A stretch of 64,000 nucleotides of DNA from Opisthorchis felineus (taxonomy: Eukaryota > Platyhelminthes > Trematoda > Opisthorchiida > Opisthorchiidae). This document shows positions 1 to 64,000 of this stretch, in pieces. The notes below the pieces were generated by a model. That model saw only the letters and a list, made by a program, of their open reading frames with translations, did no database searches and was not told where the DNA came from. Numbering within the stretch: position 1 is the stretch's first letter; every line of letters starts with the position of its first letter. The stretch spans positions 544,859 to 608,858 of the forward strand of contig SJOL01006423.1 of the NCBI GenBank assembly GCA_004794785.1. The letters run 5' to 3'. The translations under genes and the position numbers were made by a program.

Positions 1-8
1 GCTTAAAG

Positions 9-26
9 TATATATATATATATATA
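9..26. repeat. (TA)n microsatellite
   Basis: Nine uninterrupted TA units lie at the left edge of the window. Nothing else in the first 300 bases is recognisable. Confidence 0.9.
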
Positions 27-331
27 CGATGTTCTCCCAGATTTCCCAGAACTCTCCAGATCGACAAGAAATCGTGTTATTCTCAAAAGCTGCTCCCTTG
101 TCGATCTGAAGCTTCTTCTTCAATCGGTTCCGATGTACCCAGATGAAAGAAACTCAGATGTAGATCAGCCTCGTAACTTAAAAAACTAGGTTGCTGCACT
201 GAAATAAGAATGAGTCTTTTTGGATCCATTTAATGTGGTTGCAGATAAATTGACTAAAATGCATGAGTTTACAGTATTTGCTTCTGCTGACGGACTTATT
301 GCTGAAAAATGTGAGATATTCGAGAACTTAC

Positions 332-455
332 CTGTAAAACGTCTTCCAGACAGTAGATCAAAAAACTTTAAGTAATGAGGCTCTATTCGGTGGTGAGCTC
401 TTTGGGAGAGCTGCGTATAGGCACACAAAAACTCCACCATGTGTATTTGGTTTTT
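332..455 (-). CDS. Possible internal exon, unidentified
   Basis: On the minus strand an open frame ends exactly at a GTAAGT-type donor (GT at 331-330), after residues reading LLSGRRFTG. The upstream part includes EFLCAYTQLSQRAHHRIEPH and then a Tyr/Leu/Phe-rich segment, which looks protein-like. An AG that could be the acceptor lies near 456. The start is uncertain because no long pyrimidine tract precedes it. I do not recognise the family and found no convincing next exon before the window edge. The donor and open frame are seen; coding status is inference. Confidence 0.25.
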
Positions 456-476
456 ACTAAATTTATTACCGTTCAT

Positions 477-1989
477 TATTACCCCACGTTTTCATCGTTA
501 TTTTCACTACTCAGTTTGTATTTCTAGATTGCTTTCACGGAGATATAGCCCCATGGACCTGATCAGTGTTCGAAGGCACGATGAATAGGAATAAGCGTAG
601 GGGAGACCAGAGGGACACAAGGGTGGCATAGACAAATGTGCGTTAAAGCAGCAGATGATGGTAATGCCTTCTCCTCAACATCTAAGCTGTGGCACAATTG
701 GCAAACAAAACACCATGGACAATAGGACGTACAAAACGAAGGCTTACTTCGAACAAGCACCAACCTGCATACAAGTTAAAGACCACCATTAGACAGAGCT
801 CTTTCGGGATGGTCGTTCGAGGATGATCATTATGCAATGGGGTGACTGTTTTGAGAGAAAAAACTCGTGGTTGAACATGACTCAGATCGCTCTGCGAGTG
901 AGCTACACAGCTATCAACAAAAATGTCAGTCTGTCCACAATGTTTATTGCTTCGAATAACGGAAGCACCCCGCCTTGTTTGGTATAGCCTGTTAGTCTTG
1001 TTGATTTTGAGGATTAAAGGCTATCGCTGCTTGATAATCGGTCTCTGGCTAGGAATTTGTGTATTTCCCCACAAGTGCCTGCAAACCGGTGGAGTTCAGA
1101 GAACTTCACAGTATTCATTGAGTAGGATGCGCTAGAGTACACAACCTACCTGGTCGCAGCATGGGATTCTGCTTAGTCAAAACATTTATTTACACGCTGA
1201 ATAATAGTCCGTCTCCCACAGTTGGCTTACTTAAAGAGTACTCGAATATAGGAGTGTTGTGTGATACACTAAAGAAGGTTTGAAATAAAAGAACAAACGT
1301 TTTCTTTGTGCAAAGGTTTTCGTTTGGTTCGGGTGTGATCCAACGGTTTTCACCTTTCCTTTTCAACATCTGAGATGCAATGGAATCAGGCGCAAACGTT
1401 AAGCTTTAACTTGTCCTCTGGAGTGTGATCGTGTTTGCCTATCCATTTTGAAGAAAATGATCAACACCTTTTGAATTCACCCATGTAATTCCATTCAATG
1501 ACATAAACAACCACTTTATCGCGCACTGTCTCACCTGACCACCGATGGGGTCATTAGTTCAGCCAAACAAATGGACGCAATTAATTAGAATGAAACCAGT
1601 AAATGGGTGGAGGAACGTGAATTGCAGTTAGAAAGTGACGATTTGAGTTCACCAAGTAGGTCGAAAGGAAGTGAAGTTTCGATGGCATGAAGTGGCACAA
1701 GTTGTTTGCCCACCTACTGACCCTACTTGCAGACAGCCAGAGATGTAGAGTTCGCTCACACACAAACTTGTCTCACGCATTTGCGTCCAACCATGCCTGC
1801 ACGCCATTTGCACCACTACCGACTCCATTCGTATCACTAGCCTGAACACAACCAGGAATTACAAGCAGTGCAAAGAAAGCTCATGAGCGTCTGGCTTGCG
1901 TGTCTGTGTGGAACACTTGGGGATGAATATTCGGTCACGCAATGCTTCGAATCCAGCCGGCGAAAATTTCAGTGGACAACGGCAGCACT
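477..1989. other. No gene recognised
   Basis: This stretch holds only short frames on both strands, without conserved motifs or paired splice signals. It would be intron of polo-like kinase if that gene extends off the left edge. Confidence 0.5.
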
Positions 1990-2300
1990 CTGATCAGATG
2001 CTGGAATGAAACTCAGGCCTCCGTTAGCTGTCTTGCAGTCAGGCTTTTGATCCAAAGGATTTTGTCCAAGGCCCTGTGACGTGACTCCTATTTCGTTTCG
2101 CTGGAGACATTTCAAGAAATAACGGCTGATGTCAGTGACAGTTTCTTTCCAGATTGTCTGATTGAACACTCGGAGGTGTAGGCATCCCAGAATGCTTGAC
2201 ATAGGCCAGCAGCAGGTCCCCTCTCTCACCCACTCTCTGTTCACCCTAAGGCTTTAAATGTAAGTAGGTGGACTTTTTGGCTGTAAGATAGTGAAGCATC
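1990..2300 (+). mobile_element. LINE 3'-end fragment, family 1, degenerate
   Basis: This stretch aligns by eye with the 3' ends of the LINE pieces at 3985-4510, 54590-54990 and 56480-57155. Shared features are a block matching the coding sequence ...LETLQDMAANRCQ in better copies, a following segment on the pattern TTTCTTTCCAGACTGTCTG, and a terminal GTGAAGCATCA-like block followed by ATG/ATT-rich repeats. The frame is broken in several places. No reverse-transcriptase core is present, so it is a 5'-truncated relic. It lies in the presumed polo-like kinase intron. Confidence 0.6.
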
Positions 2301-3394
2301 ATTGTCAGCAATGATGTTGCTGTTTGTGGTGGTGATGATTATGATGGCGACTACGCAGAGTTGAATGACAGCTGTTCGTTGAGGTGTTGCCACAGCTGAA
2401 CAACCATTATCATTGTTTATATACTTGTTTTTAATTTTGGAGGTATGGTCTTCCGGACCTCTAACAGTTTCGAAACGTTTTTCACTGATTTTTCCGGGTC
2501 CTTCCATTAATGAAACTCAGTCGAGATTTCATCCTGTGAGTGAAGTCAATCTATGGCGAAAAGTTGAAAAGCATTGTACATCAAGGATCATTAGTGATGC
2601 ATGGAAGGTTCACATGTCGTGTGAATTCTTCTACCTTCTGAGCTGCTCGTAGTTTTGTTGTCAGTGTGCAATTAGGGAATTTTATTCAAGTAAAACTAAT
2701 CTATGCCGAGAAGCACTGTGCTGTTGTTTCATCCTTCTTGGGAGTCACCAGCGCTGCATCTATCACGAATCACGATTTGTTTCATCCTGTGCTCCGATCT
2801 GTCCAAATGAACCGATGACAAATGCTTACGTATAGTTGGTGGGATTTACTGCTGCTGTAGTCTTGTAGTTCCGGCCGAGCTGGTTCACTCCACTCCTGTC
2901 GAATGCATCATCTAATTTTTTACATCTGTAGGCCAGGCTGGGGGATTTGTGATGACTCATCTGTGACATTGGTCAACGTCGTTGCCGTATGGTCCGGTTG
3001 CCCACTGCTTATTAAAGCCATACAGATGAATGTCACAAGGGGTCTCGCACACCGCTGTTGTCGATTAATTATGACTCACTCGATCAAAACACCATTTGTG
3101 ATTGGCTTAGGATTGGCAGAAATCTCGATGTTAGATTTGTTTCTCCTGGATGGTCCTTTTGTTGTTCGTCTCCAGTCGTGACCCACGGACAACGGTGTTG
3201 TGGACTCCAGCTGAGTGCATTTCTGGAGGGTTAAGAATTCTACGTGCTCACTGACCAGCCCCATCCTACCGTCTGCTCGATCAACTCTATTTTGCGATTT
3301 CTTTAACGAATTCCTAATCTTTGCTTATCGTCTGTACATGTTCAGCTTCAACTTGATGTGTAACCGTTTGGTTTGGACGTGTTTTAATTCTCAG

Positions 3395-3511
3395 GCAGGC
3401 GAAAACGTTGCTCGTCGTGACTCGGATGACTTGGCGCGACTGCCGTTCCTGCGTCGGTGGTTCCGTACCCGTTCCGCTATGGTTTTACACCTGAGCAATG
3501 GCACACTCCAG
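3395..3511 (+). CDS. PLK1: Polo-like kinase 1, penultimate exon (polo box 2 start)
   Basis: This 39-codon exon sits between a TTCTCAG acceptor and a GTAATG donor and is phase 0 at both ends. It reads [20 protein letters not shown] followed by [19 protein letters not shown], closely matching the linker and first strands of polo box 2 in animal PLK1 (the [26 protein letters not shown] region). Polo boxes dock the kinase onto phosphorylated partners at centrosomes, kinetochores and the midbody during mitosis. The frame stays open upstream of the acceptor, but that part shows no similarity. The next exon is at 6618 and restores the family reading exactly across the junction (Q|INFF). Earlier exons, with the kinase domain and polo box 1, are not in the window. 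Confidence 0.93.
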
Positions 3512-6500
3512 GTAATGTTTTCAAGTACTATGCCTTAGACTCACATCCTTATCCTCTTCTGTCTTCACCTTTATGTGGCATCAAAAGCGCCGCATCTGGC
3601 GTACATTAATCATTGTTTTCACTGTAGATCTTCCGGCTCTTTCCGCCTCAGAAGATCGTTGTTATTCATTACTCCTTTTGTTTCCACCCGTCAACAGATC
3701 CTTAGCTCTCTTGTTCATGCGTTTTACCTTCTTCAGTAATTTGTAGCCATTCGGTACTGAACAGAGATAATCAAACTTTCACCACCAGTGAATGTGTGTT
3801 AGAAAGTTTTGAGTCACTCCACGTTACTAAATGTCCAAAACTTGCGAAACTATATCGTCGTCGCTTCCAGTTCTTGGCTGTATGTCCCACACTCTTCCAC
3901 TTTTCGGTGATCGAAACTAGAAGCTGGAACCAATGTACCCATGGTTAACGGTTTATATCTGGCAAATTGATTGACTGATTGATCGAGTTGTGATCGACGA
4001 GATGTTGAAACAAACACTAGAATGTCTCCAAGATCCAGGTGTTCAAATAGCTGGGAGGAAAACCTTGTGGACCTGGAATATGCAGACGACATTGTCCTCG
4101 TCTCCGAAGAGAGCGCTGTTTTCCGTGCCCAATTCAGAGTGGCGGAAGCAGAGAGTTGTCAACCTTTGATCTGGCAGAGGGTTGTGAAAGCCATTACGAA
4201 AAGTCTGGGTACTGTAGGTTCTACTTTCCTTCCAAGATGGGTTCAGTGTGTTCCCCCGTGTGCAAGGCTGAAGACACTGCAATATATGACTGCCAACCGA
4301 TTTCAGTGGCGTTCTTGTTTTCGGTTTCTGTCCAGGGGGTCTGGATGCGTTAGACACCTCGGAATTATTGCGATAGTCTACCAGTAGGTCCGTCCCCATT
4401 GTTTTTTCTCTTCACAGTAAGGCCTTCAAATAAATTATGGTTGTACGGCCGTGAAGCATCAGTGTCAAACACTGAACTTGTGCTCTTGGTGATTATGGTG
4501 ACCCATGTGGCATATGGATTTGTAGGTTCCAACATCTAGGCATTACTGAGGCTCCTGCTTGTGACAGACCAAAACTCCTCATACACGGCTTGATAATCTT
4601 TTTGAACAAGCATGACATAGAGTGACCAGTTTTCCAGTTACTTCAGGGCCATCATAGCAGCTGGACTCTAAGCGTTCCCACGTTGAGACTTCATTTTTTT
4701 TAATTGCCCGTAGAAATTGTTTTCGAGATGCGAGTTTCGACTGTTCCTCTAATCAGCACAATCACTTTTTCATCGGACTGCTATTTGGTGTTTATTGCAC
4801 AATGCGCGTCGATTTCCAGAACTCCATCTGTCTACTTGATCGCGGCTGCTAGAAGTCCGGATGGTTTTAGAAACCCTTATATTCTGACCAAAGCGAGACG
4901 TCTCTGAAACTAAGGCTCATAGTTATCTGCTACAGTTCAGCTTCAGCTTATTCAGATAAAGTTAAGTCGCCTGTGGTAAACAGCGGACAGATATTGGACT
5001 AAAGCAGTAGTGTTTCGATCAGGAAATACGCGAGGTAGTGTTAACCTGGGCGAACGGATTTTTAGATTTCCCGTCCATTCTCGACTTCTGTACATGATAA
5101 GGGAAGGGTCTTTAAAAAGAAGGCTAGTAGTGCATCTCCCAGCAACTAGCCTACTGGTCCTTTAACTCACCCTTGACAGAATTTCGCTTTCTGTGTCAGG
5201 TGATTTTCCCGCGTCGGCTGGTTTGGTCGCATAGATTATGTATTACTTATTAGGCACACTACTTTACTTAAGGACGAGAGTTGTAGAGTACGTAACAACA
5301 ACCTTATTTCACATTTTTAGCTGTTGATAAAAGTTAGTTTGGTTAGGCTACATCTTTCGCACGTCCGGAGACGGTCTCTTTCGGAGGGTTCTCTGTGCAG
5401 CTGTGTGCTGATTGGAAATGAACGAGAGACGAACATCCCATGACCTGGCAACGAAGTATGCAATCACTAACCAGTAAACTCGGTTTGACAGCCGCTGCCT
5501 TCCTGGTTGGTGACCCTGGAACTCCACTCATCAGTGGTTAATAACACTGACGGAAATGTTTCCGTCACGCAGTGAGTGGCGCTCCTGCTTCAAAGTTCTC
5601 GCCTTCACTGCTTATCTGTTCAGTTTCTTGTCCCTTCAAGTGACTAGACTTATTCGATATAAACTAACACATTATCCCATCATCTGCTACATCTCCTGCT
5701 TCCCCATTTTTCGGAGAGTGGAATCAACGTACTCTTGGTGCATCGTTTGTGCTGACTAGGCTAAATCGAGCCTAACTATTAATAAGATGGAGCACCGGTG
5801 GGCGCAGTGACGAGTAATTGACAGAAGACATTTAGTCGAAGAACTTCTGACTTTTTGACTTTAGATTCTGACTTGCGGATGTTGGATTCGTGATACAAGA
5901 ACATTTTAGTTTGTGAGGAGTGTGGCAGCCCTCCGGAGCGTCAAAGATGGGAAAGTTCAGCTGCATGCACGGAAATGCATTGAAGCAGACATTTTGAGTT
6001 AGCTAGGATTACCCGAACAATTACGTCACCTGGATGGACGTATTCAACAGAAACCCGGCACAGCTTTGACAGAGGTATGGTCGCCGAGATAGAAGTAGGA
6101 AAATTAATACACTTGTGAACGTGTTGAGTACAGCTTGAGCAGAGTGTCTCGACATAACAGAAGACTTGGTACACGTACGGCGTCTTTCTCTTGGATTGAT
6201 TACAATCATCTTTTTAAGAAGTGGATCCTTATGAAAGTGTGCTTGCTCCACGAGTGGTGTTCTGGCCTGTATACTCCTCCCAGTTAGACGAAATCTGTAA
6301 TGTGGTCTAATCTGCCCAGCTCTTGAAGTTGTTGTACAGAATAAGTCTCATAGTGGACTCTTGTTACCACACAATCATCACAATCCGGGCTACAGCAATT
6401 TGTACTGGTTTGTTCCGATGTCTGATGTCTCTGCGAAGGCTTTACTCTCTAATGATATGCATACATTTTGACTCGGTCAGTAAATCCCTACCGTTCATGT

Positions 6501-6617
6501 GACTTCCGACTGTAGTTTGCGATCAGGCAATTTGTCTCATGGTATGTTTGTCTCCACTGCTTCGATCCAGTTAACTTGCAATATCATCTCTTCCTAATTT
6601 CGTTTCCTCTGACCCAG
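3512..6617 (+). other. PLK1: Phase-0 intron of polo-like kinase 1
   Basis: This intron of about 3.1 kb has a GTAATG donor and a pyrimidine-rich CTGACCCAG acceptor. It contains the LINE fragment at 3985-4510 in the same orientation as the gene. The remaining 2.1 kb (4511-6617) shows no other feature I can support. Confidence 0.85.
3985..4510 (+). mobile_element. LINE reverse-transcriptase fragment, family 1, internally deleted
   Basis: From about 3990 the translation gives VIDEMLKQTLECLQDPGVQIA and then NLVDLEYADDIVLVSEES. The YADD box is the catalytic palm motif of non-LTR reverse transcriptases. After that the frame jumps straight to the C-terminal part: an SVPNSEWRKQR-like block in another frame, then ITKSLGTVGSTFLPRW and LKTLQYMTANRFQWRSC. 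Thumb and connection regions present in the copy at 56480-57155 are missing. The 3' end has the family's GTGAAGCATCAGTGTCAA block. It is an inactive relic inserted in the polo-like kinase intron. Confidence 0.85.
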
Positions 6618-6950
6618 ATCAATTTCTTCGAGGATCATGCGAAAATCATTCTCTGTCCCCTGATGCGTGCCGTGACGTATATTGACTCGAATCGTGATTT
6701 TAAGACCTACCAATTTCAAATGCTTCAAACCGGTGGTATAATTCAAGATCTCGTCAAGCGATTGGAGTATGCTAAGACCATGATTGACACTTTGACCGCA
6801 TCCCTACCGCAGGGTGGTCCGTCCTCCACAAAGTCTGCGCCGAACGATGCGAATGCTAAGCCTAATGCACCAATCCAGTCTGCTGTTCGGAAAACGACGG
6901 CCACAGCAACAGGCCCCCCAGCTCCGGCTACGGGGAAGCTGACTAAGTGA
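6618..6950 (+). CDS. PLK1: Polo-like kinase 1, terminal exon (polo box 2, C-terminus)
   Basis: This last exon (110 codons plus TGA) follows the CCCAG acceptor. It begins INFFEDHAKIILCPLMRAVT and continues through TYIDSNRDFKTYQ and LVKRLEYAKTMIDTL, matching the C-terminal polo box of animal PLK1. The His and Lys that clamp the phosphate of docking peptides in human PLK1 (His538, Lys540) are both present in DHAK, at 6636-6638 and 6642-6644, so phosphopeptide binding is probably kept (inference). Human PLK1 ends shortly after this region. Here a tail of about 45 residues rich in Ala, Pro, Thr and Lys follows, with no known domain. No clear AATAAA signal lies just downstream. Confidence 0.95.
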   Translation: MNFFEDHAKIILCPLMRAVTYIDSNRDFKTYQFQMLQTGGIIQDLVKRLEYAKTMIDTLTASLPQGGPSSTKSAPNDANAKPNAPIQSAVRKTTATATGPPAPATGKLTK

Positions 6951-9424
6951 TGTGGTACTCCGCTCCTACGTTACCCTCCCCGATCATTGTGCTCCTGAGT
7001 TTTTATCATCATTCACCTTTCAAAGGAAGAAAAAATGCGGACTTTCCAAACTGTTCAGATCACGGTGACCACAACTGACAACACCGTTCCTCGCACGTTT
7101 TGTCTGCCATATTAGGGAGAAATCAATCATTATTTTTTTGTTTGGAATCAGAACTTTCCCGCACACTCTTTGTCCCCGAAGCACCAGATTCTTGTGAATC
7201 AATATTTGGCTTCCAACCTTGTACAACCCAGACAATGATTTGCATCGAGTCTATTGGCGTCCTTCCCAACCTACTGCGTTGGTATCCAGTGTTGTCATTT
7301 GTAGTACCAACGTATCGGCTTTCGTAACTGTCTCGTCTTCTGATTGACACTATGGGAAATTGAAATAATTTTCCCATTATGTCGAATATTTTGATCCCGT
7401 TACTTTCGGAATAATAGGAAAGATTTGGGCTGTCTGAGGCCTCTATCTACTTAGAATTGCTCTTGAACTGGTTGAACGTTGTTCACGAAAGTGAGACAAT
7501 AGTGTGGCATTTTACTATCGGCAGCTTACATCCGTAAGCTGTTTCTCTAGAACATCTTTATCCAGTAAGAGGCTCTTGCTTACTTGCCTCGTTTAAAGTT
7601 GTCTGACCTGACGATGATGCACGTCTATGCACCGTGAGGGTTTCGCCATAGCGATGGCCGGATTAGAGTGGTCGATCTATCGCTAACTTCTTTCCTTTGG
7701 TTACAGTTACAAGTAATTAACCCGTCACTGTTCATCATTTCTGCAGTCTTACCTCTACTTTTTTCCCGTCGTTAAATGTAGGCTTGAGTGCTGAAGTCGA
7801 TGTGGCTCCGTAGTGCATGCGGTACTGTGCGAACCAAGTCATCGACAGTCACTTGATTTCTACTTGTCAGACGTAGCTTCGGCACTATTAGCTGAATAAC
7901 AGGGACATAAAGCTTTTTTCCTTAGCGCTGTTTTCATGTGTGATAGAATAATGCACACACTGGTGGTGCAGGTTAAAGGAAGATCCGGAAATTCCGGAGG
8001 GGGGGGGGCTTCTGTCGAAGAGGTCTAGCGCATGGTGATTTCACCGCTTTTTAACTGTTGTTTATCTTAGGAGAATCTAGGGGTCTCACTTCAAATGGTG
8101 TGCTTGTTAACGTTCAGTTAACAAGTCATCAGACCAGGTTCGTTTACCTAATGTTGGGGGCTAGTTTGTTTTCCAGTGATGTATTCCCATTGAACTTCGT
8201 TGTTAGAAGAGCATTTGAACATGAGGCAATAAGTCACCAAGGGAAGGACATTTTGAACAAAGTGGTATTCCGCCCTCTAATCACACAATCCTTCCAAGAA
8301 TGATACACTTGTTTCATCATAATCCAGTACTAGCAACATAATAGGTCATGTTTTCTGATCTGTTTACATGTGACCTGCCTTTCGCGACTTTCCAGAAAAA
8401 CAAAACACGAGCACAGGCGTGTACGTCGTTGCTCTTGTTCTGCTGAAAACAGAAATGAGGTGAACAAAGCGAGCGCCACTTGTATGTAAAGCGCTGGCAA
8501 CGGTGCTTGACTGACACATCGCAGGCCTTTCTGAAACGACCATTAATTTAAAGTGAAACAGTCAGGTGATATAGGGCCTGTTGCGGGAACCAGCTGGCGA
8601 ATTAGCTCAGTATGTAAGTGCACGGTTGGCCGTGCACATGTCAAGAGATTCGTAATGTGAAATCAACTAAGTCGACTGACGCAGCGGCGGGTATCACGGA
8701 TGGAGTCGTCTATAACCTCTAGAAATAAAACATCTGTGAGCTGAAAAGTCAAAGAATGCCCACCCTAATGTGGTGTTTCATCGTCAATACAACACACACG
8801 CGGTTATTTTGCTGTTGGTCACTAGTGCAAGTTTTACATCGGACCCATCCAGACCGCTGATCCCGAGTATGCAGGGAATCTTGTTGGACGTCTGCCTCTT
8901 GTCGGTGACCATGACCATACTGCAAACAACATAAGATACTTTTCTCAATTTTTAATCCGTCGGTTGAAAAACTTCGGTCCTGGCGGCTATGGTAGAGTAT
9001 TGGAGGTCATAACCATGTTCAGGTTTGAATACTACGACATTGAAACAGCGTAAAGCTCGTTTTTTCTTCTCTGAGGTGCTGAAAAACTCCTGGCTTTTCC
9101 ACGAATGAAACCATTTAGCAATGTCTTCAAGGTAGAAACGATCTGATTGCAGTATCAGGCCTCTTCTTGTAAAGAAAAGGTACTCCTTTTTGGAGCGTTT
9201 ACCGATCGAGAACAAAATAATCCTGTGATGTGTCAAAACCAGTTGTGGGACAACTGTAGATGCAAACGCAGAGCCTGGGAAAGTCGAAATCCTTTGATTT
9301 CCACGTTCATTAGTGACACTTTTAGAAGTTGGACACTATTTCTACTCATCCCAGTTGTATTGGACAGTCTCGTTCTCCGAGACAGACAATTTAGGTAAGC
9401 ACCGATTTAAGAACTCACCTCCCT
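6951..9424. other. Downstream flank of polo-like kinase; no gene recognised
   Basis: This begins as the 3' UTR. The first AATAAA on + is at 8724-8729, which is rather far for a UTR end. A 10-base G run lies at 7999-8008. Near 8597 a GAATTAGCTCAG block resembles a tRNA A box, but no B box of tRNA quality follows. No exon with paired splice signals was found. Confidence 0.5.
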
Positions 9425-9557
9425 TTTTCGGAAAAGTTTGGTAACAATCGGTAGATTTATTGCTGGGCAACGTTTCGCTTTTGACACAAAAGCTTCGTCA
9501 GGCCAAGTGACTAGGTTACGAGGTTGGTCGAGATTTAAGGCGGAAGGAGAACCAATC
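9425..9557 (+). repeat. Left inverted arm
   Basis: This is the reverse complement of 9920-10052 with about three substitutions. The hammerhead-like hairpin reads on the minus strand. Confidence 0.93.
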
Positions 9558-10095
9558 ATCTAAGTCAAGCTAAATCTCTGTTGGGTGTCGGCCGAAGGAT
9601 TTTGTGTGTTAGGGTGGGTGACCAAGTGTTGGACCGATGGGGGAACCTAATTGGATTTGGGTCCAGCCTAGGGTGTAGTTGTTCTGGTTCGGTTCACTTA
9701 ATGATCCCTCTTGAACTTCGTTTGCACTTTCTGTCCGTCTGTGTGGATGGGCTAGTGCTACGATAGTTGTGTAAGAGGGATTCTGTGAACTTTGGTCGGG
9801 TTGGGATTTCCACCCCCTGTTTTTGCTAATGATTCTAAGTGAATTGACAACCACACAGTCACGTGTCAACTCGGCTTATCTAAGACCGCTTTCCATACGC
9901 TCTCCAGTTCCACACCCTCGATTGGTTCTCCTTCCGCTTTAAATCTCGACCAACCTCGTAACCTAGTCACTTGGCCTGACGAAGCTTTTGTGTCAAAAGC
10001 GAAACGTTGCCCAGCGACAAATCTACCGATTGTTACCAAACTTTTCCGAAAACGATGATTACTCAATCGGTTCCAAGCGTTTTTCATCTGATTGC
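9432..10095. mobile_element. Penelope-like or foldback element with long inverted arms
   Basis: Two 133-bp arms (9425-9557 and 9920-10052) are near-perfect reverse complements, with about three differences. They flank roughly 360 bp of unique centre with no coding capacity. Each arm holds CTGACGA, a 7-bp hairpin (GCTTTTG/CAAAAGC) and GCGAAACGTTG, which resembles a hammerhead core but has one extra A before stem II. A direct repeat on the pattern ACTCACCTCCCT..TTCGGA occurs just left (9412-9431) and 43 bases right of the right arm (10096-10115). It may be a target duplication of about 20 bp. The arms' similarity implies a recent insertion. Class assignment is inference. Confidence 0.6.
9920..10052 (-). 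repeat. Right inverted arm
   Basis: This is the partner of 9425-9557. The hammerhead-like hairpin (CTGACGA...GCGAAACG) reads on the plus strand from about 9976. Confidence 0.93.
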
Positions 10096-10101
10096 ACTCA
10101 C

Positions 10102-10223
10102 CTCCCTCTTCGGAAATGACGAGTGGGAGTTCGTCAGGACCCAGAGCTCGATGGCTTCTGAGAGGTAGAACGCACTTATCCGTCTCAAGCCATTGAACGC
10201 CGCTGTCGTCATCCATATGCATG
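10102..10223 (-). CDS. Possible exon, unidentified, beside the foldback element
   Basis: The minus-strand frame reads MHMDDDSGVQWLETDKCVLP and continues into SHRALGPDELPLVISEEGG. It ends at GGAG|GTGAGTGC, a textbook donor in phase 1. An AG near the upstream end (about 10224) could be the acceptor. The residue composition looks protein-like. I do not recognise the family. The right edge of the foldback element lies a few bases into the presumed intron. A copy of the exon-end-plus-donor sequence reappears at 9412-9431 beyond the element's left arm. Confidence 0.35.
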
Positions 10224-10368
10224 TTACTCGTCAAAAGCTTGAATTAACAGGAGCAGGTTGATCGTTGCTCAAAGTGGTCATCCAACGGTTTAGACACTTC
10301 GTTGACGATATCGAAACACTGTTAGTTCGGAAGCGCTAATTGGTTGATCTGCTAGCTGGGCTTGGGAG

Positions 10369-10441
10369 TTTGCTTGCAGACGTTTTTCACCAACCGTGAA
10401 CTGGTGCCCCTACGATTGGCGGCGAAACGTCTGCAAGCGAA
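10369..10441. repeat. Inverted repeat, 17-bp arms
   Basis: TTTGCTTGCAGACGTTT (10369-10385) and its near-exact reverse complement (10425-10441; one mismatch) enclose 39 bases. The second arm follows GGCGAAACGT, a pattern also seen after stem II of the hammerhead-like hairpins in this window. This may be a remnant of another small element. Confidence 0.6.
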
Positions 10442-12780
10442 TTGCCACGGTCGATGAACAGATCAACAGTCACCTGGTCTACAGTTAGGCGAACCACTTT
10501 GTCACTAATATTTTCACTTCCGTGAAGCTTTTTTGGCCTGTTGCACACGAATGATTTTTGAACGTCCGCGGAATGTTTGTTTCTCACATTCCTTCAACGC
10601 TCTGAATCGACTGAGCCTCCTGGTCACGACAGACGCCCACCTTCGCTTGACGTCTTTTTGCACACTGGCTTTTATTGAATTCGTGGCCAGTCAGAATGTC
10701 TACGAGTCTCAATTAAGGGTAGCCTTATCAGATGTCCGTAGTGGTCCGCAGGTGGAACACCTGGCATTTCACACGATTATGCAGTTGGAGTTCCTGTTCT
10801 TGTACCACGTTTAGCTGGGAGGCATAGCAGAGCGGAGGTTTGTTCCGTCCGTGTTATCAAGCAGATGGCTGTTTGACCGAGGCGGCTGATTTTAATTCAT
10901 CGATCGACGATCCCGTGAACCTACAATACCACGTGAGTGATAAACGCAGCCTAGTCATTCGACTAGTTCTGCATGCTGTCTGAATACATTCACGTGACTT
11001 GCCTACATGATATCTTATTAGTGTTGGTTACGCGATCGCCGGTTCCTAATTTTTCCGAATGATGAAGCAGCTGTCTTGTTATGTGTCCAGATCCGGTTAT
11101 CCTCACTCTCAATCCATCCTTGTTTTATTCGATTCATCAGTGATCAAGGGATTTCATCCGATTTGCACGAGGTCAAGTTATTTCCACTGAGAACCTTGAT
11201 ATGCATGGCAGATAGCAAAAAAGCATGTTCCATTTGTAGTTGTGGACGCACTTAGTATTGTGAACTGTTGAGCATGTGCAAAGAAGCTGTCGTGATCAAT
11301 GTCTCGTCGTCTACGCATGAGTCTCATACCCATCGCCTTGTGCTTGTTTGGAGTAGTGCAACCGTCTTGATGTATTAGCAAACTAGATGTAATGAGCACG
11401 CAGTACATTCACTTTGGTATCAATTATATGAAGACAGTCTAACTGGCTACATGACGGGATCCCGAAATAGCTGAGTGGTTAAGGTGCAAAATTACTAGTC
11501 GGAGAGTCCGACGTTCGAACCCAACTCTGGCCTCTCGGGCAGCCGGATGATAATTCAGGCTGTGTTTCCTTCGATTTGCACAGTGACTATGACAGCGCTA
11601 AACGGCTCTTCCCAGTAAGCAGAGCAACACCACCAATACTTATTCAGGAATCGTGTCGCGGACTGCATCATCACTGTGCTTCCTGGTGTAGGTCTTCGAC
11701 CAGAGGATATCAACCTTGGAGTCGCATAGGTTTTATTGTGAGGTCGTCGTGATTTTTCCATTTATCTGGAAATGTTCTCTGTCAAAGCCGATCAATAATG
11801 TGAAAAGCCCTTTGCACAGATGTCAGTGCAAAGTTGCAGCAACGCCACGCTTTCCCTTTGTTAATGTCTTCTCACTTGACCTACGATGCCGAATAAAGGG
11901 CTGTTAACGAGATGTCTTATCTTGAGCCTTAGTCAGGTAACTTGACAGAAGTTGTCGTTTAGTTTATTCTGGTGTTCAGAAGTGAACATTAGTACTACTA
12001 GCTATTTAATCAACTACGGTCTTATCCGGGTAAAGTGAAATGAAGGTGCTTCATCCAATTAGACTTTCTTGCACTCAACCGAGATCAGATGGAATCAGAT
12101 TGTGTTTGGATTTGAATTCTAGTGGTAGATTTCTCAGAAGAATCTATATGGGTTCAAAGCCGTTAACGTCAGGGAGCCTGATGGATGAAGGTAGGGGAGA
12201 CTGTGATTTGCTGGCGTGCAGTCGGAGGGATTCGACCGGAATTACATGTGTGAGGACAATAAATATCACCAAACCGCATCAAACGCTTCAAACTATCTGT
12301 GTTTTCACAAATTGTGTCAAGGTCGAAACAACATAAACAAAATGATCTTTGATCGGATCAACTAAGTGTCGGTTGAATTTTGGTAAGTCTTCAGTGCCAA
12401 AGGGCTTTTCAGGTTTTTATAAAGGAAAGTACTCAGACTTGCTCGTTGCCAAAAGGACAATTTCCCATAAATGCGCGAATAGTAGTAGCCGAAGAGAGTT
12501 CAGCATAGAGATACATACCTGTTTCTTCGAAAAACAAGGCTGGCGTAGAACCGATACTCAGTAGGACACGGACGAACCATGGAAGCATAAGTTTTGGCGT
12601 TACCTAATTGATCGGAAAAAATTGAACGTTTCACTTACCCCTGCTGTCTCGCTACAGTTCACTTAATTGGCTGTGCTATAGGCTCTCATTATGTGTTTTG
12701 GGAGCTTTCGGAAATTCACAGTGTCGGCTGTGAAACCAACGTCTGAAATGCCATGAACCATGGCTAGTCTACTGCTCATA
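10442..12780. other. No gene recognised
   Basis: Apart from the tRNA-like block at 11461-11550, this stretch holds only short unsupported frames. Confidence 0.5.
11461..11550 (+). other. tRNA-like sequence (pseudogene or SINE head)
   Basis: TAGCTGAGTGGTTAAGG is a good A box, and GTTCGAACCC about 40 bases on is a good B box. The ends CCCGA and TCGGG can pair as an acceptor stem, and CGGA-GAG-TCCG could be a long variable arm as in tRNA-Ser or tRNA-Leu. The T stem does not pair cleanly and the anticodon stem is poor, so it is probably a decayed tRNA-derived repeat. Confidence 0.5.
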
Positions 12781-13000
12781 AGGTTGCTGAAAATTCTTCG
12801 ACAGCCCACGACCGGTTTCGCCCCTATTGGGGCTCATCAGGTAGGCGCAGTCCCCGAGTTTCCGTCAACCTTATGTTCTACTTGAAACCAAATTGCACGA
12901 AATTGGCGAAATACACTCATTTGCAAACAAATATGGTTTTGAATCTTCGCTGAAACATCTTTCAGCCTGTGTAGACTACTTAGGAATGGTAAGAACGTCT
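12781..13000 (+). repeat. HR repeat (hammerhead-bearing), partial copy
   Basis: HR is my label for a dispersed repeat starting near GTTGCTGAAAACTCTTCGACAG and running through a CCCCGAGTTTCCGTCAACCT block and an AAATACACTCATTTGCAAAC block. This copy covers the first two thirds and then diverges. The hammerhead motif (12804-12846) reads on the minus strand, so the functional sense strand of HR is probably minus here. Confidence 0.85.
12804..12846 (-). ncRNA. Hammerhead ribozyme motif, type I, intact core
   Basis: Read on minus: stem I GCCTAC, core CTGATGA, stem II of five base pairs with an AATA loop, core GAA, a self-complementary stem III (ACCGGT), unpaired C at position 17, then GTGGGC closing stem I (six pairs, one of them G-U). 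Every invariant hammerhead base is present. Stem III has no room for a loop in one molecule, as in minimal hammerheads of Penelope-like elements and retrozymes, which are thought to act as dimers. Predicted cleavage lies between 12810 and 12809. Confidence 0.75.
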
Positions 13001-15584
13001 CAGATAGGCAGTTGTAGAAACCCACACAGGATCTGATAAGTACCACCACAGCCGGTGTGATGGTTGATAGTTCACTGGAATAGGTATGGGTTATCAATAT
13101 ATCCACTGGTCTTAACAATGTTAACTTTATCCGAGAATCGACTTCTGCCTAGACCAGTGAAAAAGGATTGGTTTATGTTGAGGTTGGTTTGAAACTTATT
13201 ACAGTAAACAATGGAATTGTTTGCCGAACCAACTATGCCTTGAAAGTTGACAAACAGCTGATGTCGAAGCCACATTGTCGGCCGGTACTCGTGTCAGGTA
13301 AATAGGATCAACGCAGAACTAACCGCTGGGTATTCGTCTACAGCAAGACTGAGAAGACACTAGTTATGATGTCCACATGGACAGTAATAGTGAGAGATTC
13401 GAGCTTGAACGACGTATTGCATTGCTTATAGGGTTAAGAGGGATTCCAAATGGTCTAGTCACATATGTTTACATTATAGGTGGGTTCACGCATCGCTGCA
13501 TTGAAAGGATAACCAACACTAGGAAGGAAAGTATCTTTAACAGTCCTCCGGATGAATTAACCATGAAGACCACCTATCATTTGTCATTTTCTGTCAAAGT
13601 GCAATATAATTTACCGTCACTTAAAATCTGGATGAAAAAACCTACATAAGCTGAAAATTCCTATTTAATTGCGAATATCTTTTGAAACGTCCCAAGATGT
13701 GTTGCGAAACCTGCTTTTTGTTTGTTCCTTTATTTTCTCCTTTTGGTTTCAGGAACTATTTAGCTTGTAGTTACAAGAACACTTCGATGCTGATATGGTG
13801 GCAAGTTTTCCATGTATTTGTTGTCAACCTCATTCTGCCTTGAAAATCATCCATCAAGGTGTTACCAATAAGGTCACAGTCTGTTCCGTGTAGTCCACAT
13901 GGGAGCCACCTGACGACTGGCTGTGCTAGTATGTGAGGTATTCTGAGCAGCTGCAGATCTGAACACACTGCTTCCGTAAAGTGCATTCTAATAAGACACC
14001 GAATAAAACTCTGTTGCGGCCGTTATTTGACCGCGATTTCGTGAAAATGTTTGTCTAGGTTCAACCGGAACAAGCCACTTTTAATTAAACGTACATGAGA
14101 CTTCCCTAATAACGGAGAAGCATATTTATACTTTGAGTACATGTCTGCATAATCCCAAAGTTATTTAGTGAAGCCATTTTTCGTTTCTTCCGGATATAAT
14201 CTTCCCCTTAGTAGACTTAAGGGTGGCCACTGCGGGTCCCACAATCTGGAGTTTCACACGTTGATGCAACATTTGAAAGCAACATGATAGACACGTAGTG
14301 CTGTTAGTAGGTGTAATCCTGGAAACGGAATGGGCTATTACTTTCTCCGAAAATATATTGAATCGTCACAGGCACTTCGTTATGTTGTTTTAGTAGCTAC
14401 AGTGGTCATGAGGTGCTCTATTCGGTGATGAATGTATTATCTACATATCGCCGATAAAATGCATATCTATATCCAATAGTGATCACGGACGAGCCGAAGC
14501 TGATAGTACAGACCAAAGAGGTGCAATGAGTGACAGAGCTGATTTTCAACTCCGGCTTGTTACTCGGGTTGAGGCTTCTGTTGTTCAGGTGGTCAGGTGG
14601 TCAGGTGGTCAGCCTGTATTGTTCAACATTCAGGTGACATGTTGGTTTGACCAATATTCCCTTAACCATTGGTTGATCCTGGGCGAACTGCAACCTTTGG
14701 TCCCAAGGGTCTCACTCTGTGACATGTAAAGACGTGAATCCGGGGAGGAAGAACCTGTTTTTCTTGGATTGTTGACCTGACAATCGCTCATACATGAGTT
14801 CTTCGATTGAGTCATTCCTCTAGGGCGAGCGATGTCCGTATATCCTATCGTCTTCGTTCGTAGTCTTATGGAGTCAGCATCTACCTTTCTGAAGTTTTCC
14901 TCATATCCCTGACCGCAGCGCTGCTCCTATAAGGTTTAGGAAAAACCTGAGTTCTCTGTTGACTACATTTTTCTTTGCGGAATAGCGTCAAGATTCAATA
15001 CCTTATACAGCTCTTATCCCGCCGAAAGAGTTGCTGTTTTCATCAGGGAATGCTGTGGAGTTAGCTTACTCTATCCGATGAGTCATTTACTTATTTTGTG
15101 GAAAGTAACTACGATTGTATGATGTAGTGTAAGCTTGGTTACGGAAATTCACCAACTAGTCACAAACTTGCCGTATTTCTCTTCATGTACACGTCAGATG
15201 GCGTTTTAGGAAACTGAGGTAAGAGGCTAAGCCCTGTTATCCTACAAACACATCAGACCATCTCGTTGAGAAACTCAATGATCAACTTATTTTCTAGGTG
15301 ACTGTGTTCGGTAGCTGCACGACCGACGCCTACTGAGGGATCAGACGAAGTGCCCTGACAGTACAGTGGTGGGTGGGGTATTCCCTTCGTGGCCTGCGCC
15401 ACCCAGTGTATTTTCTTCGACTTTTGCCGCTTCACTGTCATTCTATGTTACTGAAGTACTCGCCCGTTTTGATTTAACGAGCGAATGGGTTTGAGACGGT
15501 AATATCACCTAACTAACCTTGCTTAAGATTTGATCATTACTAAATTTTAATAAAACTAGGCTTACGTCCGAAAAACAAAGTATT
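13001..15584. other. No gene recognised
   Basis: Only short frames are present, plus the minisatellite at 14584-14612. No splice-bounded exon was found. Confidence 0.5.
14584..14612 (+). repeat. Short minisatellite, 9-bp unit
   Basis: About three consecutive GGTCAGGTG units are present. Confidence 0.85.
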
Positions 15585-16005
15585 ATTCGACAAATACACT
15601 CATTTGCATACCAGTTTCGTTTTCGCTGGAGAATCACCTGAAACACAACTGAATCTCTTGCTCATGATGTTTTTCTTCAAAGATTAGCACAGTGTCATCT
15701 ATGCACTCTATATCAGCAAGATTCTCGCCAGTAACCGTCTGAACACCGGATTTTTTTATGATCTTCTAGCGTTTGTCTCATTACTTCATCAGTACTTCAG
15801 TTGAACAAGAAGTTGAACAGGTTTCTAGGAGAGAGCCACCTGAAACCTAGCTGAGTCACTCGTTTATGATATCATTCAATTCCGTCCAATTTGGGTTCAG
15901 AAAGAACATAAGGTTGACGGAAACTCCGGGACTGCGTCTACTTGATGAGCCCAAGAAGGGCGCAACCGGTCTTCGACTGTCGAAGAGATTTCAGCAACTT
16001 AGCGA
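15585..16005. repeat. HR repeat, opposed partial copies
   Basis: Pieces at 15585-15690 and 15820-15880 run in + orientation (ACACTCATTTGCAT, CACCTGAAAC and TCGTTTATGATAT blocks). The piece at 15880-16005 runs in the opposite sense, from CCAATTTGGGTTCAG to CTTCGACTGTCGAAGAG and TTTCAGCAACTT. The minus-oriented part carries the ribozyme remnant at 15936-15977. Confidence 0.75.
15936..15977 (+). ncRNA. Hammerhead remnant in HR copy, core mutated
   Basis: TTGATGA replaces CTGATGA, GCA replaces GAA, and the closing stem I strand is altered. Stem II (GCCC/GGGC) and the ACCGGT stem III remain. It is probably inactive. Confidence 0.6.
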
Positions 16006-19000
16006 GTAGTATGTTACGTCTATATAAAGTGTGTTATTGCTATGAAAATTTACCTAGTAGTGTGGTGTTGGTCAGAATGACCTTCCTTCTCGCTGGAACG
16101 ATACTTATCGAAGGATAGCTGGGGCCATCTGTGAGGGTAGCATACATATTCCCATGGATTCTGAGTGTTCAACTTCTTTTTTTTCGAGAATTTCTGTGCA
16201 CATATTAATGGTGAGGCAATGAACAGCTGGTCGGCTCCCCCGTATGGCTGCTCAGAATGGTGTGAACTTGGGTTAGCACAATGCGCCAACCTTAGTGTGT
16301 GTGATCGATGTTGGGCAAGTTGGAAGCACGACCTTAATCCAAACAAGCACGAAATGACTTCAGTACTGACCAAATATCCGAAAAAACCCTCACCCATTAT
16401 TCCATAACGTTTCGTGGTGAGCGATGGCATCCAATCCAATCGTCGAGCTGTCAAATCGAAAGTTAGTATCTAATGTTTCCAAATGAACCAGACACACTGT
16501 TACCCAATGATATTTTACTTTTCATCCTGAGAACTTGTTGCGCTTTCCAAACATGTCTAAATTGTTCGTGAAGTCACAGCCACTTGACGAACCCTCCGGC
16601 CTAAGTGTTCAGTCTGTTTATCAATTGCATTCTTTGCATCTACATCAGCTTCGCTCCAATAATTCCATAACTGAGATGGTGACAGCAGAAAGCACATGGG
16701 AACAGCGTTATAAACTATTGATCACCGGAATATGAATAACCTTAGGCTTGTTGTGATACGGACTTTCAAGTGGCAATAGAGCGGTCTAGCTTAATGGACG
16801 TGCCGCCAGTACATCTTAGGCTGACCGTTCCAGTAGTGTCCAATTTAGAGTACTTCCAAGGAGGGAGCAAAATAGGGAAGTCCATAGTAGTTTGCATTAC
16901 GGTAAAAATGCCTCCGGAAGATGTGCTTCTCCTGCATAGCTCAGTGGATGGTGAGGATGCACAAGCCACCAACCGCGGTAAGATCTCGTCTCTTCGAGAC
17001 AATCTGGAACCCCATCACACTAGTCATATGTGTTTTGCGTGGAAGAATTCGTATTTTGCAATGCTCGTTAACAAGTGACAGCGTGATAGGAATCGAGTGA
17101 CCGAAGAATGAATGGCATCATATCCCGTATGAGTGAGTTAATCACCCTCGTGGCCCGAACTACTAGCCTCAAAACTGATTTCAAATCACTCGGAAGATTC
17201 GTGATATGCGCACTAATGATGATTTCAAACATGGAACAAACCGAAATAGAAGGCTCTTCGTATTTCCAGCCTAGATCTGCATTACTCTCTGCAGATTTTG
17301 TATTTTCACCTGATTTTCTGCGCACTTGCTAAAGAACTGAACGCCCCATCTCTTAAACATAACCATGCTTTTGCGAAAAAAAATGATGACAGTATCATTC
17401 GTTTTGTCAAATATACCAATACATGACAAAAACAGCCAATGACACAAACGCACAGAAAGTGAACTGGAGATTCGAATACTGTTCACCTCTTGGGTACCTG
17501 AAAAGTTGTGAGTTTTTTAGGGAAACAATTTTTGGATCTCCGGAAAGTTTTTGACGCTTCATAGATGGCTTTATTGGTAATATGGCACTTCAGAGAATAT
17601 AAACTGTTGATACTATGCTAGTTGATCAAACTACTCATCAGACATCTGCAGTCGAATGACTAGTCTCCATCTAAGAACTGAGTATTCGACTATCGATGCC
17701 TTTTCCAACAGTCCAAAGTACTAAATTATGAGCTTCTACACCCATCCATCCCTTGAAATACTTAGACGAGTATATTCTGCATACAGGTAAATCTCAGTAG
17801 TGACAGAGGCCAAATTTCCCCATTGATTAATGTGAACATCTGCCTATTGCATTCATACTTTGCGCGATTGAGTTTTTTGTGTAGTCTAGGTTTTATTGTT
17901 CGGTTTTAGTATTTTCTGGCTTGGATGACTACGTGGGGCCTCTATGGATTCGTGTGTATATCTATGTATATCGCCCCTTTCATTTAACTGTCCTTTTTCC
18001 AGCTCAAATTTAAAAAGCTCAGAGAGATTCAAGGCATTTTGATTTGAAAAGCAATCTTTCAATGTTCTGATCCGACCTTCTCAGCAGTGAACAACCTCCG
18101 TCTTTCCAGGGTTTGAATTCAGGGTGGCTGACGTGCGGGGCTACTGTTACCGCTATTCCACCAGCATATGCTGGACTCAACTGAATGTGAATTCTACAAA
18201 TCTCGCAATCACCTACAGCTCATCAAAAAATTGTCCAGCTTGTTTCAAGCATTCGTGGCGCTAATCGGCCTATCAATACGGTACCAATATTTTTCGGCCC
18301 GCAGTTATTTCGGTTGCATGCGTTGGCGTCCTTGTACATTTCGACCAAAGAAGCTTATTCTTGAAACGTGATTACCCGGTGACGTTTTTGACCTGATTGT
18401 ATTCATTGTTTATATTACACTTAAAGGCCAGAAACAAGAACGGCTTCAGGTAGCCGAGCCCTGTTGAGCATAAACGTTACTGCTAAGAGCAATTATGATA
18501 GTTCATACTCTTCATTAGTGGCTACACAAGGGAGGGTTTCATGGTTTTCACTATTAGCTGTCAGTGTGTTTTTATATGAAATTACAAACTAGACAAGCAG
18601 TTCGTATCATGTGAGCTGTGGCTTAATTGTTTCGTTTAGAAAGCCTTCCACTGCAAAAGATTGTTTTCATCCGATTCCTTTTTGATCGCGACTTCACCGG
18701 AACAGTGTGTCGAATGTTCTTTTCGACGAGGACCGTAGTTTTTAGAGGGACAAAAACGGAACATTTCCCACATCTGCTGATTACAGACAGGAAATGGCGA
18801 CCACAGGGCACGCATGGAGTTGATGTACAGTCCGGTACACTAGCAGACTGTTTGCCTGTCATCTAGGCCATTAGGGTACACACTTTGTTGGAAGACGAGA
18901 TTCAGGTCAGAACGAAAAACAAAAACATTTGTTTGAAGGTGTGTGCTTATATTACAACGAAATTATGACTACTGAGAGCTCGCCAAGTAATATGTCGTCG

Positions 19001-21269
19001 CTGTTGCCAAATCTTTCCGTCATGCTTCACTAGCCTTACTTGATATCACAGCTGCTGCAGGTTCAGAGACGCTCCGTTTTCACTACCGATCAAGCTAAAT
19101 AGATTATTTCCAGCGCAGATGTTGATTCGACAGAATGTCGTCGACCTCGATCGGTTTTGGGATGAGCAGATTTTGCAGCCAGATTGTCTACTCTGTGGTT
19201 TTGTGAGGCTTGTTCATTACGACTGTTGTAGTTAAGGGTATTTCCTAAGAAAAATGTCAGTTTTTCATATTGAGAGTCCCTCGAGAGCTTGCATACAGAG
19301 GCGATTCATAAGAGGATATCTTTCGCTGACTTTATTCCCCACGATTATGATTCACTCATGTAGTGCGAAGTGCTCAGGAGATGCCCCAATGCTTTAAACC
19401 TGTGCAGTTCCATTGATATGTCACAGAATAGTCTCCATTGCTCCATCTGCATTGTTCCATCTGCATTGGGTCTAGCAACTTTGACTTGGCCCTCGACTAG
19501 CATAGAGAAGCTGATATTGATTTCTCTCAAAAGAACGGTTCTGCGTTCACCTGTCTCCTCTACATGGCTGATGTTTCTGAATTTTGCTCAGCTTGTAACA
19601 ATGCAGACCTCAAATATCCTCTCAGCCACAGAATCAACCACTGGAGACCCTAAATTTGGTAGTGCCCAGGATAATTGTATATAACACTAATCTTGACGGT
19701 TCGGGCACCCTAATGCCTTTCACGCACCTCGAAGAACTATTGCAAGTTCGCTCCTCTGACAAACGCCTTTTCCGTCCCAACTTTCCAGGGCCATCCCTGT
19801 AGTAGAATACAACTAAATTATAAATGCTCTAGCGTATCCTTTGCTGCAATTCCACCGTCTCGCTTGTTCAACAAAACAAAGTGGGACTGATTTCTAGCCA
19901 TCCAGACCGAGTGAATTCTCGATGAGCAATTGTAGGTGTGTAATGAAGTGCAGCTCGATGCCATGATGATTGAGCGGTGGTGTGATGGCTACTCGACGGA
20001 ACTGTTTTTTAATCCACAAATGGTCAAGACAAGATAGGACGTTCAGGGGCTTGTGAACATGTACGTACTGCACTAGGTCCCAAAGAAAGATGTAAAAAGA
20101 CAATGAAACAAACAGCTTTTTGAAGAGGAAGGCACAGGCAATGGACCATAAGTGATAAACTGTTTCTTTGTGTGACCTGAAGAAAAACAGGAGATCTGTA
20201 GACCTTGTTATGTGCTTGGATTACTAATATAAAAGCAGGTGTGCTGGCAATTATTGTTTCCAGTTTCTTATAGTTGGGATAGAAGTTTTTTTGAAGACTA
20301 TATTCTTGTTGAACTGAATTTCGATCAAAGTAGTATATCGAAGAAGGAAAAAATCACGTAGTTCCTGAGGGTGTTTCTTATAAGGAGGGTGTAGTTTACC
20401 ACAAGGATAGATCAATAAAGGGATTTGAACTCATCCTCGAATTACCGGTGATGGCTTACTAAATATGTGGGTAGTGTATTGTCTACTTATGAAAAAAAAA
20501 AACAAGAATGTTGAAGTATCCAGACCGTCGTTTCATTGTGGATTTATAGAGATAAAGAAGACTAGTATGGCTGATCGCCGTTTTGTTATGAATGCTTCGG
20601 TTGGTTGAGCTCAATCCATTGAAATAATGAATCTTTCTAGACAAAGAAACATATCCATGTGTGTTCTATATGTTCAGTTGAACACAAAACTGTCAGTTAT
20701 GATTCTGTGTCGGAAAAAGTGGTTGCAGAATCACAGACGTTTAAAAATAAAGCCAGACCGGCCTTTGTGGTCGTCAAATCTTCTAAACTGATAAGCCATA
20801 ACAATGAGGGTGATGTTTTTCACAGAACGTTTGCCCTGAAGCCATGTCTGGATTATTTGATGGGAATGGTTTGCTGTATGTGTGCGTGATAGTGTCAAAC
20901 GAGACGTCAGGAAGAAAAAGCCAGGTTGGTTTAGCAAACAATGATAGATAAAATTCGTTTCATGACAACATTTCGAAAGCGGAGGTGATAGGTTCGGCAA
21001 TCCCGCAATATTTAGTCTGGTTGCTTTGGGCGTGTTTGAAGCACGATCTGAAATAGAATATCCCGCTGAATCACATGTATCGTGTAGACTAAGGTGGAAC
21101 TCTGGGTCCGGCACATACCTCCAAACGTAAGCCTCCATAAACAGTGTTCTCTTAACCGTTGAGGAAAACGCGTGTCATACAACCGGTAACGCTCAGTGGG
21201 ACTGACAAACAATTACAGGTGTGGCAGGCACAAGTAGTGTAGTCGTCAGCCAGTCAGCACATGACGGCG
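16006..21269. other. Gene-poor stretch with frames on both strands, none supported
   Basis: Several overlapping frames are open on both strands near 16535-16735, 16766-17078, 17068-17332, 18623-18866 and 19345-19530. Two look somewhat protein-like: the + frame at 16535-16735, ending TWEQRYKLLITGI, and the - frame at 19345-19530, containing MQMEQWRLFCDISMELHRF. None has a clear acceptor-donor pair or a recognised motif. A B-box-like element (GAGTTCAAATCCC on minus, near 20425) hints at another tRNA-derived repeat. Confidence 0.4.
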
Positions 21270-21545
21270 GGATGGGGCTTCCCTGACTGAAGGATGAGCG
21301 TGCCGTATCCTACCTACGTACGAGTTATTATGCCGATCAGCTACTCGTAGCCGAAAGGTTCGGTGTTCAGATTACTAGCCGGGAGGCTGCGGGTTCGAAA
21401 CTCCGTGGAGTTTTGTGACATGCGCATTCATCCCAATGAGGATGGAACAGATATACAGTGGTTTTGGGCGTCTCACTATAGATCGGCTTCACCTTCACGT
21501 TGAAATCTCAATTGAAAATTCCAATATCTCACCGTGCTACTAACA
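21270..21545 (+). mobile_element. SINE family A, tRNA-headed copy
   Basis: The family order is a leading block (CTGACTGAAGGATGAGCG, then GTATCCTACCTAC), a tRNA-like part with B box GGGTTCGAAACTCC, a hammerhead-like stretch and a tail ending AATTCCAATATCTCACC. In this copy the hammerhead CTGATGAG octamer has been lost, going straight from GCGCATTCA to TCCCAATGAGGATG. Confidence 0.8.
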
Positions 21546-22604
21546 ACTCTTACTGTATCCGGTTTTTCATGGGTGATAGAGATGAATTCGAGGGGATGAA
21601 TCAGACGTTTAAAGGCAATGGATGTGGGTTTTAAAGCTATCAGATGGCTTGTAGTTAATGTGCCGGCTATCCAGTCAGCCTTGTGAATATTCACTAAAAA
21701 ATGTGGTTTTGGACTCGACCGTTTTAGTTCTCTTTTCCAGATTGGGTAGTAAACTGGAAAGGGTAGCCATTTTTCATCAGTACTCCGGAATGTTATCGAG
21801 ATTTTTGTCCTCACGAGAAACCAGGCCTTCCTTCTCCCAATTTCTGCTTTAGTGTAGTTAGCTCAGTATTATTACATTTTTTTCCTATGTGTGACCTGTG
21901 CCGTCATAAATGTAATTATCCAGACACGTGTTCGCCGACCGTTTGATGTTACGATAACTCAGATTTTCAATAATATTTAAGGTAAACAACTGACCTACAT
22001 GCTGTGTTGACGCGCACGGATGAGCCGCATAGTTACTCAGTGTCATCCACACTGAGTAGTCATTTAACTGAGAGATGACGGTTTTTCACCATTCTTGATT
22101 GGTGTCAGTGAGCACCGAAAGAATAGAATGGTGTGAATGTGTACACAAACGGGTATCAGTTTGAAAATCCTCATGGCTTGTCCGATGGCTGACGAAGGTA
22201 AGATATTCAAATACAGTTGTTTTATCGTTCCGACTGTCCACGGAATTTGATAGACTGCAATGCCTCGATTTTCTAGGGGTTTGTTGATCCGTCCTCGAAA
22301 GCCAGTTTGTGTTGATGGGGATGCGTACTAATTCCAGGCCAGCCTGCACTTTACACAGAGATGCCCTTTAGACCTGCGAGAAAGTCTTTACTGATTGCTG
22401 GGTCCTCGCAAAATTTAGAATACGTAGATTCCGATGGCTACGCGGACTAATAGAAACTGCGGTCAAGTAAATCGGTGGCCAAAAAATGTTCTGTGGTCCT
22501 GTGGTGACTGATAGTGAGGCGAATTTGTCGTTTTTTGGATCGCTGTATGATTTTCAACCAGAAAAGTGCACGTTACTTAGGTGAAGAAAACTACTCACAA
22601 AGTT

Positions 22605-22945
22605 GCTGAAAACTCTTCGACAGCCCACGACCGGCTTCGCCCGTCTTGGGACTCATCAGGTGGGCACAGTCCCCGAGTTTTCGTCAACCTTACGTCATAT
22701 TTGAACCGAAATTGCACAAATTTTGACAAATACCAGTCGTGGACTGTCGAAGAGTATTCGGCACCCTTGTGAGCAGTTTCCCTCATGAAAATATCCTGCA
22801 TTATCTCGAATATCGTACCAGCTGAAACATGAGGTGGCCTTTGTGCAACACACTCGGTCGAAGAATACCATAAACGAGATAAACATTTGGGATTCAGTTG
22901 GGTCTTTCTTAAAAAAAACAAATTGGAGTGAAAATGAGTGAATTT
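22605..22945. repeat. HR repeat, head-to-head pair
   Basis: Bases 22605-22738 match the start of HR in + orientation. From about 22735 a second copy runs in the opposite sense through GTTTCCCTCATGAAAATATCCTG, ATCTCGAATATCGTACCAGC, CATAAACGAGATAAACA and AAATGAGTGA. The junction falls at GACTGTCGAAGAGT. Frames on both strands across it come from this inverted structure and are not genes. Confidence 0.85.
22623..22665 (-). ncRNA. Hammerhead ribozyme motif in HR copy, near-intact
   Basis: Stem I is perfect (GCCCAC/GTGGGC), CTGATGA and GAA are conserved, and stem II is GTCC/GGGC with one G-U pair. The one departure is A to G at position 15.1 (stem III reads GCCGGT), leaving a G-U next to the cleavage site. 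Compared with 12804-12846, the stem I change T to C restores a Watson-Crick pair. Confidence 0.65.
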
Positions 22946-23316
22946 GCCGTACGCGCTGATTTGTTCCAGCGTCAAGATACCTGTCGAGTTTGCCTTGTAA
23001 CATGCTCCACAGGTGGCGGTCACTACCGACTCCTGCTGATAAATATGATTTGTGCAGCTCCATAGGTCATCTTTATCAATGAAATTAAACGCTTCATTGA
23101 TTCAGCAGTTGCATTATTGACTTTTGAGGAGAAATTTTGCAAAACGTCTCGCATTCCCTTCAAGGGTGCTGTTTAGTGAGTTGTTGTCCGTTTCTCACCA
23201 CAATCTGTACTGAAGGTGCTATGCGAAATCTGGTGTTGTGATATGGCACATACGCAAGAACAAAGTTTGTGCAGTAACATATTTCTGCCTCATAGGGTTG
23301 AAACGCACATACTTAC

Positions 23317-23451
23317 CCGACCATAGGCAGTTCTCTGTTTTGACGAATCCAGTGAGGCCGCGTGCAAAATAGGTGCGTCCAAATAGGGGAGGTGATCATC
23401 TGCTTCATCTCGGTAATTGACAGCGAGATTTTGGTAAATACGTTTGAGAAG
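23317..23451 (-). CDS. Probable internal exon, unidentified protein
   Basis: On minus, a strong acceptor (CATTTTTTTCAG) is followed by exactly 45 open codons and a strong GTAAGTATG donor, phase 0 at both ends. The peptide reads LLKRIYQNLAVNYRDEADDH, and its later part includes DAPILHAASLDSSKQR. It is mixed charged and helical in character, with no hydrophobic segment. An alternative acceptor farther upstream (CGTTAG near 23506) would keep the frame open and add about 18 residues. I do not recognise the family, and no partner exon was found nearby. The exon call rests on splice signals plus an open frame. Confidence 0.5.
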
Positions 23452-25912
23452 CTGAAAAAAATGCATGAGATCCAGGAGATTCCCTATGAGTGGCTTCACT
23501 GGAGTGGCCGAACTAACGAAATCACATAGCAAGTAAGTTTATTCTCTCAGGGGGAAGCCTTTGGTGAATACAGACTAAACATAAACAAAGCATATTTATA
23601 TCATAGTTTTCATGATGTTATCAAGCTAGATTCAGTGAAAAGTAGTTAGATGACCATTAGCCACCTGGCCACTTTTGTTCTTTGAAGTATCAGTCGTACC
23701 TTAAATATGTGGGAAGGGTGCCTTGAGTTGCTTATTTTTTTTGGAAGTCTGTACCGTTCTGGCATTGAGTAGCCTATTGATTTTGGACGCTTGTGGGTTC
23801 CTTTCTTGATCAATCCAAGTGCTATTCTGACCTTTATCTAGTGACTGGAGTGTTCGCTCAACACTTAGAACTGAATGCTTCTTGTTTATCCATTACCACA
23901 GCATCATAAGTTCGTTGGAGATGAAATTAGAGAACGGTTTATTGATATTCGTTGTCGTAGTGCAGGACAGGTTATTTAACTGCACACATTTATGAGTAAA
24001 AAGACTGACAGGAAAGGCTTGGTGGAGCATATTTCACACATTACAGATCAGCGAATATGATTTAACTCGAAGTAGTTCGAATCGATATTAAAATCGGTTT
24101 ATTTGAACAGAACGTAATAGTGGGGCAACAGCGTCACCAGAGAAAACATCTTCCGAAACAGTAGGAAAAATTAAGGAATAACTCAAGGAAAGTCAAAACT
24201 CGGATAGCTTTCCCATGGAGATGAACATTTTGCACGAACTAAATTGTCCGTTCAAGGTCAAACCGGGTGAAAAGAAGAACCACTTGAGCTGTTCAAACTG
24301 AATGGCAAAACTGAGATACAAACAATGAAAAGAGTGGATCCCCTAATACAACACAAAGAAAAAGTTAACAAGACTGTGGCACACCTGTAATGTGCTGTGG
24401 ATCCATGTATAAATATCGTGGCTGAAAATAAACAAGACTGAATGTTTTCTAGGGAGAATAGACAAAAGCGTTTTGTTAAAATCATAGAAAAGACTTAGTA
24501 GAATTCATTCGGTTTTAGGCGAACTTCTAAGTATATGTTTTATGTTGCTGGAAAATCTTTCCGTATAGAATAATAGTACGGCCGATACGCTTTGATTTTG
24601 TGTTTTATTGCGGAAGTTGTTCAGGTCCGATTTCATTAGTGGGTTCGATAAGTTGTTTTGAATGTGACCGTTGCTAAAACACTGTTTTTAGCTAAGATCG
24701 AATTGTCCATATTTCAGATAACCATAAACGCAAGCGGCCTGCGGCGGGCTTCCACCGACAGCTTCGAATGTTTATGAGGAAATACTCTAAACCACCGTGT
24801 AATAGCCAGGATGTCAATCACATCAGCGTCCATACGAAACTGCATGTTCGTAGGTTTCGTGTCAAATTGTAGAGAGTCGTCACATTGTTTTAGTTAACGG
24901 AAATTGTGGTATTTTTACTTCTTGGCCAGTACAACAAAATTCGCACAGCTCTTGAACACCATGTGTGGCTACACGTTGCCCAAGGATATCCCGAAATCCC
25001 ATTTTTAGCTTTAGACCAAGGGAACCTGAATATACTGTCCCAGCATTTTGAGGGATGCACTCAATCATTGTGGGAACTAAACTGATTACCACATCGAATT
25101 AGTCGAAATATTCGACAGTGATGCATATCTCCAACCAGCATGTCAAACTAAACTAGGTGACTCTAAATGCAGTTAGATCGATCGCAATCCGAATAATTTA
25201 GCCACCTCTTCAAGCCCGAACACATTATTCACACAGTATAGTTGCACAGACTGTCTGTGACCACTTCTGATTCAGTTCTGCTGTCAAGTAAATGGTGCCG
25301 TTTCATTTCCACTTTTGCTCACTATGCTTAGTGTATGCGACTTCTGTTCATCCTACAACAGTGAAATTTCACAATGAGACCCCGTGAACAGTCGCCTACG
25401 AAAGTTCGCTTTAAATATATAGACGCAGTTAGTTGATAATCTGAACGCCTGAAGTTTCATTTTGAATAATGTTGCCAGCTAGCGCTTCTATTCGGTTGGT
25501 CGACATTAGTAAGCACTTCTAAGCTCCACATTTATTTTGCTGGTGTTTCTAAGTTACAAAGAATTCGTGGGATTTTCGAAACTTTAGAAATGATCCTAAT
25601 TATGTGGGTAAATATATTTAGGTTAAAGGCCTGTGCAACTGGTAGGTTTGATGGGACTTGCGCTGAACTCTTTAGCTTTTCCAAGAGACCTTTGCTGTTG
25701 CTTTTGCAACCAATAAAAATTCCAGCCTAGGTGCCGAATCACAGAGGAGTATGACCATCACATAGCCCAAACGGAATATGATTGGTCGATTGCACATAAC
25801 TTGGCTTTAAATGTGTCGAACAGAGCAGCTTGGGTTGCAGGCTTCCGTAGAGGGCAAAAACTCTATTGAATCAGTTTACATGAGGTACAACAATTGAATA
25901 CGGTGCTTTCCG
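23452..25912. other. Upstream flank of the receptor gene; nothing else recognised
   Basis: This is an AT-rich stretch. A TATA-like AAATATATTTA lies near 25610, some 300 bases before the receptor ATG, but its role is unproven. No repeat copy was identified. Confidence 0.4.
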
Positions 25913-27343
25913 ATGTGGTTAGCAACAAGTGCACTAAATTTGTTCGAACGCTGCCACTGCGGTTTGCCTCCAACTGTTCCCACCAAAATTTCAACCTATC
26001 ACAATGCCTCCACCGTGGATTCTTACAATGCTTCGCTGTGTTTCAATTCAAGCTTTTCTGAGCTCACGGACCCAAATTGCCCCAATTCATCTGGTAGATC
26101 TATGATAGCCCATGCAGGTCTGGCCGTCGGTTCACTAGCCACTGCAACACATTTGGCACTCATATTTAGCCTCCGCAGTGGTCTTGTACAACTCTACGGG
26201 CCGTGTCTTTTAACCTCCATGTGGTCCAGCTTTCTCCATAGCTTGTTACTTTTTGTTAGTGCACAGATTTCAAGCTTCGTACGGCAAAGTGAAAACCTCA
26301 GTACAGAGTTTTCTACGCAGCTATTCACCTGTCAACTTATTGATTCATTACTTCACGCAACGGCACTAATCACGCATCTGAGTTTATTACTTGGCTTATT
26401 TGGACAATATCAACAAATAAAACGAAACGAGTTCTATCGAACTACGTTCATTCGAAAGGATGTTACCCACCGTCGAAATTCGAGATCCATGTGCACACCA
26501 CTTTCAAACCAAGTCCCTGTATTACCTTCTGTGTGTGCCACTCCGGACTATGAGTGTAAGCTTAGTGGACATCCAAAGTCAGTTCTGAATCGACATTCAA
26601 CTGAAGAATTACACCGGTCCACGCAACCAGCCCAGACAATGTGGACTGGTAGAGTAAAGCTACCGAATTACACTGCCAGCCGCAGACATCACTGCTTTCC
26701 CCAGGGTTACTGTCACGCCGACTGGTCGTGTATGGGACCACCTCTGAGTGTATTACTCTCATTATTACCAGTATCCTTTGGACTTTACTCTACCTGGACT
26801 TTTGAATTAAGTAGTCCTTGGAATTTGGCCTACGGAATCGTCAATTGCGGAGGTGTGGGAAGTTGCCTAGTGGCATTTCAATGGCTACTCTATCTACCGC
26901 TTGGACTAGTCTTTGTTTGTGAAGTCTTATTGATAGCATTCGTTGTAACTCGTCCGGCTTACAGCCAAACTGTTGTGTTTGGTACACAAAGTGAGATAAA
27001 CGAGCATTTACACTTCAAAGCGCAATTTGGCATGCATTGCAAGATGGTTATCAGTCAAATGGTTGTGTGGATTACTGCATTCATCTCAAATCACGTGTGT
27101 CTCACCTCCTTGTGGCAGCTGTATGCTCTTTTTACCGGACTCCAGAGTCTTTTCCTCATTGTAAGTTGTGTTTTGTCAAGACCCTTCCTTGAAGTTATCT
27201 TTAAGCGGAACGACCCTCTGAGACACTTGAAGATAGACAACCTGGCGATGAGCATGCCACTTGCCATGAGACAGATTGGTGGGAAGCCGAATTTACCACA
27301 TTCCGCGGCTGTTTCAAGTAGAATGCACCTCATTCAGAATTGA
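25913..27343 (+). CDS. Seven-transmembrane receptor, secretin/adhesion GPCR-like
   Basis: The frame has 476 codons; an in-frame TGA at 25895-25897 precedes the ATG. Hydrophobic helices lie near residues 64-86, 93-117, 139-165, 274-294, 319-346, 376-396 and 399-422. The N-terminal 60 residues carry NxS/T sites at N31, N39, N45 and N58, and the second outer loop region holds Cys312/Cys318 that could bond Cys140 at the top of helix 3. There is no DRY or NPxxY. Instead CQLIDSLLHATALITHLSLL (helix 3) and LYALFTGLQSLFLIVSCVLS (helix 7) resemble class B2 receptors (family knowledge). The loop between helices 3 and 4 is unusually long, about 100 residues. No GAIN or hormone domain is present, so either the protein is stripped down or upstream exons join at an acceptor such as 25921-25922. 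The ligand is unknown. Confidence 0.8.
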   Translation: MWLATSALNLFERCHCGLPPTVPTKISTYHNASTVDSYNASLCFNSSFSELTDPNCPNSSGRSMIAHAGLAVGSLATATHLALIFSLRSGLVQLYGPCLLTSMWSSFLHSLLLFVSAQISSFVRQSENLSTEFSTQLFTCQLIDSLLHATALITHLSLLLGLFGQYQQIKRNEFYRTTFIRKDVTHRRNSRSMCTPLSNQVPVLPSVCATPDYECKLSGHPKSVLNRHSTEELHRSTQPAQTMWTGRVKLPNYTASRRHHCFPQGYCHADWSCMGPPLSVLLSLLPVSFGLYSTWTFELSSPWNLAYGIVNCGGVGSCLVAFQWLLYLPLGLVFVCEVLLIAFVVTRPAYSQTVVFGTQSEINEHLHFKAQFGMHCKMVISQMVVWITAFISNHVCLTSLWQLYALFTGLQSLFLIVSCVLSRPFLEVIFKRNDPLRHLKIDNLAMSMPLAMRQIGGKPNLPHSAAVSSRMHLIQN

Positions 27344-27927
27344 GTGTTTCTGTATGAATATCTACTCAAGCCTTCCATAAGTAAAGTCCGTTTTATTCTA
27401 ACGCCGCCGCCGTGGTATTTTATTTTCCTATGCTGAATAGGATGTATTTCTAAAATTGATGTAAAAATCCACAGGCAGGATTACTATATACAAAAAACAT
27501 GAGAAGAAAGAAATCTGCGAAAATTTGTAAATATAGATAAATGTAGTACTTAGATATTACTCAACAGTAGTATTCCCATTTATCGTACGTTGTTCAGATG
27601 ACTGAACTTCATTCACGTGAGCATACTAAAATCGCTGTGTGCAAAACCCTCAAAGTGCTCCACACTAACCGCTATTGTTGCAGGATGTTTGTATAGGTCA
27701 TGGATTCAGCGAGCGAAGAGAATATTCTCTGGGAGTCCAAATTAAGAGGCGGATTTTCGTCCACACACAGTGGTACGCTGCCACAGTCCTCGTACTGTAA
27801 ACTTCACAATCCGAAATAACGGTGGTGTCATCTGCTCCGGTATCCATCCACTTCGGAACGATTTTCAGTATTCAAAATAAGGTGTGGCACAAGTGAGTGA
27901 GATATTCAATTTGGTTGTAAGCAGTTC

Positions 27928-27933
27928 AATAAA
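27928..27933 (+). promoter_or_regulatory. Candidate polyadenylation signal (AATAAA)
   Basis: This is the first canonical hexamer I see after the receptor stop, 585 bases downstream. That gives a plausible 3' UTR length. It is not proven. Confidence 0.35.
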
Positions 27934-30029
27934 AAGTATTATTAGTATTCACATTGTTGATAACAATAGGGTGACGAAAGGGACCTGGATGCAATGAACG
28001 AATTGCGGACAGTTTTGGTCTTTGGGTACTTCCGAACGATTTAGCATACATATGCCATACCCCAAAAGCGAAAGCCCTCAAGAAATCGAAGACTGCTGGT
28101 TTCAAGGTGTTTGTTTTTAGAGAAAAATCAAAATGAATGTGCGTAGTTTGTTTACCTGGATACCAGTCCAAAGCTGCTGGCCTGTGTTTTCATTCTTACG
28201 CATCTATGAATTGCACATCCTTAATTCGCTGTGCCGAATCCAAAGAGACCTAACCTCAGTTGACCTACGGGTCCAAATGAATTGAATGTCTGCAGTATTA
28301 GTTTATTTCGTACATTAACTCTTGGTAATTTACTTACGGTTGTGGATGTTTAAAGTTTCATCTAGTTAATGGTTTTGGGTGGATGGGCGTGGTTTGCCGT
28401 TAGCTCGGATTTCGGTTACTAACTTTCTAGTAACCAACGGTAGGTGTCTTTCTGGTCAAAGGCTTTGACGAATACCGCAGAATGCCTTCTTTGGAAGCAG
28501 CATAATTTGGTAGCATGAGGTACTGCTTGCTTGCACGTTTATACCAAAATGAAATTGAGGACTTACCGGATCGAAACCTTACTTGCTTTTCGGCTGCGAA
28601 AAGTTTGTGTAGACGGGACCACCATTTGAGTGCACTCTCAAAAGTTGGGAGAAGTGATCGCAATATGACAGGTTGCATATTGCTCTACAAGTTGGGCAAA
28701 CATAAGTTTGATATTCCCCTCCAGCTCCCTAACCAAACGTTCCCTTCAGTGAACAATCTTGCCATCGCGAAAGTCTGTATTTCATTTTCTACTGGTTTAC
28801 TCTGCTTTAAACAGCATGTACCTGTCAGTGTATACGTTCGCGGTCCTTTAGCTTCTTTGTGCCCTTCCACTAAAACGCACAGGTGTGAGATTTACGGTGA
28901 GTGACAACTTTTCGTGGAGCTGACGCGACAGAAATAGAGGTTCTGTCATTTCACAGGTCGAATAAATGACGGGAGCTGCGCTCAGCCGCAAAAGGAAAAT
29001 CAACTGCAATGTGCTGTATCGTTTTGGATGAATAGATATCGGTTAATCTTAAAATGCGGTGAGGATCAGAGGTGGCACCGCCAGTCCCTCGTGTGGCGGT
29101 TTTTCCATACTTATCTGTTAGGCTGACGTTATAAATGGTTGTTGTTGACTGTTGGATTTCTCTAGAATGGATTGGTCACCGTGAGAGAAATTTTATCACT
29201 GAACCATGTTATCCATATGGTTTCTTAGATGGATTTTTTCGGGAGTTGATGATTTGGCGGTTGATCTGCTCACAGAACCTGGCAACTGACTTACCGGTCA
29301 ATTAAAGGTCCAGTACCAAGCTCAGCAAACAGACCAGTAGCCATATAAGCAACTACCACTAAGTGCAACCAAGCTAAGAGTGAAAGAAGGGAATCCCTTC
29401 GCCGCGAATTCGGTTATTAGCAAACACAAACTAAACAGTTACAAACTATTGGATAGGAAAGTAAATATCTCATATGCACATAATTTTTAAAAACTGAATA
29501 TTCACACGCATCTTCTTGAACTTTCGCGGACTATCACGCAATTGTAAACGAACGCTGCAAAGCAGTCCCACAAGTTCCGTAAGAAACCGCACCTTTCATT
29601 AGACGCGGGGCGGAGCTTCGAGAGAAACACATGGTACTAGCATGTGCCACCACTAGTATCCGCCGTTACACCAGTATCCAAAAATTGCCCAGTGGACTCC
29701 CCTTGTAGTGGTTTGCTCGGCGTTCATAGTGGATAAGCTGGCATTGCCAAGGTGGAAGCTTTTTTAAAAAAATTTCATGCTCTACTTCCTGCGTCGTACC
29801 GTAGTGCACGTGACTGAAAACATGACGGTTGTGCAAGAAAGTTCTCAAAAAAGAGGATACATCGATCTTTCAACAAGGAAGTTGCTTCGGTCTAGTCACC
29901 ATGACATTCCAAGGAATAATGAATCAGACAGCAACTGTGACAACAAACCTTTTCAGCCTGGGTGGAGGGAAGGAGAGTATAACAGTTAGGCTGCTGTTCA
30001 ACTGCTCCAAGCTAGACTGTTAATTATTC
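27934..30029. other. Mostly unrecognised; one weak exon candidate
   Basis: The + strand frame at 28515-28895 stays open for 127 codons and stops just after a GTGAGTG donor. The last part is listed separately. No repeat family member was identified here. Confidence 0.4.
28816..28895 (+). CDS. Weak exon candidate
   Basis: A pyrimidine-rich CTGCTTTAAACAG acceptor precedes an open stretch reading HVPVSVYVRGPLASLCPSTK. It ends at TTTACG|GTGAGTG. Signals fit an exon of about 80 bases, but the peptide is short and unrecognised. The antisense strand is also open. Confidence 0.25.
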
Positions 30030-30200
30030 AACAACTGTGCAGATGGTTGCGGGCTCGAAAGCTCGTAAAGTTTCGTAAGATGCGCACTGCTGATGAGTCC
30101 CAGTAAGGATGAAGCAACTATACTGTGTTTCTCAGCTTTCCAGCGTAGATTGGTCTCACTGACAAGGATAAGATACTACAAAATATCCTCACATTACCAT
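30030..30200 (+). mobile_element. SINE family A, 5'-truncated copy
   Basis: The copy starts near the tRNA-like B-box region (GCGGGCTCGAAAG). It keeps GTTTCGTAAGATGCGCACTG, the hammerhead-like core and the CAGCTTTCCAGCG segment. The tail ends near CTACAAAATATCCTCAC. Confidence 0.75.
30085..30127 (+). ncRNA. Hammerhead-like motif in SINE A, stem III decayed
   Basis: CACTG, CTGATGA, stem II G-TCC/GGA-T, and GAA are in order. Stem III (GCAACTAT) is no longer self-complementary and the closing strand CTGTG mismatches stem I. It is probably inactive. Confidence 0.6.
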
Positions 30201-33200
30201 CATTTTGATAACCCTAATGTCAGTTTGGCATAGGAAATTTCATGTCATAATTGTTCGGCAAGTTGACCTTGTGATTATCCATCTGACCAACAGTTTCTAA
30301 AACGACACCTGAGCATCCATAAAAAGTTGGCTCATTGTTTGCCACTGTCAGCCCTGATCGTGTCTGTTAGAAGCGGAAGAAGGGAAAATGCGTAGAATGG
30401 AAGTAGGCTCAATGTGAATATGCATGTGGGTTCTTGTCGGTGTTGATACAGCAAACAGACAGTAGGTATTAATCAGAGTAAACAGAGTGATAGTTATTCC
30501 AAGCTTGTATCTGGCTCAAACGTGGCTTTCGGACCGGTTTTCTGTTCACCACCTTTAACGAGCACAAATAAACTTTAAAGTGAGTAGAATTTTGCATATC
30601 TCATTTAGCTAACAGTCTGGTTCAATGAATGCTCCAAAGTTCAATAGGAAGAGCTTGCGACTGAGGCGTTCCTCTTCAGATTTAAAAATGGGGAAAACGA
30701 AAGGGTGGAAGTTTTTTGAGCCGCGAAGCAATAGTGCTCGTCATATACAGCGAACTCTCCTCTAAGTGACAGTTTTTCTCGAGCATTGCCAAATAGAGAA
30801 AATATTCTGTTTTGTCGAAAAACCGCTCCCCTAATTCTGATTCTCCTGCAACGGCTACGAACATCGTGAGTTCTTATTATTACGCTGCAGGTTCTCCACA
30901 TTTTACATCTGCCGCTACTTGAGGGACGCCTTTACGAAACTCGACTTCACCTAAGAAGGCAAGGCGACTGGCAGCAACTAAAATTTTCATTCATCCAGAG
31001 CGATATTCACTAGCCAGAAATGCACGTACTTATCTGTGTTCATTGCTCACTTGGTTGGCCTCACTTCACGAAGTATCATGCCTGAGCTACATCACCCGGT
31101 TATATTGGATGCCGAACCTGAATATGACTTTGCTAAGCTACCTAGCCAGTACCAACTATACGCTGGGAGCATGTAGACGTGCTTGGTACCTGTGATGCTG
31201 ACTAGTTGAGGCTGGGATTTGTATTCCCAAAGATAACACAGGCTCTATGATATACCACCTTAGACACCCAAAAGGAAAGTTACAAAACTGGTGTTACTAA
31301 TGCCCCCAATTGTAAGTGCCAACCTTCCCGAGACAACCGGTATTTTGTTTCCCAGTTGGAATAGCTTCGAAAGAGAGAAATGTATTCCCCCCTGAAGTTA
31401 CTTTCGTCAGCTAACGACAACGTTTTTATTGGGCGTCACAATCGTAAAGTTTTCAAACAATAGTTCACAAGGTGGTCGAAGAGACGCAGGACCAACGCAC
31501 GACTTCCCACTGGATGCTTCCAAGAGACAGGGAATGTGAAAAATCTAGTAATGTGTTTGTCACAAAAATGGTCCTACTGTAAAAAATTCGTGATGAAGGT
31601 AGAGCAGATACAGCTTCTTTCGAAATTTATTCAGTATCAAAGCCAATGTGGCAATTCGTAGAGGCACTTTTAAATTCAAGTTTTCCTACTGTTCCCACTT
31701 CAACGTGAACCATTATATAGGACAAAAAACGAGTCAAGTCACCAGTTATTTGCTTGTGGTTCACTGTGGTTATTTCAACAGAGAATTAAAGCAACTCCGC
31801 CCGGGGGGGGGGGGCAATAACATCCTATACAATTTTGTCGACAAAGCGACCTCGCCTTCTTCAGATACTGCTGTCTGTAAGGGTTGAACATTTAGGATAA
31901 GTGTGTAGTGTGCGGAATCGGATAACCCCACGGCTGTCTGAGTTCAAAACGGTTCCAAATCCTGGTCAGAATTGTTCATACCAAAAGCATAAGGACCGGC
32001 TGTAAGTTTCGGATGACGATCAAATGCCGGGGGATGTGTCGACCTGGAACAGCATGTTCACAACCCAATGAATACATTACCCATTGCGAAATTAAGGGCA
32101 AATCGGATCAGCAAAGTAGTGACGATCAGATTCGATATCCAGAGGTAATTTTTGGACTTCTTCTGCCAAAAGGTCAGATACAAACGCTGGAGGGCCAGGA
32201 TTCATCTCTACGTTTTTGAAAATGCGTTACGTTACAAAAGTTTTAATTCCATCAGACACGTAAAAATTTTCTATCGCTTGTTGAAAGCAAGTTACTGAAA
32301 GGCTGGTAGCATATTTGAAATTTGTCTCGTGCAGATGTCCTTTTTATAGATGCTGCCATCTAGTTGGTGCTTTGGAGGCACTTTAGGAGTTTTAGTCTGA
32401 TAGGAAGTGTGGACATTTTGTACGTCACTTCAGCTGGTCTATCCTGAAAAGAGTTAATATAGCTTGAGATATACTATTCTGTCATATAGTGGCGATGTGA
32501 TAAATTTGCGAGTCCTGAAGTGTTTTTCACCTTTTTAACATGTTTTTACTAGGGATTCATGAAATTGGAGCACATTAAAATCTGAAAACTGAACACTCTG
32601 CAATGTAGGCTGCAGGTTGTGAGCTAGGATTTTGCGAACTGAGACGTAAAAAGGGGTTGCTGCAAATTCCAGCCAAAGCTTCGGTTGATCCGAAAAGTTG
32701 CACCGGATCTCCAGCAAGTAGCATGATCAGACCAGTGGTCCCAGTTGCTGACGCTGACGGTTTGTATGACACATGAAACATCTCGACCTTACGTTGATGT
32801 TATCATTGGGGATCTGATATAATATTCTCTGCTTGAAATCCGTACGCGCAGGATAGATGACATTCACATTCTTAATAGCCTATACTTAATTTCCGCCTTC
32901 TGTACAACTATCAGGAATTTGGAGGTACATTTTGGAATTTTTATGAGGAGTCCTGTTAGTTTTGGAAGGAGTACGGTGCCAGCTGTTTTGTGCAACGAAT
33001 AGTTTTTATGTGCTCTGAGTTACAGAAGTCGGGCTTCTGCTTGATTTAATCATAAATACGGAACCAGCTGCAATACAATCCATAACCTAAGCTGTCAACA
33101 CGATTCTCATACTCATAAATCAATTCAAATGCAGAAATTCTTTGAATACCTTCATCATATGTACATCAGCTCCAATTGAACGCCTTTTTGTTTATAAAAG

Positions 33201-33969
33201 GTTAACGTCTATAGATTTACTGGGCACCTGGATGATCCTGGTAAATGCAATAATGTTAAACACTACGTCTCTTTCCGAAGCCTGTCGTTTGTGCCTGAAC
33301 AGACTCGACTTGGTCGTCACCCTTGCTTTGCAATTCAGTTCCCATTAGTTTTACCGTTTTTCACGTAAGTTTTGACACTTGTTCACACAGCGGATGCCAG
33401 CAACTCTGCTGGTGCTGTCCAAGAGATCCTTTATCCTAATTCAGACATGAGCTTCCTTGCATGTTTGGAGCAGTGGCAAGATATCGAGTTTCATCGAATG
33501 TTGAGTGATCCACTTCTTGCCACGCCGGCTTAGGTAGCACGAGCGAGGTAACTATGTTGGCTGGTTTATTGATTCGGGCAATCTGTTGTTAATCAGTCTG
33601 CTAGTTCAACAGCATGAGATTGTGTGTAAGCCAGTTCTGCATCCCACACCACCTACCTGTGGGTACGGCCAAATCAGTAATCGATAGGCCCATTTCAATA
33701 ATTGCTACAACCTGTGACAGTGAGTCTGGATAGGTTAAACAGGCCTGGAGAGAGTTTCTGAATGAGTTGCGCCTTTCGTAATTTTAATCAGTCAGTCTCA
33801 TTATGACTCGAAATATGTCGAAAACGTGCCATTATCTAGCTAGCATATATCCTATGTGTTACTTGAGTGAACAAAAGTGAAGCTCGGTGTAGGGCATGTC
33901 AGTTCAGTGTCAATAAAACCGAGACACATAAGGACTGGATGGACTTCAAAGAAAATTCAACTAAGTGAA
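30201..33969. other. No gene recognised
   Basis: A 12-base G run lies at 31803-31814. On minus, near 31835-31866, a CTGAAGAAGGCGAGGTCG block resembles ends of known retroelements but is too short to assign. A B-box-like GAGTTCAAAAC lies near 31940. No exon could be supported. Confidence 0.45.
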
Positions 33970-34800
33970 CTACACTCATTTGTGAATTAATTTGGCTGAA
34001 TCCAGCTGAATCTGTCACTCATACCATAGCTCTTCGACTGAGTGTGCTGTGCCATGCCGCCTCATGTTTCAGTTGGTACGATATTCCAGATAACACAGTA
34101 TCTTTTCTTAGCCGAATCGCACGCATAAGTTTGCTGAAAGCTGTTCGACAGCCACGACCGTTTTCGTCCTTCTTTAGGTTCATCAGGTAAACACAGTCCC
34201 CGAGTTTCCGTCATCCTCTCTGTCAGGAAGGCCAAATTCCTGAATGTAATCCCGGAATACCCGAAACCTACTGAGACCCTCAAACTCTACCAGAATCTCA
34301 ATGGGAAAGCCGGCGAGCATCCAGGCCAATCAACCAAGCAAGTAATTTAGCAAACGCTTACGTGTGTTCAGGCACGCCACAGAAGCACGACCGACTACGA
34401 TAAGCGCTCAGGAAATTCATAGAAGCACGGTCGATGATAATAGGTGTTCGTTAAACGCCAATCAGACAGTCTGGATCAGTGTCAACTAACCTTTATATAG
34501 CGCGAAGCCCTTTGTAACTTTTGGTCTCGCTTGTTCGCAATAAAGCTGTTTTGTTCCTTGTTGGCGGGTACTTTTCCGGCACTAAGACACTGGAGAGGGG
34601 ACAGCATTAGATACAACAATTTCGTTCTGCTAAAGCCCATAGTTTACACAACTGGTGGAGTATATTCCTTTGCAAACTACTTTGGTTTTAGGGGGAATCT
34701 CTAGTTTATGGTATTTTTCAACTGAGTGTGCTGTACAAATACCACGTCATTTCTCAGTTGACACGATGTTCGTGGTGTCGCTGAAAGAACTACTACGATG
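33970..34800 (+). repeat. HR repeat, two units in tandem, split by an LTR
   Basis: The 3' part of one unit (CACTCATTTGTGAAT through GTTTCAGTTGGTACGATATT) runs directly into the start of the next (GTTTGCTGAAAGCTGTTCGACAG ... CCCCGAGTTTCCGTCA). Homology stops at about 34210 and resumes near 34618 (TTCGTTCTG, then CCTTTGCAAACTACTTTGG, GTTTATGGTATTTTTCAAC and GAGTGTGCTG). The 34221-34603 insertion therefore occurred after this HR copy was in place. The ribozyme region (on minus, about 34152-34192) is mutated. Confidence 0.8.
34221..34603 (+). mobile_element. Probable solo LTR
   Basis: This 383-bp block starts TGTCAGGAAGG and ends GGGGACA, giving TGT...ACA ends. It has a TATATAG box at 34493-34499 and AATAAA at 34539-34544, the promoter and polyadenylation order typical of an LTR. 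Two imperfect copies of an AGAAGCACG(A/G)(C/T)CGA unit lie at about 34381 and 34421. HR sequence on both sides shows that no internal retrotransposon remains. No matching target-site duplication is visible, so the exact ends are uncertain. It may belong to a gypsy- or BEL-type element (inference). Confidence 0.65.
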
Positions 34801-37264
34801 AATCACAAGGTTGTTCAGTCAAAATAAATTCAAATACCTTTATGTATTCACCGATCGCTTGATAGAGTGCAGGTTGATTATCCCTGGATCACAGGCTGTA
34901 TATCACACTCCGATTCGTGGGTAAAACCGGCTGTAAACACCACAAATTGTGTATGAATTGACTGAAGATGGCGTCACTAGAAGCTGGTTTCTTTCAATCA
35001 TATGGCCTTGTTTGAGAGTGGTTTGGTGAACGCGATAGTCAAAAAATCATTTGGGAATGTTAGTAACTCTAAGTACTTGTACGGATGTTGGTTATCCAGC
35101 TTCGTATTTCTGTTGCCAGCATTCCTTCGTCACTAACCTCGGAAAAATCCAGCTTTCTATCATGCATGCGCAAGGGTTTCCGTCGGTTAATTTGAGGCTT
35201 ACTGTGACTGACCATGATTGTTCTTGCCACCTTCGCCTCAACTTTGGACACTAATCCAACTCCTTTCAACGTGTTATCTCCAGCCACTGGTAGACATCCC
35301 ATGTGTCTCTCACAGCAAATCCCTCATGGCATACCAAAGCCTACACAACCATACGATCGGAAGGTTTAGACACCTTTAAAGTATTTTGCCCTTCAATCGT
35401 CTTTGTGTGGGAGATTCGACGAAAATCGAAGTGCTTTCCTGTAAATCCTTCTTGGTCTTTCCCTGTTCGGAACACGAAAATGCCCGGAGAGAAAATGAAC
35501 CTGCTGTTTGACGTTTGTGCAGGTAGAAGTCGTCGTGTTTTCTGGTGGATTCTAGAAGAAAACATGTTTGCAATTAGCACACTCCAATTAATCCTGGACA
35601 GAATCTCAAATGGCACTGATAGAAATGTATGCTAATCACTTTACCTCAACTAAGATAAGTAGTTATAACGTTCGGATGGGAACAGGCAAACAGACGGGAG
35701 AATCCAATGTTAAACCGGAAGGGAGGACAATTGAGGATAGCTCAAACAGAGTGATAAATCACAGCCATTAGCGCCAGATGCCTTGAGGTTTTTTCGTTAA
35801 GCTATTTTAATACACATTTGAACTAGTTATTAGCTGGAGTAAACGAGGATATACTAGCAGCCTAATGAAATATATTCCGCTTCACTGCGAAGTAATGAGA
35901 TTCCCATCGGTCTTTTCAGTTAGAACAGATTCATCTGTTGTTCAACAGTTTACAAGGTTATTTCCTAAAACATTTAGCCTGATATACGGAATCGGATTCT
36001 TTGTCAGCCTAAGAGACAAAGTGACAGCTGTCGGGGAGTTACCACAAATCAAGAGAATGATATCGTATCAATAAAAATACTCCGGTATTTCGAAAATCGT
36101 TCCAACTGAAAAGCTAGGTAGCCTGTGTTCGACAGATTCGTTAGGAAAATATCTCACACAAGAGATTCACCTGTTTTTTTATACTGCTAACCTTTGGAAA
36201 AGAGTGTTTATCCCCGCGAGGTTAGAGCACATTTGTGAGAGGGTTTTATTGATCGGGGATTGAAATAGCTTCTTAGCCTGTACCCACCCTGGAACAAGGT
36301 ATGCCGGATGGACTTACAAAAAGTCGCCCAATCCGACTGGTTCTAAGGAACAGCAGTTCAATCTCCAAGACAGATATACTGACTGGCGCAAGCAGACTTC
36401 ATTCTTCGTCTTTTCTGTTATGAAACTGAAGTAATCGTGTGATTCTATCGCAACCATTTTCGATGTTTTCCTCGACTTTGGTTCTGCATTAATGTGGAAC
36501 CTGACTGTCTCACTAAAACTGGCTTATCGCTAGTCCTATACTGAGATCTCACAGTTGCAGAATAATAATTCATTGACTTAATCATCAAACTGTGGTACGT
36601 GGATAAAAGTATCGTACCAGTTGGCATACCTCTAAAGGAACCTTACGACCTCACATTTCGTCCTTAGTATCTTTAAAGAAGGTGGTAACTTTTTGCAGAA
36701 TTCCGGAAAAAGCTGTGCGCGATTTCGGAACACACGGTCTTCAATCGAAAGATTAAAAAGTACGAATTAAGACTGATTTGTGAAGATTTCTGAAGCAATC
36801 GTGAGTAGCCCCCAGATCCTAGTTCTCAGACCTGCCGGATTTTCACTGAATTATAAAGAGCCTTCATCCTCGACATTTTCGGAGATTGTGCGATCCTTTA
36901 AAAATTTTGCAGGAAAGTTTTCATAACGATTTGTTCACTCCTAGGTAACTCCTGAAAAGTTATCACGGATAAGTTGGTTTAGTTTGGATGCAGCGCGACA
37001 ATCTGTTAAATATTAGCATAAACCAAGTGTGTGCTATTTTAGTGAAAAAAACTGTCATTAAGTACTTCTTAAAAAAACCATCAGGACTCAACGGTAGACG
37101 AGTGATTCCTATTTTCTGACGTCATCCCAAAACAGTAAATGTAATCAATGAACCTATGAAGGTTTTCAAAATCCTCTTCACCACAAACAAGAAACGGCAA
37201 TGGTATAGTAAACCCATAACTAACCCTACCTAACAACCCAAACCCTGGCAAGAGGAGGAAGTCC
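34801..37264. other. Mostly unrecognised
   Basis: A weak HR-like piece in reverse sense may lie at 36085-36180 (TTCGAAAATCGTTCCAACTGAAA, ACAAGAGATTCA). The + frame at 35303-35635 and its antisense frame are both open and unrecognised. Confidence 0.4.
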
Positions 37265-37545
37265 AGCAAGAATACGCGACCATGTGAAGTGGACTTTGTG
37301 ACTAAAGACTGAGCGGCGCTGTATCCTGTCTACATGCGAGTTAATCACACTAATGGCTGACCCCTCGTAGTTGAGCGGTTGTGTGCTCAAACATTCACCA
37401 GGAGGTCTAGTGTATGAATTACTCTGGAGGCTCGTGAGATGCACATCGCTCAACATTCTCACTAGGGATGAAACAGCTGCACATCGTTTCTCTGCTTTTC
37501 GACGTACACTGCATCCATTTATTGAACGAAATTCCAACTGAAAGC
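37265..37545 (+). mobile_element. SINE family A, near full-length copy
   Basis: The leading block (GTGACTAAAGACTGAGCGGCG, CTGTATCCTGTCTACATGCG) matches those at 21270 and, in reverse, near 45600-45660. It is followed by a diverged tRNA-like part, the hammerhead-like stretch (core degraded to CTCAACA, but GAA and ACAGCTGC kept) and the CTCTGCTTTTCGACGTA and AATTCCAACTGAAAG tail. Confidence 0.75.
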
Positions 37546-38639
37546 AATATTTATTAACCTCACGTTCAAGTGAAAGTAATGCAATTTTTTTCAAAAGAGT
37601 CTTAAAACATTATTGGACAAAAAGCTGAAAGAAATATTTACACTACATTGCTAGCTGTTGCTCTGCAGTGCATCCAAGAAAACCCGCAATTCCTTTTTGT
37701 ATCCTGCAACGTAAACTTGGGTGTGATTGAGGTATTGTTGTCCGAAAGAATGGCTGACTGTTTCGTCGTGGGCCAGGATAGGCTCTGATACACCGACAAT
37801 TTCTTTCAGGATACCGAGCTTTACCGTCTGCAGTGCCGTATCTCCTGGGCTGGTTGACCAAGTAAGTGCAGAGTAGTTTGGCTTAATTCGCTTTCATATC
37901 TTACGTAGTGCTCTTCCCTCGATCAAACGAAATGTGTCGTTGGCGGGTTGTTTCCCTCCGAATGGTTTCCTGGATAAGTACGCTTTGAATGAGGGCATCT
38001 ATCCCACACTGAACGTAGGTGTTTGAAGTCACATGGGACCACTGCCAACCTAAGTGCAATTCTGACACAGACAAGGGGCAATAATCATGGAATAGCAAGG
38101 CTGGACAAACCACTATTAAGTATTCTTGTTGCTGTTGTTATGTTGTTTATTTGGCCCAGTGACTTTGCGCAAGAACAAATGCAGGACCAAAAATGAACCG
38201 AATGTGTGTACATCTGTCAGAGCTTTGTGGAACATGATGTGATTATGCAACTAAGCAGAAGAACTTCTCGGGAAAAGGGCATCCGCTGACACATGACGCT
38301 TAGAATGCAGCAAATATCAGATGTCACATATCAAATACCACACGTCATTTCGACACGCAAGGTCAGCTGGAAGGTGAACGTAGACAGGCGGGATCATGTT
38401 CCTAACTATCTAATATTCACCACATTTGACTTATCTCGTGCACTTGATTTCAGTTTGCTAACAAGACGCTAGGATATGAAACAAGTTTGCAATCAGAAAA
38501 TCACTGCCGATCACATTTAAGCTTCAACTGATGTTACACAAGCTGTGATAATTTTTGACGAGTATCTAAACGTAAGTCTGGGTAGGTACTGGTAAAACAA
38601 GAATGTGGGTTAGCGTGCAAACCATCGATTCTAGGCCTG

Positions 38640-38890
38640 AATTCATGGTGGGTGAATAAACAAGGATTCGGCGCACGATTTAGAGCTTCGTAGTCGGAAT
38701 CGTTTACAAACGCTCATGCTGATTATCCGAAAGCTTCTCCTGGTCACATTCACAACAGCATAGTGTGAGCAAAGCTAACCTCGACGAGATCTCTTCGTCT
38801 GGCTCAAAAATACACGCAGTGCTGATGAGCTCAAACAAGAACAAAACTCGAGTTTAGTGCTTCCAGCCTTTGGTATGAATTCACCAGATT
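38640..38890 (+). mobile_element. SINE family B, degenerate copy
   Basis: It shares with 42085-42280 the hammerhead region and the following CTTTGGTATGAATTCACCAG segment. The tRNA-like head is badly decayed, so the left end is a guess. Confidence 0.6.
38817..38859 (+). ncRNA. Hammerhead remnant in SINE B
   Basis: CTGATGA and the ACTCGAGT stem III are intact, but GAA has become AAA and stem I (CAGTG/TAGTG) no longer pairs. It is probably inactive. Confidence 0.65.
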
Positions 38891-39619
38891 AATTGTGCTA
38901 GGTCAGAAGAAGGAATGTTCGAACGGAAGTTGAATTGGACATGAGTGTATACATTAATATGGTAGATATAAACTAACTCCAGTAGGTGTCGGGATAAATG
39001 GACGTAAAAATCGACAGTGAACGGTCAGAATGTTCCTCAGAACTGGTGTTGGGAAGTCAGGTGGGTTTGAGATGTGGTTTTATGGCACAAGAGCGCCAGC
39101 GCCTTTACCTGGGATTCCTAAATTCATAGGTGAGATGTTTATAAAGTTGTGTGCTAGTGTTTTTGGTAGTGACAAATGCCATTAAACCCTACTAGAACTT
39201 TGTAAATAGATTCAAAGATTTGGTCGTATATCCGGCGTTGTTAGTTGGACTGAAATCAAACCGTTGATAGGACGCGGTTGTCCTTTGGAAAACTCAGACA
39301 ACTGTCTTGTTGTTCCACCGATATATCCGTCTTCTCAGGAGCATATGAACTACCAAAAGCAAATAGGAGTGGTCTGACAAGAAAACCTTCATATGTTCCT
39401 TGTTGAGAAAGCGAGTTGTAAGGCCGAATCTGAACTCGGCCCAAGTGGAAGTGCTGTTGAATGTTTTATAAATCTTTGGACGAGAACTTCTTTTTATGGG
39501 TCATTTTTGATAGGCATGCTTTGGTCCAAAGGTATTCGAGGCAAAATGCATGTAGCATATTTGAGAGGTCCGGTTTGCAAGTGCTTATCAAGAATTCTTC
39601 CATGGTGAGTGTACTCAAT

Positions 39620-39760
39620 CAACAAGTTAATCGGGGTTTGAGACTCGTGTATGGCCAAGAAGGTGCACTAGTAATGGGCTCTAATATGAGCGAAGCTTGT
39701 GTCTAGTGATTCCTCCCTTTGGTGTGAACTCACGAGAATAACTGCTCCATGTTAAAATGA
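39620..39760 (+). mobile_element. SINE family B, truncated copy
   Basis: It begins near GGGTTTGAGACTCGTGTATGG (B-box side). It runs through the hammerhead region and CTCCCTTTGGTGTGAACTCACG. Confidence 0.65.
39666..39708 (+). ncRNA. Hammerhead remnant in SINE B with paired stem I change
   Basis: Stem I is CACTA/TAGTG where the family has CACTG/CAGTG, so both strands changed together and pairing is kept. Stem II (GCTC/GAGC) and GAA are intact, but the core is GTAATGG instead of CTGATGA. Confidence 0.6.
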
Positions 39761-42084
39761 GGACCTTTCAAAGGAGTGACGTGAACGTAATTTTTACAAA
39801 TCTCGCAAACAACCACAACTAAAGTTTATAGGGTATTGTTGTTCCTGCGCCAGGCTGTCTTCTGAACGCACCGAGTTCTGTTTGACCCTCAGTAGAACAA
39901 AGCCCTTAAGCGCGCATACTCTCCAGTCCATATTGGCTGACGGTACACGCTTCGTCGACAATAGCAAACGTGTGTTCAGGTTAATGATACACAAAGAAGA
40001 GACAGCTGGTTTTCCACAACCTAGTTAAATAGATTCGTCTGTCTAAAAGTTGTTAAAATAGATATCTGATTAAAATAAATAGTAGTACACTAAAGAAAAG
40101 AATTACCGATATATCTACCGTAAAAGCCATCGTTGGCTTTCTTGCCAACCAAAATGGAGTTCCAAAGTTTGAATATAAACTGACGGGTAATTAGCGAACC
40201 AAACAACTATAATCAACAAGTTAACCGGCTCATATGTAGCAAACCAATCCCAAAAAACGTCAAGTGTCCCATTATTTATGGGTGTTCCTTTCACCAAGAT
40301 GGTTAGTTCATAAACACTTTCAAATGGCGGAAAGAGACGATTTCTACTTATTGGACAAGGTGCTTAATGGGAGGATAACACCTCAACTGATACAATGCAA
40401 AGACTGATGTAACCGAGGATAACGTCGCGCTGAAAGAGAATTTGTATCTCACTTCAACTGGTAGTCCCCTCTTGGTAATCCGTACATACGCCGTTCAGGA
40501 AATAAAGGGATAAATAAGATATTTTATAAAGGAACATAGAAGCCCCTATCTTAATTTAGCTTGATCGTTTATGCTCAGGTTTCACTGGTTAAACTAACAC
40601 TTTTCACATGCAGGCCAATGTAAGAATCCTTGCAAAAAGACAGGTTTTCACAATGTATTCTTTACCTAGGGATGCGATACTGACGGCCGTTATTCAGCTT
40701 TTACATGGCCGCAGGTAGTTTCTGCTTCGAAGGTTATCCGAATATGATCACGCCCTGTTTCAGTAAACTTCAACTTCAAATATGGATATACTCTAGACGT
40801 AACACTACTCATGAGATTACTGAAAACTCTCTCTTGTGTGAGCTGGGTCACATGTCTTAGAGGAGGGTGAAGATACCACCATGGAGTATGACGCCCACGG
40901 TTGTTGTGGGGAAACCGTGGCAACGAAAATTCTGTTTTTTTTGTAGCTGTGGTCAAATGTGCAAGTCTTCCAACTTGCTGATGATCTCAGAGAAGTGACA
41001 GATCTCTGAATAGTGGCGAGTCTGATGGCATGCCCTGAAGTCAAGGTCACTTAGCAGTTATCAGGATGTATAATCTGCACAAAATATACTTCCTAGCACA
41101 TTACGTGCGACACAGACAATAATGTGTGAATCATAAGACTACCTCATGGAGGGCAAAGCAGTTTGTGAGCATTTAATTTAACCGTTCTTTTACTGTCTTC
41201 TGTCTGAAGAGAGCAAAGGAAATGTTAGCATGTCATAACTTATGTTACCTTTCAGTTCTAACTAGACAGATAAAGGGGACACGATATTTCAAACTTTATA
41301 AGTGGTAATATTTCATTTTATTTTCCGTGACTAAGAAATCCACCATAGTCGGATTTAATTTTGGCAAGTGAGGAGATTTTACACATAAAGGTCAGAATTG
41401 ATTTTGGCCTCTAACTTTCTTCGCTTCCCCTGCACATACTTTTTTCCTTTAAAATTATTAATTTGAAGATGATTTTAGTCCATCAGTCTTTGGTCCCTTG
41501 GTTTCACACCTCGAACCATGCCCTCCTAAGAATCTGACTGTCTAATCTAATCCCATGGCGTTTTATCCTTTTTGCTCACTCAGTGTTTAGGATTCCGATA
41601 TAAGTTGATTGGTCAATGGACTGTGTTGTGACCTGTAGTCCGTGAACTTTGGTTTTGTGTTTTCATCCGCTAATCCAAGTGTGCCATAGGAAGCATTCCA
41701 AGATCACGGTGTAAATCCTTTGAAGCAGGAGGTTTGCACACATTATGATAGTCAGTAAGCAATGAACTTAAGGTCAGAATGTCAGAATGACAGGAATGGG
41801 CTAAAATCTACAGCAATTAAAATATTCCTTTGGCGTGGGCTTACAAGTATGACTGCGCCAAGATAAGAGAACGATTGTTCAAACGAGAGTTATGTATTCT
41901 ACAAAATCCTGCAACCACCAACACTTGAAACAAACTGTGCCCAGCAGGTTTCAAGCGTCTGTGGCGCTGACTGGGAAGTCTTGACTGGCGGGCCAATCGA
42001 TCAATACAACCAAGATATGTTACTGAGTAGTCGTTCGAATCGTCGGGCTTTCCGCTCCCATCACTCAAGCTCGAACATGTTTAC

Positions 42085-42280
42085 CTGTTCAGACGTGAAA
42101 ATTCGGGTGAATCAGGCGCTCGCTGATGCAGTAGTGGCAACACGCTCGCCTCGGATGTCAGATGTGCGGAGTTCAAACCCCGGCACGGCCCTTGGATATG
42201 CACTGCTGATGAGCTCTAATAAGAGCGAAACTCGAGTCCAGTGGTTCCCCACTTTGGTGTGGTGCCTAAAATGTCAGTAA
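42085..42280 (+). mobile_element. SINE family B, best copy
   Basis: The tRNA-like head (CAGTAGTGGCAACACGCTCGCCT, then GAGTTCAAACCCCGGCAC as B box) resembles tRNA-Ala and matches the minus-strand head at 52258-52332. It is followed directly by an intact hammerhead motif and a CCCACTTTGGTGTGGTGCC segment, and ends near TGTCAGTAAAC. The order of head, ribozyme and short tail is like the schistosome Sm-alpha repeats (family knowledge). Confidence 0.8.
42201..42243 (+). ncRNA. Hammerhead ribozyme motif, type I, intact core
   Basis: Stem I is CACTG/CAGTG, followed by core CTGATGA, stem II GCTCT/AGAGC with an AATA loop, core GAA and a self-complementary stem III (ACTCGAGT). Then come C at position 17 and the closing stem I strand. 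All invariant bases are present and every stem pairs without mismatch. Predicted cleavage falls between 42238 and 42239. Stem III would be stable mainly between two copies, as in dimer-acting minimal hammerheads. Confidence 0.8.
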
Positions 42281-43216
42281 ACAATGGTCGTAAGCCGAAG
42301 TGTCCAGATACCCATTCTTTAAACCAAAATAATGTTAGATAAATGAACACAACTAGAAAACACTAGACACTACACACGATTGATACCAAGGTTCCGAAGA
42401 GAAATTCAGATGTTGAGAACTGTTAGCAATAAAATCTACCCGGATTATTACGAATAGGCATATTGCATTGTTTTGCTCAACAACCAACAACTGTCAAAAA
42501 ATAAATCTCCGGATTAGAGAGATTTCTCACTCTGTTTTTGTGAAGGATGAACCAACGATTTCGACACAACTTTCCACAAATGGTTTTGAACACAGCTTCT
42601 TCCATCTACTTAAAAAGCTTATGAAATATTCAATCCACTGCTTTATTCACGCAGATCGTTTTTTATTCTACAGCTAGGCTCAATCCCCGTCTAGTACACG
42701 GTCCGGTTCTGTATCCACGTCCTACAAGCCGTCATTAATACTCGGGAAATGAGATGCTTGCTATCAGCAGCACGTCTGATGTTTATCAGTTTGTTCGGCG
42801 AGAAATGAGCATTGATCAGCGGCTGTCGAAGTATCACTTTTGAGCGGACTCATGCGCCCTTATTACGGAATCCACACTGTCTGTCACTTTTCCCATGCCC
42901 TGCATGCCAGCAGCGGAAATCAGATGGATTAAAGCTATTCCCAGATAATTATTTTCTGGAGGAATAATCATATGGGGAACATGTGGCATGTGGTTTTTTA
43001 GAAAGGTATATCGCTTTGTGTACACCCCGTTCAAGTGCCACACGAGAAATAAAGCTCAGATTATTGTTTTCGTCTACTCGCACCAGAGTGCAAACTCAAG
43101 GCAAGGCAGATTCAGAGTCAACCATTTGGAAAAGAACCTACACGCTTGTAAGCTTCTGACCGCTGATATTTGGACATAGAGATGGAACAGCTGTAGTGTT
43201 CTTTTCGGATTTTCAG

Positions 43217-43279
43217 GTGAACTTAGTTTGGGAGGCAAAGGTTTCTACTGAAGCTTTAAACTCTTGTTGCCAAAAGAAG
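43217..43279 (+). CDS. Probable internal exon, unidentified
   Basis: Twenty-one open codons (VNLVWEAKVSTEALNSCCQK plus K) lie between a TTTTCGGATTTTCAG acceptor and a GTAAGTAATC donor, phase 0 at both ends. The next candidate exon at 43661 needs two incoming bases for its long frame, so the two do not join directly in that frame. Joined in phase 0, the second exon would end after 21 more codons at 43724. The two may be consecutive exons of one gene with that short end, or a small exon may be missing between them. Confidence 0.45.
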
Positions 43280-43660
43280 GTAAGTAATCTGACCAGAGAA
43301 GGAAGTAATCTCACGTCACACAGGCTTCCATCCTTGAATTTAACCTTCCTAGGCCCAGTCGAGGGCCAGTCGAGTTGCGCAAACCGTATGGTTTAAGGTT
43401 GGTGCCTTTGTGCGAGCTAATCACGTTTGGTACATTTTTTGTTTGTTTATGAAACAAGATATCGCTAGTTTAAGCTGCCGGAAGTTCGTAACATATGCTT
43501 TTCAGGAGGGTTAGGCATGGAGAGGAGGTTGCCAAGTGTTTCCGGCCATCGAACAATAACCACCATTGCTATAATAAGTTGTTGCGCAAAAGGCTAGTAA
43601 ACACCAGATAAACTGGTATTAACTTTGTGGCCAAAGTGTGCAGTTCTAATTTCATTTCAG

Positions 43661-44042
43661 CCTGACGGAATGGCAAACAATCTCCGTTGTCGTGTTCCTC
43701 AAAATCCAGCCCTTCTTAGACAGTAATGGATTTTTAGAAAGCATAGAGCTTGCGGTATATGGGCCGAAAATGGTGTGGAAAAAATGTGTTGAGTCTGCCT
43801 GGAAGAGGCTTAAAGGTCGACACACAATTGACTGCTGCTCGCTTTTGAAGAAATATATCGCCAGACTAGATCCAGCTTTACCCACATGGATTACTTCGCC
43901 TCCACTGGCTTGTCATTTCCTACTTTTATCGCCAGTAGTCCCAAAACTTAACACAAAGGTGAAGTGTCGCGCAAGCAGCAGTCACTTTGCCATCTCAATT
44001 TTCAAGCTCACTGTTCTGCTGCCTGATTTATTCAGCAAGACG
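43661..44042 (+). CDS. Probable exon, unidentified protein (127 codons)
   Basis: The strong acceptor TTCTAATTTCATTTCAG and the donor ACG|GTATGT bound a frame open end to end (codons from 43662). It begins LTEWQTISVVVFLKIQPFLD. The middle contains WKKCVESAWKRLKGRH and LLKKYIARLDPALPTWI, and the end is LTVLLPDLFSKT. The alternation of hydrophobic helices and basic stretches suggests a soluble helical-repeat type protein (inference). I do not recognise the family. The antisense frame is open only in part. Confidence 0.5.
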
Positions 44043-44082
44043 GTATGTGTACGAGTAGTGCGTAATATTAATATGTACTAAT

Positions 44083-44200
44083 AACGGTATGATCACATAT
44101 AATACACTATAAGATAATGAAATATAATATAATATATAATACACATAATACACATATAGCAATATATAATATATAATGTATATTAGGTTATACAATGATA
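44083..44200. repeat. AT-rich simple sequence (TATAATA/ACATAATAC type)
   Basis: About 110 bases consist almost only of A and T with interspersed C. A minus frame through it (Tyr/Ile/Leu only) is an artefact of composition. Confidence 0.85.
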
Positions 44201-45446
44201 ATATGGCCAACCGTCCGTCGACCTTCGGGCTTTTTCCAGGCGGACTCACACAAACAAGGCGTGGAACCATAGTTTGTTGTGAAGGCATTTAGATCACGTG
44301 CCTTAGCTACTTTGACTGTTGTAGAAAGATTATGCTGTTGTGTTATTGGACTTCTGTTCCAAACGCTCGGTGATCTACCCCATCATCAATGTCATGGGTT
44401 TGAACAAAATGAGGACAGCGGCTGTCGAGGAGTTCAGTTTCCTGAAATTAACTCAAAGGAGCCAGGTTCGCAGAAGTAGAATACCACTATTCTAACTGTA
44501 GCATGGTATACCCCGCCCCCTAGAGATATGCGGGTAGAATGCATTATAGAGGAGAATACCATTGACTCAGATTGTCTACTGGTGGTCAAATGGTTCGCTG
44601 AGCTTGGTGCTTTTGCCCTTCCCTTGGTATAACTCCACCGACTGGATACAGGCTAGGGTATCTGACTTTGAAAGTCAGCCTAGCCAGAAGTTGAAGTGCC
44701 CAATTCACCTCTCCAGGTAAAGTTGAAGGGTATGTGTTAACAAGCCAATCGTGACTCGGACTGATTTACTGACCCTGAGCGATCTAATTAGGATCGTGTG
44801 TTAGATGAAGCGTTTTATGAGGAAATCATGTTATTATTTCGGCAACACGCTTTTCCCCCCACTTTTTATGTTCTGATTTGAGACGTTCCGTTAAATCTCG
44901 CCCAAGTAAAATACAAGGTACGCTATGCTCCTTAATGCCTGGCACCGTTGGGAAGTTTCGACAGGTTCGAGGGAACTTGTTAACGGGCCGGTGAGTCAAG
45001 CCGTAGCTATTGCAGCCAACAGAAATCATGGCATTTCTGTGAATCGGTATGACTTTTATCTGTGAATCGTCGCGGAGTGGCAAGCATGATAGCCACTTTA
45101 CTTTCTGGATACACTCGGACTCGACAAAGTTTTTGGATTCGGCTTGGCGGGAAATTTCTTGTTAGACCTAGTGAAGGCACAAAAAGTCTGGCTGAAGCCA
45201 ATGTATGGCTGGAAACAACACAACCAAACAAATATGATGTCTTGAAAATGTCCTAGTCATCCACTAACAACCACGATGCAATCTGAGTCCATCAACGGAT
45301 CGGGGAGGACGAGTCTCCACCTGTCGACCACCTCATACAGTTTTTGATACTTGCACTGGTGAGTTTAAGCTGATGGTTGAAAGAGGAGCTTAGAATTCAG
45401 AGTTCGCCCTGTAAGCAAAGTCACTGTATGCTGGAAAGCCGAGAAT

Positions 45447-45665
45447 AACTGCACGGTTCTTTCATCCTTATTAGGTATCATCAGCAGTGTGCACCTCACG
45501 AAACTCCACGGAGTTCCGAACCAGCGACTTCCCGGCTAGTAGTTCGGACACTTAGCCGTTCGGCCACGAGCGGCTGAACAGCACTGTGATTCTTACACCT
45601 ACACATGACGAATGTGCCACTCAGTCCTCAGTCACCGAAACCGCATCACGTGGTCACGACTGACC
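45447..45665 (-). mobile_element. SINE family A, minus-strand copy
   Basis: On minus it reads the leading block (GGTGACTGAGGACTGAGTGG), the tRNA-like head with A box GTGGCCGAACGGCTAAGTG, B box GGTTCGGAACTCC, then CACTGCTGATGA. This is the clearest tRNA-like head of the family. The hammerhead-like stretch at 45447-45489 has G at the cleavage position and a broken stem III. Confidence 0.8.
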
Positions 45666-45899
45666 GGCCCCTCGAGTGACGAGTTCTCCTCACATTACCA
45701 AAAGTCTATACTCAGCTCACCAAAGCACTAATTCCACCAGACGAGTGAAACTTCCCTCTGTGAAGTCGCCAAGCGAGGAGCCAGTCGACACGTGCTAACG
45801 TAATATGTATTCCAGGAGTAAAGGATGAGTGGTGCAATATCTTAAATGTTAACTAATCGCACTTCTGATCGGCCGCACTTAGCCGATCGATTAAATGTT

Positions 45900-46085
45900 T
45901 AAACTACAAGCCGGGACATCGCGGGTTCAAAACTTCCTGGGGTTTCATGATTTGCGCGCTGCTGATTATTCTCAATGAGGATGAAAGAACTGTACAGTGA
46001 TTCTCGGTTCTTCAGTATAAACGAGCTCCACTTAGAGGACGAAATCCCAGTTGAGTAATTCCAAATACTTCTCACACTACCAACG
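45900..46085 (+). mobile_element. SINE family A, 5'-truncated copy
   Basis: It starts at the B-box side (TCGCGGGTTCAAAACTTCC) and reaches the full tail (GACGAAATCCCAGTTGAGTAA, TTCCAAATACTTCTCAC). The hammerhead-like motif at 45956-45998 has CTGATTA instead of CTGATGA but keeps GAA, a pairing stem I and ACTGTACAGTG. Confidence 0.8.
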
Positions 46086-48087
46086 TCCATCCATTTTCCA
46101 GACTAAAATGCTACTAATTAGGTCTTGCCTGAAAGAAGGCATAAAAGTTTGGCTTCATTATTGGGGATACAATATCCGTTACTTGTTCCAGGTAGCCAAG
46201 CAGTAACTGCGAGAACATTTCCCCCGCCAAATTTGAAGTAGTTTGGCGGTGCATCTGAACATACGAAGAGCCTGAAACACAGTATATCTTCAGGAACCGA
46301 CTACCCGAATCTCACGGCAGGGTGCCATTAAACCAGTGCTGACTCGATCTGACCATTAAGGGCAACAATTAGATCCTCATGTGCAGTGGAAGGTGCTTCG
46401 GATACAATTGCTTGGAATTAGGCTGAATGATAGGACTGGATTTTTGGACACGAGCAGTTTGAAGAAACGAGACATTGATGGAGAGGGTGTCCAGCGCTTG
46501 GGTTGTCCTCAAGGACTCATCAAACGGACTTATCAGATCCAACAGTGTAGAATACAAATTTTAGCAATTAGATACTCACGGTTAAAGGGGGCGAAATAGG
46601 TCAATGAAGCCATCAGGATTATTCAACCAAACGAATTTTCTTCCCCAAATTCGAGAGTATGATTGAACTGGCATTCAGCCAGCGCAACTTCGAACATTGT
46701 GGGGGCTTCTTCTGAGAATCTAGTTACGTGTTCTGTGAACGAATTCTGCTGACCTAAGTAGTTGGTGGCATTCTGAATCAGGCGGTTCGTATGCTCCCAA
46801 GAGGTCTACGGTGGCCTCCATAGGAGACGCGGGATGGTAGATCTGTGAGATGGTAGATCCAGCCAGAGCTGCTTAGTTAGTGCCTGGGATAAGATCGTTT
46901 TCAATCGCATTTTATCGGACAGGTAGAGAGGTTAAATAGAAAATTTGGTTAAAACACTTAAGGGTGGTATTATACTATTAGTATACATACAAAGTCATTA
47001 CTCAGTGGTGGGGAATTTGGGTTAGTGAACCAAGGCATGGGATATCTGTCACATGTCTTGTTTATGGAAACACGGATGATTACCAGTCCTAATGGCGATC
47101 GGTTCAGCGGCCTACAGTATTCGTTGGGGGGGACCTTTCAAGGAATTTTCGATTAAGTTACGAGGACTAGCTCTTCCGGATTGATCTGATGATCTGTCTC
47201 TTTCATGTGAGTGATAATAAAGTTTGTCACGTGTTTTTAAGACTAATCGACACGTGCTTCTTGATTCTGTGTGCTATTTATGTTATGACAACGTGAGATG
47301 GGTTTCCGTTTATGTTTAATCTCACATTAATGACATGCTTTCCCAATAAATGGCGATTGACACACATGTTGAAATCCAAGAAATTTAATAGGCCAGTGGT
47401 TTCAAGTTTCACAGTTCATCGGATGTTACGTTGAACACGGTCAAATTACCTCGACAGAGTCGTGTTTTCTGGTATCGGCACTGGCGTCTGTATGGCCATG
47501 GGAACGAGTGCACTTTTCACATGATGAACACAACGGCAGAGTTCGAAGTTTACTGATAGAAAAGTCTGAAAAAGGAGAAGTAAGCGGAACTTTCGTTGCA
47601 TATTTCATTGTTGCAGCCGAATGGAGGGTGCAGAGCAGCGGTATATCTTTTCTTTCAGAGAAAATTGCACTAAATACAAAAGTATGTGGTCACTCCTTTG
47701 AGCGGTACATTCATCAACAATGAAACGACCATAAACGCGAGCGTTTGCTGGTTACCAGTTTTTGTGCGATGATACAGGGAAGACATCCATGTGGCTATAC
47801 GCTGAAATTTCTCTTCTGATAGGGTCTGGCAAACCAACAAGCCATTTAGTCACAAAATCGTAGGGAGAATCGGACAACCCGAAAATGGATCTTAGTGAAG
47901 GATCTATTCTATGAGCACTTGACAGGCCACTGTGATATCGATGGCCTTGCTGAGCTTGGAGTTATTGGAGATAAGCATCCTTGTATGTTTCAGGTGGATA
48001 GGGTCCTAGAGCCTGTTTTATCCGTCAAACATGCTACGTCTAATTTCCTATCTTCCTGAATTTTAAGTGGATTAATAGAATATTACT
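46086..48087. other. No gene recognised
   Basis: Only short frames are present. A small direct repeat (GATGGTAGATC twice) lies near 46833-46860. A 7-base G run lies near 47125. Confidence 0.45.
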
Positions 48088-48320
48088 TATAGACGTAATA
48101 TCCTACTCATGATGTTGCTGAAAACTCTTCGACAGGGTATTACGTCTATACAATGTATCGGGATATCTCGAATATCGTGCAAACTGAGACATGAGGCGGC
48201 CTGGTGCGGCACATTCAGTTGCGTAAAAACATCATAAACGGGAGATTCATTTTGGTCCCAGGTGGGCTTCCCGTAAAAACCAAATTGGTATGCAAATGAG
48301 TGCATTTTACCAAAATACTA
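48088..48320. repeat. HR repeat, short head-to-head pair with 13-bp inverted repeat
   Basis: A 35-base start of HR in + sense (GTTGCTGAAAACTCTTCGACAG) is flanked by perfect 13-bp inverted repeats at 48088-48100 and 48138-48150 (TATAGACGTAATA). It is followed by an HR copy in reverse sense to about 48320. The same TTACGTCTATA motif ends the copy at about 16012-16024, so it may belong to the element. Confidence 0.75.
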
Positions 48321-49595
48321 TTTACCTTGTTAACATAACTAGTCGTTTATTTGCGAGTGAAAATTTGCATGTCATTTTGAATGCACGTGATCACTGGTCA
48401 TTCCCTTATTGATCACTGATCTACTCAGTCTGTATTCTCTTTGCTACATTTTTGATTCTGATGGTTTCCGTAATTCTTTTGAAGATAACTATCTTCAACT
48501 ATATGTGCGAGGGAGTTTGTTGCGGGAAGGTTTGAGTTTAATGTGACAATGCACGAGACGTGAACAAACGCATTTGTAGAGAGGGAATGAAGCAGCGGCA
48601 CAAAGTGCTTGATAAAGCAGCGGAAAAGTCTGATATAGTTGGAGTTGACTGACCAGATTGACAGTAAATGCGAATTCCGTATGTAGTTCGTGAGCAGTGC
48701 ATAGTTTGTTCTTTGGACTCGTTTGTTTCAGTTGACCAGAATGCAGCGAGTCAGAATCTGCGACACAGTAGAATCTGATTGCAGATTGAACGTCTATCAA
48801 AGGCAGGAAACCATCTAGTATGTCAGGTGTGGACAACAAATGCGGGTAATGGTAAAAAAATTAGCCTGTTCGATCCGAACATTCGTCCAATCTCGAGCCG
48901 AAAAAGGTTCATTCAAAAATCACATTCAACGTGGAGGTGATTGGTGCTAGACTTGCTTCTTTAGTGTCACTTACTGGAAATCCAGGGGAAAGTTAGTGAA
49001 ATATCCCACCTTGAAAGATGCGGTAGCCAATATTGCCTAAAACCTAATTCGATGGTGCATGCAATACGCTTCCTGTTTCTGTGGCTGGTTGAAAGCCAGT
49101 CACGCCTGGCTCGTCACTATACTGTCAGTGAAAATTTACGACTTTCATTAACGAGCAGCACATCCGGTTTCTGTTTGTTCGCAGCCGTCTATCCACTTTT
49201 CGGGTGTTATCTAGATCTGATCCCACTGGAAGGGGTCGCTTTTATATCCTATACGCACTCGAAGACATGCTGGGCTTCCACATTCCCAACAAGTTCACAT
49301 AACCCCATGTAACGTCCCAAATGTAATAGAAATGCTGTTCATTGAACAACTGTTTTCAAACGGGGTAGAAAAATGCGGATCATTGGTTAAGCACATCATC
49401 AACGAGGCAGCTAACGGGGCGCTAAAACATTACATGGTGCAACAGACTAATAACAGAAACAGTAATAATGATTACAGTAATAATCAGTTCGTTGTAACAT
49501 CCTTTCAGTGCATAGCTGCCATGCTACCCGAGGGAAGCACGTGGGCTGAAATATTGCCAGGTAGCCCAAGTCTAGACAGGAGCAGTCTAGATGCA

Positions 49596-49674
49596 GAGAT
49601 TGAATTTGAACCATGGACCGTCTGGTCAGTCGGTTCGCATCCCAACTACTGAGCTATCTCGAGCTGCAACAGAC
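49596..49674 (-). other. tRNA-like sequence (decayed tRNA or SINE head)
   Basis: On minus, GAGATAGCTCAGTAGTTGGGA (A box) and GGTTCAAATTC (B box) have proper spacing, and GAGAT/ATCTC can close an acceptor stem. The anticodon arm does not pair as a functional tRNA should. No hammerhead core follows. Confidence 0.5.
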
Positions 49675-51059
49675 TAAGTCTGTGTGCATGAAATACAGGC
49701 TTTGTAATCCCTTCACCACGCTGATAGGTTAAGTGCCCCCTCCTACAACGCACACATTTCAATGTAAGGGGATACATTTTGACTGTATGAAAGGGACATG
49801 TAGAATAGATTTGGATTTTGAAGTAAGGTCATCCTAACCCGAAAAGGGCAACTCAAGCCTTTGTCATTTCATCCTCGGGTTGACAGAATGAAAGTGAATA
49901 AAATTCGTATGGCTGAATTGTTTTGAATGTTGACCGAAGGGGGATTTTTTGCAAACAAATGGAAATTTGCGCTAGGTCAGACAACGACTATGACACCCTT
50001 TGAAGTCCAAGATTTATTGATCCGGGCTATGTTGTCTGGGTGAATGATTAAATTCCTCTGGATACTTGGTAGTTTGCATAGAAGAATGGTGATCGCCTCT
50101 GTTGGCACTATTATATTTATTGCATACTGGGGCTCTGAAGATGGTTGCCGGTTCGCTATGACGGCTATTCTCTTAAATGATGATCGCAGAGTGTTCTCTT
50201 CTAGGACCATATTGGGCCTAACGCTTCACAATCTCCAGCGCTAAAGCGGATAATTTTTACATGTACAGATAAACTAAGCACCGGATTTGAATTTGAAACA
50301 ATAAATATAATATATAAAGATGCGTACAAAATCAATTTGAGGAAGCGAGCCAAACAATAGGGAAACCTAGAAACCCAAGTCAGATGTTCTGAGTAATGAA
50401 CTTCTTAAGGTCTTTATAGGTTTGTATTGAGGTGGTTCCTCGAACGATATCGAGGGCTCTCTACCATCCAAACAGATAATCGCGAAACCCCATTCATTCT
50501 TGTATTACGCGAAATGATGTGGCCTTCAATGCTGTGCTATGTGCCAACATTTGGTTGGTTCAGAGGCTGTTGTGCACATTAGGGTCATCCACTTCAATGT
50601 AACACGACTGTCTGATGTCTCCTGTCACAAAGAACCTCGTTGTCAGTTACGGTAGCAGTCCAGTACGCGACGTAAGAACTTCTGTAGGTGTATGACAGTC
50701 CGCCCCTAAAACGTCCAGCAAATCATTCACAATAATTTTAGATAGGTTATTTAGGGGTGCTCGATCCTTTTAAGTGACTTCTTCGGTCCGGCGAGACATT
50801 GATTTTTTGTTTGCTTCATCACTCATGGGTGCAAACAAATGAATGTTTACAACAAAGCTTAGTAGGGGGGTGTAAAATTAGACTCACTAAAATTAACTCC
50901 AGATCACCCTCCTACCTGGGATGACACGTGTTTTCTTTCTGCATTTGGTATTGTGTTCTTGTTGTGCATTTCCATAAGTTTAGGGTCAACAGATTCGTTA
51001 ACACCTTGGAATTAGAGTAATTGTTGGACTAGTTTCATTCCCTAAAAATCCCCCTATAG

Positions 51060-51243
51060 GACAGATTATGTCTACTACTGCCCAGCAGCACACCGAAATA
51101 GACCCATCCTTGTATGGCAAATAATGTCGGTAGGCGCATGTACAAACTTGGACCGTTGTACTCCTACATTCAAAAGTCCGAGGTCTTCAGCGCCAGAAAA
51201 TTGCTTGAAACGTCACAACAATTTTGTGGTAGTCAGGCACCAG
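51060..51243 (+). CDS. Probable internal exon, Cys-containing, unidentified
   Basis: The acceptor TCCCCCTATAG and the strong donor CAG|GTAAGTTG bound a frame open throughout (codons from 51061, phase 0 at the donor). It begins TDYVYYCPAAHRNRPILVWQ, has four cysteines (VYYC, GAC, DRC, ENC) and ends CLKRHNNFVVVRHQ. The cysteines suggest an extracellular segment (inference). A second frame, from an ATG at 51114, is also open to the donor but meets a stop inside the exon at 51099, so the first frame is preferred. I do not recognise the family. Confidence 0.45.
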
Positions 51244-52257
51244 GTAAGTTGCAGTTTGACCTCCAATCGTATTTTTACGGGACACATTGGTGGTATCCAG
51301 TATCCATCCTAGTATTATGGTAGATATATGGATTATGGACGAATAAAAAGGGCCCTAGACAGTTACATCTAGTGGTCTAAGACCTCCAAAGCTGAGTGAG
51401 TTGGTTCTACCCGCTGGCTCCGCATCCGTAGCAGCTTTGGCATCCATATCAACAGCACCTAGTCTCTCTAGTTTTCTGATTTCCGGAAACACCAACTGTT
51501 GGTGAGCTGTCAGTTCCTCCTTTCCAAGTAATTTATTTTACCAAGCAGGATAATGCTGAAGCCTTTGTCGGGTTTAGGTATTATAAGACTATTATTTGTA
51601 GGTTCTTAGGAATTTATAAGTGACCTTCTGGCAGAACCGTTCTGTGGTACTATGGATACCCAGACATGCTGCATGCTACCTTCTTTATCCGAGAGCCACA
51701 ATATATCGAGCTGATCTATCCAATCTTCTATCGGCCAAGCACCACGTGGGCTTAATGACTCACTGGCCTAGCGGACCTCCTGGCACTGTCGGATTCAGGC
51801 CGCCTGCACGTACAATTCGCTCTGAAAATGGCGTCAGATAATCGGATGTTCAGCTCCTGTATATGTTTAAAACGCTGACCTACCGCGATATTCCAAGGTA
51901 AGGTCTTCCGGTAGGAAGCCGAAAAAGACTAATACACGCAGTTGGCGAGTTTTTTCAGTGAGAGTTTTTCAGCCTAAGCTGTTAAGCTTCTTGAAAGACC
52001 ATCTGCAAAGGATGTGCACCGAAGAATTCTTCAACGAACTAATCCTCATGTCTGCATAAGTAGTGGTTATTCTGGGATAAGTTTAGACAGAAAATGCAAC
52101 ACCCAATCAAAGCTGAAACCACACAGATAACGTCAGTTCCAGAATGTTTCCATACACAACCTCCTACAGTTTGAGTAGTTCTCCTCTTGTCCTGGTTGTA
52201 TCATTTTGTTTAGTCCACAACAAATAGGAAAAGTACTGGAACGGATTTTACTCTTGA
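51244..52257. other. No gene recognised
   Basis: No downstream partner for the 51060-51243 exon could be supported. The + frame at 51620-51841 lacks splice signals. Confidence 0.4.
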
Positions 52258-52332
52258 CTGTGTCGGGATTTAGCCCCCGTATACGTGGCATGCAAGGCGA
52301 GCGTGTTACCACTGCTCCAACAGCAACCGCAA
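52258..52332 (-). other. tRNA-Ala-like SINE head
   Basis: On minus, GAGCAGTGGTAACACGCTCG, then CCTTGCATGCC (a TGC anticodon position) and GGGGGCTAAATCCCGACAC follow the tRNA-Ala layout. They match the head of the SINE B copy at 42085. The downstream part differs from family B and has no hammerhead core. Confidence 0.6.
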
Positions 52333-53424
52333 GCTGAAAGCACCTAAAGTCCAAAAAAGTCGTTGAATGACCTTACCATTCATAGGGACTATGTTATGTC
52401 AGTAAACGAATAGAAGATCCATGGATTACACAAGGGAGCATAGCGTCTCCGAGTTTCAGCAGCATTCTGTACTCCCTCTTTTGCTTGCTCTTGTGGAACA
52501 AATTGTACCGATATCCAGACCAGTTGCCTCCACAAAGGCAACCTTGAAGTACTAAGTTGTCGAATAGTTGTATATACCAGGCCTAAATTCACATTTCATT
52601 GAATCCAGCCACTCAGTCATAACGTGCAGCGATCCATCTGCTGAGTGCACGAAAGTTACATTTCGGCCCCATCTGATACTAATTCCATGCGACTGTTCAA
52701 CTCGGCTTACTGTGCCAAGTAGCGCCATGTCCAAGCCAAACCAAACTTTCGTCTTCCAACTAGCCCTCAACTCTTGCATGAGTAACGGATAATTACTCCC
52801 CTTTTTAGTTGGCTAATCCAGAGTGTACGTGCTGTTTTTGAACTGCTTTTTCTGCGATGCTTTAACAACCAACTTATTATCAGTGCGAATTTCTTCGTTT
52901 TACTCTATTTTAACTTGACAATTGACATCGTTCGAAAGCTTCTGTGTCTTCAGCCTGAATATTCCACCGAAACCGAGCTTGTTCGCTCAGCGCAGTATTC
53001 AGGAATTCCCCAGAGATCAGGCAACGTGTAGTAAAATCTGCTGCTGCACAAATGACACTTTAATCCAGATGAAATAACACGGTCGTCCTACAGCTCTTGT
53101 CGTTTAGTAGCTTAACAAGTGTCTGCATTGGTTCAAATGAGCTGGTATAAGTAACCTTCACGGACACTTTTGAATGTGACTAGAAAGAGTGAATAAAACT
53201 GAGCGAAAACTGCGACCATAACTAGGGGTCCTACAGAAACTGGCAGCTACTCAACCTTGGGCTTGGGTGAAGATAGCGGAAACTGCTCCGAGTATTTAAC
53301 ATTTAATCTCGCCAACTTTGGAAGTTGAAGAGAGACATTTGTATGTGAATTTTCACATACGTTCTGCTCACTTTTATGCCTTGAAAATTTATCACAAGCA
53401 TTATTGACGAGGTACGTTACTCAG

Positions 53425-54140
53425 GAGGTTGCTAAAATATTTCGACAGCCCACGGCCGGTTCTACCCTGATTCGAGCATATCAGGCAGAGCTTCGCGTAA
53501 TCCTATGTTCTACTTGGACACAAAATCATGGGCAATTAGCGAAGTATACTTATTTGTAAACCAACTTGATTTTATCAGGAGACTGATGTGCATCCTAGCT
53601 AAATCTCTCATTTATGATATCCTCAGTTGAAGGTGTCGCACAAAGGCTGACTGATGATTCATTTAATACGATATTAAAGGTATCGTAGCGTATTTTCCTG
53701 AAGGAAATTGCTCATAAGATTGCTGGTCGGTTTCACCCTTCTTGGGGTTCATTGGGTAGGCGCAGTCTCCGAGGTTCCGTGAGCCCTATGTTCTACTGGA
53801 ACCCAAATTGTGCGAAGTTCGCGAAATACACTCATTTACACACCACTGTGGTTTTCACGGGTGACTCACCGAAAACCCAACTGAGTCACCCTTCTATGAT
53901 ATTTTCCAACTGAGTCTGCTGCACAAAGGTCGCCTCTTTTTTCGGTTGGTGTGGTATCACATTACATTGTCTTGAGGGAACACAGTACTCGCACTACTAA
54001 AGAAAGTATGCTGTCCCATCTCAAATATCGTACCAACTGAGATTTGTACAGCACATTCAGTTCAACTATTCATAAAAAAGAGATTCAGCTGGGACTCAGT
54101 TGCGTTTCCTGCCAAAACCCTAGTTAATTTGCAGCAGAGT
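53425..54140. repeat. HR repeat cluster: two direct units then one inverted
   Basis: Unit 1 (53425-53710) and unit 2 (53711-53990) run in + sense. A third, partial copy (53995-54140) runs in reverse, starting at the ATCTCAAATATCGTACCAAC block. Unit 2 lacks the GAAAACTCTTCGACAG segment at its start. The ribozyme regions of both direct units are mutated (CTGATAT and CCAATGA in place of CTGATGA on minus). Unit length is about 290 bp. Confidence 0.85.
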
Positions 54141-54589
54141 GTATGTCGTCTATATTGCACATTTTTTCTACTCACTGGTGTGCCTGTCGGCATTATGCAC
54201 CTGGGACAGTATTGTTAGTCTCGTTTGTTTCGAACGATCATATGAATAAGCCAGACGGACTACATCTCTCTACTATTACTACCGCTCTACTCTTGCGCAC
54301 ACGAAAACGTGATCCATCAAACACACTTCTATTCATTGTGTTTTCAGACATTTTATCGATTGTCAGAGAAAGAGAGCTCTCAACCGGTCTACTGACCAAG
54401 ACTTTCCAAAACGGGTGTACTGTTTAGGAACTTGATCAAAGTTTGTGTTTGCAAGAAAGGTAAGCTCTTATCTCTCACTTTACCGGAATGTTTGGTGAGC
54501 TTGCGGCGCAAAATGAAGAAACTTTTGGAAATTTAAATAAAGAATGTGATTTGTGCAACGGGCTAACTGGAAAGCGGTTATTTAATTGC

Positions 54590-54990
54590 GCGGCGCGTAC
54601 TTCACTCTCGGCTACGGCCGCTGCGTGATGCGCTACGCATACCGAAACATCGTCTGTGGAGACCGACGTTTTTCTCCGCGCGTCCTTCGGAATGGCGCAA
54701 ACCGCGAGGTTGACAACCTATGGCTTGACAGAAGGATGTGACAGAGATTACGAACAGCCTAAGTGTTGTTGGTGCGGTCCGCCTTCCAGGATGTGGTCCC
54801 CTTGACCTTCCTCCTTGCGCTTGGCTTGAAACATTTAAAGAAGTGGTGGCTAATCGATGTCAGTAGCATTCGTGGTGCTAGTTTCTTTCCAGACTGTCTG
54901 TTGAGCACTTGGAGTTTTCTACATCTCAGAGTGCTTGCGATAAGCCAGCACAAGAGTCCCCTCTCATCCACTCTGTTCTCTTGCTTTCAC
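54590..54990 (+). mobile_element. LINE 3'-end fragment, family 1
   Basis: Translation in broken frames gives IPKHRLWRPTFFS, SEWRKPRG, VTEITNSLSVVGAVRLPGCG and WLETFKEVVANRCQ. These align with the C-terminal domain seen at 4180-4345 and 56650-56790. The nucleotide 3' end (AGTTTCTTTCCAGACTGTCTG) matches 1990-2300. It is truncated at the 5' side and inactive. Confidence 0.8.
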
Positions 54991-56479
54991 TCCATATCAG
55001 GAGGCAATGAATGAATGCTAGTTAAACAATTAGCTCCAACAAAAGCTATAATGTAGCAGGCGAATCAGGTTTTCATGGGGTCAAAACACGAAAACTCTGA
55101 TAGTGGTAAGAATGTACTTCCTTTAGCTCTGCTAAATCAACATTACAGCTCGGAAAAATGAGGCTCCGTTCTTGAAAAACACCATTGATGGGTAGGCTCA
55201 AATTCCATGGCAGAGTGAAAATCATGTACACCCAAATCACAGTGTTTGAATTTGAAGTACGGAAGGGTTTGTCGAACATGAGCAATTCTGATCTGAGATG
55301 TTTGACGATTCCTGAACCCGAATAACGCCCGAGTAGATTTTGGCGAATAATTACGTAGAATTATGGAACCATATACATGTTCTATGGGATTTTTGATAAA
55401 ACAATGTCCGGGAAACAATTAGTTTGGTTAGAGATGTACAACCACTTTAAACAGAGGGAAAACCGTTTAAATCACACGATATCCTGTCCGTTTTTATGCT
55501 CAGACTGGTTGATCCATCATAGTATGCTGTAAAGATATCAGTCGACCTAAGAGGCTTTCAGGTGATGAAATGCCGGTATCAAAATGTCATTTGGTAAGCG
55601 AATCAACATAAAACCAGGCATCAGATAATTAGTTAGAAAAAACATCAGATTTGTGTGCGTTGTTTAACCCTGCTTCTGTGTGAAATCCTAACCTGAACAA
55701 AACTTCCTAGGAGTACATAGGTCTTTTGACTTTTTGAGAGTTTCTTCCGGTCTATTGCGTCCATCTGCACTGTGGACACCTAATCAGAATTCCCAATTAA
55801 AACATTGCTTACACTAGGCAGGATACTTAATTAATTTGGTTCCAGTGGATGATGTAATTAAAACATTTCATGTTTTTTAAAGTATTTTCCTTTAAAGCAT
55901 TCGACAACTCCAAACCATTTTGAAGTTTGGATGAACAAATTAACCTGAATTTATAATGTCTACAATTGCAAACTTCGTTTGGTGGGAAAAAGGTAGTAGG
56001 TGTTTCTGTCCTCTGGCATTAGGCCCACGAGTTTTTCTGCCTGCTTGGTTCCGTTTTAACTTAGGTTGTCCACGTTCTGAAATCACCTCACCTACAGTGG
56101 TTGTTTGGAAAATATGTGCACTGTTTGGAGTTTGTAAGATTAGCTCGATAATTGTTATGCGTACTTTCATACGTAAGTGCGAAACTGATCACGCCATGCT
56201 GGGTAATTCCAAACATTCTTGGACAGAACAAGCTACTGAGTTAACTCTGCAATATGTTAGCTCCAAGGCTGTTATCTTTACTTCACCAAAGGCATTGGAG
56301 TTCTTGCTGTAGTTGATATGCATCTCACCAGTATGCCTAACGGATTTCCGACAATAGTTATATGTGGACTATGTCTGGTCTAGTCCAGTAATCGAATAAC
56401 GCGAAAAAAATCATGATACGTATAAGTGGATGGTATGGAAGAGAGTATTACCATATCATCATCATCGACAGCATGGTGT
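54991..56479. other. No gene recognised; possible short unassigned repeat
   Basis: A segment near 56235-56290 (TTAACTCTGCAATATGT...) resembles one near 58797-58850 (TTGACTTGGCAGTATGT...), hinting at another dispersed repeat. Frames on both strands near 55143-55418 and 55956-56312 are unsupported. Confidence 0.4.
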
Positions 56480-57155
56480 CAATTTTCAACACTGATGCTT
56501 CGCTTCCGTACAGCCATAGTTTATCTGAAAGGCTTATTGTGAAGAAGAGAATATAGGTGGACAGGGATGGAACTTAATGCTAGCTTACTACAATCATTCC
56601 TAGGCGCCTATACCTCCAGACACTCATTAAGGCAATCTGCATAGAAGCTGACAACACGAACGCCATTGACATCGATTAGCAGCCATATCTTGCAGCGTCT
56701 CCAACCAGGCACAGTGGGGATCACGCGGTCCCCATCCTGGTAGGCGAGTAGCACCGACAGCACCCAAACGTTTCGTAATCTCCTTCATACCCCTCGTCCA
56801 GGTCAAGAGTTGGTCTCAAATTGGCAAGCACTACCAGGGCCTTGCAGATTCGTGCATTGATCTCATCTGTCACACTACAATCAGAACTAATGCGAAATCC
56901 AAGATACGTAGAACACTGCACAACTTCCAGTGCCTCTCCCTGGGTTGTAGGTGGTGTGTTCAGTGACTGCATGTCCAGGAGCATGGCCTTACACTTTGCG
57001 GGTGCAGAGTGCATATCAAAAGACAGGATGATTCTGGTCAGTTCATCCAAAAACACCTGCGCCTTCTCCTCCTCTTCGAAGATGAGAACGATGTTGTCTG
57101 CATATTCTCGATCGACAGGGTTTTCGTCACAGGCTATTCGAACACCAGGGGTTTG
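56480..57155 (-). mobile_element. LINE reverse-transcriptase fragment, family 1, deleted
   Basis: On minus: ENPVDREYADNIVLIFEEEE, then FLDELTRIILSFDMHSAPAK and CSTYLGFRISSDCSVTDEIN are read in one frame, with YADN replacing the catalytic YADD. The frame then jumps across a deletion from NLRPTLDLDE to GMKEITKRLGAVGATRLPGW and HCAWLETLQDMAANRCQWRS. The 3' end (near 56480-56520) carries the GCGAAGCATCAGTG block followed by GATGATGAT repeats. It is the longest copy of the family in the window and is inactive. Confidence 0.88.
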
Positions 57156-60100
57156 GTGTCAGTATTATCACACTGACACACTAATTCTTCGACTTGCTTT
57201 CCACAGAATAACTGTAGGAAATGATATTTAAGCTTTCGGCTGTGGGACTCGGTCGTTATTTTCCTGCACATTATTGGCCTTGCCTTGCAGAAATAGCGCA
57301 CAAAACCTAACATAATTGGCAGGTCTAAATACATTCTTCTTTTCTCAAGGCATGATAATAACAGTTCAAGTTATTCGGACCTTTAGGTTAGATTTTTTCT
57401 TCCGCTGAATTACAAAATCTCTCTTTTGTCGTTATAGATGTGATATTGCGCCTGCTTCAATCTGTGCTGCGTATGTAATGCAAGTTTCTGGAGAAGCTTG
57501 TTTGTCTTCGTCTACTTTAGACATGGAGATTATTGTACACATCTAACATCCGAATTCAAATTCATAGACAACTCTGAGTATGAAGCATTCGCTACCCGGT
57601 TAGACTCCTTCTTCAGTAATCTCGCTTTTGCCTTCTCATCGGATTTTTCATTTGAAGCTCGCGTCCATCTTAGACTGAGCCCTATATTTTGAAGTTTATC
57701 AGTCTTAACTCGCCAGAATACCCTGCATCAGTTGATCAAAATAAATTGTGGCAATATGGAGAAAACTCCCGTTAATGACCTTAAAACAACAGTGGCTGAC
57801 TATGCAACCAACAGACAGTTTAATCTATTACTGATAACCAAACTAATAAAGTTGCCTTAAAAGATTTTCACACTTAATCAGGACCCGAAACAAAATATTG
57901 TGAGCTCCGCGCAATTGAAAGTAAATGGTAGCACTATCTAACGAACAGGTGGAACTTTTAATTTGTATAGAAGCCGAATAATCGGGGGAGAGAGAATGGT
58001 TTTGACGGCTTTTTGGTCTGACAAACCCCGAGGATGCCTTGTCAAAACCAGTGGCATGACAGCACGCTGGCCCGTGTTTCAAGCATCATTTTCAGCATTG
58101 TTGATCTGAGACAGAATAAAACGACTGACGGAGGCAAATCTACGGTCTCATTCCTATAGCTGTCATCTAGCCATGTAGGGCATATGGGTAGCTCTACCTC
58201 GACTAAGTTAATTCAAACACTTTTTGAGTTACTATAACTCGATTTGATTATTTTATACAGCCATTAGCGCGATGCTCAGAAGAGCGGACTTGAGTCCGGC
58301 AGATCAGCCATCCGAAATTGTCTCAACTTCAGTTGTGTATATAGGGCTGCCGAAGTGGACTCTGGCAAATTCCTGTTTCCAAAACACAAGAAGAGGCTGG
58401 TTAGACGCGAGGAATTTTATTTTTACCGGCGGCCAACCAATTCAACTGCCCAATTCTTATTTGCATTAGAGTTCGCCATTTCCGGCCAAAAATTCAACCC
58501 AGCAGGCCTACAATATTCGATAGATTTGAGCCCAATTTCAGAATACTCGGGATAGCTGTCAACGTCTTTTAGGTAAGTTATTACCCACACCACTTGCACT
58601 CGAGAGCATACTTTCAATGAACATAACGAATTATTCATTTGCTAGGTCCGCATAATTATGCGTGCAACCAGGATTCGCAGCTGCACTAACCGGGTTTGAT
58701 CTTTTACGGCCGTGTTGATGTTGGGTGCACGAATTCTTTCTTTCGAGTCTTACGCCCCTTCAAAAAATGTAAGACAGTTTATTCTGATGAGGCTGAGTTG
58801 ACTTGGCAGTATGTGCCATCCAGGATGGCCAACATTAGCGTGGATCCTCATGAAAAAACCCAGTGGCATAGCAGGATAATTTCTCAGAAAAATGTGGGAA
58901 TAAAATCATGCCCAGTTCACTTGTTGATCTTGTGGTCTATCGTTTTGCTGGTTCCTGTTGCTTAAGGCTCTGGTGCTGCAAAGGAAAGCAGAATGAAGTG
59001 TCATTCTCATTCGTTTTTTCTGTAGAGGCTTAAGGTTAACATCTTTCAGCTGTTTTACGGGGTGCAGAAAATTAGGGTCACTGTCCTTGGGAGGACACCG
59101 TGGTGTTTCTTGTCAACCATGATTTAATCTGAAGTACTTTATTCGAAAAGTGGTCAGTCTTAATATAGGTCACGGAGTCCGTCTTCTTGATGTCTTTTCT
59201 CTGATGAAAATTGACTGTTTGAAAATCACATGCCTTAGGCGGCTGGCTCATATCGATTGCCTCTCGAAAATTCATTTTAGAAAAGATATGTCCAAGGGAC
59301 CATGAATCTCCCATTGGGGAGGCAAATTGTGTAAAAAAGACGCTTTCCTCAAATATATTTTAAAGTGACACTTTTGCAGCTCAAGGTTCGAAATCTAAAA
59401 GGAAATGTGAGGAATCTTGTCTTTTCGAAATTAGTGCAAGACATTATAAGACCAAGTTTGAAAAGTGGGATATGAAATCTCCGGAAATAGACCTGACAAC
59501 AGAGGTGAGATCGACCAACAGGTCTGTTAAGGTAGTGCTCGTTCAATGCAGAATCCAAAGGTTTTGATCACACCTACTGAATAAGCAACTATCTACGCAT
59601 ATAATAGCATATCTAGTGAAGTCTAGTGAAGTCTAGGAAAGTTGGATTGCTCCCAGCTTGCACTAGTGGAGCAGTGGTAATTCGCCAGGTGTCTGTAGTA
59701 TGATTTCCTCTAACGTGCGATTGTGTATCGCCCTTACAGCTTGAGTCTTTGTTGGGTCCTAGTGAAAACTGATACAATTTGGTTATTGTTCGGTACTTGT
59801 ACTAACGAAGTTTCGCAACAATCTGAAATGAGTCTATCGTGCCAGTCTCCATCCAGGTTGTTTTATTATTAGCTTCTGAAGAAAAGCAAAAAACGAAGTA
59901 TAGTTCGCACAACCCAATTACCTACAGGGCATTGCTTAATCTACGCGTGCATATGCGCGCTTGATCGTTCGGACAATCGATCTGCGCGCGAAAACGCAAA
60001 AAATAAAATCCTTATGAAATGAAAATCCAGCTACATATAGACTGAACGAAAGGACATGCTTGACGAAATGTTTCCCTACTATTTACTAGACAGTATGTCT

Positions 60101-60699
60101 AACGACTTAGGTACTGATAATGCTTGGTCACTGTCAAATTTGGGCAATATACTTTCTAGCAGCACAAAACTGTCCCGTTTTTGCCAGTTTGTACTTGCAG
60201 CGGTATCACTGGTAGGCCCCTCGCGTGAATTCCATAGTGGGCTAGACGTTGATAACGCCGACGTAGGATAAAAGGGGTTGGTTTTAATCGACTGAAATTA
60301 ATTTTTGTTGTTCACAAATCGAGCTGTAAGGGGACAAATTGCTTCACAAGAACGACTGTATGGCCAGGCTGGAACATTTCTAACTGTTTTTTTTTAATGG
60401 ATTTTTTGGAGCAACCAGTACGTCAATTCATGTGTCCAGGGCTGTAGGCAGTTCAGTCAACCATTTCAACTGACGAAAGTTGGAACTAATCCATTTATCG
60501 ATCTGATCGGCCGAGTTTGAAGGAGGAATTCACTGTTAGTATTTCTAACCCAAAAAACGCTACCATATTTGAAGAAGTGCAACATGTCAGCAGAAATGCA
60601 ACATGGAGAAGATCCACAACACTCCAGGGGTTCAAACAAAGCTCAAAAAGCTGTTCAACTTATGTACGAAAGAGGACTTCTTAACTCTAAGGAGACGAC
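57156..60699. other. No gene confirmed
   Basis: Protein-like but unsupported + frames lie at 57498-57692 and 60056-60271. A direct repeat (TCTAGTGAAG twice) lies near 59610-59630. A degenerate tRNA-like GGAGCAGTGGTAATTCGCC block near 59669 resembles the SINE B head. A T run lies near 60388. Confidence 0.4.
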
Positions 60700-63300
60700 T
60701 TGTATTAACTGACTCACATGGTCGCCGAATCACGTAACATTAGGTTATCCATGAGACCTTCCTTGACATGTGATCATCACGCAAAACACCTCACCAGTTT
60801 TTGGAATGCCATCAGGCTCAACGAGGGTCAGGCCCAACGTTCATTCGGGTGCCCTACAATTAGGGAGCCATCCATTTATCCAAAAAACAATTCAAAACCA
60901 GAGGCCATCCCAGTATTAACAAAATGTATGTAAACACCACCACAAGCACGATTGTGACCAAGTTCTACACAAGGACGCAACATGGCGAACCACTAACCTG
61001 TTTCTCGCTGATGATGTTGAGTTGGTTGTTCACAAGAATTTTGTAACTAAATCATACGGCTCAAAGAACAGACTAACAACCACAAAAGAATAACACCATA
61101 CAGACCCCTGTGGATGTCGACAGAAATCATTGGATACAGAATTGAAAGGGCCAAGGCCTGGACTCACCACAGAAACACACATGTGACTACGATAAGTATA
61201 AACTACTACAAGATGTATATAAACAGATTTTAATGGTGTCTATCTTCGTAGGATTAATGACCAGTCTTTACAACGGGCCTCTACGACTAAAGAAACGTCC
61301 AGGAGGTGAAGACATGATTATATCAAGGCCATTCCAAAAGACTGTGCGTCTGACTTTCTTATTCCTGGAAGCGCTAGGGAGAACAGATAAAAACTGTCCG
61401 GCACCCATTCTACGCCTGCAGCTTGCTTTCCCGCACTCGACGGGGAGTTTGTAGCAAACCATCTCGCATCACAAACCTACTAAAAGCGCGCAAAGTATGT
61501 TGCGAAACCAGGGAACACTGGCAGCAAGTCTATGCAGTACTTGTTGACTTCAGAGCATTCGACTCATCGACCACGCGGAACTACTGAAAGAAACTCGAAA
61601 TGAATGAACAAGAGAATCATTTACAAATGAGCGGAAACCTTCGTAGGCCAAATGCAGTGAAAGTCGAGTATCTAGAATTTCCACTGGTACGCATTACGGA
61701 CAACAGATGGAGTCCAGAGTAGATCATCATTGGTCCAGTGGTATTCAGATTTTGCATCACTCCCCTTCCATGCTATATCGCCTCTATGTGATTGCTGTTG
61801 ACTGGTAACCTTAAGCCTCAGAAGTCATAAAAAACTGACAGGAGCTGCCACCCAACATATATAGGCTAACCCAGTGGCAAACTGCGCCAACAAACCTAGG
61901 GCTATGATGATTGTCCCTGTGACACCCCATAGGAGGCAAACCCATATCCTTGACACGCAATGCCAACTCAAGACAATCTCATAAGCAGTGGTACAAGATA
62001 CCTGACTCAAGGTCTCCGTGGTAGCCAGGCAAAACTTACAAGCACAGATATCAACGATTTTCGGAACACTGGCTTACTTGCTTACTTTACAAAGACTTTC
62101 CATTGGTGGGATGAGTCGCCACTCACAAAAGTAGTCAGAAGTACAAACTCAAAGTACAGCGAACGAACAGACTGATCTACATCTACCGAATTCCGGAAGC
62201 ATAGTAAGTGGACCCGAAGAAACTTTCAGCCCACGTAGTTCTGCCGACTCCACTGAAAAATTCTAACGCCTGCTCGATCAGCATTTCGCAACGGCTACCA
62301 CGGAGAAAGTGCCGGAGACCAGAACACTTGATTCGATCAGTGCAAAGGAACAATCCCAGGAAGTAGCCAGCTATCCTTGACACGAGAAACAATAACTGAA
62401 TCATAACTGACGGCAGAATAAACCGTTTTACGACTGCAAACTTAAGCTGGATCAACGATTAGGCGCAAAGCATACAACATAAGGGACGGACGCAGAATTT
62501 AATCACGTTCAAAAATGGAAAACGGCAGAAAAAATTGACTCCGTAACTTGCGACGGATAGGAGAGAAACGTATCCAGTTAACCACCCAGTTCAAATGAAA
62601 AGGAAGCGTTCATTAGAGGTTTGAATCTAACGTAAGTGACCCATCCACTGAAGACTACTTGACGTGCTTAGGAAATACCCGGAAAACTTACGGGCTTACG
62701 AAATCGGTAGGCCAGTGTGACAATGAAAAACTGGAACAGAGCCAAACAGACTATTTTGAAACGGGAAAAAGGGGCACTCAGAAAATCAAGAATGAAACAA
62801 AACCTTTTAATAATGGCAGAAAATAGGGGACTCATGACAGTGGTACCGCGTTGCATCTAGCAGGTCAAACAAACGCCAGATAATGGGATCACTTACAACT
62901 GAAGACCATAGTTGAAAAGTGACCCATCGGACAGGCAGGGAAAGCTGCAGAATTCAACGAGACTGCCAGCCAGGAACGATTGAAAAGACAGAGAACAATA
63001 TCGAAGTTGCACAACTCTGCAGATTACAAAAGGTGCACTGGCATGGAAATCCACTTTTACCAATCGTTTTATCGCCTGTAACTTCAGCATCTAATTCCTC
63101 GGAAGACCTCAGGAAGTGTTTAGGAGATTTATTGACAGCAAACAGAACACCAATAATGCTGGACAGTTTGCCAACTAATTTCGGGATGATAAGCTGGAAT
63201 ACAACGAAATCATGCAGTCATTTAACGTCACCGCACTATTCGCATTTAGATATTGGTAACTCGGTGAATCAGTTCATTTTTGGTTGGGTGCCAGTCAACC
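60700..63300 (+). mobile_element. Degenerate LINE, family 2 (reverse-transcriptase remnants)
   Basis: In broken + frames, LRLQLAFPHSTGSL (near 61410-61450) matches the QxGFRxxxST segment of reverse transcriptases. VYAVLVDFRAFDSS (near 61529-61570) matches palm motif A, with Phe-Asp retained and one residue missing. GPVVFRFCITPLP (near 61735) matches the block after GVxQG. The flanking sequence is A-rich on + and gene-less, so I treat the whole stretch as one decayed element with uncertain ends. The motif spacing and sequence differ from family 1. Confidence 0.6.
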
Positions 63301-64000
63301 CGACCGCGAGAGAAAGCGTCTAGTAGAAGGCATCCACATACTTATAGGCCGGAAAGGTCTGCCCGTTGGAGTTTTCAGCTAGAGAGATTATGACCCATTC
63401 TCTCTAGGTATTGTTCGCGATCATCTTTATCTTTGCTGGTAAACTGCCTGTGCAGTTACCGAAAGTGTTCCCATCTTGGTGTTCTCAGGCAGGTGTCCGT
63501 GTGCTCAGTTCACTCGTATTGACAGTGTGTGGAAATATTGGCAGCCTGGTTGTGCTTATTGATTGTTGATCAAGTGGCTTTTGGTCTGTTCAATGAACTT
63601 GGCATTTAACTTGCAAATTTTTCGTTACCAGGAGGAGAGGCATCGTCAACACTTGGTCGGGTAGGTACCTCTTCCGCGCTTACGTAGGATCTGAAGGGCC
63701 CCACTTACCTGCTGGTTTGATTGGTTAGTTGGGAGGCAGCGTTCTCATAGGTTCATCGGTCCGACTGTGATCTGGTGTTTTGTTGTCTACCCACCATTGA
63801 TTAGATCTACTATCGCGACTGCTTCTTTTTCTAGTAGTTTTGCCCTTGTTTTGATTGGCCCGTTCCCAACTTGCATTATGTTTTGGTCTGAACTTCTCGA
63901 GAGTGGTTGGTTGATCGCACCGTCCTATTTTCTCCAACGTAATGGCTGGTGACCTTGCGTCCACCGGTTAACTGAAGGCCCCCCGTTTGTTATTTTAATT
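63301..64000. other. No gene confirmed; short perfect hairpin
   Basis: CTAGAGAGA (63379-63387) and TCTCTCTAG (63399-63407) form a 9-bp inverted repeat around 11 bases. The minus frame at 63725-63964 is basic and hydrophilic, possibly gag-like, but no zinc-knuckle motif is present. Confidence 0.45.

What the first reader, a model, noticed from the sequence alone, without database searches (positions are those of the whole stretch)
12804..45998. Three repeat families with the same minimal hammerhead architecture
HR, SINE A and SINE B each place CTGATGA, a 14-base stem II, GAA, a 6-8-base palindromic stem III, one unpaired base and a 5-6-bp stem I in the same order. Their surrounding sequences are unrelated. 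This suggests either ribozyme capture by different retroelements or a common non-autonomous mobilisation system.
Basis: partly seen in the sequence, partly recalled or inferred. Interest (0 to 1): 0.9.

Follow-up and report, generated by a model that had tools for sequence, protein, structure and literature searches.

The report
Ribozyme repeats moved by Penelope elements
Three kinds of short mobile repeat in a liver-fluke genome carry the same folded self-cutting RNA, and the way their copies sit in the genome suggests that all three are copied by the enzyme of another mobile element, Penelope, rather than by the enzymes usually assumed for such repeats.

Summary
Three repeat families of this opisthorchiid fluke carry one type I hammerhead design: HR 7,107, SINE A 934, SINE B 723 copies within 3 mismatches; reversed-pattern controls 0. 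Across the three consensuses 47 of 48 stem cells pair, 9 of 16 pairs change on both sides, and flanks are unrelated. Corrections: the ribozyme is not minimal, and SINE A's consensus breaks pair 10.1/11.1, so it is probably weak.

A common mobilisation system fits best. Adjacent copies are head-to-head 51 times, tail-to-tail twice. Their outer ends fall on two preferred sites; classifiable pairs use one of each in HR 15 of 15, A 10 of 15, B 2 of 4; 17 pairs are unclassifiable. Repeats of 8-13 bp flank 11 of 33 (cross-controls 6 of 404). Two Penelope-like element (PLE) copies, one in the window (9413-10107), share this build, as do published PLEs. HR looks like a promoterless retrozyme; A and B like pol III SINEs; all probably copied by PLE machinery. 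Ribozyme SINEs and a PLE role for retrozymes were proposed before; insertion anatomy as evidence, and PLE-dependent SINEs, I did not find in print. Cleavage, RNA circles and trans-mobilisation were not tested.

The parts
12804..12846 (-). HR hammerhead, all counted pairs formed; predicted cleavage between 12810 and 12809
   Evidence: I 6/6, II 4/4, III 3/3; Rfam HH9 E 2.4e-4
12771..12941 (-). HR copy, unit phase 176 to 39 (phase 1 = first base after the predicted cut)
   Evidence: 97% identity to the 307-bp unit
22623..22665 (-). HR hammerhead, all counted pairs formed (some G-T)
   Evidence: Rfam HH9 E 4.6e-3
22590..22945 (.). HR head-to-head pair (minus piece then plus piece), outer ends phase 39 and 208
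34150..34192 (-). HR hammerhead, decayed (II 2/4)
34037..34217 (-). HR copy
15829..16024 (.). HR head-to-head pair, core mutated (CTTGATGA)
48088..48313 (.). HR head-to-head pair without ribozyme, outer ends phase 53 and 214
53418..54148 (.). HR head-to-head pair, diverged (about 68-70% identity), outer ends phase 37 and 210
30084..30128 (+). SINE A hammerhead, stem III decayed
29991..30164 (+). SINE A copy
45446..45490 (-). SINE A hammerhead, decayed
45956..46000 (+). SINE A hammerhead, core mutated (CTGATTA)
45399..46084 (.). SINE A head-to-head pair (45399-45686 minus, 45762-46084 plus); outer ends at site 1 and site 2
21248..21530 (+). SINE A copy with the ribozyme core deleted
42200..42244 (+). 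SINE B hammerhead, one stem I pair missing; Rfam HH9 E 2.9e-6
41947..42262 (+). SINE B copy with its tRNA-like head upstream of the ribozyme
38816..38925 (+). SINE B copy; hammerhead 38816-38860 with GAA mutated to AAA
39664..39819 (+). SINE B copy, core mutated, reaching the 3' tail
9425..10095 (.). Penelope-like element remnant: head-to-head arms 9425-9557 (minus) and 9920-10052 (plus), 98% complementary; extra 43 nt (10053-10095) at the right end only
9413..9424 (+). left copy of the 12-bp target-site duplication ACTCACCTCCCT
10096..10107 (+). right copy of the 12-bp target-site duplication ACTCACCTCCCT

Best explanation
HR, SINE A and SINE B are three non-autonomous retroelement families that share a folded type I hammerhead domain and are inserted by the machinery of Penelope-like elements (PLEs) living in the same genome. 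HR is a promoterless retrozyme with a 307- or 293-bp unit, singly or in tandem. A and B are SINEs with tRNA-type pol III boxes just upstream of the ribozyme. Inferred mechanism: the RNA is bound by a PLE reverse transcriptase-GIY-YIG protein; both strands of a staggered target cut are extended on element RNA, one from each of two start sites downstream of the ribozyme; the two incomplete cDNAs meet head-to-head and a duplication of about 8-13 bp is left. Shown: ribozyme consensus and between-family covariation, two preferred end sites, head-to-head pairing, target-site duplications in a third of the pairs tested, the same build in two PLE copies, abundance of one PLE 3' end. Inferred: that PLE protein acts on them in trans, two-strand priming, pol III transcription, and that in HR the ribozyme cuts multimers into units that may circularise.
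For: Orientation: neighbouring pieces within 100 bp are minus-then-plus 51 times (A 21, B 7, HR 23) and plus-then-minus twice. In the place lists, read by eye (100 places each), neighbours within 600 bp are minus-then-plus 13 times, never plus-then-minus; 3 of the 13 are also. Ends: A ends at site 1 (consensus 286-308) 37 times or site 2 (314 on) 34 times of 90; B 11 and 17 of 40; HR phase 20-75 42 times or 198-225 27 times of 92 (windows set after seeing the data). Pairs with both ends classed use one of each: HR 15 of 15 (p 1.5e-5), A 10 of 15 (p 0.15), B 2 of 4; together 27 of 34 (p 4e-4). TSD-like repeats of at least 8 bp: HR 6 of 15, A 3 of 14, B 2 of 4; cross-pair controls 0 of 210, 6 of 182, 0 of 12. 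A and B tails between the sites are A+C-rich, 0.78 and 0.87. The window PLE copy has head-to-head arms, a 43-nt extension on one end only and a 12-bp TSD; PLE copy L100, with RVT_1 and GIY-YIG, has an inverted 59-nt 3' piece, 29 nt between it and one 12-bp TSD copy, and none at the other end. One PLE 3' end occurs 2,294 times, control 0. Published PLEs: inverted pLTRs, head-to-head most frequent, a 31-bp tail at one of them, 8-10-bp TSDs (PMC3846280, passages); two internal RT start sites, both target strands cut and extended, ribozyme mutants still insert (PMC11167929, parts 1-2 of 4). A and B: A+B box score 15 of 16, reached by 0 of 200 shuffles.
Against: No family shares recognised sequence with the two PLE ends I read, apart from short or chance-level hits, so the partner PLE is not identified. 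The one-of-each rule is clear only in HR; in A 5 of 15 break it (one, L092, lies in a 442-nt inverted repeat that also takes in flanking DNA). HR's two sites lie about 160 nt apart, not 30-45 as in A, B and PLEs, and the fold does not bring them together. 22 of 33 pairs show no TSD of 8 bp; some counted repeats lie 12-23 nt from the mapped end, and one B row (L063) was drawn across two pieces. Only two PLE copies were examined. LINE 3' ends were not compared. For the PLE family of the window only the GIY-YIG part was seen, in L098 and L101. SINE A's broken 10.1/11.1 pair suggests that self-cleavage is not needed.
Confidence: 0.7

Rival explanations
1. Ordinary LINE-dependent SINEs (A, B): a LINE reverse transcriptase copies them, and the inverted pairs are twin-priming products as described for L1.
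For: A and B have pol III boxes, TSDs and 5' truncations. Reviews define SINEs as mobilised by LINEs (abstract starts of PMC7245038 and PMC8010984 in listing). Non-LTR-type RT fragments (YADD) lie in the window.
Against: From recall of twin priming, the outer end of the inverted piece should be a random internal position; here both outer ends fall on the same two sites in 34 of 51 pairs. One consistent build is shared with a promoterless family (HR) and with PLE copies. LINE 3' ends were not compared.
Confidence: 0.15
2. PLE machinery, but inverted pairs arise by self-priming on an antisense template rather than by priming from both target strands.
For: Proposed for A. vaga Penelope from palindromes at inverted junctions (PMC3846280, passage).
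Against: Self-priming does not by itself predict that the two outer ends use different start sites (HR 15 of 15 classifiable). In vitro both strands are extended (PMC11167929). Junction palindromes were not examined here.
Confidence: 0.2
3. HR is DNA-level satellite, amplified by unequal crossing-over, and not a retroelement.
For: Eleven units of exactly 307 bp, all ten complete units identical; in the list same-strand neighbours are spaced 307 (12 intervals) or 293 (9 intervals).
Against: Most copies are dispersed, truncated and head-to-head with fixed outer ends, and 6 of 15 pairs show TSD-like repeats.
Confidence: 0.08
4. The hammerhead-cut linear monomer is itself the main template, so that 5' ends of copies should sit at the cut site.
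For: The two HR ribozymes that are intact in the window and the HR and B consensuses fold as hammerheads.
Against: 5' starts within 5 nt of the predicted cut: A 2 of 90, B 1 of 40, HR 3 of 92, about what a uniform spread gives; HR has another 5' peak, 14 of 92 at phase 128-132.
Confidence: 0.1

Closest known systems
SMalpha (S. mansoni) and Sjalpha (S. japonicum) SINE-like retroposons with a hammerhead
   Same: Trematode, SINE-like, type I hammerhead (mentions and a cited title in PMC8490949, passages).
   Different: Sequence relation not tested here; their mobiliser was not stated in the passages I saw. The original papers were not held (Ferbeyre 1998) or not sought (Laha 2000).
Metazoan non-LTR retrozymes
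   Same: HR: type I hammerhead, tandem units of 293/307 bp, no pol III boxes found, strongly self-paired as a circle (MFE -100.0 against -77.7 +/- 4.8 for shuffles). PLEs were already called a strong candidate mobiliser (PMC7229834, Discussion).
   Different: The Cells 2020 review says the repeats show no motif that would reveal the mobiliser (PMC7761336, passage); here insertion anatomy points to PLEs. A and B carry pol III boxes.
Penelope-like elements and their pseudo-LTR hammerheads
   Same: Head-to-head insertion, two end sites, TSD; ribozyme upstream of the 3' end.
   Different: HR, A and B are short with no RT or EN found; their ribozymes have a 6/8-nt stem III palindrome and an extended stem I, whereas PLE ribozymes are described as minimal.
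Rfam Hammerhead_HH9 (RF02275)
   Same: Best Rfam match of all three families.
   Different: Every hit is below the gathering score of 52 bits (best 40.4).

Membership tests
type I hammerhead ribozyme | core CUGANGA / GAA / NUH with three stems | tested here: met
   consensus of all three; SINE A lacks the 10.1/11.1 pair
type I hammerhead ribozyme | covariation of the stems | tested here: met
   between families 9 of 16 pairs change on both sides, 47 of 48 cells paired; within families mostly none beyond shuffles; exceptions A stem I (24 of 500 reach it) and A outer helix (0 of 500)
type I hammerhead ribozyme | self-cleavage | not testable with these tools
   needs RNA
metazoan retrozyme (HR) | tandem units of 150-450 bp with the hammerhead | tested here: met
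   307 and 293 bp
metazoan retrozyme (HR) | no promoter | tested here: met
   A+B box score 12 of 16, reached by 172 of 200 shuffles; other promoter types not tested
metazoan retrozyme (HR) | accumulates as circular RNA | not testable with these tools
   no RNA reads
tRNA-type SINE (A, B) | internal pol III A and B boxes | tested here: met
   15 of 16 each, 0 of 200 shuffles; Rfam tRNA on the B head only 15.2 bits, below gathering, none on the A head
tRNA-type SINE (A, B) | 3' end shared with a partner LINE | not tested
   LINE ends were not collected
PLE-type insertion | head-to-head copies with both 3' ends outward | tested here: met
   51 against 2
PLE-type insertion | two end sites, the longer tail on one of the two ends | tested here: met
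   HR 15 of 15, A 10 of 15, B 2 of 4 classifiable pairs; 17 of 51 unclassifiable; clear only in HR
PLE-type insertion | TSD of about 8-12 bp | tested here: inconclusive
   11 of 33 against 6 of 404 in controls; 22 of 33 lack it
PLE-type insertion | 30-45-nt distance between the two sites | tested here: inconclusive
   about 30 nt in A and B, 43 and 29 nt in two PLE copies, about 160 nt in HR
Penelope-like element proper | encodes RT and GIY-YIG | tested here: not met
   units of 307 (HR) and about 385 (A) nt with no such ORF; the families are at most non-autonomous users

The most novel reading that the evidence does not exclude
A class of SINEs with pol III promoters that depend on Penelope-like elements instead of LINEs: each insertion is a two-ended product in which the two target strands are extended from two different start sites on element RNA. 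The shared hammerhead is a portable module of this class, and the schistosome SMalpha/Sjalpha SINEs would belong to it too. Retrozymes would then be the promoterless, tandem form of the same class.
Probability: 0.5. Interest if true: 0.82.

Novelty: new variant of a known kind. Interest (0 to 1): 0.66.

Why it matters
Which enzyme moves the hammerhead-bearing repeats of animals has been left open: the 2020 paper names PLEs a strong candidate because the two co-occur (PMC7229834, Discussion). If the anatomy described here is right, the question can be settled from genome sequence, by counting end sites and orientation, in any animal with such repeats. It would also break the rule that SINEs depend on LINEs, and give the PLE two-start-site reaction seen in vitro a large natural data set: thousands of short inserts with both ends readable.

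Tried and rejected
Chance or artefact: rejected by the reversed controls. 'Minimal' hammerhead: rejected. Shared ancestry of the flanks: no support; local-alignment scores are reached by 135 to 994 of 1000 shuffles in six comparisons, although A and HR share TTTTCAGCA at a similar distance downstream. Cut site as the 5' end of templates: rejected. HR's two end sites adjoining in the circular fold: not supported, median graph distance 45 against 42 for positions equally far apart. HHR motif in the PLE1 3' end (CTGATGATG...): no Rfam hit in L100 at E up to 1, stems not convincing; left open. A CTGACGA...GCGAAACG stretch in the window PLE may be a PLE-type ribozyme; not tested. No homologue of the PLE RT piece among solved structures.

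Searches for prior print: (open-licence library only). Seen: PMC7229834 outline, Results part 1 of 3, Discussion; PMC7761336 twelve passages; PMC11167929 parts 1-2 of 4; PMC3846280 ten passages; PMC8490949 twelve passages; other papers only as listings.
Full report
What was claimed.

Organism. The window is G000:C1002:544859-608858 of a 630-Mb assembly. A 481-aa frame at 25898-27340 is 95% identical to a Clonorchis sinensis protein. I infer an opisthorchiid fluke and name no species.

Is it there? Yes. CTGATGA-N14-GAA occurs 17,487 times in the genome against 1,092 reversed. Of 78 such sites in the 60 regions fetched around the first listed places, 43 are HR (11 in one array), 14 A, 9 B and 12 none. 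Near-consensus ribozymes: HR 7,107, A 934, B 723, controls 0. In the window, of 8 ribozymes scored 2 HR copies form all counted pairs and one B copy all but one; the three A copies have a decayed stem III.

The ribozyme. In all three consensuses stem I continues beyond a 3-nt/1-nt internal loop: A GAGA-TGC-GCACTG / CAGTGC-T-TCTC, HR GAC-TGC-GCCTAC / GTGGGC-T-GTC, B GGA-TAT-GCACTG / CAGTGC-T-TCC. Of 16 homologous pairs 9 change on both sides between families, and 47 of 48 cells pair. The one broken cell is A's 10.1/11.1 (T-T), carried by the 42 exact copies and by 11 of 16 sampled copies. That this weakens cleavage is recalled, not tested. The free fold of A does not give the hammerhead, that of HR and B does. 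Within families, pairing mostly does not exceed column shuffles; the exceptions are A stem I (24 of 500) and A's outer helix (0 of 500). This fits copies decaying from a master. Flanks outside the ribozyme are no more alike than shuffles.

Three families, two designs. HR: an array of 11 units spaced exactly 307 bp, the ten complete units identical; in the list same-strand neighbours are 307 (12 intervals) or 293 bp (9 intervals) apart. It has no pol III boxes beyond chance, and as a circle folds 4.7 standard deviations below shuffles. A and B have an A and a B box just upstream of the ribozyme, 15 of 16 positions each, reached by 0 of 200 shuffles; Rfam's tRNA model sees B's head only weakly and A's not at all. 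A also occurs in tandem: in 6 of 7 same-orientation neighbours the tail is followed after about 50-59 nt by the start of my consensus, a unit of about 385 nt.

Insertion anatomy. I mapped each family's consensus onto all loci (one HR array locus, L068, left out). Neighbouring pieces within 100 bp are minus-then-plus 51 times (A 21, B 7, HR 23) and plus-then-minus twice (p 3e-13). In the place lists, neighbours within 600 bp are minus-then-plus 13 times (HR 6, A 6, B 1) and never the reverse (read by eye; 3 of the 13 also lie in the mapped loci). Outer 3' ends cluster: A 37 and 34 of 90 at two sites about 30 nt apart, B 11 and 17 of 40, HR 42 and 27 of 92 at two phases about 160 nt apart. The windows were set after seeing the data, A and B loci were partly picked for exact cores, and ends beyond my consensuses cannot be seen. 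Pairs with both ends classed have one end of each kind: HR 15 of 15, A 10 of 15, B 2 of 4; 17 of 51 pairs are not classifiable. HR is significant alone (p 1.5e-5), A is not (p 0.15), together p 4e-4. Flanking repeats of at least 8 bp: HR 6 of 15, A 3 of 14, B 2 of 4, against 0 of 210, 6 of 182 and 0 of 12 cross-pairs. I chose 33 of the 51 pairs for that test, mainly those with classed ends, and extended some across neighbouring pieces (L063, L078, L083). 5' starts do not gather at the predicted cut: A 2 of 90, B 1 of 40, HR 3 of 92.

The same build in Penelope-like elements. GIY-YIG hits (6, with 150 of 553 candidates scored) led to L099, L100 and L102, where RT (RVT_1, E 6e-6, below its cut-off) and GIY-YIG (E 1.7e-6) stand in order in L100. 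An RT piece of L099 has 57 relatives, best in Clonorchis and Opisthorchis. Their common 3' end stops at one point and occurs 2,294 times, control 0. L100 carries an inverted 59-nt copy of that end at its other side, with a 12-bp TSD and 29 further nt on that side only. A second group (L098, L101; GIY-YIG only seen) shares its end region with the window itself: 9425-10095 is a head-to-head pair with a 43-nt extension on one end and the TSD ACTCACCTCCCT at 9413-9424 and 10096-10107. Published PLEs have inverted pLTRs, mostly head-to-head, a 31-bp tail on one of them and 8-10-bp TSDs (PMC3846280, passages). A purified PLE protein cuts and extends both target strands from two internal start sites and does so with dead ribozymes too (PMC11167929, parts 1-2).

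Reading. The three families share one way of insertion, that of PLEs. I infer that PLE protein copies them in trans, with one start site used per target strand. In HR the ribozyme most likely makes unit-length, perhaps circular RNA from tandem transcripts; in A it is probably dispensable now. What speaks against this: the partner PLE is not found, HR's two sites are far apart, A and B obey the one-of-each rule only loosely, and LINE ends were not compared.

Known or new. Hammerhead SINEs in schistosomes, retrozymes, PLE hammerheads and the idea that PLEs move retrozymes are in print. I found no paper that uses insertion anatomy to show it, nor PLE-dependent pol III SINEs, in the searches, which cover open-licence papers only.

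Noticed in passing
window 9413-10107: A Penelope-like element remnant with exact 12-bp TSD, head-to-head arms and a one-sided 43-nt extension; became part of the argument.
   Followed up: yes
L068 (G000:C14:130000-137000): Array of 11 HR ribozymes at exactly 307 bp with identical units, ending at a run of N, so the array may be longer.
   Followed up: partly
HR unit, phase 128-132: 14 of 92 HR pieces start here rather than at the predicted cut; just after a stable hairpin in the fold, perhaps a stop for reverse transcription.
   Followed up: no
L092 879-1313 and 1462-1903: A 442-nt inverted repeat, 95% alike, reaching beyond the SINE A pair into flanking DNA.
   Followed up: partly
window 25898-27343 (+): Long frame, 95% identical to a Clonorchis sinensis hypothetical protein; a 36% relative is named G protein-coupled receptor.
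   Followed up: partly
window 3983-4387 (+) and 56721-57158 (-): Related frames with a YADD motif, probably non-LTR retrotransposon reverse transcriptase fragments (motif recalled).
   Followed up: no
window 9425-9557, sense CTGACGAAGCTTTTGTGTCAAAAGCGAAACG: Possible PLE-type hammerhead core in the window's PLE remnant; genome count never ran.
   Followed up: no
L101 1308-1414: A SINE A-like stretch lies directly upstream of a GIY-YIG frame; insertion or relationship not resolved.
   Followed up: no
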